Positions 1 through 64,000 of a DNA stretch of 64,000 nt are shown in pieces. The stretch lies in IMG/VR virus record IMGVR_UViG_3300048586_000548, positions 29,494-93,493 of that record; one strand, 5' to 3'. A program made the translations under genes and the position numbers. The notes under the pieces are model-generated. The model was not told the DNA's origin. It worked only from the letters and a program-made list of their open reading frames with translations, and searched no databases. This stretch comes from a virus. The number at the start of each line of letters is the position of its first letter. Position 1 is the first letter of the stretch.

Positions 1-2
1 TC

Positions 3-794
3 GAGCGGTTCAAGGACTTCCACGAAGTGCCGACACGTCGGTACTGGGCGTTCCGAGGTACCCACGCCCACGCCATCGTGGAGGGTGCGCAGGACTTGAT
101 CGCGCAGTACGGCTGGCTGCAAGAGATTCGGATGGCCACGGAGTTGACGTACGATCTGCCGCAGCCCGTGTTCGAGAACGGCGTGTGGACCGGCGACTTT
201 GATTCCACCCAAGACCTGATCATCAAGGTCCGGGGCACGTGTGACGCGTATAACCCGTTGCGGGGTCCGGACTTGGTGGACTGTAAGTCGATGGCGGACA
301 AGAAGGTCGACATGATGATCAAGGGGTCCACCCCCGGCACGTACAGCAAGAACCTGCAGGACAGCTGGGTGGCCCAGCTCAACATTTACCGGTACCTGAT
401 CAGCAAGACCCCGGTGCCTGCCGAGGTGCACGCGGCGTACGCGTCCTTCGGGCTGCCTGCGCTCACGGATCCGTTGTTCCCGGCCCCGGAGCGGTTGTTC
501 ATCCAGGGCATTGCGATGATGTCGCACCCGGTGAGCGGGTCGCGGCTGGCCCACAAGCAGTACGGCAAGTACACGATCTACGACATCGACCACGTGCCGG
601 TGTGGTCGCTGCAGGACATTGAAGACTTCATCCGGCCGCAGGCGCTGATGTGGTACAAGGCGCTGAACATGAAGCAGACCCCGCCGGTGGTCCCGAAGGA
701 CAAGGACTGGCTGTGCCGGAGCTGCGCATTTGAGGGAAAAGACTGCTTCCCCGCGGACGAGCGCGGCCAGGAAGCCCCCTTCCCCGGGCCGTAA
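3..794 (+). CDS. PD-(D/E)XK (Cas4/RecB-like) nuclease, 5' end outside the window
   Basis: The frame is open to the left edge, so the N-terminus is missing; GTG at 27 is only the first start codon inside the window. About 263 residues remain. An RGTHAH segment near the visible start resembles the first histidine motif of RecB/Cas4-type nucleases. VRGTCDAY followed by DLVDCKS gives the acidic residue and D-x-K of the PD-(D/E)XK core. The C-terminus has C-x2-C-x6-C (CRSCAFEGKDC), the kind of cysteine cluster that binds 4Fe-4S in Cas4/AddB-type enzymes; a fourth Cys could lie in the missing part. Phage members of this family process DNA ends during recombination or replication. The stop codon TAA lies inside the GTAAGGT box of the next promoter. 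Confidence 0.8.
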   Translation, partial: ERFKDFHEVPTRRYWAFRGTHAHAIVEGAQDLIAQYGWLQEIRMATELTYDLPQPVFENGVWTGDFDSTQDLIIKVRGTCDAYNPLRGPDLVDCKSMADKKVDMMIKGSTPGTYSKNLQDSWVAQLNIYRYLISKTPVPAEVHAAYASFGLPALTDPLFPAPERLFIQGIAMMSHPVSGSRLAHKQYGKYTIYDIDHVPVWSLQDIEDFIRPQALMWYKALNMKQTPPVVPKDKDWLCRSCAFEGKDCFPADERGQEAPFPGP

Positions 795-815
795 GGTTTT
801 CGTCCGCTCGTCGAA
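791..815 (+). promoter_or_regulatory. Putative phage promoter GTAAGGT-N15-GAA (early + strand operon)
   Basis: GTAAGGT at 791-797, exactly 15 bases, then GAA at 813-815. The same bipartite element with identical spacing occurs on the - strand at 13978, 15606, 28690, 43676, 55551 and 60199, each time ahead of a gene start. This is the only + strand copy and heads the operon starting at 848, 32 bases downstream. The -35/-10 reading is inference from fixed spacing and placement. Confidence 0.65.
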
Positions 816-849
816 TAGGGTTGCACCGCTTACTGGAGCGCAACCCTAT
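815..849 (+). repeat. Perfect 10-bp inverted repeat spanning -10 box to start codon
   Basis: Arms 815-824 (ATAGGGTTGC) and 840-849 (GCAACCCTAT) are perfect reverse complements around a 15-base loop. The first arm begins on the last A of the GAA box and the second includes the first two bases of the ATG at 848. The Shine-Dalgarno GGAG (835-838) is in the loop. It could be an operator, or an RNA hairpin exposing the ribosome site if transcription starts early enough. Confidence 0.6.
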
Positions 850-1249
850 GACGAGCAATCTCTCAGACGCTTTCACCTCCGCCTACACGCTGGCCTACAC
901 GGCCCGCGTGGCGCAGGGGAACGTCGTCGGAGAAGGCTCAGCGCCCTTCCGAGCGGTGTTCAGCGCGCTGGTGGCTGGGGCCCAGCGATGGGCGGACACC
1001 CTGAGCGATCGGCACACCGACCGGTACGAGCTGTTGACGGTCTCTCCGATCACCCCCTCACCCAGTTTGGAAATTTCCCACCCGCTGGGCTTGGCTCATC
1101 AGGTGGAGCGCGCGCTGCACAACTTCCAGATCCTGCTCGCAGCGTTGCGGATCCCCTACCTGGACGATCCGCTGACGCTCGCAGTGTTGACAGAGGTGCA
1201 GCGGGAGGCTGCGCACCTGTCCCGGACGCTTTCTGCCCAGATGGGCTAA
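848..1249 (+). CDS. Small hypothetical phage protein (133 aa)
   Basis: Start chosen at ATG 848 because GGAG lies at 835-838; an upstream TTG-initiated extension lacks a ribosome site. The protein begins MTSNLSDAF and appears mostly alpha-helical, with no membrane segment, cysteine cluster or catalytic motif I recognise. It is the first gene after the GTAAGGT promoter at 791 and sits between the nuclease and the SSB-like gene, so a role in early DNA metabolism is plausible but not shown. Confidence 0.65.
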   Translation: MTSNLSDAFTSAYTLAYTARVAQGNVVGEGSAPFRAVFSALVAGAQRWADTLSDRHTDRYELLTVSPITPSPSLEISHPLGLAHQVERALHNFQILLAALRIPYLDDPLTLAVLTEVQREAAHLSRTLSAQMG

Positions 1250-1272
1250 ACCACTTTTTCAGCGAGCAAACT

Positions 1273-1773
1273 ATGGCGAAGACTCTGCGCTTTCGGGTGC
1301 ACAACTGCAAGGCTGTCAGCAAGAACTCCCTGATGGTGTTCGATCTGGCGATCGGCTATCAGGACGAGGACACGTTCGTGGGCGTCGTGGACGTGCGCGG
1401 CTGCTGGCTCAAGCAGAAGAACGACGGCTCCGGCAACTACGTGTCGTTCCCCTCGAAGCAGCGCTTTACGCGGGACGGTGAAGCGGTGAAGGACGACAAC
1501 GGGTACAACGTCTACGACAACATCGTGGATCTGTACCTCGAACTGGGGGCCAATCCCGACAAGGCAGACAAGCGGGCGCCGACCAAGGCGGCCTGGGCCT
1601 TTCGGAAGTGGCTGATCGACGAGGCCACGAAGATGTACAAGGAGCTGGGGGCCTCGGCTCCGGCCGCGGCCGCTCCGGCGGCGAAGCCTGCCAGCAAGCC
1701 CGCGAGCAAGCCTGCCCCGGCGCCCATGCCGGATGCGGATGATGACGACGGGGACGGCGGCTACCCCTTCTGA
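1273..1773 (+). CDS. Single-stranded DNA-binding protein-like, acidic C-terminal tip
   Basis: 166 aa from ATG 1273. Residues 1 to about 130 are a compact domain with many beta-prone segments. Next is a low-complexity Ala/Pro/Lys linker with repeated ASKP units, then an acidic tip DADDDDGDGGYPF ending in Phe. That order (folded domain, flexible linker, acidic tip with terminal aromatic) is the hallmark of SSB proteins and T7 gp2.5-type proteins, whose tip recruits polymerase and helicase. The OB-fold itself is not provable by eye. Its neighbours are a nuclease and ribonucleotide reductase, which fits replication. Its stop overlaps the next start (TGATG). Confidence 0.65.
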   Translation: MAKTLRFRVHNCKAVSKNSLMVFDLAIGYQDEDTFVGVVDVRGCWLKQKNDGSGNYVSFPSKQRFTRDGEAVKDDNGYNVYDNIVDLYLELGANPDKADKRAPTKAAWAFRKWLIDEATKMYKELGASAPAAAAPAAKPASKPASKPAPAPMPDADDDDGDGGYPF

Positions 1774-2114
1774 TGACGGACCGACCGGCACTGAGCTACG
1801 CCGCGGTGGCGGTCACCCTGGAGCTCTCCCGGCTGCGCAGCAGCTTGCGGGTCGGGATGGCTCTGGTCCAGCGGTTCCCCCAGGAAGACGACTGGTGGGC
1901 GCTGCTGGACGACCCCGAGATCATTGACAGTTTGAACGCCCTGGCGGAAGTGGTGAACGACATGCGCGTGGATACGGCTGAGGCCACCACGGCAGAAGAA
2001 GTGGCTGCAGGAGTGGCTGCGCACCATGACCGGGCGGTAGAAGCGGTGAGTTTGGTGGCGGAGGTGTTGGGCGTGCCGAGTGAGGATCTCTTGGCCGTGC
2101 TGGCCGAAGCCTAA
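1773..2114 (+). CDS. Hypothetical helical protein (113 aa)
   Basis: ATG at 1773 shares a base with the stop of the SSB-like gene, so translation is probably coupled. The protein is rich in Ala, Leu, Val and Glu, predicted helical, without cysteines, membrane segments or known motifs. I do not recognise a family. Its position downstream of the SSB-like gene and upstream of ribonucleotide reductase suggests an accessory replication role at most. Confidence 0.6.
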   Translation: MTDRPALSYAAVAVTLELSRLRSSLRVGMALVQRFPQEDDWWALLDDPEIIDSLNALAEVVNDMRVDTAEATTAEEVAAGVAAHHDRAVEAVSLVAEVLGVPSEDLLAVLAEA

Positions 2115-2148
2115 GCCGTCGTAGGACTAACCACACAATCGAAAACTC

Positions 2149-2178
2149 GTGGTGGGGTCGACCTACTGATCCCACTAC
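2149..2178 (+). promoter_or_regulatory. Leader hairpin upstream of ribonucleotide reductase
   Basis: Arms 2149-2156 (GTGGTGGG) and 2171-2178 (CCCACTAC) pair over 8 bp with one G-U. The 14-base loop contains TCGACCTACT, the same ten bases as in the loop of the leader hairpin at 28630-28664. It begins five bases after a GAA (2141-2143) preceded by GTAGGA, possibly a degenerate form of the GTAAGGT promoter. Confidence 0.45.
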
Positions 2179-2193
2179 TCACTGAGGGTTTGC

Positions 2194-5100
2194 ATGCGCA
2201 CGCCACCGTTCACGCTGTCTGACGACTTTTTGGCCCCCTACCAGACCATCACTCCGCCCTTCGGCTTCAACGGCCTGGGGGAGTTGGTGTATTTGCGGAC
2301 GTACAGCCGCGTCAAAGCGGACGGCACGCAAGAACGGTGGTGGGAAACCGTGCGCCGCGTGGTGGAAGGCACGTACACCATGCAGAAGCGCTGGATCACT
2401 GAACACCACCTGGGCTGGAGCGAGCGCAAGGCGCAGCGCTCGGCGCAGGAGATGTACGATCGCATGTTCTACATGAAGTTCCTGCCGCCGGGTCGCGGGC
2501 TGTGGGCCATGGGCTCGCCGCTGACGGAAGGTCGGGAGACTTTTGCGGCCTTGAACAACTGCAGTTTTGTCAGCACGAAGGACCTGGCATCGGACCTGGC
2601 TGATCCGTTCACGTTCCTGATGGACGCCTCGATGCTGGGCATCGGGGTGGGCTTCGACACCGCTGGGGCAGGCATGCTGGCGCTGCACGCGCCGAACCCG
2701 CTGCTGGCTGAGACTTACGTCGTGCCGGACACCCGTGAAGGCTGGGTGGAAGCCTTGAAGCTGAAGCTGCTGTCGTACTTCTGCCCGGATCAGGGTGTGG
2801 TGGAGTACGACTTCTCGCTGGTGCGTCCCGAGGGGGAGCCCATTAAGGGCTTCGGTGGGGTGGCGGCGGGCCCTGGTCCGCTTAAGGACCTGCTGGGCGC
2901 CGTGGACGGGGTGCTCGAGCGCGAGCGGGCAACCGGCGACGGCACGTTGAGCGTGACTGGGATCACAGACATTTGCAACCTGACCGCCAAGTGCGTGGTA
3001 GCAGGTAACGTGCGTCGAAGTGCTCTCATTAGTTTCGGCGAAGCCGACGACGAGGAATTCCTCGACCTGAAGAATTACGAAGTGAATCCGCATCGCGCTG
3101 CATACGGGTGGACCAGCAACAACTCGGTGTTCGCCAAGCTTGGCATGGACTACGGTCCGAGCACTGAGCGCGTGGTGCGCAACGGTGAGCCGGGATACAT
3201 GTGGCTGGAGAACGCGCAGGCCTACAGTCGCATGGTGGACGAGGCCGATTTCAAGGACGCGCGCGTGATGGGGACCAACCCCTGTGGTGAACAAGGATTG
3301 GAATCGTATGAGCTGTGCTGTGTCTCGGCCGACACTCGGATCCATACTCGCGCAGGTGCGCTGCCGATTGGAGACCTCGTTGGGCAAGCTGTCGAGGTCT
3401 GGAACGGTGCAGAGTGGTCGGAAGTCACACCATACCTCGCGGGGTACAACAAGCAGATGTACCGGGTTACGCTGTCTGACGGCTCGTTTCTCGATGTGAC
3501 CGACAACCATCGTTGGCTGGCGCGCCCCGACACAGCCCGCAAGTTCCGGGACATGACAACTCTGCAGCTGACGCCCGGCGATGTATTGCCTGAGTTCTCA
3601 CTGGGAGACGTCGTTGGCGAAGCGCAGCCGATGGCGTACGAGTACGGCTTTTTTGCGGGTGATGGATACATGGACAAGGGTGTCCCCATGCTGGCGCTGT
3701 TCGGGGAGGCGAAACAGTCTATCACAAGCTCCATCTCGGGGCGCGTCTATGCGGAGGAGTTCCCGAAGGGGTACAACGTTTCGCGTCAGCGTGTCAACTT
3801 GGTGGACGTGTGTGATGCTGCGCTTGCGACACAGCTTCGGCGCAGTGACGGTCTTCCCGCGGAGGTGTTTACCTGGGACCGCGAGAGTACGGCGCAGTTT
3901 ATCGCTGGATACATCGATGCTGACGGGTCCATTAGCAATTCCGGAACGGGCGGGGAAGGGCTCAAACTGCACGGCCCTGAAGGAAAGATGCGTGACGTGC
4001 AAACGCTGCTGCGGCGTATTGGTGTTGACCACGCGTCCGTGTATGTACTCAAGGGCCAGAAGAGCACGCTGACCATCAATGGCCGGGAGACGCATCGCAA
4101 TTATGACCAGTGGGTTTGCCAGGTCCCCTCCTTCGAGGCGGATGCGGTACCCACTCGGGTCAAAGTGCGTTCTTCCACCGCGAGTCGGTTTGCAAAGAAC
4201 AATGCCCACCCTGAGGGTGCGCTGATTGACCGCGCACGGAAGCAGCGGGTGGTCAGCATTGTGCCGTTGGGTATGCAGGACAGCTACTGCTTCACCGAAC
4301 CGAAGCGCGGTATGGGCGTGTTCGGCAACGTACTGACCTACCAGTGCCTGGTGGAAACGTTCCCAACAAACCACGACTCGCTTGAAGACTATCAGCGCAC
4401 CTTGAAGTTCGCGTACTTGTACGGCAAGACGGTCACCCTCGGACGCACGCACTGGGAGCGCACGAACCGGGTGATGCTCCGCAACCGCCGCATCGGATTG
4501 TCGCAGTCGGGCATTCAGCAGGCCGTGGCGAAGCTGGGCATCGAGGAGTACCGAGAGTGGTGCGAGGCAGGATACGCCACCGTGCAGTACTACGACAAGG
4601 TGTATTCAGAGTGGCTGGCGATTCCGCGCTCGATCAAGGTCACCACGGTCAAGCCCTCGGGGTCGGTGTCGCTGCTGGCAGGCGCCACGCCGGGTATGCA
4701 CTGGCCGGAGGCGTTGACGTACGTGCGCCGCATGCGCCTGGGCCGCAACAGCGATCTGCTGCCTGCACTGCAGGCCGCGGGGTATCCGATCGAACCCGCG
4801 GTGGGCAGTGAAGACTCGACGTTGGTGGTGGAGATTCCGGTCCGCATCGGCGATGCCGTGCGCCCAGCCCACCAAGTGTCGATGTGGGAACAGCTGGCGA
4901 TGGCCGCGTTTCTCCAGCGCTACTGGTCGGATAACCAGGTCTCGGCGACGGTCACCTTTGATCCGGCGACGGAAGGTCCGCAGCTGGCGCATGCGCTGGA
5001 CTACTACCAGTACCAGCTCAAGGGCATTTCGTGCTTGCCGCGCACGCCTGCCGGGGCCTACGCCCAGATGCCATACGAGGCGATCACGGTCGAGGAATAC

Positions 5101-5199
5101 GAAGCACGTGCCGCGGCGCTGACCCCCGTGCAGTTCGGGTCGACGCACGACGAGGCCGTGCCTGAGCGATTCTGCTCTAATGACACCTGTACGGTGTAA
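2194..5199 (+). CDS. nrdJ: Class II adenosylcobalamin-dependent ribonucleotide reductase with intein
   Basis: 1001 aa precursor; about 659 aa after removal of the intein (residues 376-717). It reduces ribonucleoside di- or triphosphates to deoxy forms for phage DNA synthesis. NPCGEQ at 362-367 supplies the conserved Asn, thiyl-radical Cys (C364) and Glu. C123 (NNCSF) and C375 match the active-site disulfide pair of the Lactobacillus leichmannii enzyme; C375 is 11 residues after C364, as in that enzyme. The C-terminal CSNDTC (994-999) matches its C-x4-C thioredoxin-reducible pair. No B subunit gene is nearby, as expected for class II. The start at ATG 2194 follows a GAGGG ribosome site. The thioredoxin-like gene at 5530 may be its reductant partner. 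Confidence 0.92.
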   Translation: MRTPPFTLSDDFLAPYQTITPPFGFNGLGELVYLRTYSRVKADGTQERWWETVRRVVEGTYTMQKRWITEHHLGWSERKAQRSAQEMYDRMFYMKFLPPGRGLWAMGSPLTEGRETFAALNNCSFVSTKDLASDLADPFTFLMDASMLGIGVGFDTAGAGMLALHAPNPLLAETYVVPDTREGWVEALKLKLLSYFCPDQGVVEYDFSLVRPEGEPIKGFGGVAAGPGPLKDLLGAVDGVLERERATGDGTLSVTGITDICNLTAKCVVAGNVRRSALISFGEADDEEFLDLKNYEVNPHRAAYGWTSNNSVFAKLGMDYGPSTERVVRNGEPGYMWLENAQAYSRMVDEADFKDARVMGTNPCGEQGLESYELCCVSADTRIHTRAGALPIGDLVGQAVEVWNGAEWSEVTPYLAGYNKQMYRVTLSDGSFLDVTDNHRWLARPDTARKFRDMTTLQLTPGDVLPEFSLGDVVGEAQPMAYEYGFFAGDGYMDKGVPMLALFGEAKQSITSSISGRVYAEEFPKGYNVSRQRVNLVDVCDAALATQLRRSDGLPAEVFTWDRESTAQFIAGYIDADGSISNSGTGGEGLKLHGPEGKMRDVQTLLRRIGVDHASVYVLKGQKSTLTINGRETHRNYDQWVCQVPSFEADAVPTRVKVRSSTASRFAKNNAHPEGALIDRARKQRVVSIVPLGMQDSYCFTEPKRGMGVFGNVLTYQCLVETFPTNHDSLEDYQRTLKFAYLYGKTVTLGRTHWERTNRVMLRNRRIGLSQSGIQQAVAKLGIEEYREWCEAGYATVQYYDKVYSEWLAIPRSIKVTTVKPSGSVSLLAGATPGMHWPEALTYVRRMRLGRNSDLLPALQAAGYPIEPAVGSEDSTLVVEIPVRIGDAVRPAHQVSMWEQLAMAAFLQRYWSDNQVSATVTFDPATEGPQLAHALDYYQYQLKGISCLPRTPAGAYAQMPYEAITVEEYEARAAALTPVQFGSTHDEAVPERFCSNDTCTV
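3319..4344 (+). other. Intein with LAGLIDADG homing endonuclease inside nrdJ
   Basis: 342 aa, residues 376-717 of the precursor. It starts with Cys376 (CVSADTRIHT, block A), has the block B T-x2-H pattern at T436-H439, LAGLIDADG-type helices at about 484-492 (FFAGDGYM) and 569-578 (AGYIDADG), and ends GNVLTYQ followed by Cys718 as the +1 residue. The HINT domain self-splices; the endonuclease spreads the element. The C-terminal residue is Gln and the penultimate one Tyr, instead of the usual His-Asn. It sits directly after redox Cys375, so the reductase needs splicing to be active. Confidence 0.9.
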
Positions 5200-5209
5200 G
5201 GGGACGACG

Positions 5210-5533
5210 ATGCACCACAACACCAAGCCGCTCTTCGAAGACATGCACGTGTGCTGCTTCCACCAGCAGTCCAGCTACGGCACGACCTACGGGGCGTACT
5301 CGGAGATTTGCTGCCACTGCGGCGCGCACCGGATGCGGTACCCGGGCGTGCCGGAAGGGCACGGGCCGTACTACCCGCGGGACAACACCTGGATTCCGTA
5401 CACACCGTTCTCGGGCGGCACCACGAGCGGCTCAGGAACGTCCTGGACGTTCGCCGAGTGTGCGAAGGACTGCCAACACCTGAACGACGGACGGTGCACG
5501 TGCGGCCCGACGATCACCAGGGCGCAGCCGTGA
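5210..5533 (+). CDS. Cysteine/histidine-rich small protein, probable zinc binder
   Basis: 107 aa. Start chosen at ATG 5210, preceded by AAGGGGA at 5198-5204, rather than an upstream in-frame start inside the nrdJ coding region. Cys/His groups occur at HVCCFH, EICCHCGAHR and near the C-terminus at ECAKDCQH and RCTCGP, enough for one or two structural zinc sites. The middle is rich in Tyr, Gly and Pro. No family recognised. It lies between nrdJ and a thioredoxin-fold gene, with its TGA overlapping the next GTG. Confidence 0.65.
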   Translation: MHHNTKPLFEDMHVCCFHQQSSYGTTYGAYSEICCHCGAHRMRYPGVPEGHGPYYPRDNTWIPYTPFSGGTTSGSGTSWTFAECAKDCQHLNDGRCTCGPTITRAQP

Positions 5534-5799
5534 CCGAGCTGTACTACTTCTTCGACCCGCGGGACAAGGCGTGTACGGTTGGTGAACGCGTGGCGGCTGT
5601 TGCCGCCGCGCTGGAGCTGCCGATGCAGTCGCTGAGCGCGCGGGACGCTCCGGCCGGACGGTTGGTCCTGGCGTTTGGGCTGTTGGACATTCCCGCGGTC
5701 GTCGTGGTGCGCGACAAGCACTACGTGGCGACGATCGACGGGGCGGACCTGCGAAATGCGGTGCGCCTGGAGCGGCGCATCGCCCGGCTGATCGCGTGA
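5530..5799 (+). CDS. Thioredoxin/glutaredoxin-fold protein with a degenerate active site
   Basis: 89 aa from GTG 5530, which overlaps the previous stop (GTGA). The pattern is beta strand (ELYYFFD), active-site loop, helix, strand (RLVLAFG), then a conserved-looking IPAVVVV that matches the cis-Pro strand of thioredoxin folds, and a final helix. The usual C-x2-C is replaced by a single cysteine (KACTVGE), so a monothiol or non-redox role is possible. Its placement after a class II reductase with a C-terminal Cys pair suggests it could serve that enzyme; this is inference. Confidence 0.55.
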   Translation: MTELYYFFDPRDKACTVGERVAAVAAALELPMQSLSARDAPAGRLVLAFGLLDIPAVVVVRDKHYVATIDGADLRNAVRLERRIARLIA

Positions 5800-5936
5800 G
5801 CACGAAGAAGGCGGGCATGCTGACCACCTCGAAAGAGTGGGCCAAGCATTTGCGCGCGTACTGGAAGCGGAAATTCTGGAAACAAGAACGGAAAGCGGCG
5901 AAGACCTACACCAAGAAAGCCCCCTATGTCGATTAA
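5796..5936 (+). CDS. Tiny very basic protein (46 aa)
   Basis: GTG at 5796 overlaps the TGA of the preceding gene (GTGA), and its 3' end overlaps the next ATG at 5926, giving an uninterrupted coupled chain. The product begins VSTKKAGML and is strongly Lys/Arg/Trp-rich (AYWKRKFWKQERKAAK), so it may bind nucleic acid or be a peptide regulator. No homologue recognised. Support is position and overlap on both sides rather than sequence similarity. Confidence 0.5.
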   Translation: MSTKKAGMLTTSKEWAKHLRAYWKRKFWKQERKAAKTYTKKAPYVD

Positions 5937-6093
5937 GCTGCTCGGGTGGGCCCTGGTGCTCGCGCTGTACGTGACCGTCCTGAGCTGGTTGTTGGAAGAT
6001 CAAGGGACGTGCACCTGCACCGATTGTGGGGCGCGCTTTCCGCAGGGACGTCACAAGTGCCCGCAGACGGGCCGAACCAAGGTGTGCCGATGA
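5926..6093 (+). CDS. Small membrane-anchored zinc-ribbon protein (55 aa)
   Basis: ATG at 5926 lies within the end of the preceding small gene; its TGA overlaps the next ATG (ATGA at 6090). Residues 5-23 form one hydrophobic helix. The rest has CTCTDCGARFPQGRHKC, compatible with one zinc-ribbon site on the cytoplasmic side. No family recognised. The gene is well supported by overlaps on both sides. Confidence 0.6.
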   Translation: MSIKLLGWALVLALYVTVLSWLLEDQGTCTCTDCGARFPQGRHKCPQTGRTKVCR

Positions 6094-6782
6094 TTGTGTT
6101 CCTGGGAGACTTGCACGGCCGGTGGCAACGCCTGGAAGAACTCGACGTGCTCCTGGAACCCGGCGTGCCGGTGGTGCAGGTCGGGGATCTGGGCTGGTGG
6201 CCGCACTTGGTGCCGTACTGGGAAGCCTTGGGCCGGAGCCTGCAGCGCCCGGTGTATTGGATCGACGGTAATCACGAACATTTCCCGTCGTTGCCGCTGG
6301 AGGCGACGCGCCCCGTGGAACTCGCGCCGAACATGCACTATGTCCCGCGCGGCACGATCCTGGAGCTGAACAACCTGCGGTTGGGGTGCATTGGTGGGGC
6401 GTCCAGTGTGAACTACCAAGCGTGCACGGCCGGGGTGGATTGGTTCTGGCAGGAAGAGCTGCGGCCGCGAGACCGGGCGCGCGTCAACGAGTGGGCGCTG
6501 CCCGACGTGGACGTGCTGGTCACCCACGCCGCTCCGCAGTCGGTCGTTAACGTGTACTGCCCAGCGCGTGAGCTTCCGAATTGGGGACTGCCGGTGACGT
6601 GGACGAGCCCGGTCGCGGAGTTCCTCGAAACCACCTGGCAGCGGCTGGGGCAACCCCCGCTGGTGTGTGGTCATTACCACCGACCGGTGCAGCACGACAC
6701 CGTGCGCATTTTGGATATCGAAGAAGCCCTGGATTCGACGACCTGGTTGCGTCGGTTGTTGCTCGTCCAAGAACTCGGGTAG
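6090..6782 (+). CDS. Calcineurin-like metallophosphoesterase
   Basis: 230 aa from ATG 6090. The metal-binding motifs appear in order: GDLHG near the N-terminus, GD (VQVGDLGWW), GNHE (IDGNHEHF), H (LVTHAAP) and GHYH (CGHYHRP), which define a dinuclear phosphoesterase. Substrates of phage members range from 2',3'-cyclic phosphates to nucleotides and cannot be chosen here. It closes the + strand early operon, seven bases before the convergent gene ending at 6789. Confidence 0.88.
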   Translation: MIVFLGDLHGRWQRLEELDVLLEPGVPVVQVGDLGWWPHLVPYWEALGRSLQRPVYWIDGNHEHFPSLPLEATRPVELAPNMHYVPRGTILELNNLRLGCIGGASSVNYQACTAGVDWFWQEELRPRDRARVNEWALPDVDVLVTHAAPQSVVNVYCPARELPNWGLPVTWTSPVAEFLETTWQRLGQPPLVCGHYHRPVQHDTVRILDIEEALDSTTWLRRLLLVQELG

Positions 6783-6788
6783 CGGTCG

Positions 6789-7175
6789 TCAGGCGGGCGC
6801 CAGCCCGAGCCACACCAACGCGGGGTACCAGTCGTGGAACACCCGCACGTGGGCCAGCACCCCGACCTTGAACAGCACCATCCGCGCGATCCCGGTCTGC
6901 TGGCCGGGGTAGACCACGATCGCGGTACTGCGCTCTTCTAAGAAATCATAGAGCTCGAGGCGTGACACAAACTGCTCGACGTCCGCCTCGGAACGCAGGG
7001 CGCGGATCTGACGAAAATCCAGGAGGACCTTTTGTGTCGTTGCCCACTCGGGCTGTTGGGAAAGCAAACGCAAGGCGGCGACCAAGTCTTCAACGGAACT
7101 GTCTCCCACCCCATGAGCAAAAGCACAGAGCTCCGCAGGGACGAAGTGCCAAGCAAACGGGTACCAGCGTTGCAT
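6789..7175 (-). CDS. STAS/SpoIIAA-like single-domain protein
   Basis: 128 aa. The layout is a beta strand with VLLDFR, a helix, a second strand (TAIVVYPGQQTG), a helix, and a closing VFHDWYPALVWLGL. This matches small cytosolic bacterial proteins of the SpoIIAA/STAS type that end in a v-F-x-d-x2-x-A-x-x-W-L pattern. Such genes are normally chromosomal. It lies convergent to the early operon and about 155 bp from the attP core, the usual place for a lysogenic-conversion gene. Function unknown. Confidence 0.55.
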   Translation of the reverse strand: MQRWYPFAWHFVPAELCAFAHGVGDSSVEDLVAALRLLSQQPEWATTQKVLLDFRQIRALRSEADVEQFVSRLELYDFLEERSTAIVVYPGQQTGIARMVLFKVGVLAHVRVFHDWYPALVWLGLAPA

Positions 7176-7261
7176 AAGCCTCGACGCACTTTAGAAGTTG
7201 GGCAGGAATCCTAGGTGACCCCGCCCCCGCGCGCAACCCCTAACGACGTCTCCTGCAGGAC

Positions 7262-7284
7262 AATTGGTGACCCAATTGGTGACC
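7262..7284 (+). repeat. Tandem TTGGTGACC repeats (putative integrase arm sites, set 1)
   Basis: Two copies of AATTGGTGACC, with TTGGTGACC at 7264-7272 and 7276-7284, 12 bases apart. The same repeat recurs at 7490-7510 and 8680-8699 on the same strand. Paired direct repeats flanking a core are typical lambda-type arm sites. The 7176-7516 interval holds these, the tRNA-like core and an AT-richer stretch (about 7380-7490); I see no gene in it. Confidence 0.55.
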
Positions 7285-7330
7285 GCCCCGCGCAAACCCG
7301 CATTCCATAAGGGCTTTCCGGCTCCGCCTG

Positions 7331-7372
7331 CGCTCCCAAAGCGGACGCGCTACCGGACTGCGCTACGCCCCG
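7331..7372 (-). other. attP: attP core: 5' half of a tRNA-Pro(UGG) gene
   Basis: Read on the - strand from 7372: acceptor CGGGGCG, TA, D-arm GCGC-AGTCCGGTA-GCGC, G, anticodon stem TCCGC, loop TTTGGGA (anticodon TGG), then GCG. This is a perfect tRNA-Pro from nucleotide 1 to about 41, after which it diverges: the stem is not closed and no T-arm or 3' acceptor follows. It lies 145 bp beyond the integrase stop and between arm-like repeats, so it is best read as the region of identity with a host tRNA-Pro gene. Integration would join the phage-borne 5' half to the host 3' half. Confidence 0.75.
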
Positions 7373-7489
7373 TGTGACCTAAAAGATTGGTCTTTATGCG
7401 TTTGCAGTGTTTCGTAGTTGTCGCTAACTACTCCCTCCGAATGTTTCACTTTGTTCCAAAACACCCCTAAAACCCTATCATTTTTCGCC

Positions 7490-7510
7490 AATTGGTGACC
7501 AATTGGTGCA
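7490..7510 (+). repeat. TTGGTGACC repeat pair (putative integrase arm sites, set 2)
   Basis: TTGGTGACC at 7492-7500 followed by TTGGTGCA from 7503, a near copy 11 bases on. It lies between the attP core and the integrase stop codon (7517). Same sequence and orientation as sets 1 and 3. Confidence 0.55.
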
Positions 7511-7516
7511 CCCTGT

Positions 7517-8701
7517 TCAGTCCACCTCCATCACCGCGCGGACGTCGGCCTCTGACACCAGCTGGTAGTGGCGCTGCAGGGTTTCGATGTTCTTCCACCC
7601 GCCCGCAAACGCCACGTCCACCACCGGCAGGTGCTTGCGCTTGGTGGCCCACAACCGCCGGTACGGGTGGAACTTTCCACCTTCCAACGGAGGCACACCA
7701 GCTGTCTTTTCTGCGGACTGCAAACACGCCGCGGCGTAGTCGCCGTGCCAGTGCTCCTGGGGGTTGCTGATCTTAGGGAACAACCAAGGCCCTGGCACGT
7801 CGAGGGCTGTACGGGCCTCCAGCAAGGCCGCCAGGCGCGGCTGGAGCCACGAACTCACCGGCACCCACCCTGCCATACCTTCCTTGTCGGACTCCGCGCG
7901 CTTGTACACGCGCTCGAGTTGTACGTCCTCGAGCCGCAGTGCGCACAACGCCGAAACGCGCCACCCCAACGCTTTGACCAGATCCAGCAGCCCACCGAAC
8001 AACCCTTGCGAACCCACCTGGTCTGCCACGGCACGCACCGCGTCGAAGCGCTCGTCCGACGCGATAGGCCGCCGGGGCTGCGGGGTGTCGGGAATCACGA
8101 CCTGCACGAGTGGGCTTCGAGTGATCAGCATCGCGGGGTTCTTCATCCCCAAGTTCACCACCCGACGAAGCCACTCCAAATCCAATCCCACCACGCGATC
8201 GGTGCAGTTGGCCTTGAGCGTCGTGTCCGGAATGTTCAACGTCCCGGCTTTGCGCTGCAGCTTAAAGCGCTCCAAGATCACCGGAGGCAGTGCGTGCACC
8301 GGTTGATGCAGCGGCAACACCGCGCGCCAAATGCGGAGCTCCAGGGCATCGGTCTTGGCCTGCTTGGGGCGGCTCAGGGGCAGCCAATATTGGACGTACC
8401 AGTCCAGGAGCTGGGCCCAGGTCGTGCCCGGATCGCGGGTGGTGCCTTCGCGCACCGCGTACAATTCCGTGGCCAGCTCGAGGGCCGCGGCCTTGGCCTT
8501 CGTGAGCACCTTGTCAGTCAATTGACGGTACCGGCGCTTCCGGGTGTTGGGATCCGTCCAGCGCAGCAACAACGGAGCTCCGGGACGGCGCCGAAGCACC
8601 GCCACCTTCGCGCCGTAGTGTCCCACCGAAGCGAGTTGTTCCATGGGGAAAGAAGCTAGCGGGCCGGGTTCCGTTACACAAATGGTGACATTGGTGACCA
8701 C
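7517..8701 (-). CDS. int: Tyrosine recombinase (phage integrase)
   Basis: Up to 394 aa. The catalytic domain is in the C-terminal half: the first Arg in GWRVSALCALRLEDV (about residue 247), H-x2-R in FHPYRR (about 344), the GGW segment and the nucleophile Tyr in LQRHYQ (about 378). The N-terminal part resembles an arm-binding plus SAM-like core-binding domain. The GTG start at 8701 falls within the repeat block at 8680-8699; an ATG at 8644 is an alternative. Neither has a good Shine-Dalgarno. It should catalyse recombination between the attP core at 7331-7372 and a host tRNA-Pro gene. Repeats at its own start suggest autoregulation. Confidence 0.9.
   Translation of the reverse strand: MVTNVTICVTEPGPLASFPMEQLASVGHYGAKVAVLRRRPGAPLLLRWTDPNTRKRRYRQLTDKVLTKAKAAALELATELYAVREGTTRDPGTTWAQLLDWYVQYWLPLSRPKQAKTDALELRIWRAVLPLHQPVHALPPVILERFKLQRKAGTLNIPDTTLKANCTDRVVGLDLEWLRRVVNLGMKNPAMLITRSPLVQVVIPDTPQPRRPIASDERFDAVRAVADQVGSQGLFGGLLDLVKALGWRVSALCALRLEDVQLERVYKRAESDKEGMAGWVPVSSWLQPRLAALLEARTALDVPGPWLFPKISNPQEHWHGDYAAACLQSAEKTAGVPPLEGGKFHPYRRLWATKRKHLPVVDVAFAGGWKNIETLQRHYQLVSEADVRAVMEVD
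8680..8699 (+). repeat. TTGGTGACC repeat pair at the integrase start (set 3)
   Basis: AATGGTGAC from 8681 and a perfect TTGGTGACC at 8691-8699, overlapping the 5' end of the integrase frame. Same family as the repeats near attP, here placed where binding could repress int. Confidence 0.5.
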
Positions 8702-8713
8702 TGCCGGAGCGGA

Positions 8714-8923
8714 CTAGCTGGTGGGCGTTTCATCCTGCGACAACCACGCATGCTGGGCGGCCTGGTCCTGGAGCACCAACCCGTTGGTGCGGGCGAAGGC
8801 CAAACATGCCGGGCACACCAACTCATAGCTTACTACCCGCTGACCGTCACGGCGACGGACAGCCAGAGCCACCGGCTCCGCCAGCAGCGCGGGCACGGGG
8901 TGGGCACACGCTCCGAAGGTCAC
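8714..8923 (-). CDS. Small Cys-containing hypothetical protein (69 aa)
   Basis: GTG at 8923 overlaps the TGA of the gene upstream (GTGA). The product contains ELVCPACLAFARTNG, one C-x2-C, plus an earlier Cys-His pair (GACAHP), so a single zinc site is possible. This is the last gene of the accessory - strand chain before the integrase. No family recognised. Confidence 0.55.
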   Translation of the reverse strand: MTFGACAHPVPALLAEPVALAVRRRDGQRVVSYELVCPACLAFARTNGLVLQDQAAQHAWLSQDETPTS

Positions 8924-9330
8924 GGGGCACCTCGCACCAGCGCGTCAAGGTCCCACACACCCGCGGCGCGGATCAGTTTCTCGACCGGAGGCTGCGGCAT
9001 CTGCTTCCGGCGCATCACGCACCACGCCGCGAGACCCCAGACCTCGTCGTGCTGCCACATGGCATACGCCGTGGGAATGGCGGTGAAGGGAAGCGGTTCC
9101 GCGTCGGCGCATCCCCAAGCAAACACGTCGCTGCAATTCACCGACAACTGCACCGCGTTCAACCGACGGCCCACCTTGTCGTCCTCGCCGTCATGCCAGA
9201 AACCATACAGGCTCACCACCTCGTTGATCAGCAAGTGGGCCACCCGCAGCGACACCTCGGGAGAAAGGGCGTCGTCCGCGTCGTCCTGTGATTCGGCTGT
9301 GACAGCTCCGGCAGCGATGCTTCGCGTCAC
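8920..9330 (-). CDS. Hypothetical protein (136 aa), conserved-looking
   Basis: GTG start at 9330 overlaps the preceding stop; its own stop overlaps the next start. The protein has a disordered acidic N-terminus of about 20 residues, then a compact region with LINEVVSLYGFWHDG, QLSVNCSDVFAWGCADA and a Trp-rich QHDEVWGLAAWCVMRRKQ segment ending in PVEKLIRAAGVWDLD. The spacing of Trp, Cys and Asp gives it the look of a conserved accessory-protein family, but I cannot name one. Confidence 0.65.
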   Translation of the reverse strand: MTRSIAAGAVTAESQDDADDALSPEVSLRVAHLLINEVVSLYGFWHDGEDDKVGRRLNAVQLSVNCSDVFAWGCADAEPLPFTAIPTAYAMWQHDEVWGLAAWCVMRRKQMPQPPVEKLIRAAGVWDLDALVRGAP

Positions 9331-9557
9331 GCTGCGCTCCCCGCGGTGTCACGGATGTACCGGGCGATCCACTCCTGCAGCTGGCGTTCGGTTTCGTCGC
9401 GGAAGCCCTTCATCGCGGTCAAGCTTTCCTCCAACGCCACCACGCGCTGAGCGAGCGCGATGCTTTCGTTCTCTGATGGACGCGAGCATCCGTGAACGCC
9501 GTAGCTAAAATCGCCCTTGGCGATGTTACGCACACGAGCGTTCGTCAGGTCAGTCAT
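9327..9557 (-). CDS. Small helical hypothetical protein (76 aa)
   Basis: Start chosen at ATG 9557 (MTDLTNARVRN), which overlaps the end of the upstream gene by 8 bases; a longer frame would run deep into that gene. The C-terminal half (ALAQRVVALEESLTAMKG onward) looks like an amphipathic or coiled-coil helix. No family recognised. Confidence 0.55.
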   Translation of the reverse strand: MTDLTNARVRNIAKGDFSYGVHGCSRPSENESIALAQRVVALEESLTAMKGFRDETERQLQEWIARYIRDTAGSAA

Positions 9558-9792
9558 GGGGCACTTCTTCAAGGAACGACACCACGCTCCGCCAGACGTC
9601 GTCATCCGCCTCGCTCAGCATCATCCACCCCGCAGCAAAGCACTCGGAGTACGCTTCCCACGCTGCCAGCGCGTCCGGCTCGCTCAAGGCGAATCCCCGG
9701 GCCTCCGCAATGGCCACGATGCGCTCGATATCTGCTTGGTACACATGCGTTTCGGACGAGGGCGCACGAAAGCGCAGGCGACGTTCACTCAT
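9550..9792 (-). CDS. Small hypothetical protein (80 aa)
   Basis: Start at ATG 9792 (MSERRLRFRAP), overlapping the end of the upstream gene by 8 bases. Contains a helical core with EARGFALSEPDALAAWEAYSEC and an acidic C-terminus. No known motif. Support comes mainly from coupling to both neighbours. Confidence 0.55.
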   Translation of the reverse strand: MSERRLRFRAPSSETHVYQADIERIVAIAEARGFALSEPDALAAWEAYSECFAAGWMMLSEADDDVWRSVVSFLEEVPHD

Positions 9793-10042
9793 GCTCCAGC
9801 TCCTCCATCGGCAGCCGGTACAGTACGAACGGGGTAGAGGGCCCCACGTACCCGCCGACGTAGTTGAACTCCAAGTATTCCTGCGCTTCATCGGCGCACA
9901 TACCATCCCGCTCCATCAAGACTTCAATCATTTGCTGAAAGTCGTAGCACGCCACTGGTCCCACGCCGCAGCGTTCCACCAGGCCCAGCCAGGCAGACTC
10001 GAAGCCAGGCCAGCACAACAGTCCGTCCTGTTCAATTGGCAC
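9785..10042 (-). CDS. Conserved-looking phage/bacterial hypothetical protein (85 aa)
   Basis: GTG at 10042 is chosen because GGAGG lies 4 bases upstream and the longer frame has no ribosome site. The distinctive stretch MIEVLMERDGMCADEAQEY followed by LEFNYVGGYVG resembles a small domain common in phage and bacterial genomes (R-D-G-M, E-A-x-E-Y, F-N-x-x-G-x-Y-x-G) whose function is unknown to me. It overlaps the tiny membrane protein upstream by 11 bases. Confidence 0.65.
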   Translation of the reverse strand: MPIEQDGLLCWPGFESAWLGLVERCGVGPVACYDFQQMIEVLMERDGMCADEAQEYLEFNYVGGYVGPSTPFVLYRLPMEELEHE

Positions 10043-10196
10043 TCGGCCTCCAACGCAGGTCGACCACATGCAGCAGGCAGATTGCCGAACACACCGCGGC
10101 GAAAATCGCTTCGAGCGGGTGTCCTTGGAGGTCAAGTACGAGTGCTTTCAGCAGGAAGTACGTGCCCAGGGCTCGCAGGATATTTTCCAAGGTCAC
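10032..10196 (-). CDS. Tiny hydrophobic protein (54 aa)
   Basis: GTG at 10196 overlaps the TGA of the preceding gene (GTGA), and its end overlaps the next GTG by 11 bases. The product (VTLENILRALGTYFLLKALV at the start) has two hydrophobic stretches, about residues 10-22 and 29-45, suggesting an inner-membrane peptide. No family recognised; coupling on both sides supports a real gene. Confidence 0.5.
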   Translation of the reverse strand: MTLENILRALGTYFLLKALVLDLQGHPLEAIFAAVCSAICLLHVVDLRWRPSAN

Positions 10197-10441
10197 GTGC
10201 GCTCCTCGTAGTCACGGACGCGGGCAAGGGCGTCGTCAACTGCACACGAGAGGTCGAGTCGCAGACCGGACTTGTCCGCATGGACCACCGCCTCCGCGAG
10301 CTGCATCATCGCCTCGGTGTGACTACCCGTCGGCGCAACGCCCCAGAACGTCCACTCGCCGTTTGCCTCACAGACGGCTTCAGTTTCTTGGCTCCACACC
10401 TCCACGCGGATCGGTGTGTCGGTTCCTCGCCGGGCGCTCAC
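10193..10441 (-). CDS. Hypothetical protein with TEAMMQLAEA module (82 aa)
   Basis: GTG at 10441 overlaps the upstream stop. The N-terminal part (RVEVWSQETEAVCEANGEW) is beta-like. The C-terminal half has TEAMMQLAEA and ends in a helix ALARVRDYEER. The same TEAMMQLAEA module followed by an ALARVREL helix occurs in the gene at 11360-11707, so the two are partial paralogues. Function unknown. Confidence 0.6.
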   Translation of the reverse strand: MSARRGTDTPIRVEVWSQETEAVCEANGEWTFWGVAPTGSHTEAMMQLAEAVVHADKSGLRLDLSCAVDDALARVRDYEERT

Positions 10442-10677
10442 GGCGTGACCTTCGGACAGACCTTAATGCCCGGGTTGGCAGCCACGGCGGAATGCTGGAT
10501 CAAGTGGATCGGCAGTGCGATCGGCCACAGCACTCCGCCGAAGCGTGCCTTGTCCAATCCCTGGGGGTCGCCGGGACACGTATCACGGGCCAGCAACGAG
10601 GCAGTCCCCATACCAACCAGCACGTACAGGACCGCCCCTGAGAACAGACCCAAAAAGAACTTCCGAGCGTCGCTCAC
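10438..10677 (-). CDS. Small membrane protein (79 aa)
   Basis: GTG at 10677 chosen because AGGAG lies a few bases upstream and it overlaps the upstream TGA. Residues 5-25 (FFLGLFSGAVLYVLVGMGTA) form a membrane helix; a second hydrophobic patch (GVLWPIALPIHLIQ) lies near residue 55. Two cysteines flank the loop. No family recognised. Confidence 0.55.
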   Translation of the reverse strand: MSDARKFFLGLFSGAVLYVLVGMGTASLLARDTCPGDPQGLDKARFGGVLWPIALPIHLIQHSAVAANPGIKVCPKVTP

Positions 10678-10871
10678 GTGTTCTCCTCGAAAACGATTTC
10701 CCCGCTCACGTGCTCGTAGTTGGCCGTAAAGCGGCACACCCCGCAGTTGTGCGGGTACATCGGCGGATCCATGGTCAGCACCGCACCCGTCGGATGCAGG
10801 GTGCCTCCGCACTTCGGACATTCGTGATCAATCCGAAAGGCGAGCATGGGGGTCCGGCGGCTATGACGCAT
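10674..10871 (-). CDS. Zinc-ribbon protein (65 aa)
   Basis: ATG 10871 with GGAGGTGA just upstream; its start overlaps the end of the gene before. C-x2-C at CPKCGG and a second C-x2-C at CGVC (after HN), about 28 residues apart, form a complete zinc ribbon. Such small ribbons in phages are often nucleic-acid or protein adaptors. No specific family recognised. Confidence 0.65.
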   Translation of the reverse strand: MRHSRRTPMLAFRIDHECPKCGGTLHPTGAVLTMDPPMYPHNCGVCRFTANYEHVSGEIVFEENT

Positions 10872-11052
10872 CAGTCACCTCCCATACCGCTTGGCGGAAC
10901 GCGTAATTCGCATCCGACTGCAGCTGGAGCAACTGCTCCCGATCGGCCTTATGGGCAGCCTCGCGGCTGTCTCCCTCGTACCAGTTGCGGTACCGCGCCT
11001 TCGCGTCCAGGTACTTGGCGAGGGCTTCGTGGTAGTCGTCGATGGGGTGCAT
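10861..11052 (-). CDS. Small helical hypothetical protein (63 aa)
   Basis: ATG 11052 with AAGGA nine bases upstream. The protein starts MHPIDDYHEALAKYLDAKAR and is almost wholly charged alpha helix, rich in Ala, Tyr and Arg, with no cysteine or membrane segment. It directly follows the HNH gene (stop at 11053). No family recognised. Confidence 0.55.
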   Translation of the reverse strand: MHPIDDYHEALAKYLDAKARYRNWYEGDSREAAHKADREQLLQLQSDANYAFRQAVWEVTDAS

Positions 11053-11367
11053 TCAACTGGTCCTTTGCAATTTGGGGCGCCATACTTGTGCCTTGCGGTC
11101 CGGCGCACGGCGCTCAGCAGCCGACTGCAGTGGGTAGCCGAGCCCTCGACCCCGGTTGTGATTGCACGTCTGACACGCAGGCCGAAGGTTGTCGTCACGG
11201 TTCGTTCCACCGGCGTGCTTCGGCCGTAAGTGCTCCAACGTCATCTCGTCGAATGGCAGCAGGTTACGGCACCAATGGCACCGTACGATCCCGTCCGGCC
11301 AACGCGCGGCGTTGTACACCCGCAGGCGCCTCGCCTGGCTCGCCGAGCGGCGTGTCGGCTCAGCCAC
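11053..11367 (-). CDS. HNH endonuclease
   Basis: 104 aa from GTG 11367, preceded by a purine-rich GGGGGAGGG; overlaps the upstream stop by 8 bases. Contains CHWC, then LEHLRPKHAGGTNRDDNL and PACQTCN: two C-x2-C zinc pairs framing the beta-beta-alpha-metal motif with catalytic His in EH and the GG-N-x2-N-L signature. It cuts DNA. Some phage HNH proteins help terminase, but those sit beside terS/terL; this one lies 40 kb from terL within the accessory chain, so a homing or anti-competitor role is as likely. Confidence 0.88.
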   Translation of the reverse strand: MAEPTRRSASQARRLRVYNAARWPDGIVRCHWCRNLLPFDEMTLEHLRPKHAGGTNRDDNLRPACQTCNHNRGRGLGYPLQSAAERRAPDRKAQVWRPKLQRTS

Positions 11368-11707
11368 CCCTCCCCCTAAGCTCGCGGACGCGGGCGAGGG
11401 CGGCGCGGTAGGCCAACATGGCCGTCTGGCATCGCAACGCCACGTCTTGCGGTGGACCTTGTGCTCCATCGGTGAGATCGAAATGATCCTCTGCGGCCTC
11501 CATCTCCTCCGCCGCCTCCGCGAGCTGCATCATGGCCTCGGTGAGCGAGCCGGGGGCGGTCGGCAATGACTCTGTGCCCCGTCCAAGGCATCGGATGCAG
11601 GACCACTGCTTCGGCGGGATGCCGAGGCCCCCGCTACCGTAATGCGGGTCGCGCCCCGTACCAGCGCACGCGGGACAGACCACCTCCACGCTGATCGGCT
11701 CACCCAT
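11360..11707 (-). CDS. DnaJ-type zinc-centre protein with TEAMMQLAEA module (115 aa)
   Basis: ATG 11707 with GGGGGGAAGG upstream. Two C-x2-C-x-G-x-G motifs (CPACAGTG and CIRCLGRG) form one DnaJ-like zinc centre at about residues 12-45. This is followed by LTEAMMQLAEA and a helical end ALARVREL. The second half matches the gene at 10193-10441, indicating a module shared within this region. Such zinc centres occur in adaptor proteins; no function can be assigned. Confidence 0.6.
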   Translation of the reverse strand: MGEPISVEVVCPACAGTGRDPHYGSGGLGIPPKQWSCIRCLGRGTESLPTAPGSLTEAMMQLAEAAEEMEAAEDHFDLTDGAQGPPQDVALRCQTAMLAYRAALARVRELRGRGG

Positions 11708-11957
11708 CCTTCCCCCCGATCTGGGCGAGGCGGGCTCGAAACGGAGCGGTGTGATAGCACCAATTGTCCATGCGGCATGCCGTCGAGCAGCACATGCTCT
11801 CGAGCTCGGTAAGCGCCGCCCTCGCAATCGCAATAGCCTCGTCGCGCTCCTGCCGCACGTCGGCGCAGGTGCTTCGATACGCGGCCCAATCCAGAATCCA
11901 GACCACCCCGGCCAGCAGAAGCAGCGGCAAGGCGAGCATTTCGATAGCATTGGTCAC
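11700..11957 (-). CDS. Membrane-anchored Cys-rich small protein (85 aa)
   Basis: GTG 11957 overlaps the upstream TGA. Residues 5-25 (IEMLALPLLLLAGVVWILDW) form one membrane helix, followed by a charged helix (DVRQERDEAIAIARAAL) and a Cys-rich segment (MCCSTACRMDNWCYH). The layout of N-terminal anchor plus helix is spanin- or holin-accessory-like, but there is no lysis gene next to it. Unknown. Confidence 0.5.
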   Translation of the reverse strand: MTNAIEMLALPLLLLAGVVWILDWAAYRSTCADVRQERDEAIAIARAALTELESMCCSTACRMDNWCYHTAPFRARLAQIGGKDG

Positions 11958-12166
11958 GGGTCACGCACCTTGACGCAGGAAATGGACACGGCCGCTCTGC
12001 TGGTGACGTTGTTTGTGAAGCACACCACGCCGTATTCCGCAAACACGTGCACTCGGGGGCGGTCAGGGGCACTTGCGGCAGCCGCGCTCGGGGCCAACCA
12101 CGCCCGGACCACGGAGAGAACCGCGACGCCAAGCATGACCATCACCGCCGCCTCCCTACCCGACAT
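11954..12166 (-). CDS. Small protein with N-terminal hydrophobic helix (70 aa)
   Basis: ATG 12166; its stop overlaps the next GTG. Residues 6-24 (AAVMVMLGVAVLSVVRAWL) could be a signal peptide or membrane anchor, followed by a beta-like region with two cysteines. No family recognised. Confidence 0.5.
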   Translation of the reverse strand: MSGREAAVMVMLGVAVLSVVRAWLAPSAAAASAPDRPRVHVFAEYGVVCFTNNVTSRAAVSISCVKVRDP

Positions 12167-12410
12167 CCGCGGCCTCCCGTTCGTAGATCATCGCGAGCTC
12201 CGGCTCGCCGAGCTGGGAAACCTTGAGCGGTTCCGTACCCACGGACATGCGATAGATGTCCTCGGCGCAGCTACCCACGCACACCATCAACCGACGCCCA
12301 TCGGGCAAGTCGCCCACGAAGGTGAAGGAGTACTTGTAGTAGCTGCAGAATTGGACCAGCACGTCGCCGTACCGGGCCAGCTGGTCGGCCGTCAGCTCTT
12401 CAGTTTGCAT
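12156..12410 (-). CDS. Small hypothetical protein (84 aa)
   Basis: Start chosen at ATG 12410 (MQTEELTADQLARYGD) with a GAGG-type site upstream; it overlaps the gene before by 11 bases. Aromatic-rich core (FCSYYKYSFTFVGDLPDGRR) and acidic end. No motif recognised. Confidence 0.55.
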   Translation of the reverse strand: MQTEELTADQLARYGDVLVQFCSYYKYSFTFVGDLPDGRRLMVCVGSCAEDIYRMSVGTEPLKVSQLGEPELAMIYEREAADVG

Positions 12411-13215
12411 GCCGCGCCTCCGCCTGCTCACGCTCACGCACCATGGTCAGCGTTTCGGCGTAGCCCGCGATGTCCACGGCGTTGTCCCGCTTGGCCCGGT
12501 TCATCTCGCGGCTCACCTTGACCAGGATCATGGCCAACGCTACTTCCCCCGGCTCGATCGGGGCCGTGAGTTTTTCCCGCCACATCCCGGACCACATCGC
12601 GGCCGTGCGGCTGAAGTCCACGATCGGGTGACCGTAGTCCGCCCCACGGTTGCCGTGCACCAGCCGCTGGGCTTCCTCGAGTGCCGACTCGTTCGGCACC
12701 ACCGGCGGGGGCGCGGTGTCAGGAATGGTCGTATGCAGCAGGGCGTCGCGGACCTCGAGCCCCAGCGCACGGGCAATATCATGCTCCAGCCGCGCCCCCT
12801 TGCTGTGCTCCCAGCCGGGAAGGAGGGCAATGGCGTCCACACTCAGCAGCGCCTTGATGTCTTCGCGCATGTACACGGGGTAGGACAAGGTCTGGTCGCC
12901 GTCGAAGTGGTCGGCCGGGTTGACAACCTGCCACCCTTCACGACGCCAATCCGCGGCAGCCGCATGGAACGCTGGGAAGTTGTAGTCCTCGATGCCTGTC
13001 ATCGGGCCGGAGATGTACACTCGACTACTCGTCATCCGTTGCTCCTCAAGATTTGGTGTCAGCCCGGAGCCGCCACAGGCTTCGCAAGCATGTTGTTCTT
13101 GTCCAGGCTCGGGGTCGCCGCAGCATTCCCCCGAGTCTCGTGCGCGCATGCAGCACTGCGGCACCGTAGCGAGGTAATAGCCGTCACCCCCGCACGCCCC
13201 GCAGGGGTGGTACAT
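12400..13215 (-). CDS. DUF4406-like plus DUF6378-like fusion with DnaJ-type zinc centre
   Basis: 271 aa from ATG 13215, which shares a base with the dut stop. Residues 1-50 hold two C-x2-C-x-G-x-G motifs (CGACGGDG, CEACGGSG). Residues about 62-155 (VYISGPMTG through AIALLPGW and the S-x-G-A-x-x-E-x-x-x-A pattern) match DUF4406, related to nucleoside 2-deoxyribosyltransferases. The rest (VHGNRGADYGHP, VKVSREMNRAKRDN, DIAGYAETL) matches DUF6378, common in phages. An ATG at 13035 with GAGGAG six bases upstream could also start the enzyme without the zinc part. Next to dut it probably acts on nucleotides. Confidence 0.75.
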   Translation of the reverse strand: MYHPCGACGGDGYYLATVPQCCMRARDSGECCGDPEPGQEQHACEACGGSGLTPNLEEQRMTSSRVYISGPMTGIEDYNFPAFHAAAADWRREGWQVVNPADHFDGDQTLSYPVYMREDIKALLSVDAIALLPGWEHSKGARLEHDIARALGLEVRDALLHTTIPDTAPPPVVPNESALEEAQRLVHGNRGADYGHPIVDFSRTAAMWSGMWREKLTAPIEPGEVALAMILVKVSREMNRAKRDNAVDIAGYAETLTMVREREQAEARHAN

Positions 13216-13730
13216 CAAACACTCACGCCGGTGGACCCGAAGCCGCCCGTACGCTCCGTGGACTGCCCCACCGTCCCGACCTGCCAGTAGGCTTCGTGGC
13301 GCGGCTGGATGACCAGCTGGGCCACGCGATCGTGGTGGTTCAGCAGCGCCGCCCGGCTCGACACGTTGGTCAGCACGACGGCCCACTCGCCGGGGTAGTC
13401 CTCGTCGATCGTCCCGGGAGAGTTGACCACCACCAGGCCCTGCTTCAGCGCCAGCCCCGAGCGGCTCCGCACCTGACATTCCCAGCCCGTCGGCAGCTGC
13501 GCCCGGAATCCCAGCGGCACGGCCGCCCGGTCCCCGGGGTTCAGCCAGAAGCCCAGCCCTTCCACCTTGACCACGCGCTGCTCATTGGTGCGGCTGTACA
13601 CCACCACGCCCTGGTCTTCCCGCAGGGCGGACAAGTGCGCGTAGGCGTCCATGCCCGCTGAACCGGCCGTGCTGTACGTCGGCAGCGCGGCGTCCGGGTA
13701 GAGCGGTTCGATTACGACTGTTGCTTGCAC
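13215..13730 (-). CDS. dut: dUTPase
   Basis: 171 aa from GTG 13730, with GGGGGAG seven bases upstream. All five trimeric dUTPase motifs are visible: GSAGMDAYA (1), RSRSGLALKQG (2), NSPGTIDEDYPGEW (3, with the catalytic Asp region), RVAQLVI (4) and RTGGFGSTG (5). It hydrolyses dUTP to dUMP, keeping uracil out of DNA and feeding dTMP synthesis. It partners functionally with the ribonucleotide reductase at the other end of the window's left arm. Overlaps the upstream membrane gene by 19 bases. Confidence 0.95.
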   Translation of the reverse strand: MQATVVIEPLYPDAALPTYSTAGSAGMDAYAHLSALREDQGVVVYSRTNEQRVVKVEGLGFWLNPGDRAAVPLGFRAQLPTGWECQVRSRSGLALKQGLVVVNSPGTIDEDYPGEWAVVLTNVSSRAALLNHHDRVAQLVIQPRHEAYWQVGTVGQSTERTGGFGSTGVSV

Positions 13731-13924
13731 GACGTGCTCCCCCGAAAGGCTGAGGCCACCAGCCACACGCCCGCGCCACCCACCCACGCCGTGCCCGTAG
13801 GTACCACGCCCGCACGCGCCAGCAGGGACCAGCCCAAAACGCACATGCCCACCTTCACGGCGACCAAGATCACCTTGGCCAGCAACAGTCCCATACCTTC
13901 TGCGATCGTATCCGTATTCGCCAC
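13712..13924 (-). CDS. Small membrane protein (70 aa)
   Basis: GTG 13924 with GAGGGAG upstream. Hydrophobic stretches at about residues 11-38 and 45-62 suggest two membrane helices. It is the first gene behind the GTAAGGT promoter at 13978, 29 bases after the GAA box, and therefore the first gene of the accessory/dut unit. No family recognised. Confidence 0.6.
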   Translation of the reverse strand: MANTDTIAEGMGLLLAKVILVAVKVGMCVLGWSLLARAGVVPTGTAWVGGAGVWLVASAFRGSTSCKQQS

Positions 13925-13953
13925 TCCGCTACTCCCTCAAAGGTTCCTCACCA

Positions 13954-13978
13954 TTCGCTCGGCAGGGCGCCACCTTAC
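13954..13978 (-). promoter_or_regulatory. Putative phage promoter GTAAGGT-N15-GAA (dut/accessory unit)
   Basis: On the - strand GTAAGGT runs 13978-13972 and GAA 13956-13954, 15 bases apart. It follows directly after the terminator hairpin at 13987-14010 and precedes the GTG at 13924, as expected for a new transcription unit. Confidence 0.65.
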
Positions 13979-13986
13979 AAACGACA

Positions 13987-14010
13987 AACGCCAGCTGGTG
14001 AGCTGGCGTT
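13987..14010 (-). terminator. Hairpin terminator after the 14037-15815 genes
   Basis: Perfect 10-bp stem AACGCCAGCT / AGCTGGCGTT with a 4-base loop, followed on the - strand by TGTCGTTTG, a broken T-rich run. It lies 26 bases after the stop at 14037 and just before the promoter at 13978. Confidence 0.65.
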
Positions 14011-14036
14011 GGGGCGACGGACAATCGGGTGGTGGG

Positions 14037-14750
14037 CTAGAACACGTAGCGCAGGCTGACACTGGCGTGGGGACCGCGCATCTTGCCGTCCCACAGGTAC
14101 ATGCCGAAGTCCGCGGAGGGGACCAGGCCCTTGCCCACCTCAAACGCCATCCCTGCCCGCACCTGGGCGGGACCGGTGGGTGAATACGACCCTTCGATGT
14201 AGTTGTAGACTCGCTTCCGGGGCAGTGGCACGTCCACGTACGGGATCTGCACCTCCGCCAGCTCTCCGCGCCAATTCACCACGGCGAAGTGCGCGTCACC
14301 CGTGCGCACAATGCCCACCTGAGGGCTGAAGGCGGGACGCGTCAGCTGGTACTCCACACTCAAGGGCCCAAAGGCGGGCGGGGCGGTCACTTTTCCGGCG
14401 ATCACTCCCGCAAAGGTGGAGTCCAAGAACTCGGCGGTGCGGGTCTCGCCGATCACCTCGGTGTACAAGGTGTCGTGGCGCACCAGCGTGTCCCGCTTGG
14501 GCACCCCGATCTGCACCCCAGCGATCAGCTTCCCGTTGAGCTGGCGCGCGGCCTTCAGCAGTTCTGCCAGGGAGTCGCGCTCCACGACCGTGACGGCCAA
14601 GCGCGCGGCGGTCTCGGCGCTCAGGCGCTGCTCGGCGATCGCCTTCGCCTTGTTCGTCCGGGACGCGGCAAGCGCGCTCGAGACCACGCGATACCCCAGC
14701 GCGGCGAGCAGCAGCCCACCCACAAGCAACGCCCAATGTTGACGCTTCAT
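14037..14750 (-). CDS. Membrane-anchored coiled-coil protein with barrel-like C-terminus
   Basis: 237 aa. Residues 7-30 form one membrane helix (WALLVGGLLLAALGYRVVSS). A charged helical segment follows to about residue 85, then a beta-rich half with alternating hydrophobics and a final SVSLRYVF. A terminal Phe after alternating residues is the signature recognised by the outer-membrane assembly machinery. An inner-membrane anchor plus outer-membrane end would fit an envelope-spanning (spanin-like) protein in a diderm host. This is inference; the alternative is a virion or surface protein. Confidence 0.5.
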   Translation of the reverse strand: MKRQHWALLVGGLLLAALGYRVVSSALAASRTNKAKAIAEQRLSAETAARLAVTVVERDSLAELLKAARQLNGKLIAGVQIGVPKRDTLVRHDTLYTEVIGETRTAEFLDSTFAGVIAGKVTAPPAFGPLSVEYQLTRPAFSPQVGIVRTGDAHFAVVNWRGELAEVQIPYVDVPLPRKRVYNYIEGSYSPTGPAQVRAGMAFEVGKGLVPSADFGMYLWDGKMRGPHASVSLRYVF

Positions 14751-15079
14751 CGTCCGCGCACCAACAGCGACTGGATCGCGTCGAGCTTTTTGGAGACGTC
14801 CTCGAATTGCCGCTGGACGGTGTTGCTCAGGTCATCGACGCGGCGGCTCAGCGCAGGCGGGCCGCCACTCGCCAGGTCGCGCTCGAGCAGGGACAGTTGG
14901 GTCTCGAGCTTGGCCACCCGCTCCAACGCGCCGCGGCTGATTTCTCGTTCCCCGCTACTGTTGAGCAGGAGCACAAAAAAGGCTCCCATCACTGCGGGAA
15001 CCGCCCAATTCAGCATGCGGGCAGTAAAACTGGACCAGGTGCCCGTCATGCTGTCGCTGGGGCGCTTTGTTGGTGTCAT
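14747..15079 (-). CDS. Single-pass membrane coiled-coil protein (110 aa)
   Basis: ATG 15079; its stop overlaps the next ATG (ATGA). A membrane helix lies at about residues 22-41 (MLNWAVPAVMGAFFVLLLNS), followed by a long heptad-like region (ALERVAKLETQLSLLERDL and DDLSNTVQRQFEDVSKKLDA). It resembles small phage membrane proteins encoded with lysis genes, but no holin family is assignable. Its ribosome site GGGGAA lies in the stem of the hairpin at 15081-15132. Confidence 0.55.
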   Translation of the reverse strand: MTPTKRPSDSMTGTWSSFTARMLNWAVPAVMGAFFVLLLNSSGEREISRGALERVAKLETQLSLLERDLASGGPPALSRRVDDLSNTVQRQFEDVSKKLDAIQSLLVRGR

Positions 15080-15080
15080 G

Positions 15081-15132
15081 CCACAGTTCCCCGATTCAAT
15101 AGGCTACGAGTAAGTCGAATCGGGGACTGTGG
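15081..15132 (-). promoter_or_regulatory. Long hairpin covering the ribosome site of the gene at 15079
   Basis: Arms 15081-15097 and 15117-15132 pair over 16 bp with one bulged base. The downstream arm on the - strand contains GGGGAA, the only Shine-Dalgarno candidate, and ends one base before the ATG at 15079. No T run follows, so it is unlikely to be a terminator. It could hold translation down until opened. Confidence 0.55.
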
Positions 15133-15142
15133 AATCGTGGGG

Positions 15143-15388
15143 CTACGCGGCGGGGGTCACTCCACCATCCGCCAGCTCCAGCGCCTCGTACACCAACTCG
15201 CCCGTCGCCTCGTCCAGCTGGGCCAGCTGTTCCGGGGCGATGCCCTGGGCGTCGAACACCAGCGTCAGCACCCGCTGCCCTTCACGATCGGCCTCGGCGA
15301 GGGCGCTCCGCAGGGTGTTCACTGCGCGCTGCGTGTCCTGAATCTGCTGCAACTGCACTGCGGTAAGCTTCTTGCGAACTTCGGCCAT
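15143..15388 (-). CDS. Small helical hypothetical protein (81 aa)
   Basis: ATG 15388 with GGGGGATGACGC upstream, which overlaps the tail of the preceding gene's leader. The product (MAEVRKKLTAVQLQQIQDTQ at the start) is nearly all amphipathic helix with an acidic second half. No family recognised. Confidence 0.55.
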   Translation of the reverse strand: MAEVRKKLTAVQLQQIQDTQRAVNTLRSALAEADREGQRVLTLVFDAQGIAPEQLAQLDEATGELVYEALELADGGVTPAA

Positions 15389-15391
15389 GCG

Positions 15392-15571
15392 TCATCCCCC
15401 TGGTGTAACGTGATGCCCCTTGAGCCGCAACGTGGCGGCGAGTTCCAACAATTCCCATGCTCGTGCCTGCCAATTGACCCCCGCGGGCAGTTCCGCTGCG
15501 CGATACATTGCCATTTCCAGCAACGCACGCCCTCCTGCCTCCAATGCGGTCACACATTCATGACATGCCAT
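15392..15571 (-). CDS. Small hypothetical protein (59 aa)
   Basis: ATG 15571 to TGA 15392. The product begins MACHECVTALEAGGRALLEM and is helical, with a Cys-His-Glu-Cys at the N-terminus. The GAA box of the promoter at 15582-15606 lies only 10 bases before the ATG, so its transcript would be nearly leaderless. No family recognised. Confidence 0.55.
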   Translation of the reverse strand: MACHECVTALEAGGRALLEMAMYRAAELPAGVNWQARAWELLELAATLRLKGHHVTPGG

Positions 15572-15581
15572 AGTCTTTCCA

Positions 15582-15606
15582 TTCGTCGGTGACGCGTAGA
15601 CCTTAC
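15582..15606 (-). promoter_or_regulatory. Putative phage promoter GTAAGGT-N15-GAA (small-gene unit at 15.5-14 kb)
   Basis: - strand GTAAGGT 15606-15600, GAA 15584-15582, spacing 15. The TAA stop of the upstream gene (15603-15605) is part of the GTAAGGT box. Downstream gene starts at 15571. Confidence 0.65.
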
Positions 15607-15815
15607 GGGACCAGCGTGGCCGCCACCGTTACCACGGCACCCACGGTGAGTCCCGTGGCTTCCGCGGCGGTCATGCCGCCGATACGCACATTGATCGGTG
15701 CCACGGCGGTGCCGTAGCCGGGAGCTTGCGACGGCTCGTTGGGGCTCAGGATCACCGCGTAGGCAGTCCCGGTCATGGTGACAACTTCCTGGCGTTCAAT
15801 CACGGTGTACTGCAT
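15603..15815 (-). CDS. Small beta-rich hypothetical protein (70 aa)
   Basis: ATG 15815. The product (MQYTVIERQEVVTMTGTAYA at the start) alternates short beta-like stretches with Ala/Gly/Thr turns and ends TVAATLVP. It lies just after the fibre-type genes and may be a small tail-associated protein. No family recognised. Confidence 0.5.
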   Translation of the reverse strand: MQYTVIERQEVVTMTGTAYAVILSPNEPSQAPGYGTAVAPINVRIGGMTAAEATGLTVGAVVTVAATLVP

Positions 15816-15836
15816 GGGTCGAACCTTTCGTTGCGG

Positions 15837-16760
15837 TTAGCCGCCGCCACACGGATCAATGGCGGTGATATTCACGGTGTCGTAGACGTAGCTGCTGTAC
15901 TGGAATCCCGGGTCGTTCGCTGCGTTATAGGCCCGCATGGCCAAGTTGTACGTCCCTCCCGCCACGACGGTGTGGGTGAAGAACTGCCCCGAACCAAACC
16001 CCGCGGGGGTCACGCTCGAGTAGTAGCTGTTCACGTTCGTCACCGTGTACGGTGGTGCCGCATCGATGGACACCTCGATCGGGAAGGCGCTCAGCGGCGA
16101 CTGGAACACGTGGATCACGTAGCGCGGCTCGAACTCGCCGCCCCCCACGTCTTCACAGTAGGTGACATCGCTGACGACGACACTTGGGGCCGGAGGTGCC
16201 ACCTGTACCGTGATGTTCTTCGACACCACCGGGGTGAAGTCACTCCACTCGCCGTACTCGCCGTTGCGCACGAACCGATGGCGCGCCTTCACGTAGAAGT
16301 CGGTATTGCTGACGTTGTCCAGGCCCGGAAACGACCGCGAGGCCGAATCCAGGCCCCCCGCCCCACCGCCCGTGAAGAACGTGGTCACCGTGAACGGCGT
16401 GGCCGCCGAGTACCCATACGCCCACTCGACTTCCCCGTCGAAGTATTCGTACGGCTCATCGCCCGGAAAGGGGTCCAACGTGGGCGGTGGATTCAGGAAA
16501 TCCAGCTCAGCAAGCACGTCCGCGGGAGCGGTCTTCGTCAGGGTCAGCGTACCCACCGGGGCCACCGGCATGGGCACGCGGAAGACTTCCTTCCACACCC
16601 CGCCCGTGCGCAAAAAGGCGCGCCGCAGCCGACGCCAGCTCAGTGTTCCGCCGGACCGGTGCCGCACCCACAGCAGGTACCGATAGTTGACGTCCTGGGT
16701 CTTTGGCGGGATCCAGTCCCAGGTCTCCCCAGTGCGCACGCGCAAAAAGGACTTGTCCAT
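15837..16760 (-). CDS. Tail tip / receptor-side structural protein (307 aa)
   Basis: 307 aa, rich in Thr, Ser, Val, Tyr and Pro, with beta-sandwich texture. A stretch such as DFYVKARHRFVRNGEYGEWSDFTP and a final domain about 195-300 resemble fibronectin-III/Ig-like modules of phage tail proteins. It ends in DPCGGG. It follows the fibre gene at 16762 and is last in the tail series, the usual place for host-recognition proteins. Assignment rests on context and composition. Confidence 0.6.
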   Translation of the reverse strand: MDKSFLRVRTGETWDWIPPKTQDVNYRYLLWVRHRSGGTLSWRRLRRAFLRTGGVWKEVFRVPMPVAPVGTLTLTKTAPADVLAELDFLNPPPTLDPFPGDEPYEYFDGEVEWAYGYSAATPFTVTTFFTGGGAGGLDSASRSFPGLDNVSNTDFYVKARHRFVRNGEYGEWSDFTPVVSKNITVQVAPPAPSVVVSDVTYCEDVGGGEFEPRYVIHVFQSPLSAFPIEVSIDAAPPYTVTNVNSYYSSVTPAGFGSGQFFTHTVVAGGTYNLAMRAYNAANDPGFQYSSYVYDTVNITAIDPCGGG

Positions 16761-16761
16761 A

Positions 16762-17628
16762 TCAGTCGACGATCAACCACAGCGTACCCTCGGGAGCCGG
16801 GTAGTCCCCGCCCCCAAAGGCCACCGACGGCACCGTGGTGCTGGTGGTGCTGTACACCTTCCCCACCCGCGCGGCGCGCACGGATCCCCCGGCGGCCGCG
16901 CCGATCAGCGGGGCGTCGGCGGGACCATCGTCCCAGCGCACGAACGCGTCGGACCCCGTGGCGTACCCCGCCCCACCGAGCACCGCGCGCGTTGCGTCCG
17001 CCGTACCAGTGATCAGCCCGCCAGAGCGCAGTGCCGCGACCGCCCGAATGTCACCGTTCACGTCCAGCTTGTAGGCCGGATCTGTGCGCGCAATGCCTAC
17101 GTTGGTGCCGTTGTCGTACAGCAGCGAATTGCCGACGACCGTCGACGCGGTAAACTTCGCCAGGTAGTTCGTCGTGCCACTGACCGTGCCGCTCCCCCCG
17201 CCCCCGCCACCGCCGCTGGCATCCAGTGCTCCGGTGGTTCCGTTGTAGGTCAGGTTGGTCCCCAGCTTGACCCGCAGCTGCCCCGACGCCGGATCCACTT
17301 CCAGCCCACCACCCAGGTTGAGCCGCAGGAAGTATTCGGCTTCCATGCCGACCGTCAGGTCTTGCACGAACGTGAAGCCCTGGGGAACGTCCGCCACGGA
17401 ATACAGCTTCAAACTCAGCCGACTCGTGGTGTAGGTCTCACCCGCCACAGTCGCGTTGACACTAGTAATCGTCAGTCCCTTGTCCACCCGAGGCTCCACC
17501 CGCAGGTACGGGAGCCCCGTGGCCGTGTCGCTCAGCCGCATGCCCGACAGCAGCAAGTAGTTCATCGCCACGTCTTGCTTGATCGTATCCACACCCAGGG
17601 TGTGCTGCAGAATGCGCAACTGAATCAT
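16762..17628 (-). CDS. Tail fibre protein (288 aa)
   Basis: Residues 1-120 form a beta-rich N-terminus. A glycine-rich linker at about 138-148 (SGGGGGGGSGT) precedes GTTNYLAKFTASTVVGNSLL and YKLDVNGDIRA, repeats widely seen in trimeric phage and bacterial fibres. The C-terminal third resembles a short knob. It lies between the large fibronectin-like tail protein and the 307-aa tip protein. Its ATG at 17628 overlaps the stop of the upstream gene (ATGA). Host range determinant by inference. Confidence 0.75.
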   Translation of the reverse strand: MIQLRILQHTLGVDTIKQDVAMNYLLLSGMRLSDTATGLPYLRVEPRVDKGLTITSVNATVAGETYTTSRLSLKLYSVADVPQGFTFVQDLTVGMEAEYFLRLNLGGGLEVDPASGQLRVKLGTNLTYNGTTGALDASGGGGGGGSGTVSGTTNYLAKFTASTVVGNSLLYDNGTNVGIARTDPAYKLDVNGDIRAVAALRSGGLITGTADATRAVLGGAGYATGSDAFVRWDDGPADAPLIGAAAGGSVRAARVGKVYSTTSTTVPSVAFGGGDYPAPEGTLWLIVD

Positions 17629-20600
17629 GCGGGTTCTCCGGCATCTTGGCAGTACGCCACCAGGGCCTCAAACTCCACCATGGGGTCGCCCCCGTAGCCC
17701 GGCATCGCCGGACCATTGGTCGCGGCAAAGGTTTGTACCGTCGCCCCACTGGCGGCGTGGACCAGCCGCACGCGATACATCCAATCCGCCCGGAACAAGA
17801 ACACCCCCGGGGTGGGCTCGTACGACCCGGGGAACTGGATGTCCAGTGGCACGTAGATGCAGTGGCTGAAGTGTTCCCAGCTGGTGTTGGACACCGGCAC
17901 GGTCACCAGCGTGTTCCACACGAACGGGTGCACCGTCGACACGTCGATGGCGATCATGTAGAACGGGCTGGGGAACGACGCGTTCAGCGCGGCACCGTTC
18001 CACGTAATACGTCGCGTGTGGGGGGCCGCACAGTACGCAGGCTTCTCCGTGCCGGGATAGAACACGCAGATCCCGCGGTCCGTCGTCGCCACCGAGGCGG
18101 TGAGCGTCGCCGGTCCCGGCGGCGGTGGGGTCGCCGTGGAGGCCCAATAGACCGCCTTGGCGGTCTTGTAACTGGTGGGCCCGCCCCCAAACGGGGTGAA
18201 CGTCACGGTGTAGTTCCATTCCCGACGCACTGCGTCGGCCACGGAGGACAAACTCACGATGTCCTCGCCCACCGCGTGCAAGAACCCGCCGATGTCCGGG
18301 TCACCCGGCGTCACGCCGCTCGGGTCCATCTGCACATCCCGGCCCGCGACCAGGGAGACGATCGTGCTGGCGGTGTCCGACCGCGACGCCGTGATCGTCA
18401 CGGTACCGGTAGTGCTCGGAAAGATCGGGTAGCGCAGTTCCACGTGGTCGGAGGCAGGCGACGCGGTGGCCGTCGCTTCCTTCAGGCCCGGCGTGGATGG
18501 TCCCCCCGAGACGGACGTGGCAAAGGAGCGCGCCCCGTCCCGTCCAAAGGAATTCTCAGGGATCGCGATGCCGTACCACGTCCCCACGGACACGTTGAAC
18601 GTAAAGTTCGTTTGCGACACGCTGCCGCTGAACCGCAAGTACTTGTTGTCGACCGGGCCGTCCTGCGACCCCTCAGTCGTGGTGGGCCAGTTGCCCTTCC
18701 GCAGGTACACGCGCCAGTACTTGGCGTCGTCGTCCGCGCCGCTGATGCTTGCGGTCACGGTATCGGTCGTCGAATCGTAGCTCAAGGCGAAGCCCAGCAG
18801 GCGCGCTTCCGAGTCCGGATCCACCAGGGCGAGACGCGGGTTTTCCTGCACCACGCCGGTCTTGGTCCCAAAGAACTCGAAATAGAACTCGGACGCTCGG
18901 CTCCGAAACTCCTGCCCCGCGGTTGGCAAGAACGGCGTCACCGTGTCGTCGACGGCGATGTTCGTCCGCACCCGCACTTCCACGGCACCGTCCAGCAGCT
19001 CGTAGCCCTCGGTGTATTCCGCCAAGCGCGGCACCGTGCCGATCAGCGTCATCGTGGTGGCGGTGTTAGCCGCCACCTTCCGGATCACGGGCAAGGGCGG
19101 CTTGTCGGTTTCATCCACCAGGCTCTTCGGCCGAGGCAACAGTCGAATGTAGTAGTGATTCAGTGGTGCGGAGGCGTAGGCGTTCACCGTCCACGCCGCG
19201 AGCCCATCGGTCAGCAGGGTGTTGCCTTCCACCGTGCTGAGGCCTGTCGTGTCGCCTGCCGACACCACCGCAGGCAGCGGCACCACGGAGAAGGTGGCAC
19301 GCACCGTGTTCTCGCTGCGGTCGCCGTTCTCGTCCTTGTTGTCGAACGTGACGTACGAGCGCGGGGTCCGCACCAAATTCCGGGTCACCGTACCGCCCGC
19401 GGTGCCCTCCGTCTCGCTGGCCCCCGTATTCCACCCGGCGTAGGGCACCAGCGTCAAGGTCTTCTGCTGGCCCAGCGTCAAACTCACCGTGCCGGTGACG
19501 CGCTTAAAACTGCGGGTGTCCACGTGCCGCGGCACCAGCTCGGTGGGTTCCGGGGGCACGGCCCCCGCCGCAGGCGGATCGACGTACCACTTCACCCCCA
19601 GGGTGTCATCATCCACCACCGCGACGAACGTCACGGTGTTGTTGCTCGGATCGATGGACGTTTCCAGCGACGTGATCGACGGGGTGGAGTCGAAGTCCAC
19701 CAAAAAGGTCAGGGTGTCGCTGTCCAAGTCGTTCGCGTCGGTCGCCCACACCCGAATCCACATGTTGTCGGACTGCCGCTCGAGGGGCACGAATCGCGAC
19801 CGCACGCCGAGCGGGTCGTCCAGCACGGCGTCCAGGGCGTTGTCCACCAGGAACGGGAAGTCTTCCGCCTGCTGCGGCACCGGGAACAGCACGCGCGGCG
19901 TGGTGTCACCCTTCCGCTGGTAGTACAGCGACACGCCCTCGAACGCGGCTTCTTCGGCGGCCATCGGGCTGTAGGCAAAAATTTCCACGAGCGCGTACTT
20001 CGCAGGATCGTTGTACGGAGCCCCGAAGAACGTCTGCTCCGCCGCCACCAGCTGCCGGAACGCCACCACCGGGCCCACCGGGGTGTCCGGGTTGACCACG
20101 TCGTCCGCGGGCGTGTAGTTCCACACCGCGGCGTCGCTCATGGGCTGCTCATTGCGGGACCGGTCGAAGCTGGCGAAGTAGTACGGGCCGTAGTCCTCGG
20201 CGAAAAACGACATTTCGTCTTCGCGGTCAAACAGCCCGAAGTCCGTCATCACCTTATAGTCTTTGTAGATCAGCAGCGCCGTCCCAACGGCTGGGCCAAC
20301 CGGGGGCGCAAACGGATCCGCGCTGTTCCCGTAGACCTCTGGGGACTGGTTCAGCGTGATCGCCCCCGCCGTATTGGAGACCACCGTGTACACCAGCGGG
20401 TCGTCGCCAATCTGCACGTTGAAGCCAATCAGTGCGTCAACCTCGAGCTCCGGGTCGTCCACTTCGACCACGGGCCCTGTGACGGAGAACACCTCGTAGG
20501 GGTACTCGTCGTCGGCGGCACCATTCATGATGTCTTCGCGGTAGTACACGTTCACGCCCTGGTAATCGCGGTCATCCGGTGTCTTAAACCGGACAATCGC

Positions 20601-21752
20601 AATCTTATTGATCACCTTCGGAAAGCCTTCCTCGAAGACAATCGGTCCCGGCGCGAAGGTGTCACCTGCCACCACGTACCGCACATCGCTCAGGCCGGAC
20701 AGCACAGCTTCGTCCAGCAGGCCCACCGACTGCAGCGCGTACTCGTAGGGCAGCCCCGCCACCACGGCCAGGTCCTTGTATTCCATGACTGGAGCGCTGC
20801 CGGTGCGGGCGATCCGGATCAGCTCGCTGAACGAGCCCACTGCCGCCTGGGCGCCCACCCAGCCCGGATCAGACTCGCTGAACCCCAGTGGGAGTCGACA
20901 CCGCACCTCGGTGTTCTCGTCGTCATCCAGCTGCACGCGCACCACGGTGCCCACCGCATACGAGCCCGACAGCAGATTGGCGCCCGTCGCGATGGTGCCC
21001 GTGTGGTCGCCCTTGATGGTGACCACGAACTGATCGTCCAGCGCCACCGCGCCGACCGTCAAGATCAGTCCGTCGTCGTCCACCAAAGTGCCGATATCCG
21101 TCGGGGTCCGACGCAGCACGCGGTACCCCCCGGCGGTGGCCGCGGCGAACCACGTCAGCGTGTTCACCGCCGCCCCGGTCTGGGCGTCCAAGTACCCCGT
21201 GCGCAGGTTCTGCCACACCGGACGCGGCGGGCTTTCCGACAACCCACTCAGGGGCAGCGACACCGGCACCTGCACCGACGTGCGTGGGGCCTGCAGCAGC
21301 ACCGCCACCACGTACCGGCCCGGAGGAAATTGCAGCGGAATCGAGCCACTGCCCTGCCCGCGGCGCACCAGTGTTTCGTCGACGTACACCGCGTACTTGC
21401 CGCCGCTGCCCCCGAGCTCGAGCTGCAGATTCGCCGACACGGACTTCGGGGTATCGACCACCGCGCGGAGCATTTGCACCGTGCCCGTCGGCGCCGTAAA
21501 CGACACAAATCCGTCCGCGCACTGCAGCAGCGCACCGCGGCCGGTCGCCGACAAGAACGCCTGGTAGAACTCTTCCAGCTCCGGCAACACCGTGCCCGGA
21601 AGTTCCAGCAACAGCCAGGACTGCCCACTACCGTCGTTCAGCGCCGACAAGTCGCTCTGCACGGCACCGTACCAATTCCCGACCGGCCCGCCGATCTTGT
21701 TGGTATCCTGCCGAATCAGCTTGCGGACCATTTCCAGCAGTGACAACGCCAT
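17625..21752 (-). CDS. Large tail protein with fibronectin-like repeats (1375 aa)
   Basis: 1375 aa following the hub gene. The N-terminus (LLEMVRKLIRQDTNKIGGPV) looks like an attachment segment. The rest is a chain of beta-sandwich units with recurring patterns like SYVTFDNKDENGD, WRVYLRKGNWP and YYIRLLPRPK, as in fibronectin-III and Ig-like domains of siphophage central fibres. No enzyme motif seen. It probably forms the long tail-tip fibre or its collar. Confidence 0.7.
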   Translation of the reverse strand: MALSLLEMVRKLIRQDTNKIGGPVGNWYGAVQSDLSALNDGSGQSWLLLELPGTVLPELEEFYQAFLSATGRGALLQCADGFVSFTAPTGTVQMLRAVVDTPKSVSANLQLELGGSGGKYAVYVDETLVRRGQGSGSIPLQFPPGRYVVAVLLQAPRTSVQVPVSLPLSGLSESPPRPVWQNLRTGYLDAQTGAAVNTLTWFAAATAGGYRVLRRTPTDIGTLVDDDGLILTVGAVALDDQFVVTIKGDHTGTIATGANLLSGSYAVGTVVRVQLDDDENTEVRCRLPLGFSESDPGWVGAQAAVGSFSELIRIARTGSAPVMEYKDLAVVAGLPYEYALQSVGLLDEAVLSGLSDVRYVVAGDTFAPGPIVFEEGFPKVINKIAIVRFKTPDDRDYQGVNVYYREDIMNGAADDEYPYEVFSVTGPVVEVDDPELEVDALIGFNVQIGDDPLVYTVVSNTAGAITLNQSPEVYGNSADPFAPPVGPAVGTALLIYKDYKVMTDFGLFDREDEMSFFAEDYGPYYFASFDRSRNEQPMSDAAVWNYTPADDVVNPDTPVGPVVAFRQLVAAEQTFFGAPYNDPAKYALVEIFAYSPMAAEEAAFEGVSLYYQRKGDTTPRVLFPVPQQAEDFPFLVDNALDAVLDDPLGVRSRFVPLERQSDNMWIRVWATDANDLDSDTLTFLVDFDSTPSITSLETSIDPSNNTVTFVAVVDDDTLGVKWYVDPPAAGAVPPEPTELVPRHVDTRSFKRVTGTVSLTLGQQKTLTLVPYAGWNTGASETEGTAGGTVTRNLVRTPRSYVTFDNKDENGDRSENTVRATFSVVPLPAVVSAGDTTGLSTVEGNTLLTDGLAAWTVNAYASAPLNHYYIRLLPRPKSLVDETDKPPLPVIRKVAANTATTMTLIGTVPRLAEYTEGYELLDGAVEVRVRTNIAVDDTVTPFLPTAGQEFRSRASEFYFEFFGTKTGVVQENPRLALVDPDSEARLLGFALSYDSTTDTVTASISGADDDAKYWRVYLRKGNWPTTTEGSQDGPVDNKYLRFSGSVSQTNFTFNVSVGTWYGIAIPENSFGRDGARSFATSVSGGPSTPGLKEATATASPASDHVELRYPIFPSTTGTVTITASRSDTASTIVSLVAGRDVQMDPSGVTPGDPDIGGFLHAVGEDIVSLSSVADAVRREWNYTVTFTPFGGGPTSYKTAKAVYWASTATPPPPGPATLTASVATTDRGICVFYPGTEKPAYCAAPHTRRITWNGAALNASFPSPFYMIAIDVSTVHPFVWNTLVTVPVSNTSWEHFSHCIYVPLDIQFPGSYEPTPGVFLFRADWMYRVRLVHAASGATVQTFAATNGPAMPGYGGDPMVEFEALVAYCQDAGEPA

Positions 21753-21755
21753 CGC

Positions 21756-24700
21756 TTAGCTCCCACCCCGGCGCGCTGGTACCAAGACCAGGTGCGTCGC
21801 CAAATAAGTCGTCTGTGCCAGTGCCTTGCCCACGGCCACTGGCTGATGTCCGGTCGCGAACGGGGACAACAGCGTTGCCTCGAACTTTTCCGAACTGTTG
21901 TGGCCGAACGCCCATCCCGAGAGCAGTGATCCGCCCGTGATGTCGTCCTTCCAGCCCACCCATGCGCCCGCGTCGTACCGCACGCTGTTGTTCACCGAGC
22001 TGCCCTGGTAGCGCGTGCGCCACCAGTACGCAGCGGCGTACGCTTCCCGGCCACTCTCAAAGCTGGGGAACAGTCCGGGCGATTCCCACACGTACTCGGA
22101 CCGGAACTTCAGCCCAAACCATTCCAGCACATTGGTATGAAACTTCGGATACGCAGGGTTCTTGCGCGCCATGCCCGTGACAATCTCTTCGTACACATAG
22201 TTGTTGATGTAGTACGGCCCCGACGGCGCAATTTTGACCGGGGCTTCCCCGGGGCGCTTGTTGCGGCTGTACATCCCGCGCAGCTCTTCGTAATGCGTCC
22301 ACTCGACCTGCCGCACGTAATCAAGGGTGTCGCCAGTAACGGACAACGCGCCCGACCCTACGGCGAGCTTAAAGGGCCACTGGCTGGCGTCCACCTTGGA
22401 CTTCGGCCAGAAGCGCAGCGGAGAGCCCGTCGGCTCGCGCACCGGGCTCGACCACACTTCGGCCGCCGCGATGTCCGCCCCTTCGTTCTTCTCTTGCCCG
22501 TCCACCTCGCCCACGTAGTCGTGCCGCTCACTCTCGGTCGTCGCAAAGCAGTAGAACTGCCGCAAGTCGATTTCAGAGTTCTCGGTCAGGTTCAACGCGG
22601 CGTAGCTCGGCGTTTTGGTGCCCAAGTACCGCGGCACGCACATCGGCGGCACCAGGTGGTACGGATGCAGATCTCGGCTGATCGACGGCACCCACGTGGG
22701 ATTGGTCTCCCACGTCCAGGTGCCCAGCGCGGCGGGGAGTACCCGGTTATTGGTCGCCCACTGCGCGGGCATGATGCTATCGGCCAGTCCCAAGTGCGCG
22801 ATGGTGTACTGGTCCGCGGCCAGTCCGAGGGTGAGCCACGGCTCCTGGGCGAACCCGATCGTAGTGGCCAGCCCGCTGGTCGTCATCTCGTGCTGCCACC
22901 ACCAATGCTCCAGCAGGTGGTCCAACAGAGACCCCGAGCTCGCGCCGTGCGCCGCCAACTGCCCCGACTTCCACCCCGGCTCCTTGGTCCACTGGCGACA
23001 CACCACCGTACGCCGGTGCGCGTACATGGCATCGTCTTCCCACGTCACCGCCGTGGTCTGGTTACTGATCTTGGCCTGGTCCACGAAGCTGCGGTTGATG
23101 CCCCAACTGGATCGTCCGGACCGGTCCGTGGCGTACGCCGACAGGTAGAAGAGGTAGCTCATGAGTGCGAAGTTCAACCGCGCGCGACCTGAGGCGATGC
23201 CCCGGGTCTCGGACCAACCCGGCACCTCCTCGAGCTGCAAGTAATCGCCGAATTCCAGCGACTGCGGCAACCCAGTGAACTCGAAGGCCGCTCGGAAGTC
23301 CTGCGGGCGGAACACCCACTCGGTGACCCCCGCGTCACCGTCGGTCCACTTGAACGTCTTCGCCTTGCGGTACCCCTGGTCATTGAAGCTCAGGGTGTGC
23401 TCGTCATTGTGCAGCAGCCGGTTCACCAAGATGCGCTGCTCGACCGTCGTTTCCGGGTACACTTGTCCCGTGAACTGTGCCGACTGGTCGCCAATGATTG
23501 CCTTGAGGTGCACCTGGCGATTCAACTTCACTGAAATTTCCGACGTCCGGCCCGCCCACAGGCCCCCGGGGCGATCCGCCACCTTGAAACGCACGCGCAC
23601 GGGCTTGTCGTTGGCGATATACGCAGCAAGACTCGTCTTCGACCCCGAACCGCCCGCGGGCGTTTCCCAGCCGCCCGTACCGCCCGGAACGTAGCCGCCC
23701 GCGCTGGTCCAGTCGTCGATCTTGAGCTCGATCTTGGTGGGCTCCGGCAGGTGCGTCAGCACCCGCAACTCGGGCAACGCCAAGTCCTGATCGTCGATCA
23801 GCCGCAGTTCCGCATCCACCGGATCCGTCAAGGCCTCGAGGTACACAAACCACTCCCCGAACGTCCCCTGCCCGATCAGCGGCTTGCCGCTACCGTCCAA
23901 GCCGGTCCACACCACCGCCAGCTCGCCCAGCTTGCCGCCGCTGAGCTCTTGGTTCCAGGCATAGAAGCCCTTGCCGATGCGCGGCCGCTGGTCCGGCTCG
24001 AACGTGCCCTCCACCAGCGTGGCGTACAGCTCGGACTGCGTGGCATTCCACTCGCCCAGCTGGTCCACGCCGTCCCACTTGAACTGCCGCTTAGCGCCGA
24101 CCGTCAGGTACTGCCAGTGCCGCTCCGGTTCGGCTGGGTCGGCCGTCGGCTCGGTCAACCAGGCCACGATCGTATTGTCCACCGCTGAACGCACCGACAA
24201 TCGGTAGAGCCCGTCCGCCAGGACGTCCATCTGTGCGGTAACGACCTCCCCCAGTTCCGAAGCGTACGGGTCGTAGAACGGGCTGTACGGCAGGGTATTG
24301 CTGAGCGGCACCTTCGCGGCCGTGTACGGCTCTGCGCTCGCCGCCATGCGCCGGTACCGGACGTTGAACGTCGGGTACGCCGGGCGGGCGAAGCGCGCCG
24401 CGACGCCGTCACCCTGCTTCCACGGCAGGGCGAGCTGCGGCGTCGCGTAGTCCACAGTGAAGAATTCATGGTACGGCGTGTTGGCCAACCATCCGGACAG
24501 CGCGCCCACCACGTGACTGCCGTTCACGCGCGCGCGCCAGTCGATACCCAGTGTGACCGGATACTCCAACGTAAACTTCTTGCCCACGCGCACTTCCACC
24601 GCACGATTCCCGGTCCGGGGCACCGTGACGATTTCGTAGTAGAACAACCCCAACTTGTCCGTACCCGCCGGGAACATCTGGCCGGACGGCAACTCGGCAA

Positions 24701-27617
24701 ACGCCGCAGTGAGCGTCGTGTCGGACCCCAGCTCAACCCGTCCCACGAGCATTCCCTGCTTCGGGACCGCCGGGCCGTCAATAAACGCTGAGTAGAGGGT
24801 CACACTGGTCGGGGCCACGCCCGGAGAACCCGTCGGACTGATCTGCACCGTCCCAGGCTGCGGGGGCCACGGCGCCCCGCCCGGCAGGACCAACGACGGC
24901 ACGCCGCCAGGGCTGGTCACCGGCACGTTCGCGTACTCCACGATGTCCCCGCCTGCCGCCACCGGCAGGTCCTTGCTCGGGATGTACGCCTGGCTCGTCG
25001 GGTTCAGGACCTTGTGGCCGCTGACCGAGGTGTAGCCAATCTGCATGCGCGCAATGGGCCGGTTACCGAACTTCGACAAATCGATGTCCGTCCGGGGCTC
25101 ATACGCCGGGTAGTCCGGCCACGAGTTGGTATCAAGCGTGGTGCGGAACCGATTGGGCTGCAGGGTGTGCGTGACCTTGCGCACAAACTGCGTGGCCGTG
25201 GTGTTTGTGGTGTCGTAGCGTGTTTCGGCGACCGCAATCGGATCGCCCACTTCCACCATCGGCAGCAGCGGGTGTTCCACCGTCGTGCCCGGAATGGGCA
25301 CGGACTGTCGATAGATAAACGTCTGCGCCAAGTAGTTGGCGAAGCCGTCGTCCGCAATCGAGTCGTCGTAGATCACCGCGTGCTTCGGGTAGCCCACGTG
25401 GTTCTTGGCCAGGGGGTTCACGATCGACTGCAGATCCACCGCGTTGGCCACCACGAACTCAGTTTCCGTCGGCGCCTTGGCCTCTTCGAACTTCTCGCTG
25501 TCCGTGATCGCCGCCTTCTTGCGGCCCACGATCGTGACCTTGTTCCGCACCTCGTCTTGCTGCGCGCGGGTCGTCACGGTCAGCGCCGTGTCGTCAGTCG
25601 AAAGCGTGGGCAGCTTGGTGCGCAGCGGGTCCTGGGCGTAGCAGAGCAAGCAGTCGATGTACGACTTGGTGCCTCCGCTCAGGGTATCCGCCGTCAGTGT
25701 GACCACGTACTCGTCGTAGTCGCCGGAGAACAGCGTCGCCACCGTCGGGTTGGACCCCTGGGCAATCACCGGGCTGTTAAACAGCAATCGCGGGTCTTCC
25801 AGCACGTCACCGGACACACTCGGGTTCACGGTGCCCGTCGCGACCGGATCGCCGCCGCTCGACTTGCTCACCGAGATCTCCCAGGCCCGCGCATCAGCGT
25901 TCCGTGGAAAGGCCGCGTCAATGCGCGAGGCCCGCACCGTCGCCTGCACGGTCACCGGGTCGGTGGTCGTGAAGTACGTGGCGCCGTAGGCCGACGGATC
26001 CAGTTGCTCCGTCAACGTGCCCACCGTTGCGTTGAGTTCGGTCAGCTCCTCGATGTACGTCGGCAAATTCGCGGGGCGCAAGAACGCAGCTCCCGACGCA
26101 TCGAAGCCGCACAAGTACCCCAGCCGGTCCGTCAGCTCGCGCGTGCGGGCCCACAGGTCCTTCGTGGGCTCCACCACGAAGATGTATTCGTCGTCGAACG
26201 GCCGCGATTCCGTGAAGCTGAAGCCCACGTTGCCGTAATGCACCGGGCGCGGCAGCTTGAGCCGCAGCCCCTTGGTGGACACCGCCCGGAAGCGTGGCAA
26301 GGTCGAACCGCGGACCAGCACCGGCGTGCCGAGGCCGTTCGACTGCACGGCCACTTCGGTGCGGCGGTAGCAGCTGGGGTCCACGCCTGCCCGGACGCCC
26401 ATCTCCTCGACGGCGTACGCCAGCGGCCAGTTGTCGAAGGCCGGGACGTTGTACACCGGCTGGGCCCGCTGTCCCGGCTCTGCGTTGAACAAGTCCAGCA
26501 GACGGAAGCCCCGGGCCATGTAGCTAATGCGATCGGGCGTCTGCTCGTACTGCTCGACCATGCGCCCCTCGAGCCCGACACACGTGATCGTCAGCTTGCC
26601 GTCCGAGCCGGATCCGAAGTCGTCCACAAAGCCCGTGAAGAGCGGTGTGTATTCGTCCAGGGTGTCGGGCCGTGCGACGCGGATCTGCACCAGCCGCTTG
26701 CGTCGCAGCGAATGCTGCAACGACCCGCCGTCGTACACGTCCAGCTGTCCCGGGTCCGAGGTCAGCGACGGGCGGTTGAACACCCACCCATGCCCGTCGT
26801 TGTTCTCGGGGTTCAGCAGCGGCACCACGACTTCTGCGCGGCTCGCCGCGCCCGGCTCCTGGGTGATCGACGCGCTCAGAATGAACGGCAGCACGGCCGC
26901 CTCGAGCGGCGCATCGGCCGCGAACAACGATGCGCTCAGGACCGGCGCTTCGGCCGTGGCCCGCTCGAGCTCGTCGTCCGCGGGCAGTGCCCCCGGCAGC
27001 GCCTTGACGACCAGCCCACCCCAGGGCTCGGTGCCGGACTGCACGTAGTAGACAAACAGCTCGTCGTCGGGCAGGAAGGTGTGGGTCGCGGAGTAGCTGA
27101 AGCCGTCGATCACGAAGCCCACTTCGCTCAGGTCGTCGGCGAACAGGTTCGTGGTTACCCCGCCCCGCACCACGTCAATCCGAACGAAGCCACTCCCAGC
27201 CAGCCCAAACGTCAGCGTGTCGCTCCCCGGCAGCCAGGCCCGCATCGCGGACGGCAGCAGCACCCCGGAGAAGCACACCGCCACCTGGCCCGGCGTGGAC
27301 ACACCCCACCAGCCGGGGGCGCCGCTGCCCCAGTACGACTGCACCACCGGCCACCGGCCCGTGCGCCCCGCGCCCTCGTACACCACCGGACGCGACAGCC
27401 CGCTCAGGAAGTCCGACTCCGGGTTCGACGACGCCTGCAGGGCGGCCACGTAGGTGCCCCAGCTCTCACTGGTGACGGCCTCCTGCACCCGGAGCCGCAT
27501 ACCGGTCGTGGCCTTCCCGTCCTCCAAGGAGGAGTAGGGCGTGTCCCACGCGGCCACTTCAAACTGCCACTGCTGGTCGACGCTGAAGAACGCCGCCGCG
27601 CTGGGCACTGGTTGCAT
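21756..27617 (-). CDS. Tail hub / tail-tip attachment protein (1953 aa)
   Basis: Very large protein directly after the Dit-like gene. Residues about 100-200 (GFVRIDVVRGG through HTFLPDDELFVYY) look like a PA14/jelly-roll insert. Residues about 255-380 contain QIRVARPD, LFTGFVDDFGSGSDGKLTITC and VGLEGRM, typical of the phage tail hub (gp27/Tal-like) fold that caps the tube. The C-terminal half is long and Trp/Tyr-rich and may bind receptors or penetrate the envelope. No clear lytic domain is visible. Confidence 0.7.
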   Translation of the reverse strand: MQPVPSAAAFFSVDQQWQFEVAAWDTPYSSLEDGKATTGMRLRVQEAVTSESWGTYVAALQASSNPESDFLSGLSRPVVYEGAGRTGRWPVVQSYWGSGAPGWWGVSTPGQVAVCFSGVLLPSAMRAWLPGSDTLTFGLAGSGFVRIDVVRGGVTTNLFADDLSEVGFVIDGFSYSATHTFLPDDELFVYYVQSGTEPWGGLVVKALPGALPADDELERATAEAPVLSASLFAADAPLEAAVLPFILSASITQEPGAASRAEVVVPLLNPENNDGHGWVFNRPSLTSDPGQLDVYDGGSLQHSLRRKRLVQIRVARPDTLDEYTPLFTGFVDDFGSGSDGKLTITCVGLEGRMVEQYEQTPDRISYMARGFRLLDLFNAEPGQRAQPVYNVPAFDNWPLAYAVEEMGVRAGVDPSCYRRTEVAVQSNGLGTPVLVRGSTLPRFRAVSTKGLRLKLPRPVHYGNVGFSFTESRPFDDEYIFVVEPTKDLWARTRELTDRLGYLCGFDASGAAFLRPANLPTYIEELTELNATVGTLTEQLDPSAYGATYFTTTDPVTVQATVRASRIDAAFPRNADARAWEISVSKSSGGDPVATGTVNPSVSGDVLEDPRLLFNSPVIAQGSNPTVATLFSGDYDEYVVTLTADTLSGGTKSYIDCLLCYAQDPLRTKLPTLSTDDTALTVTTRAQQDEVRNKVTIVGRKKAAITDSEKFEEAKAPTETEFVVANAVDLQSIVNPLAKNHVGYPKHAVIYDDSIADDGFANYLAQTFIYRQSVPIPGTTVEHPLLPMVEVGDPIAVAETRYDTTNTTATQFVRKVTHTLQPNRFRTTLDTNSWPDYPAYEPRTDIDLSKFGNRPIARMQIGYTSVSGHKVLNPTSQAYIPSKDLPVAAGGDIVEYANVPVTSPGGVPSLVLPGGAPWPPQPGTVQISPTGSPGVAPTSVTLYSAFIDGPAVPKQGMLVGRVELGSDTTLTAAFAELPSGQMFPAGTDKLGLFYYEIVTVPRTGNRAVEVRVGKKFTLEYPVTLGIDWRARVNGSHVVGALSGWLANTPYHEFFTVDYATPQLALPWKQGDGVAARFARPAYPTFNVRYRRMAASAEPYTAAKVPLSNTLPYSPFYDPYASELGEVVTAQMDVLADGLYRLSVRSAVDNTIVAWLTEPTADPAEPERHWQYLTVGAKRQFKWDGVDQLGEWNATQSELYATLVEGTFEPDQRPRIGKGFYAWNQELSGGKLGELAVVWTGLDGSGKPLIGQGTFGEWFVYLEALTDPVDAELRLIDDQDLALPELRVLTHLPEPTKIELKIDDWTSAGGYVPGGTGGWETPAGGSGSKTSLAAYIANDKPVRVRFKVADRPGGLWAGRTSEISVKLNRQVHLKAIIGDQSAQFTGQVYPETTVEQRILVNRLLHNDEHTLSFNDQGYRKAKTFKWTDGDAGVTEWVFRPQDFRAAFEFTGLPQSLEFGDYLQLEEVPGWSETRGIASGRARLNFALMSYLFYLSAYATDRSGRSSWGINRSFVDQAKISNQTTAVTWEDDAMYAHRRTVVCRQWTKEPGWKSGQLAAHGASSGSLLDHLLEHWWWQHEMTTSGLATTIGFAQEPWLTLGLAADQYTIAHLGLADSIMPAQWATNNRVLPAALGTWTWETNPTWVPSISRDLHPYHLVPPMCVPRYLGTKTPSYAALNLTENSEIDLRQFYCFATTESERHDYVGEVDGQEKNEGADIAAAEVWSSPVREPTGSPLRFWPKSKVDASQWPFKLAVGSGALSVTGDTLDYVRQVEWTHYEELRGMYSRNKRPGEAPVKIAPSGPYYINNYVYEEIVTGMARKNPAYPKFHTNVLEWFGLKFRSEYVWESPGLFPSFESGREAYAAAYWWRTRYQGSSVNNSVRYDAGAWVGWKDDITGGSLLSGWAFGHNSSEKFEATLLSPFATGHQPVAVGKALAQTTYLATHLVLVPARRGGS

Positions 27618-27620
27618 TGC

Positions 27621-28541
27621 TTATGCTCCGGTGTACGAGCCGCCCTCGATCGGACTGCCCGGATCGAGGTAGTCGTCGTCTTCTGCTGCCCCCACCACCT
27701 GGCCGCCCTCGACCATCAGGAGCGTGCCGTCGGGCAGGTACGTCAGGTTTGCGCCCGTACCGCCATACGCCAGAGCCAGAATTCCGCCCGGGAACGACCC
27801 GCCGCCCGAGGTGCCGGTACCGAACTCGCCCACCGGAGGGATCGGGTTCCCCGCGAAATCTTCCACGACGAACGTGAACTTGCTCTCAGAGTAGCGCACC
27901 GAGCCGCCGTCGCCGCGCAGCACGCGGGTGGTGTCCAGGACGCGCACGCGCCACCAGGCCGGTTCGATCCAGCTCACGCGGATCTCGTTGCCCGCGTTCA
28001 GGGCGCCCACCAGCTCCTGCTCCAGCACCAGCGTCGTGCCCGTGGCGTAGTTCACTGAGTGGCGCACCCAGGCCCCGCTGGCCATCAGCGCGTCCACCAC
28101 GGCGTACTTCAGTGTCGTGGGGTGCACTTCCCCGGTCAGATCGGGCACGGTCAGCGTCTGGCCCGAAATGCCCGTGACGGTGGTCTCCAGGCTGCGGCCG
28201 CGGTTGAGCAGGTTGGTAGTGCCGTCGTAGATGTACACATACGGACCAATGCCTCGAGACTGCAGCGAACGACTCTTCAAGCTTTCGAGCCAGCGGTACT
28301 GCATCTCGTAGCGTCGCGCCTCGGGTCCGAAGTTGGACCAAATCCAACTGCGGCGGCGCGGGTCGCGGCTCGGCATCTGGACGATCACGCGTCCGTCAGC
28401 GGTTTCCACCTGCTCGCCGAGCTCGGTCGAGGGATAGTCCACGCGGGTCGGGGTGGGAAACAGCTCGACTTCGAGGCCCGACTTGGCCCCGTTCTCGTCG
28501 GGCATCGCCACCCAGAACCCCTTCTTCAACACGGTCGTCAT
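27621..28541 (-). CDS. Distal tail (Dit-like) protein (306 aa)
   Basis: ATG 28541 with GGAGACGACC upstream. Located between the tape measure and the hub, the canonical position of Dit. The early region (KKGFWVAMPDE, RSWIWSNFGPEARRYEMQYR) and central beta segments fit a ring-forming distal tail protein. The last 60 residues are Gly-rich and fibre-like (ALAYGGTGANLTYLPDGTLL), a pattern also used in tail fibres. It has its own promoter at 28690 and a 125-base leader with two hairpins. Confidence 0.6.
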   Translation of the reverse strand: MTTVLKKGFWVAMPDENGAKSGLEVELFPTPTRVDYPSTELGEQVETADGRVIVQMPSRDPRRRSWIWSNFGPEARRYEMQYRWLESLKSRSLQSRGIGPYVYIYDGTTNLLNRGRSLETTVTGISGQTLTVPDLTGEVHPTTLKYAVVDALMASGAWVRHSVNYATGTTLVLEQELVGALNAGNEIRVSWIEPAWWRVRVLDTTRVLRGDGGSVRYSESKFTFVVEDFAGNPIPPVGEFGTGTSGGGSFPGGILALAYGGTGANLTYLPDGTLLMVEGGQVVGAAEDDDYLDPGSPIEGGSYTGA

Positions 28542-28562
28542 GGTCGTCTCCGGATGGCAAAA

Positions 28563-28594
28563 CGCTCCCCAACGGCACAGCACGTCGGGGAGCG
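28563..28594 (-). terminator. Intrinsic terminator inside the leader of the Dit-like gene
   Basis: Stem CGCTCCCC / GGGGAGCG (28587-28594 with 28563-28570), 16-base loop, followed on the - strand by TTTT. It lies between the promoter at 28690 and the ATG at 28541, so it would stop both read-through from the tape measure gene and transcripts from that promoter. A competing small hairpin AGCGC-GAA-GCGCT (28591-28603) uses four bases of the same stem. Confidence 0.65.
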
Positions 28595-28629
28595 CTTCGC
28601 GCTACTTTGCAGTCCGCCCCAAACAGAAA

Positions 28630-28664
28630 CTCCCCGTGACACTAGTAGGTCGAGTCACGGAGAG
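28630..28664 (-). promoter_or_regulatory. 5' leader hairpin with shared loop TCGACCTACT
   Basis: - strand arms CTCTCCGTGAC and GTCACGGGGAG (11 bp, one G-U) around the loop TCGACCTACTAGT. It starts just after the GAA box at 28668-28666, so it would be the first structure in the transcript. Ten loop bases are identical to those of the nrdJ leader hairpin at 2149-2178. Confidence 0.55.
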
Positions 28665-28665
28665 G

Positions 28666-28690
28666 TTCGTCGAAGCTAGGGAAACCTTAC
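28666..28690 (-). promoter_or_regulatory. Putative phage promoter GTAAGGT-N15-GAA (tail tip unit)
   Basis: - strand GTAAGGT 28690-28684, GAA 28668-28666, spacing 15. The TAA stop of the tape measure gene (28689-28687) lies inside the box. Confidence 0.65.
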
Positions 28691-31600
28691 GCGCTACGGA
28701 CGTCGAAGCTGGTGCCACGGCCGCCCAACTGATCCCGGAGAGCCGTCGCCACCTTGTCAGCAATCACGGCTTCCGACTGCCCCGGGGCGCCGTACACGTT
28801 GATCTCGATCGGACGATCCCCGGCCCCTTCCGTGCCCGTGCCGCCCGACCCAAAGGGCTGGAAGCCCGGGACCACAAATCCGGCCGGGACGTTCAGGAAC
28901 CGGCTGCCCAGCGTCAGCTGCTGGGTCTGCACTTCAATCGCCTGGATCTGCTCGCGGGTGTTGCGCTCAATGCGCTCCAGGGCCGCCAGCTGGGGCTCGG
29001 TCTCCGGCGGCTTGGACTTCCCGAACAGCCCGCCCAATGCCCCGCCAAGGATTCCGCCGACAAACGCGCCGACCGGACCCAGCGGGGTGGCGCCACCGAT
29101 CAACGCACCGATCGAGGCCCCCTCCTGCCCGTAGCTGTCCTTGCCGCCGATCGCTCCGCCGATCAGCGCACCGGCCAGCGGCAGGGCGACGTCCGCGGCA
29201 CGCCCGAACTTGCCCAGCTTGCCGCTTCCGGCGAAGCTGAACTGCTTGCTGCCCCCGCTCGTCGACGGGGTGGCCGTGAGCAGCGCCGGATCAAGCGCAA
29301 TGGGCACTCCGCCCGGAATGTCAAGTACCGTCGGCGTCGGTCCCGTCGGGCCCGTCGAACTCGACGTGCCCCGAGACTTAGCGTACCACGCCACCGCGGT
29401 CGTCGCGGCTGCGGCCCCGCCCGCACCGGTCAGCCCACCGACACTCCCCGTCCCGACCACCGAACCAGCCTGCGCGGCGGCTGCGGAGATTTCCTGCTGG
29501 GTCGCGGCCGTCCACGCCGCCACACCCTTTCGGAAGCCCGCCTCGATGGCGGTCTCCGTGGACAGCGCACCGCTGGCAAACGCGGATGTCAGCTTATCCC
29601 CGAGCAGTCCGGTTTCACTGAACACATTCCGCAAGAACACGTCAACCAGGCGGGACTGCGCGGCCTGAGCCACACCCTCGGCCAGCTGCTGCAGGCCCTG
29701 CCCGCTAAAATTACGCGAACTGGACAAGAACGTCCGCAGCGGGGCGACGAGCTCCTGCACCAGCTGCGCAGACTCTTCCCGCGGACGCCGCTGCAGCTGC
29801 GCATTGGCACCGGACAGCACCCCGAAGCGCGCCACCAGCGCTTCAGACTGCGCGTTCAACAGGTCTTCGCCCAACTGGTTGTCGATGTCATTCATGCGTG
29901 CCGCAAGCTGACCATCGCCCACTTCGAACTGTTCCGACGCAAGGCGCCGCTGCTCTGCGGCCGTCGCCTCCGCCAGAGCCGACCGCTGCTGCTCGACCAG
30001 GGCAATCTGCCCCAGCTGCAAGGTCACCCCTGCCTGCGGGCGACGCGGGTCCGCCTGCGCCGCCGCCACATCCGCCTGGTTCAGTGCCCCGGTCAGTGCG
30101 GTCTGCCGCTGGGCGGCGCCCTGAATTCGCGTCAGTCGTCGGTTGATTTCCTGAATGCGCTCCTGTCGCTGAATCTCCGGGAGGATGTCCTTCTCCACCG
30201 CATCCGTCGCCGCCTTCAGCAATTCGCCCAGGCCGCCGATCGTGCTCAGGAGCCGTTCCGTCGTCGCCTGGTCCTCAGCATCCCCAAGCTCTCCCAAATC
30301 CGCCAGGGACTGCTTCAGCTGCAAGCCGATCTCTCCCACAGACCCGCCCGCCTTAATCGCCGTGTTCACAAACGCGCCCAGGCCCTCAGTGCTCGCGATC
30401 CGCACCTGCTCCTTCAGCAGGTTGATGCGGTTAAGTGCCCGGTCGCCTTCCGCCTTGGCCCCAGACACTTCGTCCACCAGCGAGCCAATCGCTGCTGCCT
30501 CACCCCGGCCCGGCGCCAATTCGTCATCAACAATCCGCGCGCCGAACTGCTTCTCGCCTCCGCCGAACTGCCCCTTCGACGCCACAAAGCTCGCCTGCGC
30601 GTTAATAAGGTCCCGCTGCAGGGTGATGGGCAGCGTCCCCAGGTCCTGCAACAGCTGCTGGGCATTGTCCGACCGAGCACGTGTCGCATCGAAAGAGATA
30701 CCGAACCGGTCCTGCAAATCCGACTGGACGCGATTCCGCGCGGAGCGCTCCGAAAAGGATACAATCGGAGCAAACAGCCGATCACGCACGCCACCAAGGG
30801 CCTGGTTCTTCGTACTCAACTCCGCCAGCTGGGACGTGCGACCTTGCGCGTCATTCAACGTATTAATGATCCGCTGTGTGCTACTAGTGTCCTGCCCAGC
30901 GGTGATCTCCCGCTGCAGCTGGTCGTCCAGTTTCTCCACGGCCAACTGCAACGCCTGCTTAATTGCTGCGGCGAACGCCGACCCTTCCTCGGACCCCAAA
31001 GCGCCGGTCTCATTGGCCAGCATCTGCACGCGGCCCTGCACATTGATTGCCGGAGCCAGCTGATCAACCAGCGCCTGCGCCACTCGATCCAGGTTCGCAA
31101 ACCGATAGTTGCTCTCCGTCAAGGACCGCCGCTGCGGATCGTTAGGGTCGGTAATGCCCCGCTCCGCAATAGCCTGGCGCAGCCGTTCCTGATTGCGGTC
31201 CGGCACGACAAACGGTACGTTGGCGTCCAGTCGCTGGAACAAGCGCAAATCATCGGCACTCAACAGCAACCGCTCGCGTGCGACCTTATCCAACGCCGCC
31301 AAGGGGGACTGTCCCGCGTCCGCCGCCTGCTTGGCAATCTGACTAATCGTTCCTGACGCGCCAAACTGCACGGCGCTGAGGTCACCAATCTTCTGCCCTC
31401 GGAAACTCAGCGCAGAGCTGAGCGACTCCAGAATCGCCTGCCCGGGGTCCCGAGAGAATACCCGAGTCCCTGAATATTCTGTCGCGTCCGAGCTCTGCCC
31501 CGCGGCGGATGCCACACTCCGCAGCTGCTTGCTCAGATTCACAGTGTTCTGCTGAAACTCCGCGACTACGTCTGCGAGATCCGTCCGAGCCTCGCTGAGG

Positions 31601-34600
31601 TACGTATTGGGAACAGCGAGCTCCAACTTCGCCGATTCCTTCAGGAGTCCCGCAGCTGCTGCGATTCGTTCCGATTCGTCGCCAAGCGCAACGAACCCAG
31701 GCAGGGCCTTGTCAAAGAATTCTACGAGCCGATTATTGGTCTCATTGAAGACCTGATTCCGCGGCAACGCGCCACTCGCCCGGTCCCGCTCCACCGAGGC
31801 CAGCACTTCGCCAGCGCCGCGCTGTACGATTTCCAGCAGCGCTTCCGGCGTCTGCCCGAAGCCCAGCGCGCGCTGCTCATACTCCTTGAAGAACGGACTC
31901 TGCTGAAACTGCTCCCGGTCAAACGGCTCGGCGGTGCGTACCCGCTCACGATCGGAGGCCCGCTGAAACAGCCGAGCGCCAGCTTGAAAGATCCCTACTG
32001 CAATTCCAAAAGCCGCCGTGTACGCCCCAAAGGAGGCCAGCCCGCCGAGAACCGTCGCCCCAAGACCACGGGCGAACGCCGCGCTAGAGTCGAGTCCACG
32101 CCGCAGCAAACTCGGGCCTCCAACGCCGACCATCCCATTCGCGCGCAGGGCGGCACTCTGTGCTGTTGCCTGCGCAGTTCGTGCCGCAGCTGCGGCATCC
32201 GCCTGAGCCGCCGCCGCAGCGGCATCCCTGTACGCCGCCCGACGCGCCTGCAGATCCGCCAATCGGCCCTGGCGCTGCTCGGGCGTCCCCCGGCTCTGCC
32301 GCTTCCGCCGATACTGGCCCGGCTTAAACGTCGGCGGATCCTTCGCCCTACGCGCGGCCCCGAGCATGTCCGCACGCGCGAGGCGTGCCGCCTCACGCAG
32401 AGGCACGGCTTCTTGTTCCGCGCTCACTGCCGCCGTCCGCAGTGACCGCAGGCCCTCAACCACCCCCGCCGCCTCCTCAGCACCAGACTCGGCCAGGACA
32501 GGAGCCACGCCACGCGACAGTCGCTGCTGCAGCGCCCGAGACACCAGCGACACCCCGCCCAGAGCCGCGCCGCCTAGCGCCACCGGCAGTCCAGGGTTCG
32601 CAGCGACTGCCCCGAACGCCCCCGCCCCGAGCTTCAGCCCGCCCTTCAGTGCCGCGCCGAGGCCCGTGTCCACGAGCAGCGACGAGGCGAACGCGGTAAA
32701 CGCGGTGGCAAACTGGGTCAGGCGCGCACTCACCGAGTCAAGTCGCAAGCGCACACGATCCTGCGTATCCCCGAATGCCAAGGCGCTGACCTGTGCCGTC
32801 TTCAGTGAGTCATTAAACCCGCCCAACAGCGCGGCCGCCAGGTTGACCTGTCGCGCACCGGCAAAGGTGACCAACAGTTGCTGTGCCCGAACGGTATCGC
32901 CGCTGGCGTTCAACTCCTGGAACTTTGCCGCAATGTCCTGCAAGATGTCCTGCAGGGGCCGCAGCGTGTTGGGCGTGTCTCCCGCCAGGTTGATGCCAAA
33001 CTCACCCTGCAGCGACCGGGCGACTTCCGGCGCAGACAGCCGCGAGATCATGAACCGAAGACCCGTGGCAGCCTGATTGCCCGACACCCGCGTGCGCTCG
33101 ATAATGGTCGTCGACGCGCCGATGATCAGGTCCAGCGCGTCCACCGCACCGAGCGCCTGCGGTTGTAGCTGTGCGGCGATGGAACCGGCACGCTGAATAG
33201 CCGTCGACAGGTCCGACGCGCTCACGGCGTACTGCGCCTCAATACGCGCGATGCGGTCGAGAATCTCGAAAGGCCGCACGCGCCCTTCCATGATGTTCTC
33301 CACCGCGATCAGGAATTCAGTGGCCTGCTTGGCGTCAAGATCCGCACCCGTCTGGGCGGCAAGCGACGCTCGAGTCAGATCCACCGTTTCCGTGGAACTG
33401 GCACCGGTCTGCGCGAAGAACTTGCTCGACTGCACCGCCTGACGAAGCGGCACACCGAAGTCAGCGGCTGCCCCAATGACGCCGCGCCCGATATTCTGTG
33501 CTTCCCCGCTCGAGCGCGAGCTCAGCACGCCTTGAATCTGCTTCAAGTCCACTTCAAGACCGACAGCCTCGGTGGCCGCCTGCCGCAGCTGGGACGCCAG
33601 CGTGAACACGATTCCGCCCGCAAACACGTACGCACTCAGCGACTGCAACTTGGTCTGCAAGCGATCAATAAACTTACCGCCGCTCTTCTCCACCTCCACC
33701 GCCGACCGACTCGCCTCACCGAGCAGCTGCCCCTGCTTCCCCAGCTCCGCGTTCAGCGCGTTGTACTTCTTGGTCACGGCCTCCACATTCGCCGCGTCCT
33801 TTGAGGACAACGTGCCGGTGGCCCGCAGGCGCAGGTAGATCGACTCGGTCTCCTTCAACACAGCGTTCAGCTCAGTCTGAAGCGCTCGCTCCTGGTCAGC
33901 GCGCCGACCCTGCAACGCCTTGTTATCCGTTGGCGCCTTGCTGCGCGCCCCGGCCAGGGCGCTTTCCGTCAACGCACGGCGCGCCTCCAGCTCCTGCAGC
34001 TGCGTCAGGTCTCGACCAAGTTCCGTCCGCTCATTCTGCAGGCCCAACACCGCCGTGGCCGCAGACTTCACTTGCGGGGTGTTGCCCCCAAAGAACCGGG
34101 GATTGGCGTCGGCCACCGACAGCGACCGCTCAGCAAACGACCCGAGCACCGCGTCAAACTGCGCAGACTCCTTGGCCAAGCCGGTACGGATGTTCCCCAC
34201 TGGCAGACCCGTGGCGAGGTACGACTGTTCCAGCAGCTGCAAATCGCGCTGCTTCACCGCCGAGCGCTGCAACTGCTTGAAGTCTTCCGTCAGCAACTTG
34301 GCCTGCTGCGTCACACTCACCGGCAACGCGGGCAGCGCGGTGTCCGCGTCGAGACCCACGAACGGCTGAGCCGCCGCAGCCACCCCACCCGTGCCCGGCA
34401 AGCCCCCCTTCGTCAGCCGACGATTGATTGCGGCCAGCTCGCGCTCCTCCTGGACCACACGTTCCTTATCGCTCGCAAACTTGACCCTCGCCGCACGTTC
34501 CTGTGCGTCGGTGCCGGTGCGCGTCGCAATCGACTGGAACTTCTCAAAGGTCACCGCCAACGGCGCAAGCGTCTTCTGCATCTTGTCGAAGGCTTCGATC

Positions 34601-37272
34601 ATCGGGTCGAAGCCCACCTTCGACAACGACTCCAGCGTCTTCAGCACCCGCGACAAACTAGTCTCGACCTTGGCCAGGACCTTCTCGAACTCCGCAGCCG
34701 TGCGCACTTCCGGCGACAGCGACGCTGCCCCGTCGGGGCGGTTCAGCACCGGCCCAACCACCTCGGAGATCACACCGCCTCGCCGCGCACGACGGCGCTC
34801 CGCCTGCGCCATCAGGACACCGTCGAGGACCCCACGATCCTTTTCAATCGCCCCCGGCTTGTAATAGGCCCCACCGAACTCGATCTCCTGCTGCATCGCG
34901 AGGATGCGCTTCTCGCGAGCCTCACTCGGGTTCGTCGCAAACTCCGCCTGCGCCGCACCCAGCAGGCGCTGCGTTTCGTCCAAGCGGTCTCGGGTTGCCG
35001 GGGCGAAGGTCCCGCCGGAGTCAAACCACGCCCGCAGCTCGCGCTGCCGCTGCTCCAGCGACTTTTCCGTGCGCACCCGCTGTTCCGCCACCCCGCCGGA
35101 CGGCCCAATGGGCGTCGTCTCGACCGACAGATCAGGATTGAAGTCCGGCCGGTCCGGTTCGCTGCGCGCGCGGGTCTGCTCAAACGCCGTCTTTGCCCCG
35201 GTGAAGTCCCGCAAGAACGCAATGATATCGTCCGCGTTCTCGCCTGCCTTCCGGGCGCTCTTCGGCGTCGCCCCCGTGATCGACGACAGCAGGTCGTTCC
35301 GTTGGATTTCCTGCACCAGCTCCTGCGGGAGGGCCACGCCCTTTTCGTACTGGCGCAGGGCACCGACGTAGCGCTCCAGCGTGCGCTTTACATACGCACC
35401 GACTTCTTGCGGGAACAGCACCAGCTCGCGCTCGATACCCGGGTTCGACTCCTTCAACAGGTCCGCGCGCTGCACCGAGCTCCGGAGCGCCCCCAAACTT
35501 CCGCGGTACTGGTCCGGGCTGATCTCATCCGCGGAGAGCTTCCGCTTGAGTTCGGCTTCGTACTGGGCCGTGCCAGCATTGACCAGCTTGTTCACCCCGG
35601 CAAACTGCGCCCCGCGCAGTTCGGCGTCCGCCGAATACAGTTGACCCGCAAGCTGCTGTGCCTGGCTCTCGAACACCCCGCGCTCGGCGCCCTCGGCGCG
35701 CTGGGCCGCCTCGGTCACATCAGCAAGCTGCTTCTCCAGCTTGCTCCGACGATCCCGCACTTCGCGGTACTCCGGCGCCTGGGTGACCCGACGCGTCGTC
35801 AGCGAGGCGGCCAGGTCTGGCGACGCCAGCACTCCCGACTCGGTCGCCAGTCGGAACAGCTCCTGGTCGCGCTCCGAGTACCCCGAGAGCACGCGCCCGG
35901 CCCGGCGGTTCGCCCAGGCCGTGAGGCCAGTCGGCTCACGCTCAAATCCTGCCATCGCCGCGTCGCGCTGCTTGGCGCTCACAAACGCTGGACCGCCCTC
36001 GCCCCGGGCGCGCTGATCTTCCACCAGCTTAATCGTTGCGTTCAGTTGCCCGTCAATGACCGCGAGCGATTCCCGCTTCTCGATAATGTCCTTCTCGACG
36101 CGCTTAATCTCCGCAATCGCGGCTTCACGCGCGGCAAACTGCTTTGGGTTCGCGTTGTCCGACGTGGTGGGAATCACACCGCCGTCCGTCACACCCAGGT
36201 CGGCGGCCAGCTCCGCCCGGCGCTCCTGCAACTTCTGCAGCTGCAGGCGACCAGCGTCTCGCTCCTCCAGCATGCGATCCCGCTGCTGCTCCCGCGCCGC
36301 CAGCGTGATCCCAGGCCCCGACGGGCGCATTACCTGCTCGTACTGCCGCGCCTGCCCCTCCGTGACCGGCAGCACCGCGCGACCATTGGGCAGCACCGGG
36401 CCCGATGCCGCAGAGCGTGGCACCGCCGCACCCCCGCCGCCCGACTGGAACTGCAGCCCAGCCATCGCCTCGGTAATGCCCGCACGCAACGCTTCCCCGA
36501 GCTGCTTCGCTCCGGTTTCGAAGGCCAAGGAGAGTGCCTTGGAGTCGATCGCCATGGTGAGCTCAGCCCCGCCAGGCGTAGCGCGAGCCGACACCGATGC
36601 CTTGCCCAGCGCCTTTGACTGCCGAGCCACACGCTTCGCCAGCTCCTGCACAATCGTATTTGGGTCGAACAGCCGCGATTCCGCCTCTGCGAAGAAGTCG
36701 GGCGCGACTGACTCCCGCGCGGCATCCAGCTCCTTAACCTTTCGACGGAAGCCCGCAGGCATCTGTCGAGTGATCATCTCGCGCGCTACCGGCGAGAGCG
36801 TACCGCTGTCCTTGATCACGCGCTGCGTAGCGGCCAGAACCTTCTTGGTTTCCTCCAAGGCCGCGGTCGCCGCGATCACCTTCGGATCGGACGGTACCAC
36901 CGACCGATCGTTGGACCCACCACCCCCGCCGCCACCGCCCGCCATGGCCCGCAACGCCACCGTGAGGTCGCGAATCTCCTTCTCGAGCCCACCGCCGCTG
37001 ACCGGACCCGGCTCCGAATACCCGCCGCCCTCGCCGCCGCCCCCGCCCTTGACGCCCTTACCGTACGCCGGAGCCGCAGTCGCTCCCGACGAGACCGCCT
37101 TGGCGACCTGCTCAGAGATCTTCCCCAACGACTCGGTCCGCACGCGCACATCAAACTCCGCACCCTTGGTGCTGAGTTCCTGGATGGCGCGAATGGTGTC
37201 ATAGAGCTGCTGCAAGTCCTTGAGCTGCGTCATCTCTACGGCAATGACGTACTCGAGATTGCTCTTTGCCAT
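28687..37272 (-). CDS. Tape measure protein (2861 aa)
   Basis: The longest gene. Residues about 1190-1480 carry the TP901-type core: a hydrophobic helix (YVFAGGIVFTLAS), then GASSTETVDLTRASLAAQTG, VENIMEGRVRPFEILDRI and LLVTFAGARQVNLAAALLGG. Long coiled-coil regions flank it, with hydrophobic segments near 1555 and 1745 and a Gly-rich zipper-like stretch near the C-terminus (IGALIGGATPLGPVGAFVGG). It sets tail length and enters the cell envelope during DNA delivery. At the usual ~1.5 angstrom per residue the tail would be about 430 nm, unusually long. ATG 37272 follows AAGGTAACCCC. Confidence 0.93.
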   Translation of the reverse strand: MAKSNLEYVIAVEMTQLKDLQQLYDTIRAIQELSTKGAEFDVRVRTESLGKISEQVAKAVSSGATAAPAYGKGVKGGGGGEGGGYSEPGPVSGGGLEKEIRDLTVALRAMAGGGGGGGGSNDRSVVPSDPKVIAATAALEETKKVLAATQRVIKDSGTLSPVAREMITRQMPAGFRRKVKELDAARESVAPDFFAEAESRLFDPNTIVQELAKRVARQSKALGKASVSARATPGGAELTMAIDSKALSLAFETGAKQLGEALRAGITEAMAGLQFQSGGGGAAVPRSAASGPVLPNGRAVLPVTEGQARQYEQVMRPSGPGITLAAREQQRDRMLEERDAGRLQLQKLQERRAELAADLGVTDGGVIPTTSDNANPKQFAAREAAIAEIKRVEKDIIEKRESLAVIDGQLNATIKLVEDQRARGEGGPAFVSAKQRDAAMAGFEREPTGLTAWANRRAGRVLSGYSERDQELFRLATESGVLASPDLAASLTTRRVTQAPEYREVRDRRSKLEKQLADVTEAAQRAEGAERGVFESQAQQLAGQLYSADAELRGAQFAGVNKLVNAGTAQYEAELKRKLSADEISPDQYRGSLGALRSSVQRADLLKESNPGIERELVLFPQEVGAYVKRTLERYVGALRQYEKGVALPQELVQEIQRNDLLSSITGATPKSARKAGENADDIIAFLRDFTGAKTAFEQTRARSEPDRPDFNPDLSVETTPIGPSGGVAEQRVRTEKSLEQRQRELRAWFDSGGTFAPATRDRLDETQRLLGAAQAEFATNPSEAREKRILAMQQEIEFGGAYYKPGAIEKDRGVLDGVLMAQAERRRARRGGVISEVVGPVLNRPDGAASLSPEVRTAAEFEKVLAKVETSLSRVLKTLESLSKVGFDPMIEAFDKMQKTLAPLAVTFEKFQSIATRTGTDAQERAARVKFASDKERVVQEERELAAINRRLTKGGLPGTGGVAAAAQPFVGLDADTALPALPVSVTQQAKLLTEDFKQLQRSAVKQRDLQLLEQSYLATGLPVGNIRTGLAKESAQFDAVLGSFAERSLSVADANPRFFGGNTPQVKSAATAVLGLQNERTELGRDLTQLQELEARRALTESALAGARSKAPTDNKALQGRRADQERALQTELNAVLKETESIYLRLRATGTLSSKDAANVEAVTKKYNALNAELGKQGQLLGEASRSAVEVEKSGGKFIDRLQTKLQSLSAYVFAGGIVFTLASQLRQAATEAVGLEVDLKQIQGVLSSRSSGEAQNIGRGVIGAAADFGVPLRQAVQSSKFFAQTGASSTETVDLTRASLAAQTGADLDAKQATEFLIAVENIMEGRVRPFEILDRIARIEAQYAVSASDLSTAIQRAGSIAAQLQPQALGAVDALDLIIGASTTIIERTRVSGNQAATGLRFMISRLSAPEVARSLQGEFGINLAGDTPNTLRPLQDILQDIAAKFQELNASGDTVRAQQLLVTFAGARQVNLAAALLGGFNDSLKTAQVSALAFGDTQDRVRLRLDSVSARLTQFATAFTAFASSLLVDTGLGAALKGGLKLGAGAFGAVAANPGLPVALGGAALGGVSLVSRALQQRLSRGVAPVLAESGAEEAAGVVEGLRSLRTAAVSAEQEAVPLREAARLARADMLGAARRAKDPPTFKPGQYRRKRQSRGTPEQRQGRLADLQARRAAYRDAAAAAAQADAAAAARTAQATAQSAALRANGMVGVGGPSLLRRGLDSSAAFARGLGATVLGGLASFGAYTAAFGIAVGIFQAGARLFQRASDRERVRTAEPFDREQFQQSPFFKEYEQRALGFGQTPEALLEIVQRGAGEVLASVERDRASGALPRNQVFNETNNRLVEFFDKALPGFVALGDESERIAAAAGLLKESAKLELAVPNTYLSEARTDLADVVAEFQQNTVNLSKQLRSVASAAGQSSDATEYSGTRVFSRDPGQAILESLSSALSFRGQKIGDLSAVQFGASGTISQIAKQAADAGQSPLAALDKVARERLLLSADDLRLFQRLDANVPFVVPDRNQERLRQAIAERGITDPNDPQRRSLTESNYRFANLDRVAQALVDQLAPAINVQGRVQMLANETGALGSEEGSAFAAAIKQALQLAVEKLDDQLQREITAGQDTSSTQRIINTLNDAQGRTSQLAELSTKNQALGGVRDRLFAPIVSFSERSARNRVQSDLQDRFGISFDATRARSDNAQQLLQDLGTLPITLQRDLINAQASFVASKGQFGGGEKQFGARIVDDELAPGRGEAAAIGSLVDEVSGAKAEGDRALNRINLLKEQVRIASTEGLGAFVNTAIKAGGSVGEIGLQLKQSLADLGELGDAEDQATTERLLSTIGGLGELLKAATDAVEKDILPEIQRQERIQEINRRLTRIQGAAQRQTALTGALNQADVAAAQADPRRPQAGVTLQLGQIALVEQQRSALAEATAAEQRRLASEQFEVGDGQLAARMNDIDNQLGEDLLNAQSEALVARFGVLSGANAQLQRRPREESAQLVQELVAPLRTFLSSSRNFSGQGLQQLAEGVAQAAQSRLVDVFLRNVFSETGLLGDKLTSAFASGALSTETAIEAGFRKGVAAWTAATQQEISAAAAQAGSVVGTGSVGGLTGAGGAAAATTAVAWYAKSRGTSSSTGPTGPTPTVLDIPGGVPIALDPALLTATPSTSGGSKQFSFAGSGKLGKFGRAADVALPLAGALIGGAIGGKDSYGQEGASIGALIGGATPLGPVGAFVGGILGGALGGLFGKSKPPETEPQLAALERIERNTREQIQAIEVQTQQLTLGSRFLNVPAGFVVPGFQPFGSGGTGTEGAGDRPIEINVYGAPGQSEAVIADKVATALRDQLGGRGTSFDVRSA

Positions 37273-37276
37273 GGGG

Positions 37277-38302
37277 TTACCTTGCGTCCGAAGTCAACAG
37301 CTGATCGAGCATTTCCACGACGGCTGTGCGCAGCATGTCCGTGTCTTCCGTGTACATCCCACCCTCAGCCGTGGTGAGCGCGTTCATCGGCTGTGTTCCC
37401 GCCAGCAGCAGCCCGAACTTGGGCCGCGGACTGTAGTACCACGTCTTCATCGGCCCGACGCCTGGGTTCGCGCCATCCTTGGCCTTACTCCGCCGAATGC
37501 CCGTGCCGAACTCCACGTGGCGCCAGAACGACCGGTACCGAGACGTGCTCGGGCGGCCCGTAAACGCTTGGGTCGCGGACGGTGTTTCGAGCTGATCGAG
37601 GTACGACATCAAGCCCACCCCGATCAGCGCCCCACCATCGTCCGTCGGAACTTGCGCCACGAAGGACGCTTCCGTCATCAGGCTCAGCAGCGCCATCAGC
37701 CGCTTCCGGAACTGGTTGCCCGCCATGTTGCTCAGGTAGTGCGAGCCCTTCCCGGGCTTCTGCTCCCCACGACGATCCTGCGTCCCACCCAGGCGCTTCC
37801 GCAGCGCGTCAGCCATCGCCTGTGCCCGCTTGCTTGCCCCTTCCACCGCTTCCAAGTCTCCGCTGATCTGTGCCTCGTTCAGGCGCTCCAGTGCCGCGTC
37901 GAGCTTGTCCTTCAGCGCGAGGTCCGTCATCCGCTTGCGCGGCGAGTACAGCGTCTCCTGTCCGTTCTGCGACAAGACTTGCATCTCCAGCGACTTTTCC
38001 ACATTTGCCAAGAACCGGCGCCGGATCTGCCGCACCAGCGTGCGAATCACCACCGCCCGGAGCAGGCTCGCCACCGCAGTCTGGTTGACTGCCGACTCCA
38101 AACGTGCCGCGGCTTCCTCGAAGCCCACGGTCTTCATGTTGAACCGCACCTTGATCGTGAACTCCCGCGGCACGTCCCGCGGCAAGGTGGCTCGCATTTT
38201 CTCACTGGGCGCCACGTCGTACGCCGCCCCGGCACTCCCCGCGGGGGAAGTGCCGAGTGCCTCAGCAACCAGCTCGGCGTCCGTCCTACGCTTCCGTGTC
38301 AT
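37277..38302 (-). CDS. Tail-associated protein, HK97 gp10-like features (341 aa)
   Basis: ATG 38302 overlaps the stop of the chaperone frameshift frame (ATGA). The N-terminal third is basic and helical (RAVVIRTLVRQIRRRFLANVE), the middle coiled-coil. The C-terminal part has FWRHVEFGTGIRRSK, like the VEFGT segment of HK97 gp10-type neck/tail-completion proteins. A location between the tail assembly chaperones and the tape measure is unusual for that family, so a tail initiation role is possible. Confidence 0.55.
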   Translation of the reverse strand: MTRKRRTDAELVAEALGTSPAGSAGAAYDVAPSEKMRATLPRDVPREFTIKVRFNMKTVGFEEAAARLESAVNQTAVASLLRAVVIRTLVRQIRRRFLANVEKSLEMQVLSQNGQETLYSPRKRMTDLALKDKLDAALERLNEAQISGDLEAVEGASKRAQAMADALRKRLGGTQDRRGEQKPGKGSHYLSNMAGNQFRKRLMALLSLMTEASFVAQVPTDDGGALIGVGLMSYLDQLETPSATQAFTGRPSTSRYRSFWRHVEFGTGIRRSKAKDGANPGVGPMKTWYYSPRPKFGLLLAGTQPMNALTTAEGGMYTEDTDMLRTAVVEMLDQLLTSDAR

Positions 38303-38757
38303 CGCCCGCCCTGGTACTGAGGAATCGAGACCGGACTGCCTCCGTACGAGGCGCCGTTGCTCTTGGCCGCCTTGCGCGCCTGCTCCCGCGCAAAGTTTTC
38401 GTACCAGCTATCCATCGCCGCATCGTCCGCGATGATCTTGTCGTCCGGCTTGTCGGTGGGCGACATGTTGTGAATCGCCTCATAGAACCGGCCGTACCCC
38501 AGCAGCGTCAGCTGTCCGTCATCAACGTCATAGGCGCACTGGACGCCGAAGAGTCGGGCGCCGTCGCCACCGGCGGATCGGTATCGGGCTTGGAAATCTG
38601 CGGAGCGGGCGATTCGTCGGAGTGCCCTGATGCCCCAGTCTCCGAGGGATCCGCCGTCTTGGCCTCGTCCGCGGTCAGAAAACCGAACGTCTGCAGGTAC
38701 TCCCGTGCCTCGTCCGGAATGCCGTTCTGGAAGAAGTAGGCTTCCACCAGGAGCCAC
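38299..38757 (-). CDS. Tail assembly chaperone, frameshift extension (gpT-like)
   Basis: This frame is open over 38757-38299, but its upstream part is a shadow of the chaperone gene. The protein-like part begins around QCAYDVDDGQLTLLGYGRFY and runs to SIPQYQGGR with no good start codon before it. It lies in the -1 frame relative to the gene ending at 38508, overlapping it. This is the classic G/GT arrangement, in which ribosomes slip -1 to make a longer chaperone that recruits the tape measure. I found no canonical X-XXY-YYZ heptamer; a TTTT run at 38682-38679 allows a one-tRNA slip. The exact site is unknown. Confidence 0.65.
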   Translation of the reverse strand: MAPGGSLLLPERHSGRGTGVPADVRFSDRGRGQDGGSLGDWGIRALRRIARSADFQARYRSAGGDGARLFGVQCAYDVDDGQLTLLGYGRFYEAIHNMSPTDKPDDKIIADDAAMDSWYENFAREQARKAAKSNGASYGGSPVSIPQYQGGR

Positions 38758-39614
38758 TGGACCAAGCCCTCCGGCAGGTCGTACAAGTCCTGGAACGTCG
38801 GCGTCAGCGGCCCAGCGGGCAGCGAGTCCTCGCCCAGTCGCTCGGCGGTGAAGTACAGCCGGGCCATCTCCTCCGCATTGTCCCGGCGCTGCTCCACCGA
38901 CTCCGCGAAGATCTTGGCGTGCCGCAGCTGGAGCTCCGACAGGCGCAGCCGCTCGCGCTGCAGCTTCAGGTACCGGTGCAGCCGCTCCCGCAGATCATCG
39001 ATCAGGTGCAGGTGCTCTGCGGCCTCCACGTCCGGCACCGCCTCGAGCAGGCGCTGCATGTCGTAGTCCGGGCTGTACCGCTCCCGGGACTGCGATGCGG
39101 CGTGCTCGGTGTCGTAGTCCGCCTGCTCATCCGACGTGAACTCGAGCCACCGGTTGAACCGCACCAGCAGGGCGTCCCGCGTCTTCTGCTTGGTGACGTG
39201 CTCCTCAACCTTGGTGCGGAACGCGGCGGCGGCTGCCATCAGATCGAGCGACCAGTTGTCCTGCGCGATGCCGTCCGCGAACAACTCGCCCATGGCCTTG
39301 TTGGTCGACGCCTGCAGCCGCTCCAGCTCGGCGCTCATGTCGGTCGTCCACTCGCCACGCTCAGCCACCAGCTTGAGCAGCTGCTCATGGCTCAGGATGT
39401 CAGGGTTCTGGAGGTCCCGGTGGTACTGGCGCTGCACCACTTCCGCGATCTTGCGACGGCGGGCCGGGTTCATGCGCGTAAAGCGGACCAGGCGAATCGT
39501 CGCCCCGTCCTCCTGCGCGTCCTGCAGCGATGCGGGAACTTCCTTCGTGCGATAGCCGCGACGCAGCTCGTCTTCGAGCACTGCGTCCAGCCGCTTCTGC
39601 GTCTCTTGCTCCAT
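38508..39614 (-). CDS. Tail assembly chaperone (gpG-like, 368 aa)
   Basis: ATG 39614 with GGGGGAGTA just upstream. Mostly helical and highly charged, starting MEQETQKRLDAVLEDELRRG, with coiled-coil segments and an acidic, Ser/Pro-rich tail (HSDESPAPQISKPDTDPP). It lies between the tail tube and tape measure genes and is overlapped at its 3' end by a -1 frame open reading frame, as in lambda G/GT. It is longer than typical gpG, so its N-terminal part may have another job. Function from context. Confidence 0.65.
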   Translation of the reverse strand: MEQETQKRLDAVLEDELRRGYRTKEVPASLQDAQEDGATIRLVRFTRMNPARRRKIAEVVQRQYHRDLQNPDILSHEQLLKLVAERGEWTTDMSAELERLQASTNKAMGELFADGIAQDNWSLDLMAAAAAFRTKVEEHVTKQKTRDALLVRFNRWLEFTSDEQADYDTEHAASQSRERYSPDYDMQRLLEAVPDVEAAEHLHLIDDLRERLHRYLKLQRERLRLSELQLRHAKIFAESVEQRRDNAEEMARLYFTAERLGEDSLPAGPLTPTFQDLYDLPEGLVQWLLVEAYFFQNGIPDEAREYLQTFGFLTADEAKTADPSETGASGHSDESPAPQISKPDTDPPVATAPDSSASSAPMTLMTDS

Positions 39615-39695
39615 TACTCCCCCGGAAAGCCGTATAGTCCACCCTCAGAGCGCGATCGCTCCCCATTAAGTCGGCCCCACCAGGGGGCAAACGAA

Positions 39696-39725
39696 AGCGG
39701 CTCGTCACCGAATTTCCGAGCCGCT
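39696..39725 (-). terminator. Hairpin terminator after the tail tube gene
   Basis: Perfect 9-bp stem AGCGGCTCG / CGAGCCGCT with a 12-base loop. On the - strand it is followed by TTCGTTTG. It sits 22 bases after the major tail protein stop (39747) and probably reduces transcription into the chaperone and tape measure genes, a common way to set the large excess of tube protein. Confidence 0.7.
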
Positions 39726-39746
39726 CCGCCGCCCTAGGGTCCGTGG

Positions 39747-41045
39747 TTAGATGTTGAACCCGTTCACGGTCATGGCCGTACCCCGGAAGGTCCAGGTGAT
39801 CTCACCGCGGCCGCCGACGTTGACCCGGCTGCCCATCCCGTCGACGCGAACGTCGGGGAAGATCAGCTCCTGGATCTTGGTGCCGTCCTTGGTGAAGTAG
39901 TGGATCACCACGGCGAACTCAGTCTTCAGGTACTGCGGCGAGAACTCGAACGTGTTGTCGTACACGTCCGGACCGGTGAAGGTCTTGTTCATGACCGCCT
40001 GCCAGTCCGCCCAGTCCGTCTCGGTGACCGTCGCGTTGACCGTCATGTTGAGCGGGAAGGTCGGGGCACGGTGGTAGATCGTGGTGCCCTGGCTGTTGTA
40101 CGCGATCTGCCGCAGCGCCTCGGTCCGGAAGTCGACGTTGTAGTCGATCGACTGCACGCGGAGCCACTGCTCGGCCGAGTTCGGCGTGGTGGCGTTGGCC
40201 GGGGCGATGTACACGTTCGCCTGGAAGCCGCGCACACCGTACACTGCCGTCGGACCCGTACCCACGGTATCCGGGGTGTGCACCGTGGCCCAGTTCGTGG
40301 TCGGCACCTTGCGATACATGGTTGCCATGGCAACCACACCCTGCGGCACGGTGTACCCGCCCGACATGGTGATGATCGTGGTCGCGAAGGTCGCGTAGAC
40401 CGGGTCGGTGTTCTCGGTTCGGTACGGCACCGAGTCGATCGTCACATACGCCAGCTCCCAATCAGTCGCCGTGTACGCAGGATCAAGCAGGGTCAGCGTG
40501 GTGCCCGTGGTCCGCTCGCACGGCACAGTCCGGACGTCGTGGAACGGCGCCGGGAAGCCGACGACGTAGAGGCCCGACCAGTTGACCGTGTCGCTGGCGG
40601 CGCCGTTGGCCTGCACCCGGCCCGCGATCGACGTCGGGTAGCAACACGCCAGATACGTCGAGCGGTTGAACGTGAGCTGGTCCGTCTTCTCGTGGAGCAC
40701 CGCGTCGAACTTCAGGTTCGCCAGGTCGTCCTGGTCGAACGAGTACCCGTTCACACCCGGAGCGCCCGCCGGATCGTAGGCAAAGCCTTCGAAGGCGTCG
40801 GTCCCCGCGTTGAACACGGTCTTGAGGCGCGCGATCAGGCCCGCGAGGTTGCCGTTGGACGAGAGCTCGAACGAGCCTGAGGTCTCCAGCTCCATCAGCG
40901 TCTCGAGACGGGTCGTCCGGCCCAGCTCGAACACGTCCTGCGCGTTGAAGTTCGGGGCCCAGTTGAAGTTCTGGACCAGCCCGAGCGCATCAAAGTCGTT
41001 GATGCGCAGCGTCTTGTCGGAGCCAAGTACCTGCAAACCTGCCAT
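39747..41045 (-). CDS. Major tail tube protein (432 aa)
   Basis: Starts MAGLQVLGSDKTLRINDFDA and ends with a beta-rich GRGEITWTFRGTAMTVNGFNI; the whole protein is beta-sandwich-like. It lies upstream of the tail chaperone pair and is followed by a strong hairpin terminator, as expected for the most abundant tail protein. At 432 aa it is longer than the usual tube subunit, so an extra decorating Ig-like domain is likely in the middle (about 150-280). Confidence 0.8.
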   Translation of the reverse strand: MAGLQVLGSDKTLRINDFDALGLVQNFNWAPNFNAQDVFELGRTTRLETLMELETSGSFELSSNGNLAGLIARLKTVFNAGTDAFEGFAYDPAGAPGVNGYSFDQDDLANLKFDAVLHEKTDQLTFNRSTYLACCYPTSIAGRVQANGAASDTVNWSGLYVVGFPAPFHDVRTVPCERTTGTTLTLLDPAYTATDWELAYVTIDSVPYRTENTDPVYATFATTIITMSGGYTVPQGVVAMATMYRKVPTTNWATVHTPDTVGTGPTAVYGVRGFQANVYIAPANATTPNSAEQWLRVQSIDYNVDFRTEALRQIAYNSQGTTIYHRAPTFPLNMTVNATVTETDWADWQAVMNKTFTGPDVYDNTFEFSPQYLKTEFAVVIHYFTKDGTKIQELIFPDVRVDGMGSRVNVGGRGEITWTFRGTAMTVNGFNI

Positions 41046-41093
41046 CGGAATCTCCTTCGTGACATCCGCGCGTCACGCGACGTGTGAACTGTA

Positions 41094-41723
41094 TTACGCC
41101 TCGTAACGGAGGCGCGCGCTCAAAGTGAACTCAAACACCATGCTGTCAGCCTGCTTGGGGTACTGCTCCGAGGCCACTTCGGTGCGCATGACTTCGGCAT
41201 GGCCGATCAAGGCGCGTGTCCCCGCATCATGGTCCCGCACCGGCATGAACTGGGTCTCGTCGAACACCACCCGCAGCAGATCCACCAGGAACCGCTGCTC
41301 TCCCCGATCGCGCGCCAACCCCAGCAGCAGCACTTCTGCGTACCGAGCCCGCTCTCGCGACCCCAACCCCAACAGCTGGCCATTGAGTCCGTGTGCCACC
41401 GCCAATGCCATCGTCGGAACAGGCACATCCTCCGGCGCGGCCACAGAGCCGTCGGTATTAGGTCGCACAGGAGCCTGTGGAAACGAAAAATCGTCGTCGC
41501 GGATTGTGAGGATTCCCCGGGCAGCTGCGAGCCGTGCCGCCACCGCCTGGTCGGCCAGAATCGCGGCTTGGTTGCCGTAAAAGCCGGGGTAGACCCCATC
41601 GGGGGTCTGCAAGGAGTCCGTGGGCAGCCAGTACAGCAGGTACCCCGCCGTCAGCAGGGCACTGGACAGCGGCTCGGACCAGCTGTTGATCAGATTACTG
41701 AGGGTGTACTGACTGAGCGCCAT
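41094..41723 (-). CDS. Probable tail terminator / tail completion protein (209 aa)
   Basis: ATG 41723 with AAGGAG upstream. Located immediately before the tail tube gene, where tail terminators usually sit. The helical N-terminus (YTLSNLINSWSEPLSSALL) and later beta strands (ADSMVFEFTLSARLRYEA) fit that fold. No diagnostic motif; assignment is by synteny. Confidence 0.5.
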   Translation of the reverse strand: MALSQYTLSNLINSWSEPLSSALLTAGYLLYWLPTDSLQTPDGVYPGFYGNQAAILADQAVAARLAAARGILTIRDDDFSFPQAPVRPNTDGSVAAPEDVPVPTMALAVAHGLNGQLLGLGSRERARYAEVLLLGLARDRGEQRFLVDLLRVVFDETQFMPVRDHDAGTRALIGHAEVMRTEVASEQYPKQADSMVFEFTLSARLRYEA

Positions 41724-41916
41724 AGCGGATACACTCCTTCGACATATTCCACAGCTTCCGGATCACCGCGTTGCGCCGAGTATTGAAGGCATGCGGGGAG
41801 GACGCCTGCACAGGGTCCATCGCCGCCAAGTCTTCCATGGTCGCCATCACCAGCTTGATCGTGGCGTTCACTTCCGCCTCAACCACCCGCTGGTACTCGT
41901 CTTTGTCGTGTGTCAT
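41695..41916 (-). CDS. Small helical head-tail region protein (73 aa)
   Basis: ATG 41916, two bases after the upstream stop; its end overlaps the next gene by 29 bases. Starts MTHDKDEYQRVVEAEVNATI and is wholly helical. No family recognised. Position among connector genes suggests an assembly factor. Confidence 0.55.
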   Translation of the reverse strand: MTHDKDEYQRVVEAEVNATIKLVMATMEDLAAMDPVQASSPHAFNTRRNAVIRKLWNMSKECIRYGAQSVHPQ

Positions 41917-41917
41917 A

Positions 41918-42400
41918 TCAGTGCTTGGCCGCTCCCGTCAGCATCACGTAATACGTGCCTGCGATCGTGCCGCTCGAGGCCAGCTTGCGGACTGCCAGCA
42001 CCCGGTACTTCCGTCCAGTGACCACCACCGACGCTGCACCGTCGAACACAGTGCCCCCGTCAGGCAGGTCCACGTCCTCATCGACCACACGGGCCAGCGC
42101 TTCCGTCTCCAGGGCCCACCCGCCCAGCTCGGCCTGCAGCTTGTCCCGGGAGGTCGAGGCCATCGACCACAGCTCCGTGAACAGACACGGCACCGCGACT
42201 TCGGGACGAACCGTTTCGCCCTCGTCGTCGACCGGCGCCTGGGGATCAGCCTTGGGGGTCAGGGGCGAGGCGCCCGGCGGCAGCGGAAACACACCGGCAG
42301 GTGTCGGCCGCACCAGGGGATAGCGCACGGTCAACACGTATTCGCTGGTACGAATACGTTCGACGACCCGCTCGCGCACGCGCGCTGCGTGGACGCCCAT
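41918..42400 (-). CDS. Neck / head-closure candidate (160 aa)
   Basis: ATG 42400 shares its A with the upstream stop codon. Starts MGVHAARVRERVVERI and has a Pro-rich middle and a C-terminal beta region (ASVVVTGRKYRVLAVRKLAS). In the canonical order capsid-connector-closure-terminator-tube this slot is the head-closure or neck protein. No motif-level proof. Confidence 0.5.
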   Translation of the reverse strand: MGVHAARVRERVVERIRTSEYVLTVRYPLVRPTPAGVFPLPPGASPLTPKADPQAPVDDEGETVRPEVAVPCLFTELWSMASTSRDKLQAELGGWALETEALARVVDEDVDLPDGGTVFDGAASVVVTGRKYRVLAVRKLASSGTIAGTYYVMLTGAAKH

Positions 42401-42846
42401 TAGTGAATCCGCGCGTTCGCAGATTGCCGCTGGTACGTGACCAGCAGCTCGTCGCGCTTCAGCTCGAGTCCCTCGAGCATGCCACGGTACGCCTTCTCCG
42501 CCTGGATCGAAGACTCTTCCTCCAGCCCTGACCGCCAGCTGATACCCAGCTCGCCACGGTCCACGCGCTGGCGGTATGTGGCCCACAGCACGTCCGCCGC
42601 CACCGCATAGACCAGGATCATCGCCTGGTCGTCCGTCGCGCCCTGGAGGCCGTACGTGCCTGGCTGGGCCTTATTGGTGCCCACGGCGATCGTGGAGAAC
42701 CCAGCCACCTGGCGCACCCCCAGCTCCAAGGCTGCGTCTCCCGCGGCCTCCAAGAGCTGGGTGTCCGTACGGCGCTCCGCCGCACGGTCCACGTCGGCCA
42801 CCTTGCGACGGACCATCTTGAGCCACTGCTCAGTCGTTACCGCCAT
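42400..42846 (-). CDS. Head-tail connector / adaptor candidate (148 aa)
   Basis: ATG 42846. Mostly alpha-helical (WLKMVRRKVADVDRAAERRT through YQRQSANARIH). Placement two genes after the capsid and before the closure candidate fits the gp6/gp15-type adaptor that docks under the portal, whose folds are helical. Inference from order and composition. Confidence 0.55.
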   Translation of the reverse strand: MAVTTEQWLKMVRRKVADVDRAAERRTDTQLLEAAGDAALELGVRQVAGFSTIAVGTNKAQPGTYGLQGATDDQAMILVYAVAADVLWATYRQRVDRGELGISWRSGLEEESSIQAEKAYRGMLEGLELKRDELLVTYQRQSANARIH

Positions 42847-42867
42847 GTGGCCTCCAAGGCCCTCAGA

Positions 42868-43611
42868 TTAGGCCCGGGCGAGTCGTCCGCCGCGGGGTGC
42901 CATCGGAGCTGTTTCCGCGTCCCGGTACTCACGCAGCGGGTTCAGTTCATCCAGCCGCTCGTAACACAGCTCTTCGGCGATACGGAACTTGCCGGGGAGG
43001 TCGCGCACGGCCTTCCGCGCCTGCTCCGGATCGTCCGCGTACTTCTTGCCCAGCTGGAAGACTTCCTCATCGACCGCCTGGATCACCCGGCGCAGAGTCG
43101 CCTCAGAGGTCATGGCCGCCACCGCGGCACGCATGTCTTCCTCGGGCTGGTCGAGGATCCAAGAGCGCGGATTCAGCACCACGTTCTTAGCGGCATCCGG
43201 ATGCAAATCCTCGGGACGATCGGGCGGGGCCAGGTTGTCGGCTTCTCCGAGCACCGAGTCGTCCCGGACAATCAGCCCCTCCCCCACGAAGCGACCGGTG
43301 CGAAGGGACTGCCAGAAGACGTAGCTGACGACCGCCCGCACCTTGGGGTCGTGCGTCCCCGGCACCTCCGCATGCAGCGAAAACTCGACCGGCTTGCCCG
43401 TGGAGGTGTCGATCAGGCCCAGCGTGTGGTTGGAGACATTGCGGATACCCACGACCAGCTGCCCGTGCATCATCGGCGCCCGCGCCGCCACAGCACCCGC
43501 CTGGCTCGCCAGGGTGGCTTGGTCACGGCTCAGCCGCTCAATCGTCTCCAGCGCCGCACGATACCGGGCATCCAGTGCCGCCAACGCTTCCTTCTCTGCC
43601 TTCGTTGCCAT
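42868..43611 (-). CDS. Virion-region hypothetical protein (247 aa)
   Basis: Begins with a coiled-coil helix (EKEALAALDARYRAALETIE), followed by a beta-rich centre (HGQLVVGIRNVSNHTLGLID) and helical C-terminus. First gene behind the GTAAGGT promoter at 43676. It sits between major capsid and connector genes, so it is likely a capsid- or neck-associated protein. No family recognised. Confidence 0.55.
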   Translation of the reverse strand: MATKAEKEALAALDARYRAALETIERLSRDQATLASQAGAVAARAPMMHGQLVVGIRNVSNHTLGLIDTSTGKPVEFSLHAEVPGTHDPKVRAVVSYVFWQSLRTGRFVGEGLIVRDDSVLGEADNLAPPDRPEDLHPDAAKNVVLNPRSWILDQPEEDMRAAVAAMTSEATLRRVIQAVDEEVFQLGKKYADDPEQARKAVRDLPGKFRIAEELCYERLDELNPLREYRDAETAPMAPRGGRLARA

Positions 43612-43651
43612 TCGTTCTCCCCGTGCCGAAGCACTATACAGTTCCCTAGTG

Positions 43652-43676
43652 TTCTGCCCCGCACCAACGACCTTAC
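43652..43676 (-). promoter_or_regulatory. Putative phage promoter GTAAGGT-N15-GAA (connector/tail unit)
   Basis: - strand GTAAGGT 43676-43670, GAA 43654-43652, spacing 15, about 40 bases ahead of the ATG at 43611. It lies wholly in the intergenic gap after the capsid gene. A short CACTA/TAGTG hairpin follows the GAA. Confidence 0.65.
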
Positions 43677-43745
43677 AGCAGTAGGGGAGGACGCACGGGC
43701 GATTGCCCCTGCCCCCTCCCCTCGCTCACCTCTCACACCGAAGTC

Positions 43746-44711
43746 TTAGACTTCGATGACCCGGTAGGCGTACGGGTTCCAGACCAGCACGCCGTCTTCG
43801 AGACGAATGCCGGTCGTGAAGACCCCGGCACGCGCATCGGTCTCGGCGTAGTTCAGGAACGCGACGTCCACATCGGCCATCACGGCGCCCTTGTTGGCCG
43901 ACGCGATGTAGACACGATCCTTGCGGATGACGTGCCCCTGAGCCTTGCGGCTGAAGCGATCGACCATCGTCACGATGGGCGAACCCTGGTAGACGCCGGT
44001 GACGCCGCGAGTCTCGAACTCACGGATCCCGTCCTGCGACCAGCCCGTGAAAGCGCGGATCGCCGGGTAGAGCGCGATGTGCCGCGCGAAGATCGTCGGC
44101 GCGTCGCCGTCGTCCTTCAGGCCGTCAAGGGCCTTCTCGAGATTGGTGGCGCTGAGCCCCGTATACCGCAGGGTCATGCCCGACACCCCGGTGCGGTCGG
44201 CCGTGGCCGACGGAACACCCGCGTCGATCGCGTCGCAGACCATGCCGACACGGTACCGGTTGATCGACTCCGCCATCGTGTTGATGACGTCCGAGACGGC
44301 GATGGCGCCCGCGGCGATCTCCTCGAGAGGGATCTCCACGGAAAGCTCCTTGTGGGAGGTGCTCATCGAGTACTCGGTCTTGGTCATACGCTGCGAAAGC
44401 GCCTTGGTGCCGTAGGCACGCTTGGTCACCTTCAGGTTCGCGCGCCACTCCTGGAACAGGATCTGGTCGCCGAACCCGTAGTCCTTGCGATCCACCATGA
44501 AGGGGATCGGGTCGGTGAGGGCCACCGTGTCGTCGATCAGCTGAACGATGAGCTCAGCGATCTCGAACTTGTTGGCGTCGAGCTCCTTGAGCCCCTTCGG
44601 GTCAATTCGCCCCTTCTTATCCGCCCCAACAGCCGCCTTGAACATGGCGTCGAGTTCGGTCTTGTGGACTGCGAGCTGATCCGCGGTCCGGCTAGCCACC
44701 TTGAACTGCAT
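43746..44711 (-). CDS. Major capsid protein (HK97-like)
   Basis: 321 aa from ATG 44711, with GGAGGATG upstream; a longer frame lacks a ribosome site. N-terminal helical arm, then PFMVDRKDYGFGDQILF and the beta-hinge/spine region, IALYPAIRAFTGWSQ and SPIVTMVDRF near the A-domain, ending TTGIRLEDGVLVWNPYAYRVIEV. Order after a protease-scaffold and a decoration-like gene matches HK97-type head modules. It is shorter than many HK97-fold proteins once a prohead region is removed, consistent with the separate scaffold. Confidence 0.85.
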   Translation of the reverse strand: MQFKVASRTADQLAVHKTELDAMFKAAVGADKKGRIDPKGLKELDANKFEIAELIVQLIDDTVALTDPIPFMVDRKDYGFGDQILFQEWRANLKVTKRAYGTKALSQRMTKTEYSMSTSHKELSVEIPLEEIAAGAIAVSDVINTMAESINRYRVGMVCDAIDAGVPSATADRTGVSGMTLRYTGLSATNLEKALDGLKDDGDAPTIFARHIALYPAIRAFTGWSQDGIREFETRGVTGVYQGSPIVTMVDRFSRKAQGHVIRKDRVYIASANKGAVMADVDVAFLNYAETDARAGVFTTGIRLEDGVLVWNPYAYRVIEV

Positions 44712-44745
44712 AATGACATCCTCCAATCGGTGATCGGTCCGTGGA

Positions 44746-45240
44746 TTAGACCAGCTCGACTCGGACCTTGCCGTTGCCGAGCACCTCGAACACGCGGCCA
44801 ATCACCGGTGAGATGATGGCACTAACAACATCAGCCTTGCAGAACAGGCCGTCCTTGACGCCCAGGGCGTCGCCCGCGACCGGTGCCACACCCGAGCGCG
44901 CAGCGTCAAGCGACGCATGCAGCAGCGAGGGGTCGTACTCGATGATGGCGCCGCGACCGATTTCCATGATCGCATCGCCAGTGGCGATCGCCGTGAGGCG
45001 CGTGCCGAAGTCCGCCGGAACCCCGTCCGAAGACGAGACCTGGAGGGCCTGGTTCGACACCTTCATGGCCACGCCGTACGTGCCCGGCAGGAGGATCGCG
45101 GCATCCGCGTCATCCACCACCAGCGCCGTACGCTCGCCCGCCGCGTTGTCCAGCTTGATCACGGCACCGAGCGGAATGGCCTCGCCCGCGATGGCGGTAC
45201 GCCGGGGGGCGTCGTAAAAGTTTGCAATGTGGAGCAGCAT
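44746..45240 (-). CDS. Head decoration-like protein (164 aa)
   Basis: ATG 45240. A short N-terminal arm, then beta-rich sequence (AIPLGAVIKLDNAAGERTAL, GTYGVAMKVSNQAL) and a C-terminal GRVFEVLGNGKVRVELV. This matches the texture of lambda gpD/DUF2190-type decoration proteins, encoded between protease and capsid as here. It would bind the mature capsid surface and stabilise it. Confidence 0.65.
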   Translation of the reverse strand: MLLHIANFYDAPRRTAIAGEAIPLGAVIKLDNAAGERTALVVDDADAAILLPGTYGVAMKVSNQALQVSSSDGVPADFGTRLTAIATGDAIMEIGRGAIIEYDPSLLHASLDAARSGVAPVAGDALGVKDGLFCKADVVSAIISPVIGRVFEVLGNGKVRVELV

Positions 45241-45274
45241 GTTTCTCCTCCTGAGTGGTTACCGCAATCGCGGA

Positions 45275-47014
45275 TTAGCTACGGAGCGCCGCCACGCGAG
45301 CGCCCAGATCTGCAGCCCCGTCAGTCCCAACCGGAAGCTTTCCCTCGTCCTTCGTCAACTGGAGGTAGCTGAGCTTCACATCCGTGAAGCCGACCAGCAG
45401 ATCGCCAGTGAACTCCGCCCAGTCCTCATCCGACGCCACGGACCACCGCGAGGTGAACCGCTCCTGCTCCTCGACCGTCCGGCGCGCAAACGCCGTGCGG
45501 TACGTCTCCGGAAGGGCGTCGAACCGCGAAGCCCAGCGGGCCGTGCGCTCCTGCGCTTCCTGGGCCGCGGCAATTTCAGCGAGCTGCGCCGTAGCCGTCT
45601 CCAGCTGCGCCGTCACGGCAGTCAGCTGCTCCGTCGCCAGCGCGAGTTCGGCCTGAAGGGCCTCTCCGCGAAGGCTCGCCTCGTCCGCACGCGCCGTCGC
45701 GGCCGCAAGGGCTGCCTCGGCGTTCGCCTGGGCCATGGTCGCCTGCTCGACCGCGGCATTCGCCGTCTCGATCTGCGCCCTCAGCTGCTCGTTGGCCTCG
45801 AGAGTGACCTCAAGCGCCGCCGTCTGCGTCTCCGTGTTATCCACACCTGCCTCCTTAGTCCGCTGTGCCCGTCGGGCCGTGACCAGTGCCTTCGCCTCGC
45901 TGAGCACAGACCGCATGTGTTCGATTCCCTGCGATCCGACTGCGAGCCACTTGACCTGCGCCACGACTCCCGGCAAATGGGAATCCTCGTGGTGACGCGC
46001 CACCCACGCTTCGCGGACCCGAACAGCGAACTCTTCAGTTGCCGTCTTCACCGCTCCGCCCCGCTGCGCCACCGGCGCCAGGCGTCGGAACTGTTCGTTA
46101 CCGCGAACATTTCCAGCCATCTGCCAGATCTCGGGGTATTCCGTCCGAAGCGCCTGCGCTTCAGCCACCGGAAAGACCGCCCACTGGCTCGTCTTGAGCC
46201 CGACCGCCATGGTGTCCCCATGCGTCGGGAAGTCCGTCGTGCTCCCAGCGCGGGCCGCCATCTCCGACGCCACCGTCGCTTCGAGGTCGTACTGGAGGCT
46301 GGCGGTCGCGAGGTCGTAGCTCTGCGCTGCGGCGATCTCTTCCTCTTCGCCGGACATCTCCACGGCGCCCTTGGCGTCCGGATCGGCAGGTGGCACATTG
46401 AGGGCAGAGAGGGTGAAGAACACCGGCTCGATCATGACCTCGTTGTAGCCCGAGTCATCGATGTGCAACTCGACACTCTTGGGAATGCACGCCATGGAGA
46501 ACTCGCAATAGCCCCGCGCCGCTTGCATGGCCAACATTTCCTGCGCCTGCTCCTGGAACGCCCAGGCCCACACGATGCCCTTCGCCTCAATCCCCAGCGC
46601 GCCTTCGCCATTCTTGGCGTCCGGGTCCTGCTTGGCTTCAGCGGAGTACCACACGCCGATTGCCTTGGGGTCTTCACTCCACGGCAGCACCGCGCCGTGA
46701 TTCCAGTCCATGGGGAGCAGATTCGGGGAGGCGATCTTGGCCGCCGCGGCCGCCAGGTCCTCTGCACGGAACGACTGTCCGTTGTTGTTGCGTCCCTCGT
46801 GCGCCAGCCAGGCGGTGACCATCAGCTTCGTGGGCTCGCCGTCCGTGACCATCGGCATCCAGCTCGCGGCACGGACTTCTTGCGCCTTCGACAGACGCTC
46901 ATCGCCAGACATCGGCTGCACGATCGCCCGCGCCGTCACGATCCGCACATTCGGCGGCAGTTCCCGAGCGGCGGGCGAGGTGACAGGATCCTGTTCGGCT
47001 GGCGTACCTGCCAT
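45275..47014 (-). CDS. Prohead protease-scaffold fusion
   Basis: 579 aa from ATG 47014; an in-frame ATG at 47074 is an alternative. Residues about 75-200 hold the serine protease: LLPMDWNHG supplies the catalytic His and GYCEFSMACIPKS the Ser region, as in S78-type prohead proteases. Residues about 400-510 are a long Ala/Glu coiled coil (scaffold), ending in a short capsid-interacting tail. The protease frees itself and removes scaffold during maturation. The gene is directly upstream of the decoration and capsid genes. Confidence 0.82.
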   Translation of the reverse strand: MAGTPAEQDPVTSPAARELPPNVRIVTARAIVQPMSGDERLSKAQEVRAASWMPMVTDGEPTKLMVTAWLAHEGRNNNGQSFRAEDLAAAAAKIASPNLLPMDWNHGAVLPWSEDPKAIGVWYSAEAKQDPDAKNGEGALGIEAKGIVWAWAFQEQAQEMLAMQAARGYCEFSMACIPKSVELHIDDSGYNEVMIEPVFFTLSALNVPPADPDAKGAVEMSGEEEEIAAAQSYDLATASLQYDLEATVASEMAARAGSTTDFPTHGDTMAVGLKTSQWAVFPVAEAQALRTEYPEIWQMAGNVRGNEQFRRLAPVAQRGGAVKTATEEFAVRVREAWVARHHEDSHLPGVVAQVKWLAVGSQGIEHMRSVLSEAKALVTARRAQRTKEAGVDNTETQTAALEVTLEANEQLRAQIETANAAVEQATMAQANAEAALAAATARADEASLRGEALQAELALATEQLTAVTAQLETATAQLAEIAAAQEAQERTARWASRFDALPETYRTAFARRTVEEQERFTSRWSVASDEDWAEFTGDLLVGFTDVKLSYLQLTKDEGKLPVGTDGAADLGARVAALRS

Positions 47015-47202
47015 GAGCACCCCAAATGCGAAAGTCGTGGACAGAGACCCCGTCCACGAATCAGTCGTTGTCATGTGTGGGGAAACGCAGCGGGGAGAGC
47101 CACTTAGGCCCTCCCCGGTTCGCCCCGCTAACGTGTGCCCGCCCCCGTATGCGCGGCGGCGAGTCCGCAACCCCGCATTCTGCCTACGGTTGCGCGGGTT
47201 TT

Positions 47203-47628
47203 TTACCCGCCCAAGCCGTACGGGACCTCGGTCAGAGGCGGCAGCGGAAATCGGTCGTACAACTCCGGCGCACGCGATTCCGCGAAGTACCGTTCCTCAA
47301 TACTTGAGATCGTACGCTGTCGCCGTGGGCTCATGTACGGCTGCATCCGCTTCATCAATTGCAAGGCCACCCGCCCGGACACCGCCATGCGATACGTCAC
47401 CGAAACGTCAGTGCGATTGTCCCGCCGATCGCGCCGGGAGTAGCTCCGGCGCAGCAGCGCCGCAATGCGCGCGATGACCTGTTCGTCCTTCATTTCCACT
47501 TCAATCCGCGGCCGACCTCCGGTGTATCCAAAATACCCTTCACCCTCGAGCAGTCCGACCAACCAGAAGAAGGTGTGGGAGTCGTCGACAATGGCCCGCC
47601 GCGCTCCCACCGCCAGCCCCGCCTCCAA
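47203..47628 (-). CDS. Free-standing LAGLIDADG homing endonuclease
   Basis: 141 aa if started at TTG 47628; GTG at 47610 is also possible. One LAGLIDADG motif (FFWLVGLLEGEGYF, about residues 20-33) and a following beta region (RIEVEMKDEQVIARIAALLR) identify a single-motif enzyme that works as a homodimer. It sits between portal and protease, where homing genes are commonly inserted. Its TAA lies in a short GCGGGT/ACCCGC hairpin. It likely cuts this junction in phages that lack the gene. Confidence 0.78.
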   Translation of the reverse strand: MEAGLAVGARRAIVDDSHTFFWLVGLLEGEGYFGYTGGRPRIEVEMKDEQVIARIAALLRRSYSRRDRRDNRTDVSVTYRMAVSGRVALQLMKRMQPYMSPRRQRTISSIEERYFAESRAPELYDRFPLPPLTEVPYGLGG

Positions 47629-47631
47629 GAC

Positions 47632-49362
47632 CTACTCCTCCCTCGGCGCGCGGCCCGCGCCAGGGTCCTTCCCGTCGCCCTGCCCACGGACGCCGCCATC
47701 CGCCTGTCCCTGCAGCCCCTGCGGCGGCCGGAACGCCTCCTCGTACGTAGTGGACTCCGGCGGCAGCCCCTGCTCCAAGCACCGCTGCTGAAACTCAGCC
47801 TCCGGATCCCGTCCCGCACCGGCAATCATCGAACGAATGGACAAGAGTCCCAGGGCGTAGTCCGAGCGGTTCGCCGAGCGCATGGTCTTCAGATCCGTCA
47901 TGATCGAAGCATCGAATTCCCACACCAGGTCGATGTCGGCGAACCCATTCTCCACGGCGATGCGCTCCCCGAGAGAGGTCAGCACCGTCCCGAAGGAGTT
48001 GGCCAGCTCCTGAATCTGCGCCGACGCCCCGATCACCGAAGCCCAGTCCGCCGTCGCGCCGTCCCCGGCCTCGCCGAGCAGCAAGGCGTCCGGCAGGCCG
48101 AGGGCACTCTTGATCTTCGTGTCTCCAATAGCAAACCGCCCGTCCAGCGCGAGGATGGCGTCTTGTGAGCCGACATCCGTGACCTCCACGTCGTCGCCCT
48201 GCCACACCAGCACCATGCTGGGTGACACTTCCTCGAAGAACGACTGCATCAGCGCCGCTCGCGCAGCCGCCACATCGGCCTTGGAATACGGCGACTTCGG
48301 ATCCGCCGAGCCCACCTGAACGATGGTCAGGCGGTTGATGACGTTCTCCATGCTGACCAGGTCGATCGCGGTGATGGCGCGCCCGTACCGAATGCCCAGC
48401 TTGGCCGGTTCGATGATCGACTCACCGACCGCGTCGGTAGCAAAGCCCCGATGCTTCACGTGCATCAGCAGCGCAGGGGACAGGAGCACCCGACGGTTCT
48501 TCTTGAGTTCCGCCAGGGTCTTGGTGTCAATCAAGTTCTTCACCACGTCCGCGACGGCTTTCTCCGCAGGCTTGGACCCCGTCAGCAGGTTCATGAGCTC
48601 AGCATCGGGCGTCCAATACCACAGCTCGCCCAAACCCGCCAACGCCAGCACCGGGGTGAGCGTGGTCATGGACATCGTCTGGATCGTCATGGGCAGACTG
48701 AAGGCGCCCACATCGCTTCCCAGGTTGACCTTGGCCCACTGCTGACGCGCCAGCCAATCCCCCTCCACCAGGGCCTGCCGGGCTCCCGTGTGCAGCATCG
48801 CCTTGACGCCCCGCTCACTGGTAATCACGCCACCAAGCGCTGACGCGTTCACGTTCTTGGTGAAGTAATCCAGGGCCGCCTGCAGTTGCTCCACCGCCTT
48901 CCGCTGCTTACCCTTCTTGGCTCGACGCACCCGGAAGCTGCCGCCCACGCCGACCAGGGCCGCCACCTTGTTCACGGCGTTGTTGATCAGCCCTTCGTTG
49001 CGGTAGATCTCCTTGTACTGCCGGACACGCTGCTGCAGGTTCGTCGTCGGCTTGAAGCCCAGGTTCGAGAAGTCCGCGATGTCCTGCAGGTAGTTGTTCG
49101 TGCTGCCCGGGTCCCGGCTCAGCGCCGCCAGCGCCAGAATCTCGTGCCGCCCGTCTTCGAGGGTGCGCGTCTGGATTTTGAGCTCCTTCTTGGAGCCCGA
49201 TCGCGTGTAGACCCCGGTCTGCACGATCTCGTCGCGCAGGTCCTTGTAGTCCTTGCCCGGGAACAAGTCCTCCAGCATCATCTGCCCCGACACCGGCACC
49301 GGCATCACCGGCAAGTCGAGCTCCGCCGTCACCAGCGCCGCCACGTCCGTTCCTGTCTTCAT
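47632..49362 (-). CDS. Portal protein (576 aa)
   Basis: ATG 49362. Located between large terminase and protease. The body has the helical and beta pattern of siphophage portals, with PTTNLQQRVRQYKEIYRNEG near the start of the clip/stem region, ALVEGDWLARQQWAKVNLG and EFDASIMTDLKTMRSANRSDY toward the crown. The last 60 residues are Gly/Arg-rich and disordered. It forms the dodecameric channel for DNA packaging. Family call is from order and length, not a catalytic motif. Confidence 0.8.
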   Translation of the reverse strand: MKTGTDVAALVTAELDLPVMPVPVSGQMMLEDLFPGKDYKDLRDEIVQTGVYTRSGSKKELKIQTRTLEDGRHEILALAALSRDPGSTNNYLQDIADFSNLGFKPTTNLQQRVRQYKEIYRNEGLINNAVNKVAALVGVGGSFRVRRAKKGKQRKAVEQLQAALDYFTKNVNASALGGVITSERGVKAMLHTGARQALVEGDWLARQQWAKVNLGSDVGAFSLPMTIQTMSMTTLTPVLALAGLGELWYWTPDAELMNLLTGSKPAEKAVADVVKNLIDTKTLAELKKNRRVLLSPALLMHVKHRGFATDAVGESIIEPAKLGIRYGRAITAIDLVSMENVINRLTIVQVGSADPKSPYSKADVAAARAALMQSFFEEVSPSMVLVWQGDDVEVTDVGSQDAILALDGRFAIGDTKIKSALGLPDALLLGEAGDGATADWASVIGASAQIQELANSFGTVLTSLGERIAVENGFADIDLVWEFDASIMTDLKTMRSANRSDYALGLLSIRSMIAGAGRDPEAEFQQRCLEQGLPPESTTYEEAFRPPQGLQGQADGGVRGQGDGKDPGAGRAPREE

Positions 49363-49377
49363 GTACGACCTGCCTTG

Positions 49378-49548
49378 TTAGATGCCAAGAAGGAACGGCG
49401 TATCCTGCGAAGCCTTGCGCATCGCCTCAGCCCGCGCTTCATCCGTCTCCGGCTCCTCCGCGGCTGCGGGCTCCGGCACCTGCTCACTCTTTGGAAGCGG
49501 CTGCCCGCAGTGCGGGCACAGCTCCTCAGAAGAAACGACGTCGTCCAT
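49378..49548 (-). CDS. Small zinc-motif protein between terL and portal (56 aa)
   Basis: ATG 49548 preceded by a very strong AGGAGGGGG site; overlaps the 3' end of terL by 23 bases; stop TAA 49378. Product begins MDDVVSSEELCPHCGQPLPK: one C-x2-C with flanking acidic residues, then an acidic Glu/Pro/Ala stretch and a short helical end (AMRKASQDTPFLLGI). It may be a portal- or terminase-associated assembly factor. No family recognised. Confidence 0.65.
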   Translation of the reverse strand: MDDVVSSEELCPHCGQPLPKSEQVPEPAAAEEPETDEARAEAMRKASQDTPFLLGI

Positions 49549-51628
49549 TAGTTCCCCCTCCTACACGAGTCACCACCGCGCCAATTGGCGGAGGCGTATC
49601 TTCGATCATCCGTTGCCGAATGGTATGGGCCCGCATCTGTTTGGCGGCGTAGATGTAGGCCGCCCACAAGTCCTTCTTGTTCCCGCTCTGCTCCACGTCA
49701 CCCTTCATGTAGAAGGTGCGGAAGTTCTTCGTCGGTTTCTGCTGCAGCGCGCGCAGCTGGTGCGCCAGGATCTTCGCCCCACCGAACCCCACGTCCAGCT
49801 TGACATCGAACGGGCGCTCCGACTCCGGGATATCCTTCGGCAGATACAGCAGCTTCTGCGTCATCTGACTCAACGTGAATTCGACCAGTCGGTCGTTCAG
49901 CTGGTCCGTCGGATAAATGGCGTCCAGCATCGGCCGGGCGCGTGGATCCGTCGCAAAGGCTTGCACCCGCTCGTCCGCATCCAGCGGGTCGTAGATGCGA
50001 TACTCCTCCGGCGCCAGCAGTTCACGGTTCAGGTGAATCAACTCGTCGCGAACGCCTGACCCGCCGCCCCGCATGTCCAGACCAATGGCGCGACACAGCT
50101 TCCACGTGTCGGTCTCATATGGGTCGTGGTGGAACGCCAGGTTGTAGCGATCGGACAGCTCCCAGATCTTCGCGGCCACGTCGGCGTGGCTGGTCATCCG
50201 GTGCTGCTCCGCCCAGACCACATTGCTCCAAGGCGTCTTGCCCAGCCCGGTGATCGGGTTGAACTCACCCTCGGCGCAGGGGCCCACCCGCATCACGACC
50301 AGGGCCGAGAAGTCGCGGCTTCCTGGGGCGTAGTCCACCCCCAGCACGCAGGGGTCCGGACAGCTCCACATGACCGTCGGGGCATAATGGATCTCCGTGT
50401 CCGGGTACTTCTTCGCCCACTCCGGTCCGCAGTCTTCTCGGGAGATCGCGTACCGCGCTCCCTTGCACGCGGCCGCGTCGACCACAAAGTGCGGGTACAC
50501 ATCTCCCGTCGAGGTGTCGACCACATTGCGCTGCTCCGACAGCCAGATCGCTTCCGGGGTCTCACCGGACAGGAGCTTATCTTCCACGTTCCGATTGATC
50601 GGGTACGTGCTGATGATCTCCATCGGCCGGGCTTCCATCCGCATCCGACCCTTCGTCCCGCGCCGCGTGAACGGAATACCACGGGGATCCCGACGGAATC
50701 GGCGCGTCTTGTCCGGCCACGTGACCTCGAGCTTCCGCCCGTCACGGGTCAAGACATGGCGCCGCACCAGCGTGTCGGTGTAGTCAAACGACACGTACAT
50801 CGTCTGCAGCAGGCCCTTCTTGTTCAGTGCATCGAACGCTTCGATGTCCCCGGCGCGTCGCGCCTCGAGGGCCGACAGATCCCGCGCCATCCCGTCGTAC
50901 GCCGCGGTCGCGGTGCGCTGGAAGTCCCGCCAGCCGTAGTCGATCGTCGTGGTGTAGAACACGCAATTGCTCGCCGCATTCTCGCCACCCGTCTTGAAGT
51001 CCCCCAGCACGTTCAGGAAGCTCAGCGCCACCTTGTCCATCAGCTCGAAGTCCGTGAAGTTCGCTTCGTCGATGTACAAGTCGTGCCCACGGATGCCGCG
51101 AATCTTCTCCGGGTCATTCGTCGGCACGGTCATCAGCGACGAGGCCGAGGTCAGATCGATCTGCCAGAAGTTCTGCTGCCGCAGGATGATCTTCTCGTAG
51201 ACCACACTTCGCCGGATGAACTCGAGCCCCGACTCCTGGTCGGCCCAGGCTCCCTGAATCCACTTCTCAGCGTCGTTGTACAGCAGCTGGCCGCCTCGGA
51301 ACCCTCCTGCGGACAGGGTCACACCCTTGCGCTTTGGGAAGAACAATCCCCGGTACACGGCCCCCAGCACGTCCACCACCGCGGACTTGGAGGTGCCTCG
51401 GCTGCACACAAACACCGTGCTCGGCGCGCTCAGGTGCATGGCGTACAGCATCAGCCGCTGGTGCGGGGGGATGAAGATGCCCGACAGCGAACGCAACGTG
51501 ATATCGGGCCATTGGCGCCACCGGAGCAGCGGCTTGTAGATCACCTCAGCGGCGATCTTCTCTTCAGCCGTCTGCGCCGTAGCCAGGATCTGGTCCAAGG
51601 GCCTCGTCCACGTGCTAATCGCGAGCAT
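49526..51628 (-). CDS. terL: Terminase large subunit
   Basis: 700 aa from ATG 51628, which overlaps the upstream gene by 14 bases. ATPase: SRGTSKSA (76-83) is a Walker-A-like loop of the R-G-x-S-K-S type, HDLYIDEAN carries Walker B Asp187-Glu188. The nuclease domain starts VLGVDYAPGSRDFSALVVM, with later acidic residues in AFHHDPYETD. It packages DNA into the prohead through the portal and cuts at the end. Neighbours (putative small subunit, portal) agree. Confidence 0.93.
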   Translation of the reverse strand: MLAISTWTRPLDQILATAQTAEEKIAAEVIYKPLLRWRQWPDITLRSLSGIFIPPHQRLMLYAMHLSAPSTVFVCSRGTSKSAVVDVLGAVYRGLFFPKRKGVTLSAGGFRGGQLLYNDAEKWIQGAWADQESGLEFIRRSVVYEKIILRQQNFWQIDLTSASSLMTVPTNDPEKIRGIRGHDLYIDEANFTDFELMDKVALSFLNVLGDFKTGGENAASNCVFYTTTIDYGWRDFQRTATAAYDGMARDLSALEARRAGDIEAFDALNKKGLLQTMYVSFDYTDTLVRRHVLTRDGRKLEVTWPDKTRRFRRDPRGIPFTRRGTKGRMRMEARPMEIISTYPINRNVEDKLLSGETPEAIWLSEQRNVVDTSTGDVYPHFVVDAAACKGARYAISREDCGPEWAKKYPDTEIHYAPTVMWSCPDPCVLGVDYAPGSRDFSALVVMRVGPCAEGEFNPITGLGKTPWSNVVWAEQHRMTSHADVAAKIWELSDRYNLAFHHDPYETDTWKLCRAIGLDMRGGGSGVRDELIHLNRELLAPEEYRIYDPLDADERVQAFATDPRARPMLDAIYPTDQLNDRLVEFTLSQMTQKLLYLPKDIPESERPFDVKLDVGFGGAKILAHQLRALQQKPTKNFRTFYMKGDVEQSGNKKDLWAAYIYAAKQMRAHTIRQRMIEDTPPPIGAVVTRVGGGTNGRRRFF

Positions 51629-52700
51629 CGTCCCCCTCGACCGCCTCCGGCTCCGCGGCCTCCGCGGCCTCCGCCTCGTCGTCCGTCTCAGGCGGCTCGT
51701 CATTAGGCACTTCCCGCAAGAAGCCCTTCTCGCCCAGCCAAGTCTCGATCTCCTCGACCTTCAGGCCCGCGTAATTCTTCGTCCCACACGTGGCACAGCT
51801 ACAGGTGCGGCACCGGGTCAGCCCGAACAAGCCCACCTCGTCCAGCTGGTGCCCGCCCATGTTGTGGCGCGGACTCGGCGTGTGGTACATCTGGAAGAGC
51901 ACCAGCAGCTCTTCCGCGAACCACCGCTCCCGCAGCTCGATTGGATGGGCCTCGTCCAGACGCCGCACCGCCTCGCCGATCGTGCCGCCCTCCTTGTCCT
52001 TCGCCTGCTTGGCCAGCTGGTCCGGGTGGATGTTCAACGCCTTTTCCAGCTCCACGATCTGCTTGGTCAGCGCCTGCATTTGCAGCTCGGTGGCCTTGTC
52101 CTTGTCGTTCTTCGCCTGACGGAACCGCATGCGGTCCAGCATCAGGGTCAGATCCAGCAGCATGTCCAGCTTGGACTCGGACGCCACCGACCGCAGCTGC
52201 GGGAAGTCCTGCAGATAGGCTGCCTTCAACGACTCGCGCCGCTCGAGCTCCTTGGTCGTGAAGAACACGAGCGGGTCGTCCCCATAGGTCGCCTCGCCCG
52301 CGAGCTGCTTGCGGTACTCCACCGGCAGGTTCTTGTCGACCTTGGCCTTGTCCGCCCGGACCTTCGCGAGTTCCTTCTCGCGCTCTTTGCGCGCCTTCCG
52401 CTTTTCGTCCGTTGTGACCAGCGGCTGCATCTTGTTCAGGTCAAACCGACACGCCGATCGCACCCGACTGTTCAAGGTCGCCGTCGCCATCGTGGTCCAC
52501 GGCGTCACACCGTCAGAGAGTTTGACCCCCCGCAGGCAGCAATCCAGGGCGTACTTCGCCGCCGCCACCGGCTCATCCGTCTTGCGGATCTTGGCGAACC
52601 AGTCCGCGATCGCCAGGATCGCCGCGTTGTAGCGCTCCGGAGAAATGTCCGGGCCCACCTCATAGGTGGTCATGCTCGGCACCAGTACTGACTTAGCCAC
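51615..52700 (-). CDS. Putative terminase small subunit (361 aa)
   Basis: ATG 52700, two bases after the sigma-like gene ends. Position directly upstream of terL is the main argument. Middle region is a long charged coiled coil (TTDEKRKARKEREKELAKVR, about residues 95-125). A cysteine cluster near the C-terminus (CRTCSCATCG, about 298-307) could bind zinc, and the end is acidic. It is longer than usual small terminases, so it may be a different packaging partner. Confidence 0.5.
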   Translation of the reverse strand: MAKSVLVPSMTTYEVGPDISPERYNAAILAIADWFAKIRKTDEPVAAAKYALDCCLRGVKLSDGVTPWTTMATATLNSRVRSACRFDLNKMQPLVTTDEKRKARKEREKELAKVRADKAKVDKNLPVEYRKQLAGEATYGDDPLVFFTTKELERRESLKAAYLQDFPQLRSVASESKLDMLLDLTLMLDRMRFRQAKNDKDKATELQMQALTKQIVELEKALNIHPDQLAKQAKDKEGGTIGEAVRRLDEAHPIELRERWFAEELLVLFQMYHTPSPRHNMGGHQLDEVGLFGLTRCRTCSCATCGTKNYAGLKVEEIETWLGEKGFLREVPNDEPPETDDEAEAAEAAEPEAVEGDDARD

Positions 52701-52702
52701 GC

Positions 52703-53092
52703 TTACTCCCCCTCCACCCCGTCATCGTCGCGCTCCGCCACCCGCCGTGGGACCGCCACACGACCTCGGGTGTAGTTCATCACCAGGGCGAGTTCCCCAG
52801 GCGCGCGTTCGACGATTTCTTCCCCCACTTCCATGCGAGCATCCAGCGACTCCGTTGACGACAGCTTTTCTTTGCGCAAGAAGTCGATCATGCGGAACTT
52901 CACCGACTGGCGGATGAAAGCGTCCGGATTGTCCCGGGCCAGCCTGGGCTGGCAATTCCACAAAGCGACCAGGCCCTCCTGGTACAAGTCCTCAACCAGG
53001 GCGTCGTTCGTCATCGCCAGCTTGCGCGCGATGGCGCGAATGACCGACTTGTACTTCGGGTAGTACGTGGCTTCAAATTCTTCATTGGTCAT
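52703..53092 (-). CDS. Sigma70 region-2-like protein (half of a split sigma factor)
   Basis: 129 aa from ATG 53092, with GGGAGCGG upstream. Residues about 10-80 match sigma region 2: YYPKYKSVIRAIARKL (2.1), VEDLYQEGLVALW (2.2, the core-binding D-L-x-Q-E-G signature) and FIRQSVKFRMIDFLRKEK (2.3-2.4, which melts and reads the -10). The remaining 45 residues show no region 4 helix-turn-helix. The gene just upstream is region-4-like. In Bacillus, RsoA (region 2) and SigO (region 4) form one working sigma in the same gene order. Confidence 0.75.
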   Translation of the reverse strand: MTNEEFEATYYPKYKSVIRAIARKLAMTNDALVEDLYQEGLVALWNCQPRLARDNPDAFIRQSVKFRMIDFLRKEKLSSTESLDARMEVGEEIVERAPGELALVMNYTRGRVAVPRRVAERDDDGVEGE

Positions 53093-53176
53093 CCGCTCCC
53101 CAGCCTTCTGCGCCTGTATTAGGTCGTGCGCATACCATTTCTGCCGCAATCCAGACGATTCCGGTGGATTAAGTGG

Positions 53177-53440
53177 TCAATCGGAGTGCAATGCGGCCAG
53201 TTTACGAAGCGCCGCAGCACTGATGTAGCGAATGGCGGCTTCTGAGAGGGGCTTGCCGCGGAATCGCGAGCCCACGTACCAGCCGACCGAGGCATACGTC
53301 GGAGGCCAGCGCTGGTCAGGCCACGGCCAATCGGTCGGGCGGTAGATGCCATAGACCAGCTCGAGGACCAGGCGATGCTCCGGGCCCAGCTGCGCCAAGA
53401 GCTGCTCCACCGCCACCCGGTTCAACACGACGTCTTCCAT
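53177..53440 (-). CDS. Sigma70 region-4-like protein (other half of a split sigma factor)
   Basis: 87 aa from ATG 53440, with GGAGG seven bases upstream; the ATG overlaps the ruvC stop. Pattern: VEQLLAQLGPEHRLVLELVYG (4.1-like), a Pro/Trp-rich insert, then YASVGWYVGSRFRGKPLSEAAIRY followed by AALRKLAAL, the helix-turn-helix spacing of region 4.2, which contacts the -35. The insert between helices is longer than in standard sigma factors. With the region-2-like gene 84 bases downstream it would make a bipartite sigma. Confidence 0.65.
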   Translation of the reverse strand: MEDVVLNRVAVEQLLAQLGPEHRLVLELVYGIYRPTDWPWPDQRWPPTYASVGWYVGSRFRGKPLSEAAIRYISAAALRKLAALHSD

Positions 53441-54120
53441 CACGCAGCCTCCTCCGCCGTGGGGGCCTCGTGGCTGCGGTACAACACGTGCCAGGCCCAG
53501 TTCAGCGCGATCGCGTCTGCGTCATCGTCGTCGCTGAACTGCTTCTTGGTGTCGTTACCCTCAAAGCGCAGGCGAAGGCCGAAGGTCTTGTTGACCAGGG
53601 CCACCACGATCTTCTTGTTGTCTTCGTGAGAGCGGCCGCGCGTGGCCTTGATCGCCTTCTTGACCAGGTGCGCAGCCACCGCGCACTCCTTCTCGATCTC
53701 CAGCCCATAGTGCGCGAAATGCGCCGCCTCGATCACCCCGACGTACCGTGTCAGGATGCCGAAGGTGTGACGCATGCGTCCCTGGTAGGGCGCCTCGTAC
53801 ACCACCACGTGCGGCGCCCACTGGTGGAACATCGCGAGCAGCCAACTCCGAAACGCGTTCAGCCGCTCGCCGTGTCCCTTCCCCTCCTGGAGATACCGCC
53901 CGTAGGCGACCAAGTGTCCGTCGTCAAACACCGCCCAGCCACACGCCTTGGAGCTCGAGTCCAGTGACAGCACCCGCTCGGCGATTCCGACCCCCACGAA
54001 CGCTGCCGTTGGAGCCGGGCGCTTCGACACTCGCTTCCGCTTCGCCTTGGCCCGTGGCGGCGTGGCCACCTCGGGGCGCAGTTTCAGCCGCTCCTTCTTG
54101 CCCTTACGCCGGGTCGGCAT
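53440..54120 (-). CDS. ruvC: RuvC-like Holliday junction resolvase
   Basis: 226 aa. A basic N-terminal extension of about 45 residues (MPTRRKGKKERLKLR) precedes the RNase H fold: VLSLDSSSKACGWAVFDDG (first catalytic Asp), VVVYEAPYQGRM (Glu), and DDDDADAIALNWAW (C-terminal Asp pair). It resolves branched replication/recombination DNA before packaging. Located just before the sigma pair and terminase genes, as in other phages where resolvase feeds packaging. Confidence 0.85.
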   Translation of the reverse strand: MPTRRKGKKERLKLRPEVATPPRAKAKRKRVSKRPAPTAAFVGVGIAERVLSLDSSSKACGWAVFDDGHLVAYGRYLQEGKGHGERLNAFRSWLLAMFHQWAPHVVVYEAPYQGRMRHTFGILTRYVGVIEAAHFAHYGLEIEKECAVAAHLVKKAIKATRGRSHEDNKKIVVALVNKTFGLRLRFEGNDTKKQFSDDDDADAIALNWAWHVLYRSHEAPTAEEAA

Positions 54121-54150
54121 TCCGGCTCGACGCGACGAGGACAGGGATAC

Positions 54151-54744
54151 TCAACTGAGCAGCACCACGCGCGGGGCGGGCAGGGACTTCTCTGCCAGGA
54201 CCAGCAGCCCATCGAGGCGCGTCTGCATGTCGTCCAGCGACGTTTCCGCCTGCTGCCGGGTCTCCGGCGGGACCGTGCCGAGGTGCAGCTCCAGGTCGAG
54301 ACTGGTGCGCATCTGCAGCTGCTCGCGACGGATGTTGGAGTAGGTCTCCAGCCGCGCCAAATGCGCGTGGAAGCGCTCGATTGCGGTGTCGATATCGCTC
54401 GCGCCGGTGCGCTCCGTCAGCAGCGTTTCCAGCGCCGCGCGCTGGGTCCCGAGCTGTGTGACCGACGCGGCCAGCTGGGTCCGCTGCTCCTCCGTGACGT
54501 CCGGGTTTGCCGCCGTCGATGCCTGATAGGCCGAGACCTGCGCGTACTTCCCGCTCATCTGCTCGTACAGGTCCACGAGGGCCTTGAGTTCCTCGACCCG
54601 CGCGATGTATTGCTGCAGCCTCATGTAAGTCAGCTCCGACGTCTCAATGTGTGTAAGCACCCCGCCCATGGTGCGGGCGAGATTCTTCGGGGTGGGGGGC
54701 CGAAGCCCCCCTGGAGGACCACTTTTGCGCATTGGATTGCCCAC
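54151..54744 (-). CDS. Coiled-coil hypothetical protein (197 aa)
   Basis: Starts around 54744 (GTG) with an ATG four codons later. After a Pro/Gly-rich N-terminus the protein is nearly continuous alpha helix with heptad-like Leu spacing (RLQQYIARVEELKALVDLYE, LGTQRAALETLLTERTG, ARLETYSNIRREQLQMRTSL). No motif recognised. It lies between a TM/basic protein and RuvC; role unknown. Confidence 0.6.
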   Translation of the reverse strand: MGNPMRKSGPPGGLRPPTPKNLARTMGGVLTHIETSELTYMRLQQYIARVEELKALVDLYEQMSGKYAQVSAYQASTAANPDVTEEQRTQLAASVTQLGTQRAALETLLTERTGASDIDTAIERFHAHLARLETYSNIRREQLQMRTSLDLELHLGTVPPETRQQAETSLDDMQTRLDGLLVLAEKSLPAPRVVLLS

Positions 54745-54794
54745 GTGAGTTGAGACCTAGCAGGCCCATCCGTGCGGCCTGAGAGCGGACCGCC

Positions 54795-55238
54795 CTATTC
54801 GGGCGAGCCCTTGCGCTTCGTGGTCGTTCGCTTCTTCGTCGTCTTCGGCTTCGCGGCCTTGACCGCCTTCACCGCCGCCCGCGCCTTGGCCGGTGCCACC
54901 GTCACCTTGGCCTTGCTCTTGGGAGCGGCCTTCTTGGGTGTCGTCGACGCCTTGCGCGCACGCGCCCGCGTCTTCGTCACCCCGGCCTCCGCCACTTCGT
55001 CAGGCGCCGCGGGCACCTTGCCCCACGGCTCCTTGCCTTCGCCCGCAGGGGGCGGCGGCGGGGGCGGAGGCGTCGCAGGCCCCGGAACCACCGGCGGGTT
55101 CGGCACGGGATCCCCGGTGCCGGGGTTCGTCGCGCGATAGCGCTCGCGGAGCAGTTCGGCCTCCGACTTCGTGCGCGGCCGAAAGGTCAAATACAGCCCC
55201 ACCCCTCCGATAACGATCAGCGCAAGTGCTTCAATCAT
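54795..55238 (-). CDS. Membrane-anchored Pro-rich protein with histone H1-like tail (147 aa)
   Basis: ATG 55238 with GAGGAG eight bases upstream, overlapping the zinc-ribbon stop (ATGA). Residues 3-20 (EALALIVIGGVGLYLTF) are one membrane helix. A Pro-rich stretch follows (about 48-70), then a Lys/Ala-rich C-terminus (SKAKVTVAPAKARAAVKAVK, KTTKKRTTTKRK) with the composition of histone H1 tails, which bind DNA non-specifically. It could tether phage DNA or replication complexes to the membrane. No family recognised. Confidence 0.6.
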   Translation of the reverse strand: MIEALALIVIGGVGLYLTFRPRTKSEAELLRERYRATNPGTGDPVPNPPVVPGPATPPPPPPPPAGEGKEPWGKVPAAPDEVAEAGVTKTRARARKASTTPKKAAPKSKAKVTVAPAKARAAVKAVKAAKPKTTKKRTTTKRKGSPE

Positions 55239-55429
55239 TCGACAAACTCCTCTTCGCCTTTCGGCGCCCGTAGTGACTTCTGTCGTCCAGCCCCGGCGCG
55301 CGCGTCCAGCACCGCGTCCGGCTCCCATCGTGCCCCGCAGTCGCCGCAGCGCAGCACCACCCAGCTGCCTCCCACGGGCACCGCATCCGTACTTCCGCAG
55401 AGGGGACAATCCTCGACCTGGGATTCCAC
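55235..55429 (-). CDS. Zinc-ribbon protein (64 aa)
   Basis: Starts MESQVEDCPLCGSTDAVPVG and has a second C-x2-C (RCGDCGARW) 17 residues later, a full zinc ribbon, followed by a basic/acidic tail. First gene after the promoter at 55551; its stop overlaps the next ATG. May act as a transcription or replication adaptor; no family assigned. Confidence 0.65.
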   Translation of the reverse strand: MESQVEDCPLCGSTDAVPVGGSWVVLRCGDCGARWEPDAVLDARAGAGRQKSLRAPKGEEEFVE

Positions 55430-55526
55430 GCGTGCTCTCGTCAGTTAGCGCCTTGACGCGCGATGCGTCGTTAGCTACCTTTATTGTGGGTCATCCTAGC
55501 CCACACCGGCAGCGTATACAGCAACA

Positions 55527-55551
55527 TTCCCCGACCTTCCCGAGACCTTAC
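55527..55551 (-). promoter_or_regulatory. Putative phage promoter GTAAGGT-N15-GAA (middle/late unit)
   Basis: - strand GTAAGGT 55551-55545, GAA 55529-55527, spacing 15. The TAA stop of the upstream gene (55550-55548) is in the box. Downstream lies a 98-base leader with a TGTGGG/CCCACA hairpin and then the genes leading into ruvC, the sigma pair, terminase and capsid. Confidence 0.65.
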
Positions 55552-55826
55552 AAGTCGATGATCCGAAACTGGATGCCGCAATCCAGGCAGTGCAGCTCGC
55601 CCTCCCCGTCGTACGCCTCCTCGTCCAGCATGACATGCACGCTCAGGCAGGCCAGGCACACCGGAGTTTCCGCAGGAACGTAGATCAATTCGCTGACGTA
55701 CTTGGTCTCATCGTACATCCGCCGCACCAGTCGTCGTTCCCACACCCGCGGGTCCTTCTCGGACCGGCGCCAGATCATGGTCTGGCGCGCCTCGCCTCCC
55801 TGCGGCCCGAACGGGCCGGGCGTCAT
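55548..55826 (-). CDS. Small zinc-finger protein downstream of DNA polymerase (92 aa)
   Basis: ATG 55826 overlaps the polymerase stop (ATGA). N-terminal half basic (WRRSEKDPRVWERRLVRRMY), C-terminal half has CLACLSVHVM and CLDCG, two C-x2-C pairs about 25 residues apart. Coupled to polymerase, so probably replication-linked. No family recognised. Confidence 0.65.
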   Translation of the reverse strand: MTPGPFGPQGGEARQTMIWRRSEKDPRVWERRLVRRMYDETKYVSELIYVPAETPVCLACLSVHVMLDEEAYDGEGELHCLDCGIQFRIIDL

Positions 55827-58177
55827 GCGACCTCTTTCATCCAGTACGGCACCACCCCATTCGAGCCCTTCGGGAACTCCGCCACCACCGGCACGTCGGG
55901 ACAGTAGAACTTCCCCGCTTCCTCCATGCAGTGGCGCATCACGCCCGCCATTTCTTCGGCGATCGCGTCGTCCACTTCCGCCACGATTTCGTCGTGGACC
56001 ATGTTCACAATGAACGCCTGGTCCTGCCACCCGCGATCGTCAATCTCCCGCTGGATCAAGCACGCGGCAGCCTTGGTCATCGTTGCCGAACCGCCCTGAA
56101 TCGGCGCATTTGCGCCTTCGGTGTACGTCCCCTTCGCGTCCTCAGGAAAGAAGCGCAGCCGCCCGCACGGGGCGCGCACCCAGCTCACGGATCCGCCCGC
56201 CACCTGGTCCCAAATCTTGGGTCCCTTCCCCTTCGGGTCGGCCGCGTCAGAGCAGGCGTTCTGGAACTCCAGGATCCGCTCGTGGACCTCGAAGAACCGC
56301 TTGTGCATCTTGCGCGCGTCCTCCATGGTCGGCGCAGGAACGTGTCCCGCCACGATCGCGTCCACCATGCCCAGCGTGAGCTGGTCCCGGAGCTTCGGGA
56401 CGCCCGATCGATACGCCATGGAGAGCACGATGGCCTTGAAGTACTGGCGCTCGAGCTTACCCTCCGGGGTCGACAGGTCCGGGCGATGGCCCAGCATGGC
56501 CTCGGCCACGGCGAGGTACAGGTCGTCGTTGTCCAGGTACGTCCGCAAATACGTCGGATCCTTGGACAGCTGGGCGAGCAGTCGGGGCTCCTGCTGGGAA
56601 TAGTCAGCGATCACGTAGCTCCGCCCCGGCGCGGGCCGGAAACACGCACGGTACCGGGGGTCCCCAGGGATCTGCTGCAGATTCGGGCTCATGCTGAGCC
56701 GCCCCGTATTGGTCGTGGCCTGGTGCACTTCCGTGTGCACACGGCCAGTGTCTGACCGCACATTCTTGCGCAGCCACTCAATACCAAACGACGACACGCG
56801 CTGGTCGAACTTGGAGTACCGAATCAACAGATCCACGAGGTCCACCGGGAGCTGTCCGCGCGCCTTCCGCAGCTGCAGCGACTTCTTGTCCGCATCCGTC
56901 AGGATGCAGAACCGGTCTTCCGGCAGCACCCAGTCCGGAATCTGCTCAGGACTGACCTTCCGTCCCCGGGAGGCCTGAGCTTCCACCCACTCCGAGCCGT
57001 GCCCCTGCTTCAGGCGCAGCAGCTCGTCCGTGTCGGCGACGATCTGGTGCTCCCAGCCGATCTGCCCGCAGTGCCCCTTGATTGCCCATCGGATCTGCTC
57101 CGAGCTGGAGTAGTTGACCGGCTTCGCCAGTCGGGGGTACAGCGGGCGCGCCTTATGCTCGTCCGTGTCGAACAAATCGACCTGGTGGGTCAGCGGGCGC
57201 ACGAACTCGTCCAGCGCCTGCTCGGTCTTGGCCAGCTCGGAAATGGCTTCCTGGTACAAGGCCCGCCAGGCGGCACGATCGATCCCGATGCCCTGGTGCT
57301 CGAGCTCCCCCAAGACCGGGATCAGGTCCATCTCCACCTTGATCACCCCCCGCAGCCCGCGCTCCTCGATCAGCTTCCGCTGCGCGGCCGCGATCACGAA
57401 GGGGTACACCACGTCCGTCGCCGCGTAGGCGATCTGGCGCAGCGTGTGCTCGCCTGGCGGCGTGGCGTAGAACGACACCCGCAAGTCCTTGTCCTTGTCG
57501 ATGTCCAGTCCGGTATACCGATCCATCAGCGACCACATCGAGCACAGCTTGTAGGCCGAGCGCTCTTCCCCCTTCCCCGGCGCGGACCCCTTCGGGGAGA
57601 GCAGTCCAGCGCGGATGACCATCTCGGCCACCTGCGTGTCCGCCAACTGCCGCGCGCGTACACCGTACTGCGCCCGCAGGAAACGGTATTCGAATCGAAT
57701 GTTCTGGCCCAGCTTGGTCACGGCCCGCGATTCGATGACCGCGAAGATCGCGGCCAGATCGTCCGCGGTGAAGCAACGCACGTCCAGCACCACCGCGTGT
57801 GGGTCGCCCTCGGCCGGTCGCTCAACGCCCAGCTGAAGCGTGGCAATCTTGGCGTCCAGGGCGTTCAGCCCCGACGTTTCCAAGTCCAAGGCGACCACGC
57901 GGTGCTTCAGCACCCACGCCAGCACCGCAGGCAATTCCACGGGACGCGTGACGTACCAGTACCGCACATCCGCGCGGGTCTCGGTCGAGAGCGGCAAGTC
58001 GAGCCACAACTGCAACGGGGTCGTGTCCCCGGCAGGCTCCACCCGCTGGCAGACGTGCCCGTGCGCGGCGAGATCCGCCCGCTGGGCGTCGAGGTCAAAA
58101 GTCAGTGAGAGGATGGGTTTCTCCAGCGAAAAGGTCAGACGGCACGGCCCGCTGCATGGCATCAGGCGCGACTTCAA
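55823..58177 (-). CDS. Family A DNA polymerase with 3'-5' exonuclease
   Basis: Up to 784 aa; the true start is unclear (ATG 58177 or 58162), as both overlap the helicase gene and lack a good ribosome site. Exonuclease: VVALDLETSGLNALDAKIA (about 96) gives the D-x-E pair. Polymerase: DYSQQEPRLLAQ (motif A, about 525), KAIVLSMAYRSG (motif B, O-helix) and VNMVHDEIVAE (motif C, about 729). It is the replicative polymerase, paired with the primase-helicase gene directly upstream, similar in plan to T7-like replisomes. Confidence 0.93.
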   Translation of the reverse strand: MKSRLMPCSGPCRLTFSLEKPILSLTFDLDAQRADLAAHGHVCQRVEPAGDTTPLQLWLDLPLSTETRADVRYWYVTRPVELPAVLAWVLKHRVVALDLETSGLNALDAKIATLQLGVERPAEGDPHAVVLDVRCFTADDLAAIFAVIESRAVTKLGQNIRFEYRFLRAQYGVRARQLADTQVAEMVIRAGLLSPKGSAPGKGEERSAYKLCSMWSLMDRYTGLDIDKDKDLRVSFYATPPGEHTLRQIAYAATDVVYPFVIAAAQRKLIEERGLRGVIKVEMDLIPVLGELEHQGIGIDRAAWRALYQEAISELAKTEQALDEFVRPLTHQVDLFDTDEHKARPLYPRLAKPVNYSSSEQIRWAIKGHCGQIGWEHQIVADTDELLRLKQGHGSEWVEAQASRGRKVSPEQIPDWVLPEDRFCILTDADKKSLQLRKARGQLPVDLVDLLIRYSKFDQRVSSFGIEWLRKNVRSDTGRVHTEVHQATTNTGRLSMSPNLQQIPGDPRYRACFRPAPGRSYVIADYSQQEPRLLAQLSKDPTYLRTYLDNDDLYLAVAEAMLGHRPDLSTPEGKLERQYFKAIVLSMAYRSGVPKLRDQLTLGMVDAIVAGHVPAPTMEDARKMHKRFFEVHERILEFQNACSDAADPKGKGPKIWDQVAGGSVSWVRAPCGRLRFFPEDAKGTYTEGANAPIQGGSATMTKAAACLIQREIDDRGWQDQAFIVNMVHDEIVAEVDDAIAEEMAGVMRHCMEEAGKFYCPDVPVVAEFPKGSNGVVPYWMKEVA

Positions 58178-60143
58178 AGCGCGACACGGCTTGGTGCAGC
58201 AGCAGGTCGATCGCCACTCCGGCTTCGCCCTCCCGCTGCTTCACGATGGTCAGCTTGCGTTGCGACACAGCGCCGGGGGTGCGCTCGCCCGTCAGGATCA
58301 GCGCCACGTCTGCATCCGCCTCGATGCGCCCCGTGCCCTTGAACCAGTTGATGGCCGGTTCGTCATTGGCTTCTTTGTTCCGCGACACCTGGGAGAACAA
58401 CACCACCGACTGGCGCAGCACCTTGGCCATGTACTTGAACTCGGCGGACAGCCGGGTCAGGCGGTCATAGTCACTGGCGCCCTCAACCCCGGTCGAAGTA
58501 GCGAACTGCAGGTAGTCCATGAACACGACCATCGGCTGCGCCAGCGCCAGGCGCTCACGCAGGATCGTGTCCTCCAGCAGATTCATGATCAGGTCCGGTT
58601 GGGCCGCGGAGTAGTGCGTGTAGATCGGCAGCCCGGTCAGCCGCGCCGCAGCGGCCGTCACCTCCGCGTCCTCCTCCGGCGTCAACGGCATTGGGTGCCC
58701 TGCCCACATCCGCTCGCCGCGAATCGCTCGCGAATCCACGCCGGACATCCGCGCCAACAGGCGCTCCTCGAAGCCCTCCTGGCCGGTCTCGGCGCTGAAC
58801 AGCAGCACCGGCACGCCCCGCTCGGCCAAGGACACGGCCGCATCGACCATCAAGGAGGTCTTGCCGATCGAGGGCAACGAGCCCACCACCGTCAACTCCT
58901 TCGGACGCAGTCGCGTGTACCGGTCCAGTCCCGCGATGCCCCACGTCGCTCCCGTAGGCACTTCGCCCCGGTTCCGCCGCCGCATCCGGTCCAGCGATCC
59001 AGCGTAGTTGGAGTGGATCATGGGTTCGTTGGTGTCCTGCACCAGCGACAGCAGATCCGGGTTCCCTCGGTGGTACGGCGCCCCGCTCGGGCACGCCTTG
59101 CATGCCTTCGAGGGGAAGTGCTCGCGGATGTACGCACAGCCCACGGGCGAGTGCCGCAGGGCTTGCGTGAACTTGTCGTCCGTTTCCTTGGGGGAGTAGG
59201 AGGGGTGGCCTTGGCTCACCAAGTGCGCCGCCTCGCGCCCGTGCTGGAAGCACGTGAGCTGCTGGATAGCCGCATACCACTCGGGTTCCTTCAGCCGGTG
59301 CTGTTCCGTAAACGCGTGCGCCATGAAGCTGCACCCGAAGTCCGAAATGAGCTTCAGCACCCCACGCTGCGGGTTCGCTGGGCGCCCGCGCGGTTCAGTT
59401 TCGCCCCACTCCACGACTTCACGCGGGGCCTCGTCGTACAGGCGCGTTTCAGTCGGCTGCTTCGCCTCGGGGGGAATCGCCCGCACCAAGACGTTGATCA
59501 TCTCCCGGGTGTTCAGGTACACCTGGGCGCAAAAGTCCTCGGGATCCAGCGGTTCGAAGGTGTCACGGTGGAGAAAAACACTCGCCCCTCCTGGCACCCC
59601 CGGACCCAGCGCGCTGGCCCATCCCGCCGGGGCCTGAGCCCCGAAAAACGGCAGCGCAATCAGATTCCCGTAGGGCTTGGTCTCGCTCACGGTGGTCTGG
59701 ACAGGGTACATCCGGTCGAAGCTCTCCGCGTCCAGCAACAGCGGCCGCAGCGCCCGCCGCACGTCCACCGCCGGGACGGGCTGGTCGAAAAACCCCCAAA
59801 TGTGCAACCCACGGCCCGAACGGGACTGCTCGAGATAGCATTGCAGTCCGGCGGATTCAAAGGCGTCGAGCTGCTTTGACGCCTGATCCAGCACGTCGGT
59901 GCCGTCGCTGTCCGTGTCAAAGTCCAGCGCAAACCACCACACCGTCGAGTCCGGCAAGAGCTGGTAGCGCCCGAGCAGCTGCTCTCCTGCGAGGTGCCCA
60001 CGGACGGCCTCGGCGGTCAGACCATCCTTCACCAGGACGTACCCCACCTTGCCGTTCACGCTGTCCTTCTTCGGGAACGCGCGCGCGTACACCTCGGTAC
60101 GTCCGTTGAACAGTCGCAGGGTTGACTCAATCAGCTCTGACAC
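58095..60143 (-). CDS. AEP-type primase fused to DnaB-like helicase
   Basis: 682 aa from GTG 60143, with a G-rich site upstream. N-terminal domain: FALDFDTDSDG (about 73) with the D-x-D metal pair and RSGRGLHIWGFFDQP, the S-x-H-type motif of archaeo-eukaryotic primases. A middle segment has cysteines (SKACKACPSGAPYH). C-terminal RecA-like helicase: GSLPSIGKTSL (Walker A, about 423), VVFMDYLQF (Walker B, about 541), LLFSAETG and VVLFSQVSR. It should unwind and prime at the fork. First gene behind the promoter at 60199, followed by DNA polymerase. Confidence 0.88.
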   Translation of the reverse strand: MSELIESTLRLFNGRTEVYARAFPKKDSVNGKVGYVLVKDGLTAEAVRGHLAGEQLLGRYQLLPDSTVWWFALDFDTDSDGTDVLDQASKQLDAFESAGLQCYLEQSRSGRGLHIWGFFDQPVPAVDVRRALRPLLLDAESFDRMYPVQTTVSETKPYGNLIALPFFGAQAPAGWASALGPGVPGGASVFLHRDTFEPLDPEDFCAQVYLNTREMINVLVRAIPPEAKQPTETRLYDEAPREVVEWGETEPRGRPANPQRGVLKLISDFGCSFMAHAFTEQHRLKEPEWYAAIQQLTCFQHGREAAHLVSQGHPSYSPKETDDKFTQALRHSPVGCAYIREHFPSKACKACPSGAPYHRGNPDLLSLVQDTNEPMIHSNYAGSLDRMRRRNRGEVPTGATWGIAGLDRYTRLRPKELTVVGSLPSIGKTSLMVDAAVSLAERGVPVLLFSAETGQEGFEERLLARMSGVDSRAIRGERMWAGHPMPLTPEEDAEVTAAAARLTGLPIYTHYSAAQPDLIMNLLEDTILRERLALAQPMVVFMDYLQFATSTGVEGASDYDRLTRLSAEFKYMAKVLRQSVVLFSQVSRNKEANDEPAINWFKGTGRIEADADVALILTGERTPGAVSQRKLTIVKQREGEAGVAIDLLLHQAVSRFEVAPDAMQRAVPSDLFAGETHPLTDF

Positions 60144-60174
60144 ATGCCCCCAAGCAGAAGTGGCCCACCTCGCG

Positions 60175-60199
60175 TTCCGCGAAGTGGACCACACCTTAC
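60175..60199 (-). promoter_or_regulatory. Putative phage promoter GTAAGGT-N15-GAA (replication unit)
   Basis: - strand GTAAGGT 60199-60193, GAA 60177-60175, spacing 15, 31 bases before the GTG at 60143. A near-perfect inverted repeat (60165-60174 / 60178-60187, one mismatch) is centred on the GAA box and could be an operator. Confidence 0.65.
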
Positions 60200-60217
60200 C
60201 CCGGGACCAGCGGCCGG

Positions 60218-60673
60218 TTAGATCGGCGCTGTCACCCGCACCACAAGGCTGTCTGCGCCAGGCACCACCAGATCATCGATCTTCATCCAGAACGCGCGAC
60301 TCTTGGGGTTCTTCGTCTCCCACGTGTTGATGCGCGTCCACGCCGTCGCCACCACCTGCACCGAGTCTCCGTACGCGCCCGTCCACACAATCTTTGCTTC
60401 CTTGCCGTTCGGCACGGGCACCGGCTGGCCGCCGAGGGTGATCACCCAGCGACAGCTGTTCACCGACGGATTGGCCGCCTGCCACGCCGCCGTGCCGCAG
60501 TCAATCGAGCGAGCCACCGTGGTGTCCGCCGCCGTCAGCATCGCACGCACCGGAAGCTCCGGCGTGTTCGGGACCACGACCGGCACCGGCTTGGGCGTCG
60601 GCTCAGGACGGGCTGCGCCCGTACAGCCGATGACCAGCGCCGCGACCGCGAAGTACGAGAAAAACTTACGCAT
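60218..60673 (-). CDS. Predicted lipoprotein (151 aa)
   Basis: ATG 60673. Signal peptide MRKFFSYFAVAALVIGC ends in a lipobox (V-I-G-C), followed by a Pro/Val-rich linker and a beta-rich domain with a Cys pair (about residues 58 and 74). It would be lipidated in the host envelope. Phage lipoproteins serve as superinfection exclusion factors or outer-membrane spanins; the gene follows a holin-like gene, so either is possible. Confidence 0.7.
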   Translation of the reverse strand: MRKFFSYFAVAALVIGCTGAARPEPTPKPVPVVVPNTPELPVRAMLTAADTTVARSIDCGTAAWQAANPSVNSCRWVITLGGQPVPVPNGKEAKIVWTGAYGDSVQVVATAWTRINTWETKNPKSRAFWMKIDDLVVPGADSLVVRVTAPI

Positions 60674-61194
60674 TACAGCTTCCCCTTTCGTGAAAATGAG
60701 CTCAGACTACCGGGCTGAGCGTTCGGCTGCGTCCGGGACAGCCGGAACGCCAGCGCCGTCGGGCCGGAGGCCGCCACAGCGCCCACCAGCAGAGCCGCGC
60801 CCATCTCGAGCAACTCAGGGCTCGCCTCGCCGCCAATCCACCGCACAGCTGCCAGGACGATCGCTGCCGCCAAAGCGTTCAGGCCGCGCTTCGACCAATC
60901 TCCCAGAGCCGCCACAGGGCGAATAAAGGACGCCAGGTACACCAGCACCGTCGCGAGCGCCGCAGCAATCGGATACTGGTACTTGATGAACAGCGCCTGC
61001 AACTGCTCCTGGAAGCTCAGGGCGGGCAGCACAGCCCCTGCGCTGTCCGCGGCGGCCGCAACGATGACCGTGTCCTGGGCGGACAGCAGTGTCGGAATCC
61101 CCGCCGCTGTGGCCAACACCACGCACACCGCCAGCACCCCGGCCACCAGCAAGGCCTTCTTCATGGCGATCAGCGCCTGCAGATTACGGGTCAT
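60673..61194 (-). CDS. Multi-pass membrane protein, holin-like candidate (173 aa)
   Basis: ATG 61194 with AAGGAG six bases upstream, 31 bases after the promoter box at 61226. Hydrophobic helices at about 10-32 (MKKALLVAGVLAVCVVLATA), 75-95, 102-118 and 125-145, with a basic C-terminus (RTQPNAQPGSLSSFSRKGKL). This pattern fits a holin or a phage membrane channel, but no endolysin is adjacent. Its stop overlaps the lipoprotein start. Confidence 0.5.
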   Translation of the reverse strand: MTRNLQALIAMKKALLVAGVLAVCVVLATAAGIPTLLSAQDTVIVAAAADSAGAVLPALSFQEQLQALFIKYQYPIAAALATVLVYLASFIRPVAALGDWSKRGLNALAAAIVLAAVRWIGGEASPELLEMGAALLVGAVAASGPTALAFRLSRTQPNAQPGSLSSFSRKGKL

Positions 61195-61225
61195 ACACAC
61201 TCCTTCGAGTAGGGTCCCAATAGCG

Positions 61226-61250
61226 TCCCTCGAGTAGACAAGGACCTTAC
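61226..61250 (-). promoter_or_regulatory. Variant GTAAGGT promoter (GGA in place of GAA)
   Basis: - strand GTAAGGT 61250-61244, then 15 bases, then GGA 61228-61226. It lies 31 bases before the ATG at 61194, the same distance as two perfect copies. One mismatch in the second box. Confidence 0.5.
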
Positions 61251-61297
61251 GTCCACTCCCATAGGTCGGCAGCAACAGGTACCAATCGCACGCCCGC

Positions 61298-61969
61298 CTA
61301 CGGCCGGACCGCAATAGTCGCCCCCAACACCCAGCCGGTGCCTGTACGAGAAAACGTGTCCACGTCGAACGCCGCGACTTCGCTCTCCGCCGCGGCCGCC
61401 GCGACGCCGATGTTGACCCCGCCCTGTGAGACCTGGTACAACGGACAATTCGCGGGGTACGCGCTGACCGTGTCGCTGCCATTTGCCCAGGCGTAGGCCG
61501 CGACCCAGAGCGTCTTCTCCACATCCCACCCCGCCGGGTTAAACGACGGCAGGTTCAGATCGCTATTGAAGTTGTCAAATTGCCCCGTCGTGACAGCAAC
61601 GTCCGACAGCGTCCCGCCCCAGCTAGTGATCCGATGCGCGACATAGGCGACACGCGCCCCGGCGCTCAGCGTCAACCCGACCGTCCCTCCCTCACCTCCC
61701 GTAGCCACCCGCGCGTACACGGTCAGTTGCACCACTGAGTTGCTGTTCCAGGTGACCAGTTGTGTCCAGTCCGCGACCGTTGCCGTGGCCGTCCCAGCGT
61801 TCGCGATGATCAGCAGCAGCAGCTGCCCGGAGGCAATGCCTGACGGCAGGTCAAGGGTGTGCGACGTCAGCCCCGCAGATTCGTAATCGGACACCGACGC
61901 CGCGACCAGCGGGAAACCACTGCCCACCGGCGCCCCCGCACCCCACCCGAACGCCTGAATCCCGAGCAT
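61298..61969 (-). CDS. Tail-fibre-associated beta-rich protein, copy 2 (223 aa)
   Basis: ATG 61969 overlaps the stop of the fibre gene by one base. Beta-sandwich texture: HTLDLPSGIASGQLLLLIIA, GGTVGLTLSAGARVAYVAHR, GWVLGATIAVRP. It is paralogous to the 62614-63294 gene: both have an L-P-S-G-I-x-x-G-x-L-L-L-L core and end G-x-W-V-x-x-T-x-x-V-x-P. Likely a lectin-like or chaperone partner of the fibre. Confidence 0.65.
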   Translation of the reverse strand: MLGIQAFGWGAGAPVGSGFPLVAASVSDYESAGLTSHTLDLPSGIASGQLLLLIIANAGTATATVADWTQLVTWNSNSVVQLTVYARVATGGEGGTVGLTLSAGARVAYVAHRITSWGGTLSDVAVTTGQFDNFNSDLNLPSFNPAGWDVEKTLWVAAYAWANGSDTVSAYPANCPLYQVSQGGVNIGVAAAAAESEVAAFDVDTFSRTGTGWVLGATIAVRP

Positions 61970-62547
61970 TACGACTGGCTCAGGTAGCTGACATACCACG
62001 TGGCACCCGCCACCAGCGACACGAGGTTGTAGATCCGCACTTCCCCGCTCGGGATCGGGACCGCAGGGGCACCCGCCGCCATGTAATTCGCATTCGTGAT
62101 TGCGAACGTCGCCGTGCCATTTCCCGTCACCACCACGGTCAGGCGCGCACCCCGCCCCGAGGCGGGCGGGTTCGTCACGGTCATCGTCGCGTTGCCCGTC
62201 AGGGTACAGGTCGCGACGTTGCCGAGCGTGTAGTCCGCGTTGAAGGCCCCCGTGACGTTTCCGATCGCGTTGACCTTTTCCGCGTAGTCGGTGAGATACG
62301 CACGGGACAGTTCATTGTCCTGCAGCGCCGCCGTACCGCTCACCGTCAATCCGACCAGCGTACCCACGCTCGTGAGCGACGACGCCGTCACGCCCGCCGC
62401 CAGCGTGGCACCAGTGAGGGCGCCCGCATCACCAGCCGCCACGAGCTTGATCCAAGCCCCGCGCGCTGTACTGTACGCCCACGTCGCGCCATTGGCGGTA
62501 TAGGTCTGCCCATTGGTGGGCGCGGACGGAAAATCAAGAACAGCCAT
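61969..62547 (-). CDS. Tail fibre, copy 2 (192 aa)
   Basis: Begins MAVLDFPSAPTNGQTYTANG, then GATLAAGVTASSLTSVGTL, a fibre repeat common in bacterial virus and bacterial surface fibres, then ALQDNELSRAYLTDYAEK and a C-terminal beta domain ending in a short polar tail. Shares these blocks almost unchanged with the partial gene at 63291-64000. N-terminus differs, so attachment may differ. Confidence 0.7.
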   Translation of the reverse strand: MAVLDFPSAPTNGQTYTANGATWAYSTARGAWIKLVAAGDAGALTGATLAAGVTASSLTSVGTLVGLTVSGTAALQDNELSRAYLTDYAEKVNAIGNVTGAFNADYTLGNVATCTLTGNATMTVTNPPASGRGARLTVVVTGNGTATFAITNANYMAAGAPAVPIPSGEVRIYNLVSLVAGATWYVSYLSQS

Positions 62548-62613
62548 ACAGTCTCCTCACAGTTGTCCCGCGCTCCACACACCCGCCATGCCCGCACAAG
62601 CCGACCCTCGGGG

Positions 62614-63294
62614 CTACGGTCCTACCCCAAGCGTGCACGCCACCCACGAGTCACCCGTCCCCGTCGTGAACGCAGTCGGATTCTGACTTGCCGCCGTCGC
62701 CGTTCGCGTAGCCCAGGCCAAACACACGCCTTGCGCGTTGTTATCCTCTACTGTGCCCGTGCTGACGAAATCCGTCGGGAACGCGGTCAACGCTCGACCG
62801 GAAGTGCCGTCGTCCTTGGCGGCGAACGCGAACCACAGCGTCTGCTGCGTGCCCCACGTGGGGGTCAGCGATGGGGGGTCCGCCGATGTGCCACTGCCTG
62901 TTGTGATTGCCCCCTCGACCGACGACAAGCTCAGCCCACCGGAGGGGCGACTGATCCGATACACGCGAAACGCGTTTCGCTCGGAAGCGGAGGTCGTGAC
63001 ACTCACCGCTGCCCCCTCCGACCCATCCGCAATACGCTTCAGCACCGTCAGCCGCACGGCCGACTCGCTCCCCGCTGAGACCGCTTCAGTCCATCCAGTG
63101 GCCGTCGCCGTCGCGTCGCCGTCGTTCGCGAAAGCAAGCAGGAGCAACTCACCTGTCACGATGCCGGACGGCAACGTGACCGAGTGGGTCGTACCGAACG
63201 TGAGCGCGGCGCTTTGCGGCGTCCCCTCCACCACCGGAGGGCCCGTCGGCGCCGCAGCGTTTCGGTACGCCGCTAGTCGTCCGATACCGATCAC
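62614..63294 (-). CDS. Tail-fibre-associated beta-rich protein, copy 1 (226 aa)
   Basis: Start overlaps the stop of the fibre upstream (ATGA at 63291-63294). Contains HSVTLPSGIVTGELLLLAFA and ends GDSWVACTLGVGP, matching the 61298 gene in order of blocks. Likely works with the fibre encoded just before it. No enzymatic motif. Confidence 0.65.
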   Translation of the reverse strand: MIGIGRLAAYRNAAAPTGPPVVEGTPQSAALTFGTTHSVTLPSGIVTGELLLLAFANDGDATATATGWTEAVSAGSESAVRLTVLKRIADGSEGAAVSVTTSASERNAFRVYRISRPSGGLSLSSVEGAITTGSGTSADPPSLTPTWGTQQTLWFAFAAKDDGTSGRALTAFPTDFVSTGTVEDNNAQGVCLAWATRTATAASQNPTAFTTGTGDSWVACTLGVGP

Positions 63295-64000
63295 GTGTAC
63301 GGTCCGCTATACGACCCGAGCCACACCGTCCCACCATCGACGCTGATCAGTGTGACCAAGGTGACCTGATTCGCCGTCCCCAAGGAGGGCGGCGTACCGC
63401 CCACCCACTTCACAGACCCGGGCCACGCGATCGTCCGCCCTCCGGTAGCGTCCTGCGTGACATACACACTGAGGGTCGCCGCCCGGCCGGAGGCCGGTGG
63501 GTTCGACAAGGTCAGCGAGGTGATGTTGCCCGACAGCGTGCACGTCACCACGTTGCCCAGCGAGTAGTCGAACGTTTGCGCGCCGCTGATCGACCCGCGC
63601 GCATTCAGCTTTTCGGCGTAGTCCGCAAGGAGGGGCCGCGTCAGCTCGTTGTCCTGGAGTGCGACCGTGCCGCCGACCGTCAAGCTCGTCAGCGTGCCCA
63701 CGCTCGTGAGCGACGACGCCGTCACGCCCGCCGCCAGCGTGGCGCCGGTCAGCCCACCCGCCGCCGCGTCCACCGTAATGTTCGCGCTGCCGTTGAACGA
63801 CACCCCGTTGATCGTGCGCGCGGTCTGGAGCACCGTGGCGCTGCCCGCATTGCCGGTCACCGTGGTCTGGTCGCCCGTGTTCGTCCCCGACACCGTCGCC
63901 GTGGCCGAGACCGTCAGGGTCGCGCCGTTCGCGATCGTCAACGTCGCGCTGGTCGCCGGGGCGGTGATCGCCACCTTGTTGATCGAGGTCGCCGTCGCCA
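63291..64000 (-). CDS. Tail fibre, copy 1, 5' end outside the window
   Basis: The frame is open to the right edge; codons before the GTG at 63974 read TSINK, so the known fibre string S-I-N-K-V-A-I-T-A-P continues upstream and the gene is longer than seen. Visible part: ATLTIANGATLTVSATATVS, GTNTGDQ, GATLAAGVTASSLTSVGTLT, VALQDNEL and a C-terminal beta domain ending SYSGPYT. Paralogue of 61969-62547. Confidence 0.75.
   Translation of the reverse strand, partial: ATATSINKVAITAPATSATLTIANGATLTVSATATVSGTNTGDQTTVTGNAGSATVLQTARTINGVSFNGSANITVDAAAGGLTGATLAAGVTASSLTSVGTLTSLTVGGTVALQDNELTRPLLADYAEKLNARGSISGAQTFDYSLGNVVTCTLSGNITSLTLSNPPASGRAATLSVYVTQDATGGRTIAWPGSVKWVGGTPPSLGTANQVTLVTLISVDGGTVWLGSYSGPYT

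Follow-up and report, generated by a model that had tools for sequence, protein, structure and literature searches.

A recurrent two-box element and a candidate split sigma factor in a phage group without a cultured member found

Introduction

To our knowledge, the separation of sigma regions 2 and 4 onto two proteins is rare, being known from one bacterial system and, in the form of a mimic, from phage T4. SigO-RsoA (YvrI-YvrHa) of Bacillus subtilis is a two-subunit sigma factor in which sigma4 and sigma2 are encoded by separate adjacent genes and activate their own operon (PMC8103513); its domain assignment is given differently in PMC10141391. The late transcription proteins gp55 and gp33 of T4 have been called a split sigma factor as well: gp55 docks in the manner of sigma domain 2, and gp33 mimics sigma4 on the beta flap but shares no sequence similarity with sigma and recognises no DNA sequence (PMC2988020). 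In phage SPO1, gp28 and gp34 are the sigma factors for the middle and late genes (PMC9429907).

Here we describe a repeated two-box element and a pair of sigma-like genes in a 64,000-nucleotide stretch of viral DNA (the window), which spans positions 29494-93493 of an IMG/VR virus record (G000). Three relatives were found in IMG/VR, a near-identical contig (G001) and two diverged ones (G002 and G003), in which the terminase-like protein is 78-79% identical.

Results

A two-box element directed at genes

The pattern GTAAGGT-N15-GAA, termed class I, occurs exactly seven times in the window and ten times in the whole 93,493-base record, and it was found with a mean of 0.01 copies (largest value, 1) in 100 dinucleotide shuffles of that record, while the reversed control pattern had no match in it. 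The element had been noticed in a sequence-only reading, whose claim of rarity by chance is borne out by these figures, and a rescan of the window recovered all eight of its positions, seven exact and one with GGA:

791-815, plus strand: class I; the preceding gene ends in its TAA, next start 33 nt on; orthologous site in G002 and G003
13954-13978, minus strand: class I; a dUTPase-cluster gene starts 30 nt on; counterpart in both relatives
15582-15606, minus strand: class I; the preceding gene ends in its TAA; orthologous site in G003
28666-28690, minus strand: class I; the TAA ends a 2861-aa gene, and a class II element (see below) lies 38 nt further on
43652-43676, minus strand: class I; a structural-region gene of 247 aa starts 41 nt on; both relatives have an orthologous site
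55527-55551, minus strand: class I, heading the sigma4 and sigma2 operon; the preceding gene ends in its TAA; counterpart in both relatives
60175-60199, minus strand: class I, 32 nt before the primase-helicase gene; counterpart in both relatives
61226-61250, minus strand: class I with GGA for GAA, 32 nt before a start

Outside the window, exact copies are found at G000 9088+, 14713+ and 24447+, with an N14 version at 699+, and G001, which reaches past the end of the record, contains four further exact sites. The record has 12 GTAAGGT heptamers, ten of them followed by GAA at N15, one by GAA at N14 and one by GGA. Alignment of the sites extends the downstream part, the putative -10 box, to G-N-N-GAA-Y, with the G at offset 19 in 9 of 11 sites and C or T directly 3' of GAA in 10 of 11; the box, G-N-N-GAA, is slightly longer than the GAA originally proposed. 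Two one-mismatch matches, at 54083- and 60028-, both lie within genes and look like chance occurrences.

All 12 heptamers are intergenic according to gene calls from a simple purpose-made caller, which missed the primase-helicase gene, and intergenic DNA makes up 6.9% of the record. Each of them is directed towards the next gene on the same strand, and GTAAGGT is the top-enriched heptamer in the 130 nt upstream of gene starts. Its TAA doubles as the stop codon of the preceding gene at 7 of the 12 sites in the record, including the four of eight in the window that had already been pointed out. A start codon follows 30-41 nt downstream at five of the eight window sites, in agreement with the distance of about 30-40 bases given before; overall, the distance from element to start ranges from 29 to about 190 nt, so that class I is not a ribosome site. 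The spacing between the two boxes resembles a -35/-10 arrangement. The element is thus repeated, directional and upstream of transcription units, and we consider it very probable, judging from sequence and position, that class I is a promoter.

The boxes of class I differ from the TTGACA and TATAAT of the host sigma-70 consensus, as the sequence-only reading had remarked. Such host-type promoters were not above chance in two scanned regions; a looser sigma-70 pattern was discarded, having few intergenic copies, mostly directed away from genes. At G000 24447-24490 (+), upstream of an integrase cluster, class I overlaps a sigma-70-like TTGACA-N16-TATCAT. There are two tyrosine integrase genes, at window 7517-8572 and G000 24949-25926, the second adjoined by a RuvB-like ATPase, and the phage may therefore be temperate. 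No known RNA family (Rfam) was found in the window, and the literature searched held nothing relevant on GTAAGGT as a phage promoter.

A strong hairpin around the -10 box is clear at 8 of 35 class I sites, with a T run after it in several, and for that reason promoter-overlapping hairpins were rejected as the main feature of the element. One of them lies upstream of the primase-helicase gene:

60160-60192, minus strand: 15-bp hairpin with the GAA of the -10 box in its loop, followed by a weak T-rich tail; terminator-like

Other terminator-like hairpins enclosing the -10 box are found at G002 1538+ and 16990+ and at G003 14170+ (an example with a T run), 27829+, 67723+ and 76616-. A transcript arriving from upstream could stop at such a hairpin, while one begun in the 3' arm would not contain the 5' arm and could pass through, so one short stretch may both end one transcript and begin the next.

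The -10 box changes between relatives

In G002 and G003 the element takes the form GTAAG(G/A)-N13-(C/G/A)GTCAA, with 18 copies by this simple pattern, 16 of them intergenic. Five window sites (791+, 13978-, 43676-, 55551- and 60199-) have counterparts at the same genes or operons in both relatives, and a sixth (15606-) in G003. The -35 box is kept across the lineages, whereas the -10 box is G..GAA in the window phage and (C/G/A)GTCAA in G002 and G003, and the class I weight matrix of each lineage largely fails in a cross-scan of the other. Scanning the full genome and related phages, and comparing intergenic with coding DNA, had been suggested as checks of the proposal that the element defines a phage-specific promoter class; the ten exact copies in the record, the 12 of 12 heptamers outside gene calls and the common -35 box support that proposal, the element being directional, intergenic, spaced like a promoter and kept in two diverged relatives.

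No relatives beyond G001-G003 were found in viral sequence scans, genome contig scans or tblastn against cultured phages. The sigma genes and the terminase-like protein have no detectable relative among the cultured phages of the collection searched. Weak matches in L016 and L017 were rejected as relatives, since these are AT-rich contigs whose motif matches look like chance. The sigma genes, the change of -10 box between relatives and the second promoter-like class are all absent from the sequence-only reading.

A sigma factor apparently split in two

The operon headed by the class I element at 55527-55551 contains two sigma-like genes, the first of them preceded by a RuvC-like gene:

53177-53443, minus strand: sigma4, putative reader of the -35 box, 88 aa; AlphaFold pLDDT 85, with fold matches in the PDB; Pfam Sigma70_r4 E=0.0032, below cut-off
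52703-53092, minus strand: sigma2, putative reader of the -10 box, 129 aa; Pfam Sigma70_r2 E=5e-11 on a longer 148-aa ORF; without region 4

The Sigma70_r2 match is above the Pfam curated cut-off in all four records, with only one such match per record. Each of the three lineages has a single sigma-70 region-2 gene, of 129-130 aa and without region 4, whose matches are largely to ECF-type models; its AlphaFold model (pLDDT 57) was unusable. It is preceded in all three by the sigma4 gene, of 86-88 aa. For sigma4 the best Pfam match is Sigma70_r4, below cut-off in every lineage and with no Pfam detection in G002. The PDB matches of its AlphaFold model are nearly all sigma domain 4, the probability being as high as 1.00 and the target TM-score as high as 0.81; their E-values are 0.09 or worse, none being below 0.001, for a domain that is very short. 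Residues 71-82 of sigma4, IRYISAAALRKL, align with IRQIEAKALRKL of sigma70 region 4.2. A second sigma4-like match, at G003 1842-1904, was discarded, as it looks like a short excisionase/MerR-type helix-turn-helix protein.

The order of the two genes is the same in G002 and G003, with 60-69% identity, and both are under purifying selection (dN 0.11-0.29 versus dS of about 1-3 where computable). Sigma4 followed by sigma2 is the reverse of the order in a normal sigma factor. This order, and the separation of the two genes in all lineages, make a sequencing error or a broken gene unlikely. Sigma2 and sigma4, the latter assigned by its predicted fold, thus lie on separate adjacent genes in three lineages, and the pair appears to be a sigma factor split in two. 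The loop between regions 2.2 and 2.3 of sigma2 has the sequence QPRLAR in the window phage; in the relatives it is NPGRAK or TPNRAR. These differences are in step with the changed -10 box, a correspondence that, as one comparison over three lineages, is only suggestive. The operon with the sigma pair is headed by a class I element in all three lineages, which suggests positive feedback, that is, self-amplification.

A second promoter-like class

A further element, termed class II, has the form TTCGnnT-N15-CGACYTAnT and is likewise directed at genes. Across the three lineages the core CGACYTAnT was counted 28 times, with 21 copies in intergenic DNA, and each of the 17 intergenic CGACYTAYT copies is oriented towards the gene that follows it; the upstream box, TTCGnnT, is weak and lies 22 nt before the core. 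Class II heads structural genes, the ribonucleotide reductase gene and sigma2, and it may represent a late promoter class. Its cores in the window include:

2159-2167, plus strand: class II CGACCTACT, with the ribonucleotide reductase gene 35 nt downstream
15109-15117, minus strand: class II CGACTTACT
28644-28652, minus strand: class II CGACCTACT, in the loop of a conserved hairpin
39665-39673, minus strand: class II CGACTTAAT, upstream of a structural-region gene of 368 aa
53118-53126, minus strand: class II CGACCTAAT, between sigma4 and sigma2, 34 nt before sigma2; same place in all three lineages

The conserved hairpin, CTCCCCGTGACT-CGACTTATTAG-AGTCACGGGGAG, is found downstream of the very long gene (2861 aa in the window phage) at window 28630-28670, G002 about 41480 and G003 about 47155. 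The ribonucleotide reductase (window 2194-5199, 1001 aa) has a LAGLIDADG-containing insertion, probably an intein, which is absent from the 657-aa versions of G002 and G003. The primase-helicase gene (window 58095-60143) encodes an archaeo-eukaryotic (TOTE-type) primase domain fused to a DnaB helicase domain.

Discussion

Computation establishes the class I motif and where it lies, its retention in relatives with an altered -10 box, the homology of sigma2 and the sigma domain 4 fold of the predicted sigma4 model. The split sigma is the best candidate for its reader, and on balance we favour a model in which the two proteins act together on class I promoters. GTAAGGT would be the -35 box, read by the 88-aa sigma4, and G-N-N-GAA the -10 box, read and melted by the 129-aa sigma2; host core RNA polymerase would be redirected to class I by this two-subunit, ECF-like sigma factor, which would amplify its own production through the class I promoter at the start of its operon. 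Several points count against this assignment: genes that look early are also headed by class I, so that the sigma factor would be needed before it is made; the pair might in fact act on class II; typical ECF promoters have a spacing 2-3 bp longer than that of class I; sigma4 falls below the Pfam cut-off, its fold matches have high E-values, and the sigma2 model is poor; and the link between sigma2 and the -10 change comes from a single comparison among three lineages.

An alternative is a classical phage cascade, in which the split sigma would read class II at late genes, and class I would act earlier, recognised either by host polymerase carrying a host sigma or by an unrecognised phage factor. 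Class II is largely intergenic and gene-facing, comes with a weak -35 box of its own, and is found at the head of structural genes and immediately before sigma2; its box-to-box distance of 22 nt is closer to that of ECF promoters. Its core, however, is nearly constant despite the differences in the sigma2 loop, whereas the -10 box of class I changes along with them, and the class I boxes are unlike those of promoters read by a primary bacterial sigma, with no TAnnnT. We regard this cascade as rather unlikely, if the strongest of the alternatives.

A reading in which class I is a promoter for an alternative sigma of the host or for some unrelated factor of the phage, and the split sigma is incidental, is doubtful. 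The cultured phages and genome contigs searched contained no relatives that would allow a comparison with host promoters, which leaves room for such a reader; against it, the phage lineages share the -35 box but differ in the -10 box, and the phage encodes sigma domains of its own. We give a similarly low rating to a modular use of the sigma factor, in which sigma2 would pair with sigma4 at class I promoters but act by itself or with a different -35 reader at class II promoters, and the class II element between sigma4 and sigma2 would shift the ratio of the subunits and drive a switch from early/middle to late genes. That class I is not a promoter, and instead an operator or an RNA-level element (leader, processing site or translational signal), is very improbable: AAGG is similar to a ribosome-binding sequence and the TAA of the box often doubles as a stop codon, but the element is asymmetric, always directed at the next gene, has a fixed spacing between its two boxes and has no Rfam family in the window to go with it.

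The comparison yields a promoter map for a phage group for which no cultured member was found. Together, a phage pair with two-box promoters of its own and related phages in which only the -10 box is changed offer a way of asking which box each subunit reads and why a sigma factor would be split at all. We found no described example of a phage split sigma with a readable -35 box.

Among known systems, SPO1, likened here by the role of its phage sigma factors, differs in being a phage of low-GC Bacillus. Unlike T4 gp33, the phage sigma4 resembles a true region 4, and both promoter-like classes described here have a conserved upstream box, in contrast to the -10-only late promoters of gp55 and gp33. 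ECF (group IV) sigma factors consist, like the phage pair, of sigma2 and sigma4 only, and the -10 box CGTCAA of G002 and G003 resembles their CGTC boxes; the phage domains, however, are on two genes in reversed order, and the -35 box is not GGAAC-like. SigO-RsoA shares with the phage pair the layout of separate adjacent sigma4 and sigma2 genes, but it is a cellular stress-response sigma factor, whereas the pair described here is a putative phage factor with a different promoter, GTAAGGT / G..GAA.

Follow-up and report, generated by a model that had tools for sequence, protein, structure and literature searches.

On RNA polymerase, region 2 of sigma factors contacts the beta' clamp helices and recognises the -10 element, and region 4 makes contact with the beta flap tip and recognises the -35 element (PMC7892883). 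ECF sigmas carry both in one chain, as region 2, a linker of fewer than 50 residues and region 4, and the hallmark of their -10 element is CGT (PMC8103513). In the SigO-RsoA system, one operon (yvrI-yvrHa) encodes region 4 and region 2 as two distinct proteins; transcription requires both of them, and the targets include this operon itself (PMC8103513, PMC10028694). The pair is listed with 22.54 and 9.00 kDa in a 2023 table (PMC10141391), and it has already been used as an AND gate in synthetic biology (PMC10028694). In phage T4, gp33 is structurally unrelated to sigma region 4 and has no DNA binding of its own (PMC7892883). Within the literature searched, Bacillus SigO-RsoA is the only sigma made up of a region 2 and a region 4 subunit, and no phage sigma described as bipartite, split or composed of two subunits was found.

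Two adjacent phage genes suggest a two-piece switch which redirects the host RNA polymerase to phage genes. The reading preferred here, with a probability of about three in four, is that their products constitute a two-subunit sigma for the host polymerase and read the two-box promoters of the phage. The window analysed (64,000 nt) corresponds to bases 29494-93493 of a 93,493-bp virus record (G000), whose left 29 kb received gene calls from a model trained on well-supported genes. G000, a tailed phage distant from the cultured ones, encodes a DnaB-like helicase, a DNA polymerase and a long tape measure protein. Two proteins of 1375 and 1953 aa encoded near the tape measure gene (window 17625-27617) have no PHROG match.

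On the minus strand the gene order is a RuvC-like Holliday junction resolvase (53440..54120; PHROG 159, E 1.8e-15), the region 4 protein r4 (53177..53440, 87 aa), a gap of 84 nt (53093..53176), the region 2 protein r2 (52703..53092, 129 aa), a 361-aa gene (51615..52700) and a TerL-like gene. The ATG of r4 overlaps the TGA of the RuvC-like gene. The 361-aa protein is 75-77% conserved in the relatives and family searches gave zero matches for it; perhaps it is a small terminase subunit. The TerL-like label derives from inspection of the sequence and from the neighbourhood, with matches to named families being absent.

The relatives are three metagenomic phages, of which G002 is nearly identical, and G001 and G003 show 60-69% protein identity in r2 and r4. 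Scans of viral contigs with r2, r4, TerL and the helicase, both as single proteins and as alignments, returned the same three and one extra helicase match (L074, 25% over ~90 residues). No relatives were found among the GTDB genomes scanned, and tblastn against phages produced weak matches at best. The sigma of Streptomyces phage TG1 was considered as a parallel pair and rejected, being a single 390-aa gene.

The r2 protein matches the Pfam profile Sigma70_r2 (PF04542) with an E-value of 7.6e-11 and 42.1 bits, above the cut-off of 24, and contains EDLYQEG. The same profile is above its cut-off in all four phages, in a single copy in each. The best curated NCBIfam matches are models of ECF-type sigmas (E ~1e-7 to 5e-7, below their cut-offs). 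Identity among the orthologues is 60-62% across the full alignment; the acidic C-terminal tail is poorly conserved, and the proteins differ near regions 2.3-2.4, where RKEKLSST is found against RKERIYNT. The AF2 model (pLDDT 57) is too poor for fold search, and no meaningful match to a sigma structure was obtained. Judged by its sequence, the 129-aa protein is with high confidence a stand-alone sigma region 2.

The case of r4 leans on its predicted fold. Its match to Pfam Sigma70_r4 (PF04545) covers residues 15-35 with E 0.0032 and 17.4 bits, under the cut-off of 24.1; one orthologue scores 17.0 and one has no match, so sequence by itself cannot settle region 4. An AF2 model built from only three sequences has four helices and a pLDDT of 84.6; two of the five models agree at ~84 and the remaining three score 50-62. 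When this model was compared with the PDB by Foldseek, the best 50 neighbours were nearly all sigma region 4 (probability ~0.8-1.00), including SigA, RpoD and a mycobacterial sigma in complex with its anti-sigma factor. The E-values start at 0.09, with none below 0.05, and singly they are non-significant for a chain of this length; the weight of the fold evidence lies in the uniformity of the neighbour list. Among the viral neighbours are sigma factors as well as further short region 4 proteins. The orthologues are 63-69% identical, and the C-terminal block RGKPLSEAAIRYI is invariant in the protein alignment. With fairly high confidence, the 87-aa protein is predicted to be a stand-alone sigma region 4 of divergent sequence.

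The preliminary description of this DNA had placed the two sigma halves at 53177-53440 and 52703-53092, and these coordinates are right. Its assignment of region 2 is confirmed by the profile; that of region 4 stands by the predicted fold and is left short by the Sigma70_r4 score. It was to fall if Pfam profiles showed no similarity to regions 2 and 4, and such similarity is present. The phage bipartite sigma which it proposed gains support from the region 2 profile, the region 4 fold and the preservation of the pair in three relatives.

With r4 placed 5' of r2, the pair runs opposite to the region order of a normal sigma gene. G000 and its three relatives all keep this order, with both genes intact and separate. 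The dN/dS ratios of the two genes are ~0.08-0.21 and are rough, since several dS values are near saturation. The gap between the genes contains the block ACGACCTA(A/G)TA, conserved in the relatives (window 53093-53176; L007 6447-6548; L048 6468-6569), and an inverted repeat in it, CGACGAAAA...TTTTCGTC, is common to G001 and G003.

A promoter-like element, GTAAGGT-N15-GAA, had also been pointed out in the preliminary description, and it is borne out by counts. It occurs exactly seven times in the window, and with one mismatch allowed ten times against 1.16 expected. Across the whole record there are ten exact copies at spacer 15, against a mean of 0 in Markov simulation; of the remaining spacers between 8 and 23, only 14 and 20 are represented, by a single copy apiece. 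All 12 sites in G000 follow the local transcription strand, which is plus up to ~36 kb of the record and minus beyond, and at most of them a start codon is located ~50-80 nt from the start of the site. On this statistical footing, confidence is high that the element is real.

Several elements have orthologous counterparts in the sister phages. The plus-strand element at 791..815 corresponds to G001 13665 and G003 80895. On the minus strand, the element at 13954..13978 is orthologous to G001 20800 and G003 67723, that at 15582..15606 to G003 65859, and that at 43652..43676 to G001 56058 and G003 33121. The element at 60175..60199, positioned before the DnaB-like helicase/primase gene, corresponds to G001 74967 and G003 14170. 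Three more are found on the same strand: 28666..28690 lies directly 3' of the tape measure gene, whose stop codon is the TAA of the motif; 55527..55551 lies upstream of the gene run with RuvC, r4, r2 and terminase; and 61226..61250 has a GGA variant of the -10 half. Beside the 55551 promoter are encoded two small cysteine-rich, zinc-ribbon-like proteins (window 55235-55429 and 55548-55826). G002 has four element sites (71301-75324) which are absent from G000; they stand in an arm of its own, so that the two phages differ in their arms and share the core.

At up to eight of 11 G000 sites (e.g., 791, 15606, 28690, and 55551) the preceding frame has its stop codon in the TAA of GTAAGGT, and part of the -35 conservation could thus have a second cause. 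Hairpins are also seen at some elements. The one at 60175..60199 overlaps a 15-bp hairpin (window 60165-60199), and hairpins with stems of ~10-15 bp overlap elements at G003 14170, 27829, 67723, 76616, and 77911 and at G001 1538 and 16990. T runs often come after them, and the -10 half is situated within the loop or next to it; at these sites a promoter and an upstream terminator appear to be merged.

Were the element read by a two-piece sigma, a related and perhaps shifted element would be expected in the relatives. In the sister lineage the element has another -10 half. A search over all two-box words in G001 and G003, with both strands counted, placed GTAAG-N15-GTCAA among the top motifs of both genomes. 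It has nine exact copies in each, against 0.05-0.1 in simulation, and none in G000; conversely, the GAA type is absent from G001 and G003. The final AA of the -10 half stands in identical register in both lineages. Six of the 12 G000 sites (record coordinates 30284, 43471, 45099, 73169, 85044, and 89692) have a partner with the other type of -10 half at the orthologous gene in G001 and/or G003, the call for 85044 (window 55551) resting on neighbourhood and partial downstream similarity. This is an indication that, at the same promoters, the -35 half was kept and the -10 half was switched, which strengthens the link to these promoters made in the preliminary description. The switch counts as a single evolutionary event, shared by the two sister genomes. 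In a scan of 2.9 million viral contigs, a stringent form of the G003 motif recurs in this lineage only; five other viral contigs with one stringent match each fit chance.

If r4 and r2 are separate chains, the two halves of the motif are predicted to evolve separately. The constant block of r4 and the variation of r2 near regions 2.3-2.4 agree with such an assignment of boxes and are no proof of it. It is somewhat favoured that the constant -35 half is read by the region 4 chain and the -10 half, which differs between the lineages, by the region 2 chain, with specificity evolving in modules. We propose that this modular evolution of promoter specificity follows from the two readers being separate proteins.

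We infer that the two proteins bind the core, act jointly and read the element. The r2 protein would bind the beta' clamp helices and would read and melt the -10 element; the beta flap tip would be the binding site of r4, which would read the -35 element. As a pair they would steer the host core to GTAAGGT-N15-GAA in G000 and to GTAAG-N15-GTCAA in the sister lineage, and the promoters so defined would drive replication, structural and other operons. The 55551 promoter would drive the gene run containing r4 and r2; with an element upstream of their own genes, positive feedback is likely.

Other readers were searched for in these phages. No second sigma-like gene was found. The region 4 match at 1842-1904 of G003 was rejected, as it looks like an excisionase-type HTH. 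No T7-type polymerase was found by a search that detected T7 itself as a control, and no Rpb1-type subunit was found either; very divergent polymerases, of the giant-phage kind, would escape these searches.

Alternatives to the two-subunit sigma concern the origin of the pair, the nature of the element and the identity of its reader. That r4 and r2 are remnants of one decaying sigma gene is hardly credible: two half domains do adjoin, but the region order is reversed relative to a sigma gene, which argues that the pair is not a broken one, and both genes remain intact and separate in four of four phages with dN/dS of ~0.1-0.2. The element might instead mark gene ends, as a stop codon combined with a terminator, since a long open frame stops at its TAA at up to eight of 11 sites, and terminator-like hairpins with T runs behind them overlap several sites, most of these in the sister phages. 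This is very unlikely, however, because the TAA is not the stop of a long frame at three of the 11 G000 sites, a strong hairpin is missing at most sites, terminators do not feature a second, lineage-specific box at a fixed N15 distance, and start codons follow downstream at a promoter-like distance.

A different proposal is that r2 alone is sigma-like, as T4 gp55 is, and that r4 is an unrelated HTH protein, for instance a DNA-binding protein with a packaging or accessory role near the terminase. Generic HTH proteins are frequent near terminases; r4 is located two genes before the TerL-like gene, and its region 4 sequence score is weak. Against this, its neighbours by fold belong to sigma region 4 in particular rather than to HTH proteins in general, and the strong, conserved -35 half needs a reader for which a second region 4 candidate was not found. 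This proposal seems quite improbable. It is likewise improbable, if a shade less so, that a host alternative (ECF-like) sigma reads the elements and that r2 and r4 act otherwise, for instance by adjusting or blocking host sigmas. The sister -10 half, CGTCAA, does resemble that of ECF sigmas, and the element is tied to r2 and r4 by inference. Yet the -10 half and the r2 and r4 proteins both changed between the sister phages (a change of host could mimic this), a stringent form of the motif recurs in no viral contig outside this lineage, and with its own sigma halves and a private element spread over the genome the phage makes a host factor unnecessary. The two-subunit phage sigma is therefore retained as the best explanation.

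A phage example would show that a sigma cut into two chains still runs a large part of a genome programme. The separate change of the -10 and -35 halves permits direct swap tests of the chain-to-box assignment, and small two-part sigmas are useful as AND gates in synthetic biology.

Similarly to the present pair, SPO1 gp33 and gp34 are products of adjacent phage genes, the smaller first, annotated as sigma accessory and sigma factor. However, gp34 alone has region 2 and a weak region 4 similarity, whereas gp33 forms its own family (PF25742) without a region 4 match; r4 does not match PF25742, and hhalign aligns it to gp33 with a probability of 0.6%. T4 gp55 and gp33 are likewise a phage-encoded pair, in which one protein confers promoter specificity and its partner binds the flap, with the sliding clamp gp45 as activator. 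The phage described here differs from T4 in its promoters, which have a strong -35 half, and in the partner, which has a predicted region 4 fold and thus, on the model, would not be unrelated to region 4 as gp33 is.

The likeness to ECF sigmas is found in the best NCBIfam matches of r2, which are ECF-type, and in the sister-lineage -10 half, which contains CGT; the latter agrees with the former. On the other hand, the -35 half differs from AAC, a reported ECF hallmark, and the phage has two chains in reversed order instead of one.

SigO/RsoA resembles the phage pair in that regions 4 and 2 belong to different proteins, the region 4 gene (SigO, YvrI) being named first. It is a chromosomal stress system of Bacillus, whereas the present pair is encoded by a phage. 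The phage pair matches no SigO- or RsoA-specific NCBIfam model, and its longer chain is the region 2 protein (129 aa), compared with the tabulated 22.54 and 9.00 kDa of SigO/RsoA. By this comparison, which concerns the way of working and implies no kinship, the phage pair would work most like SigO-RsoA.
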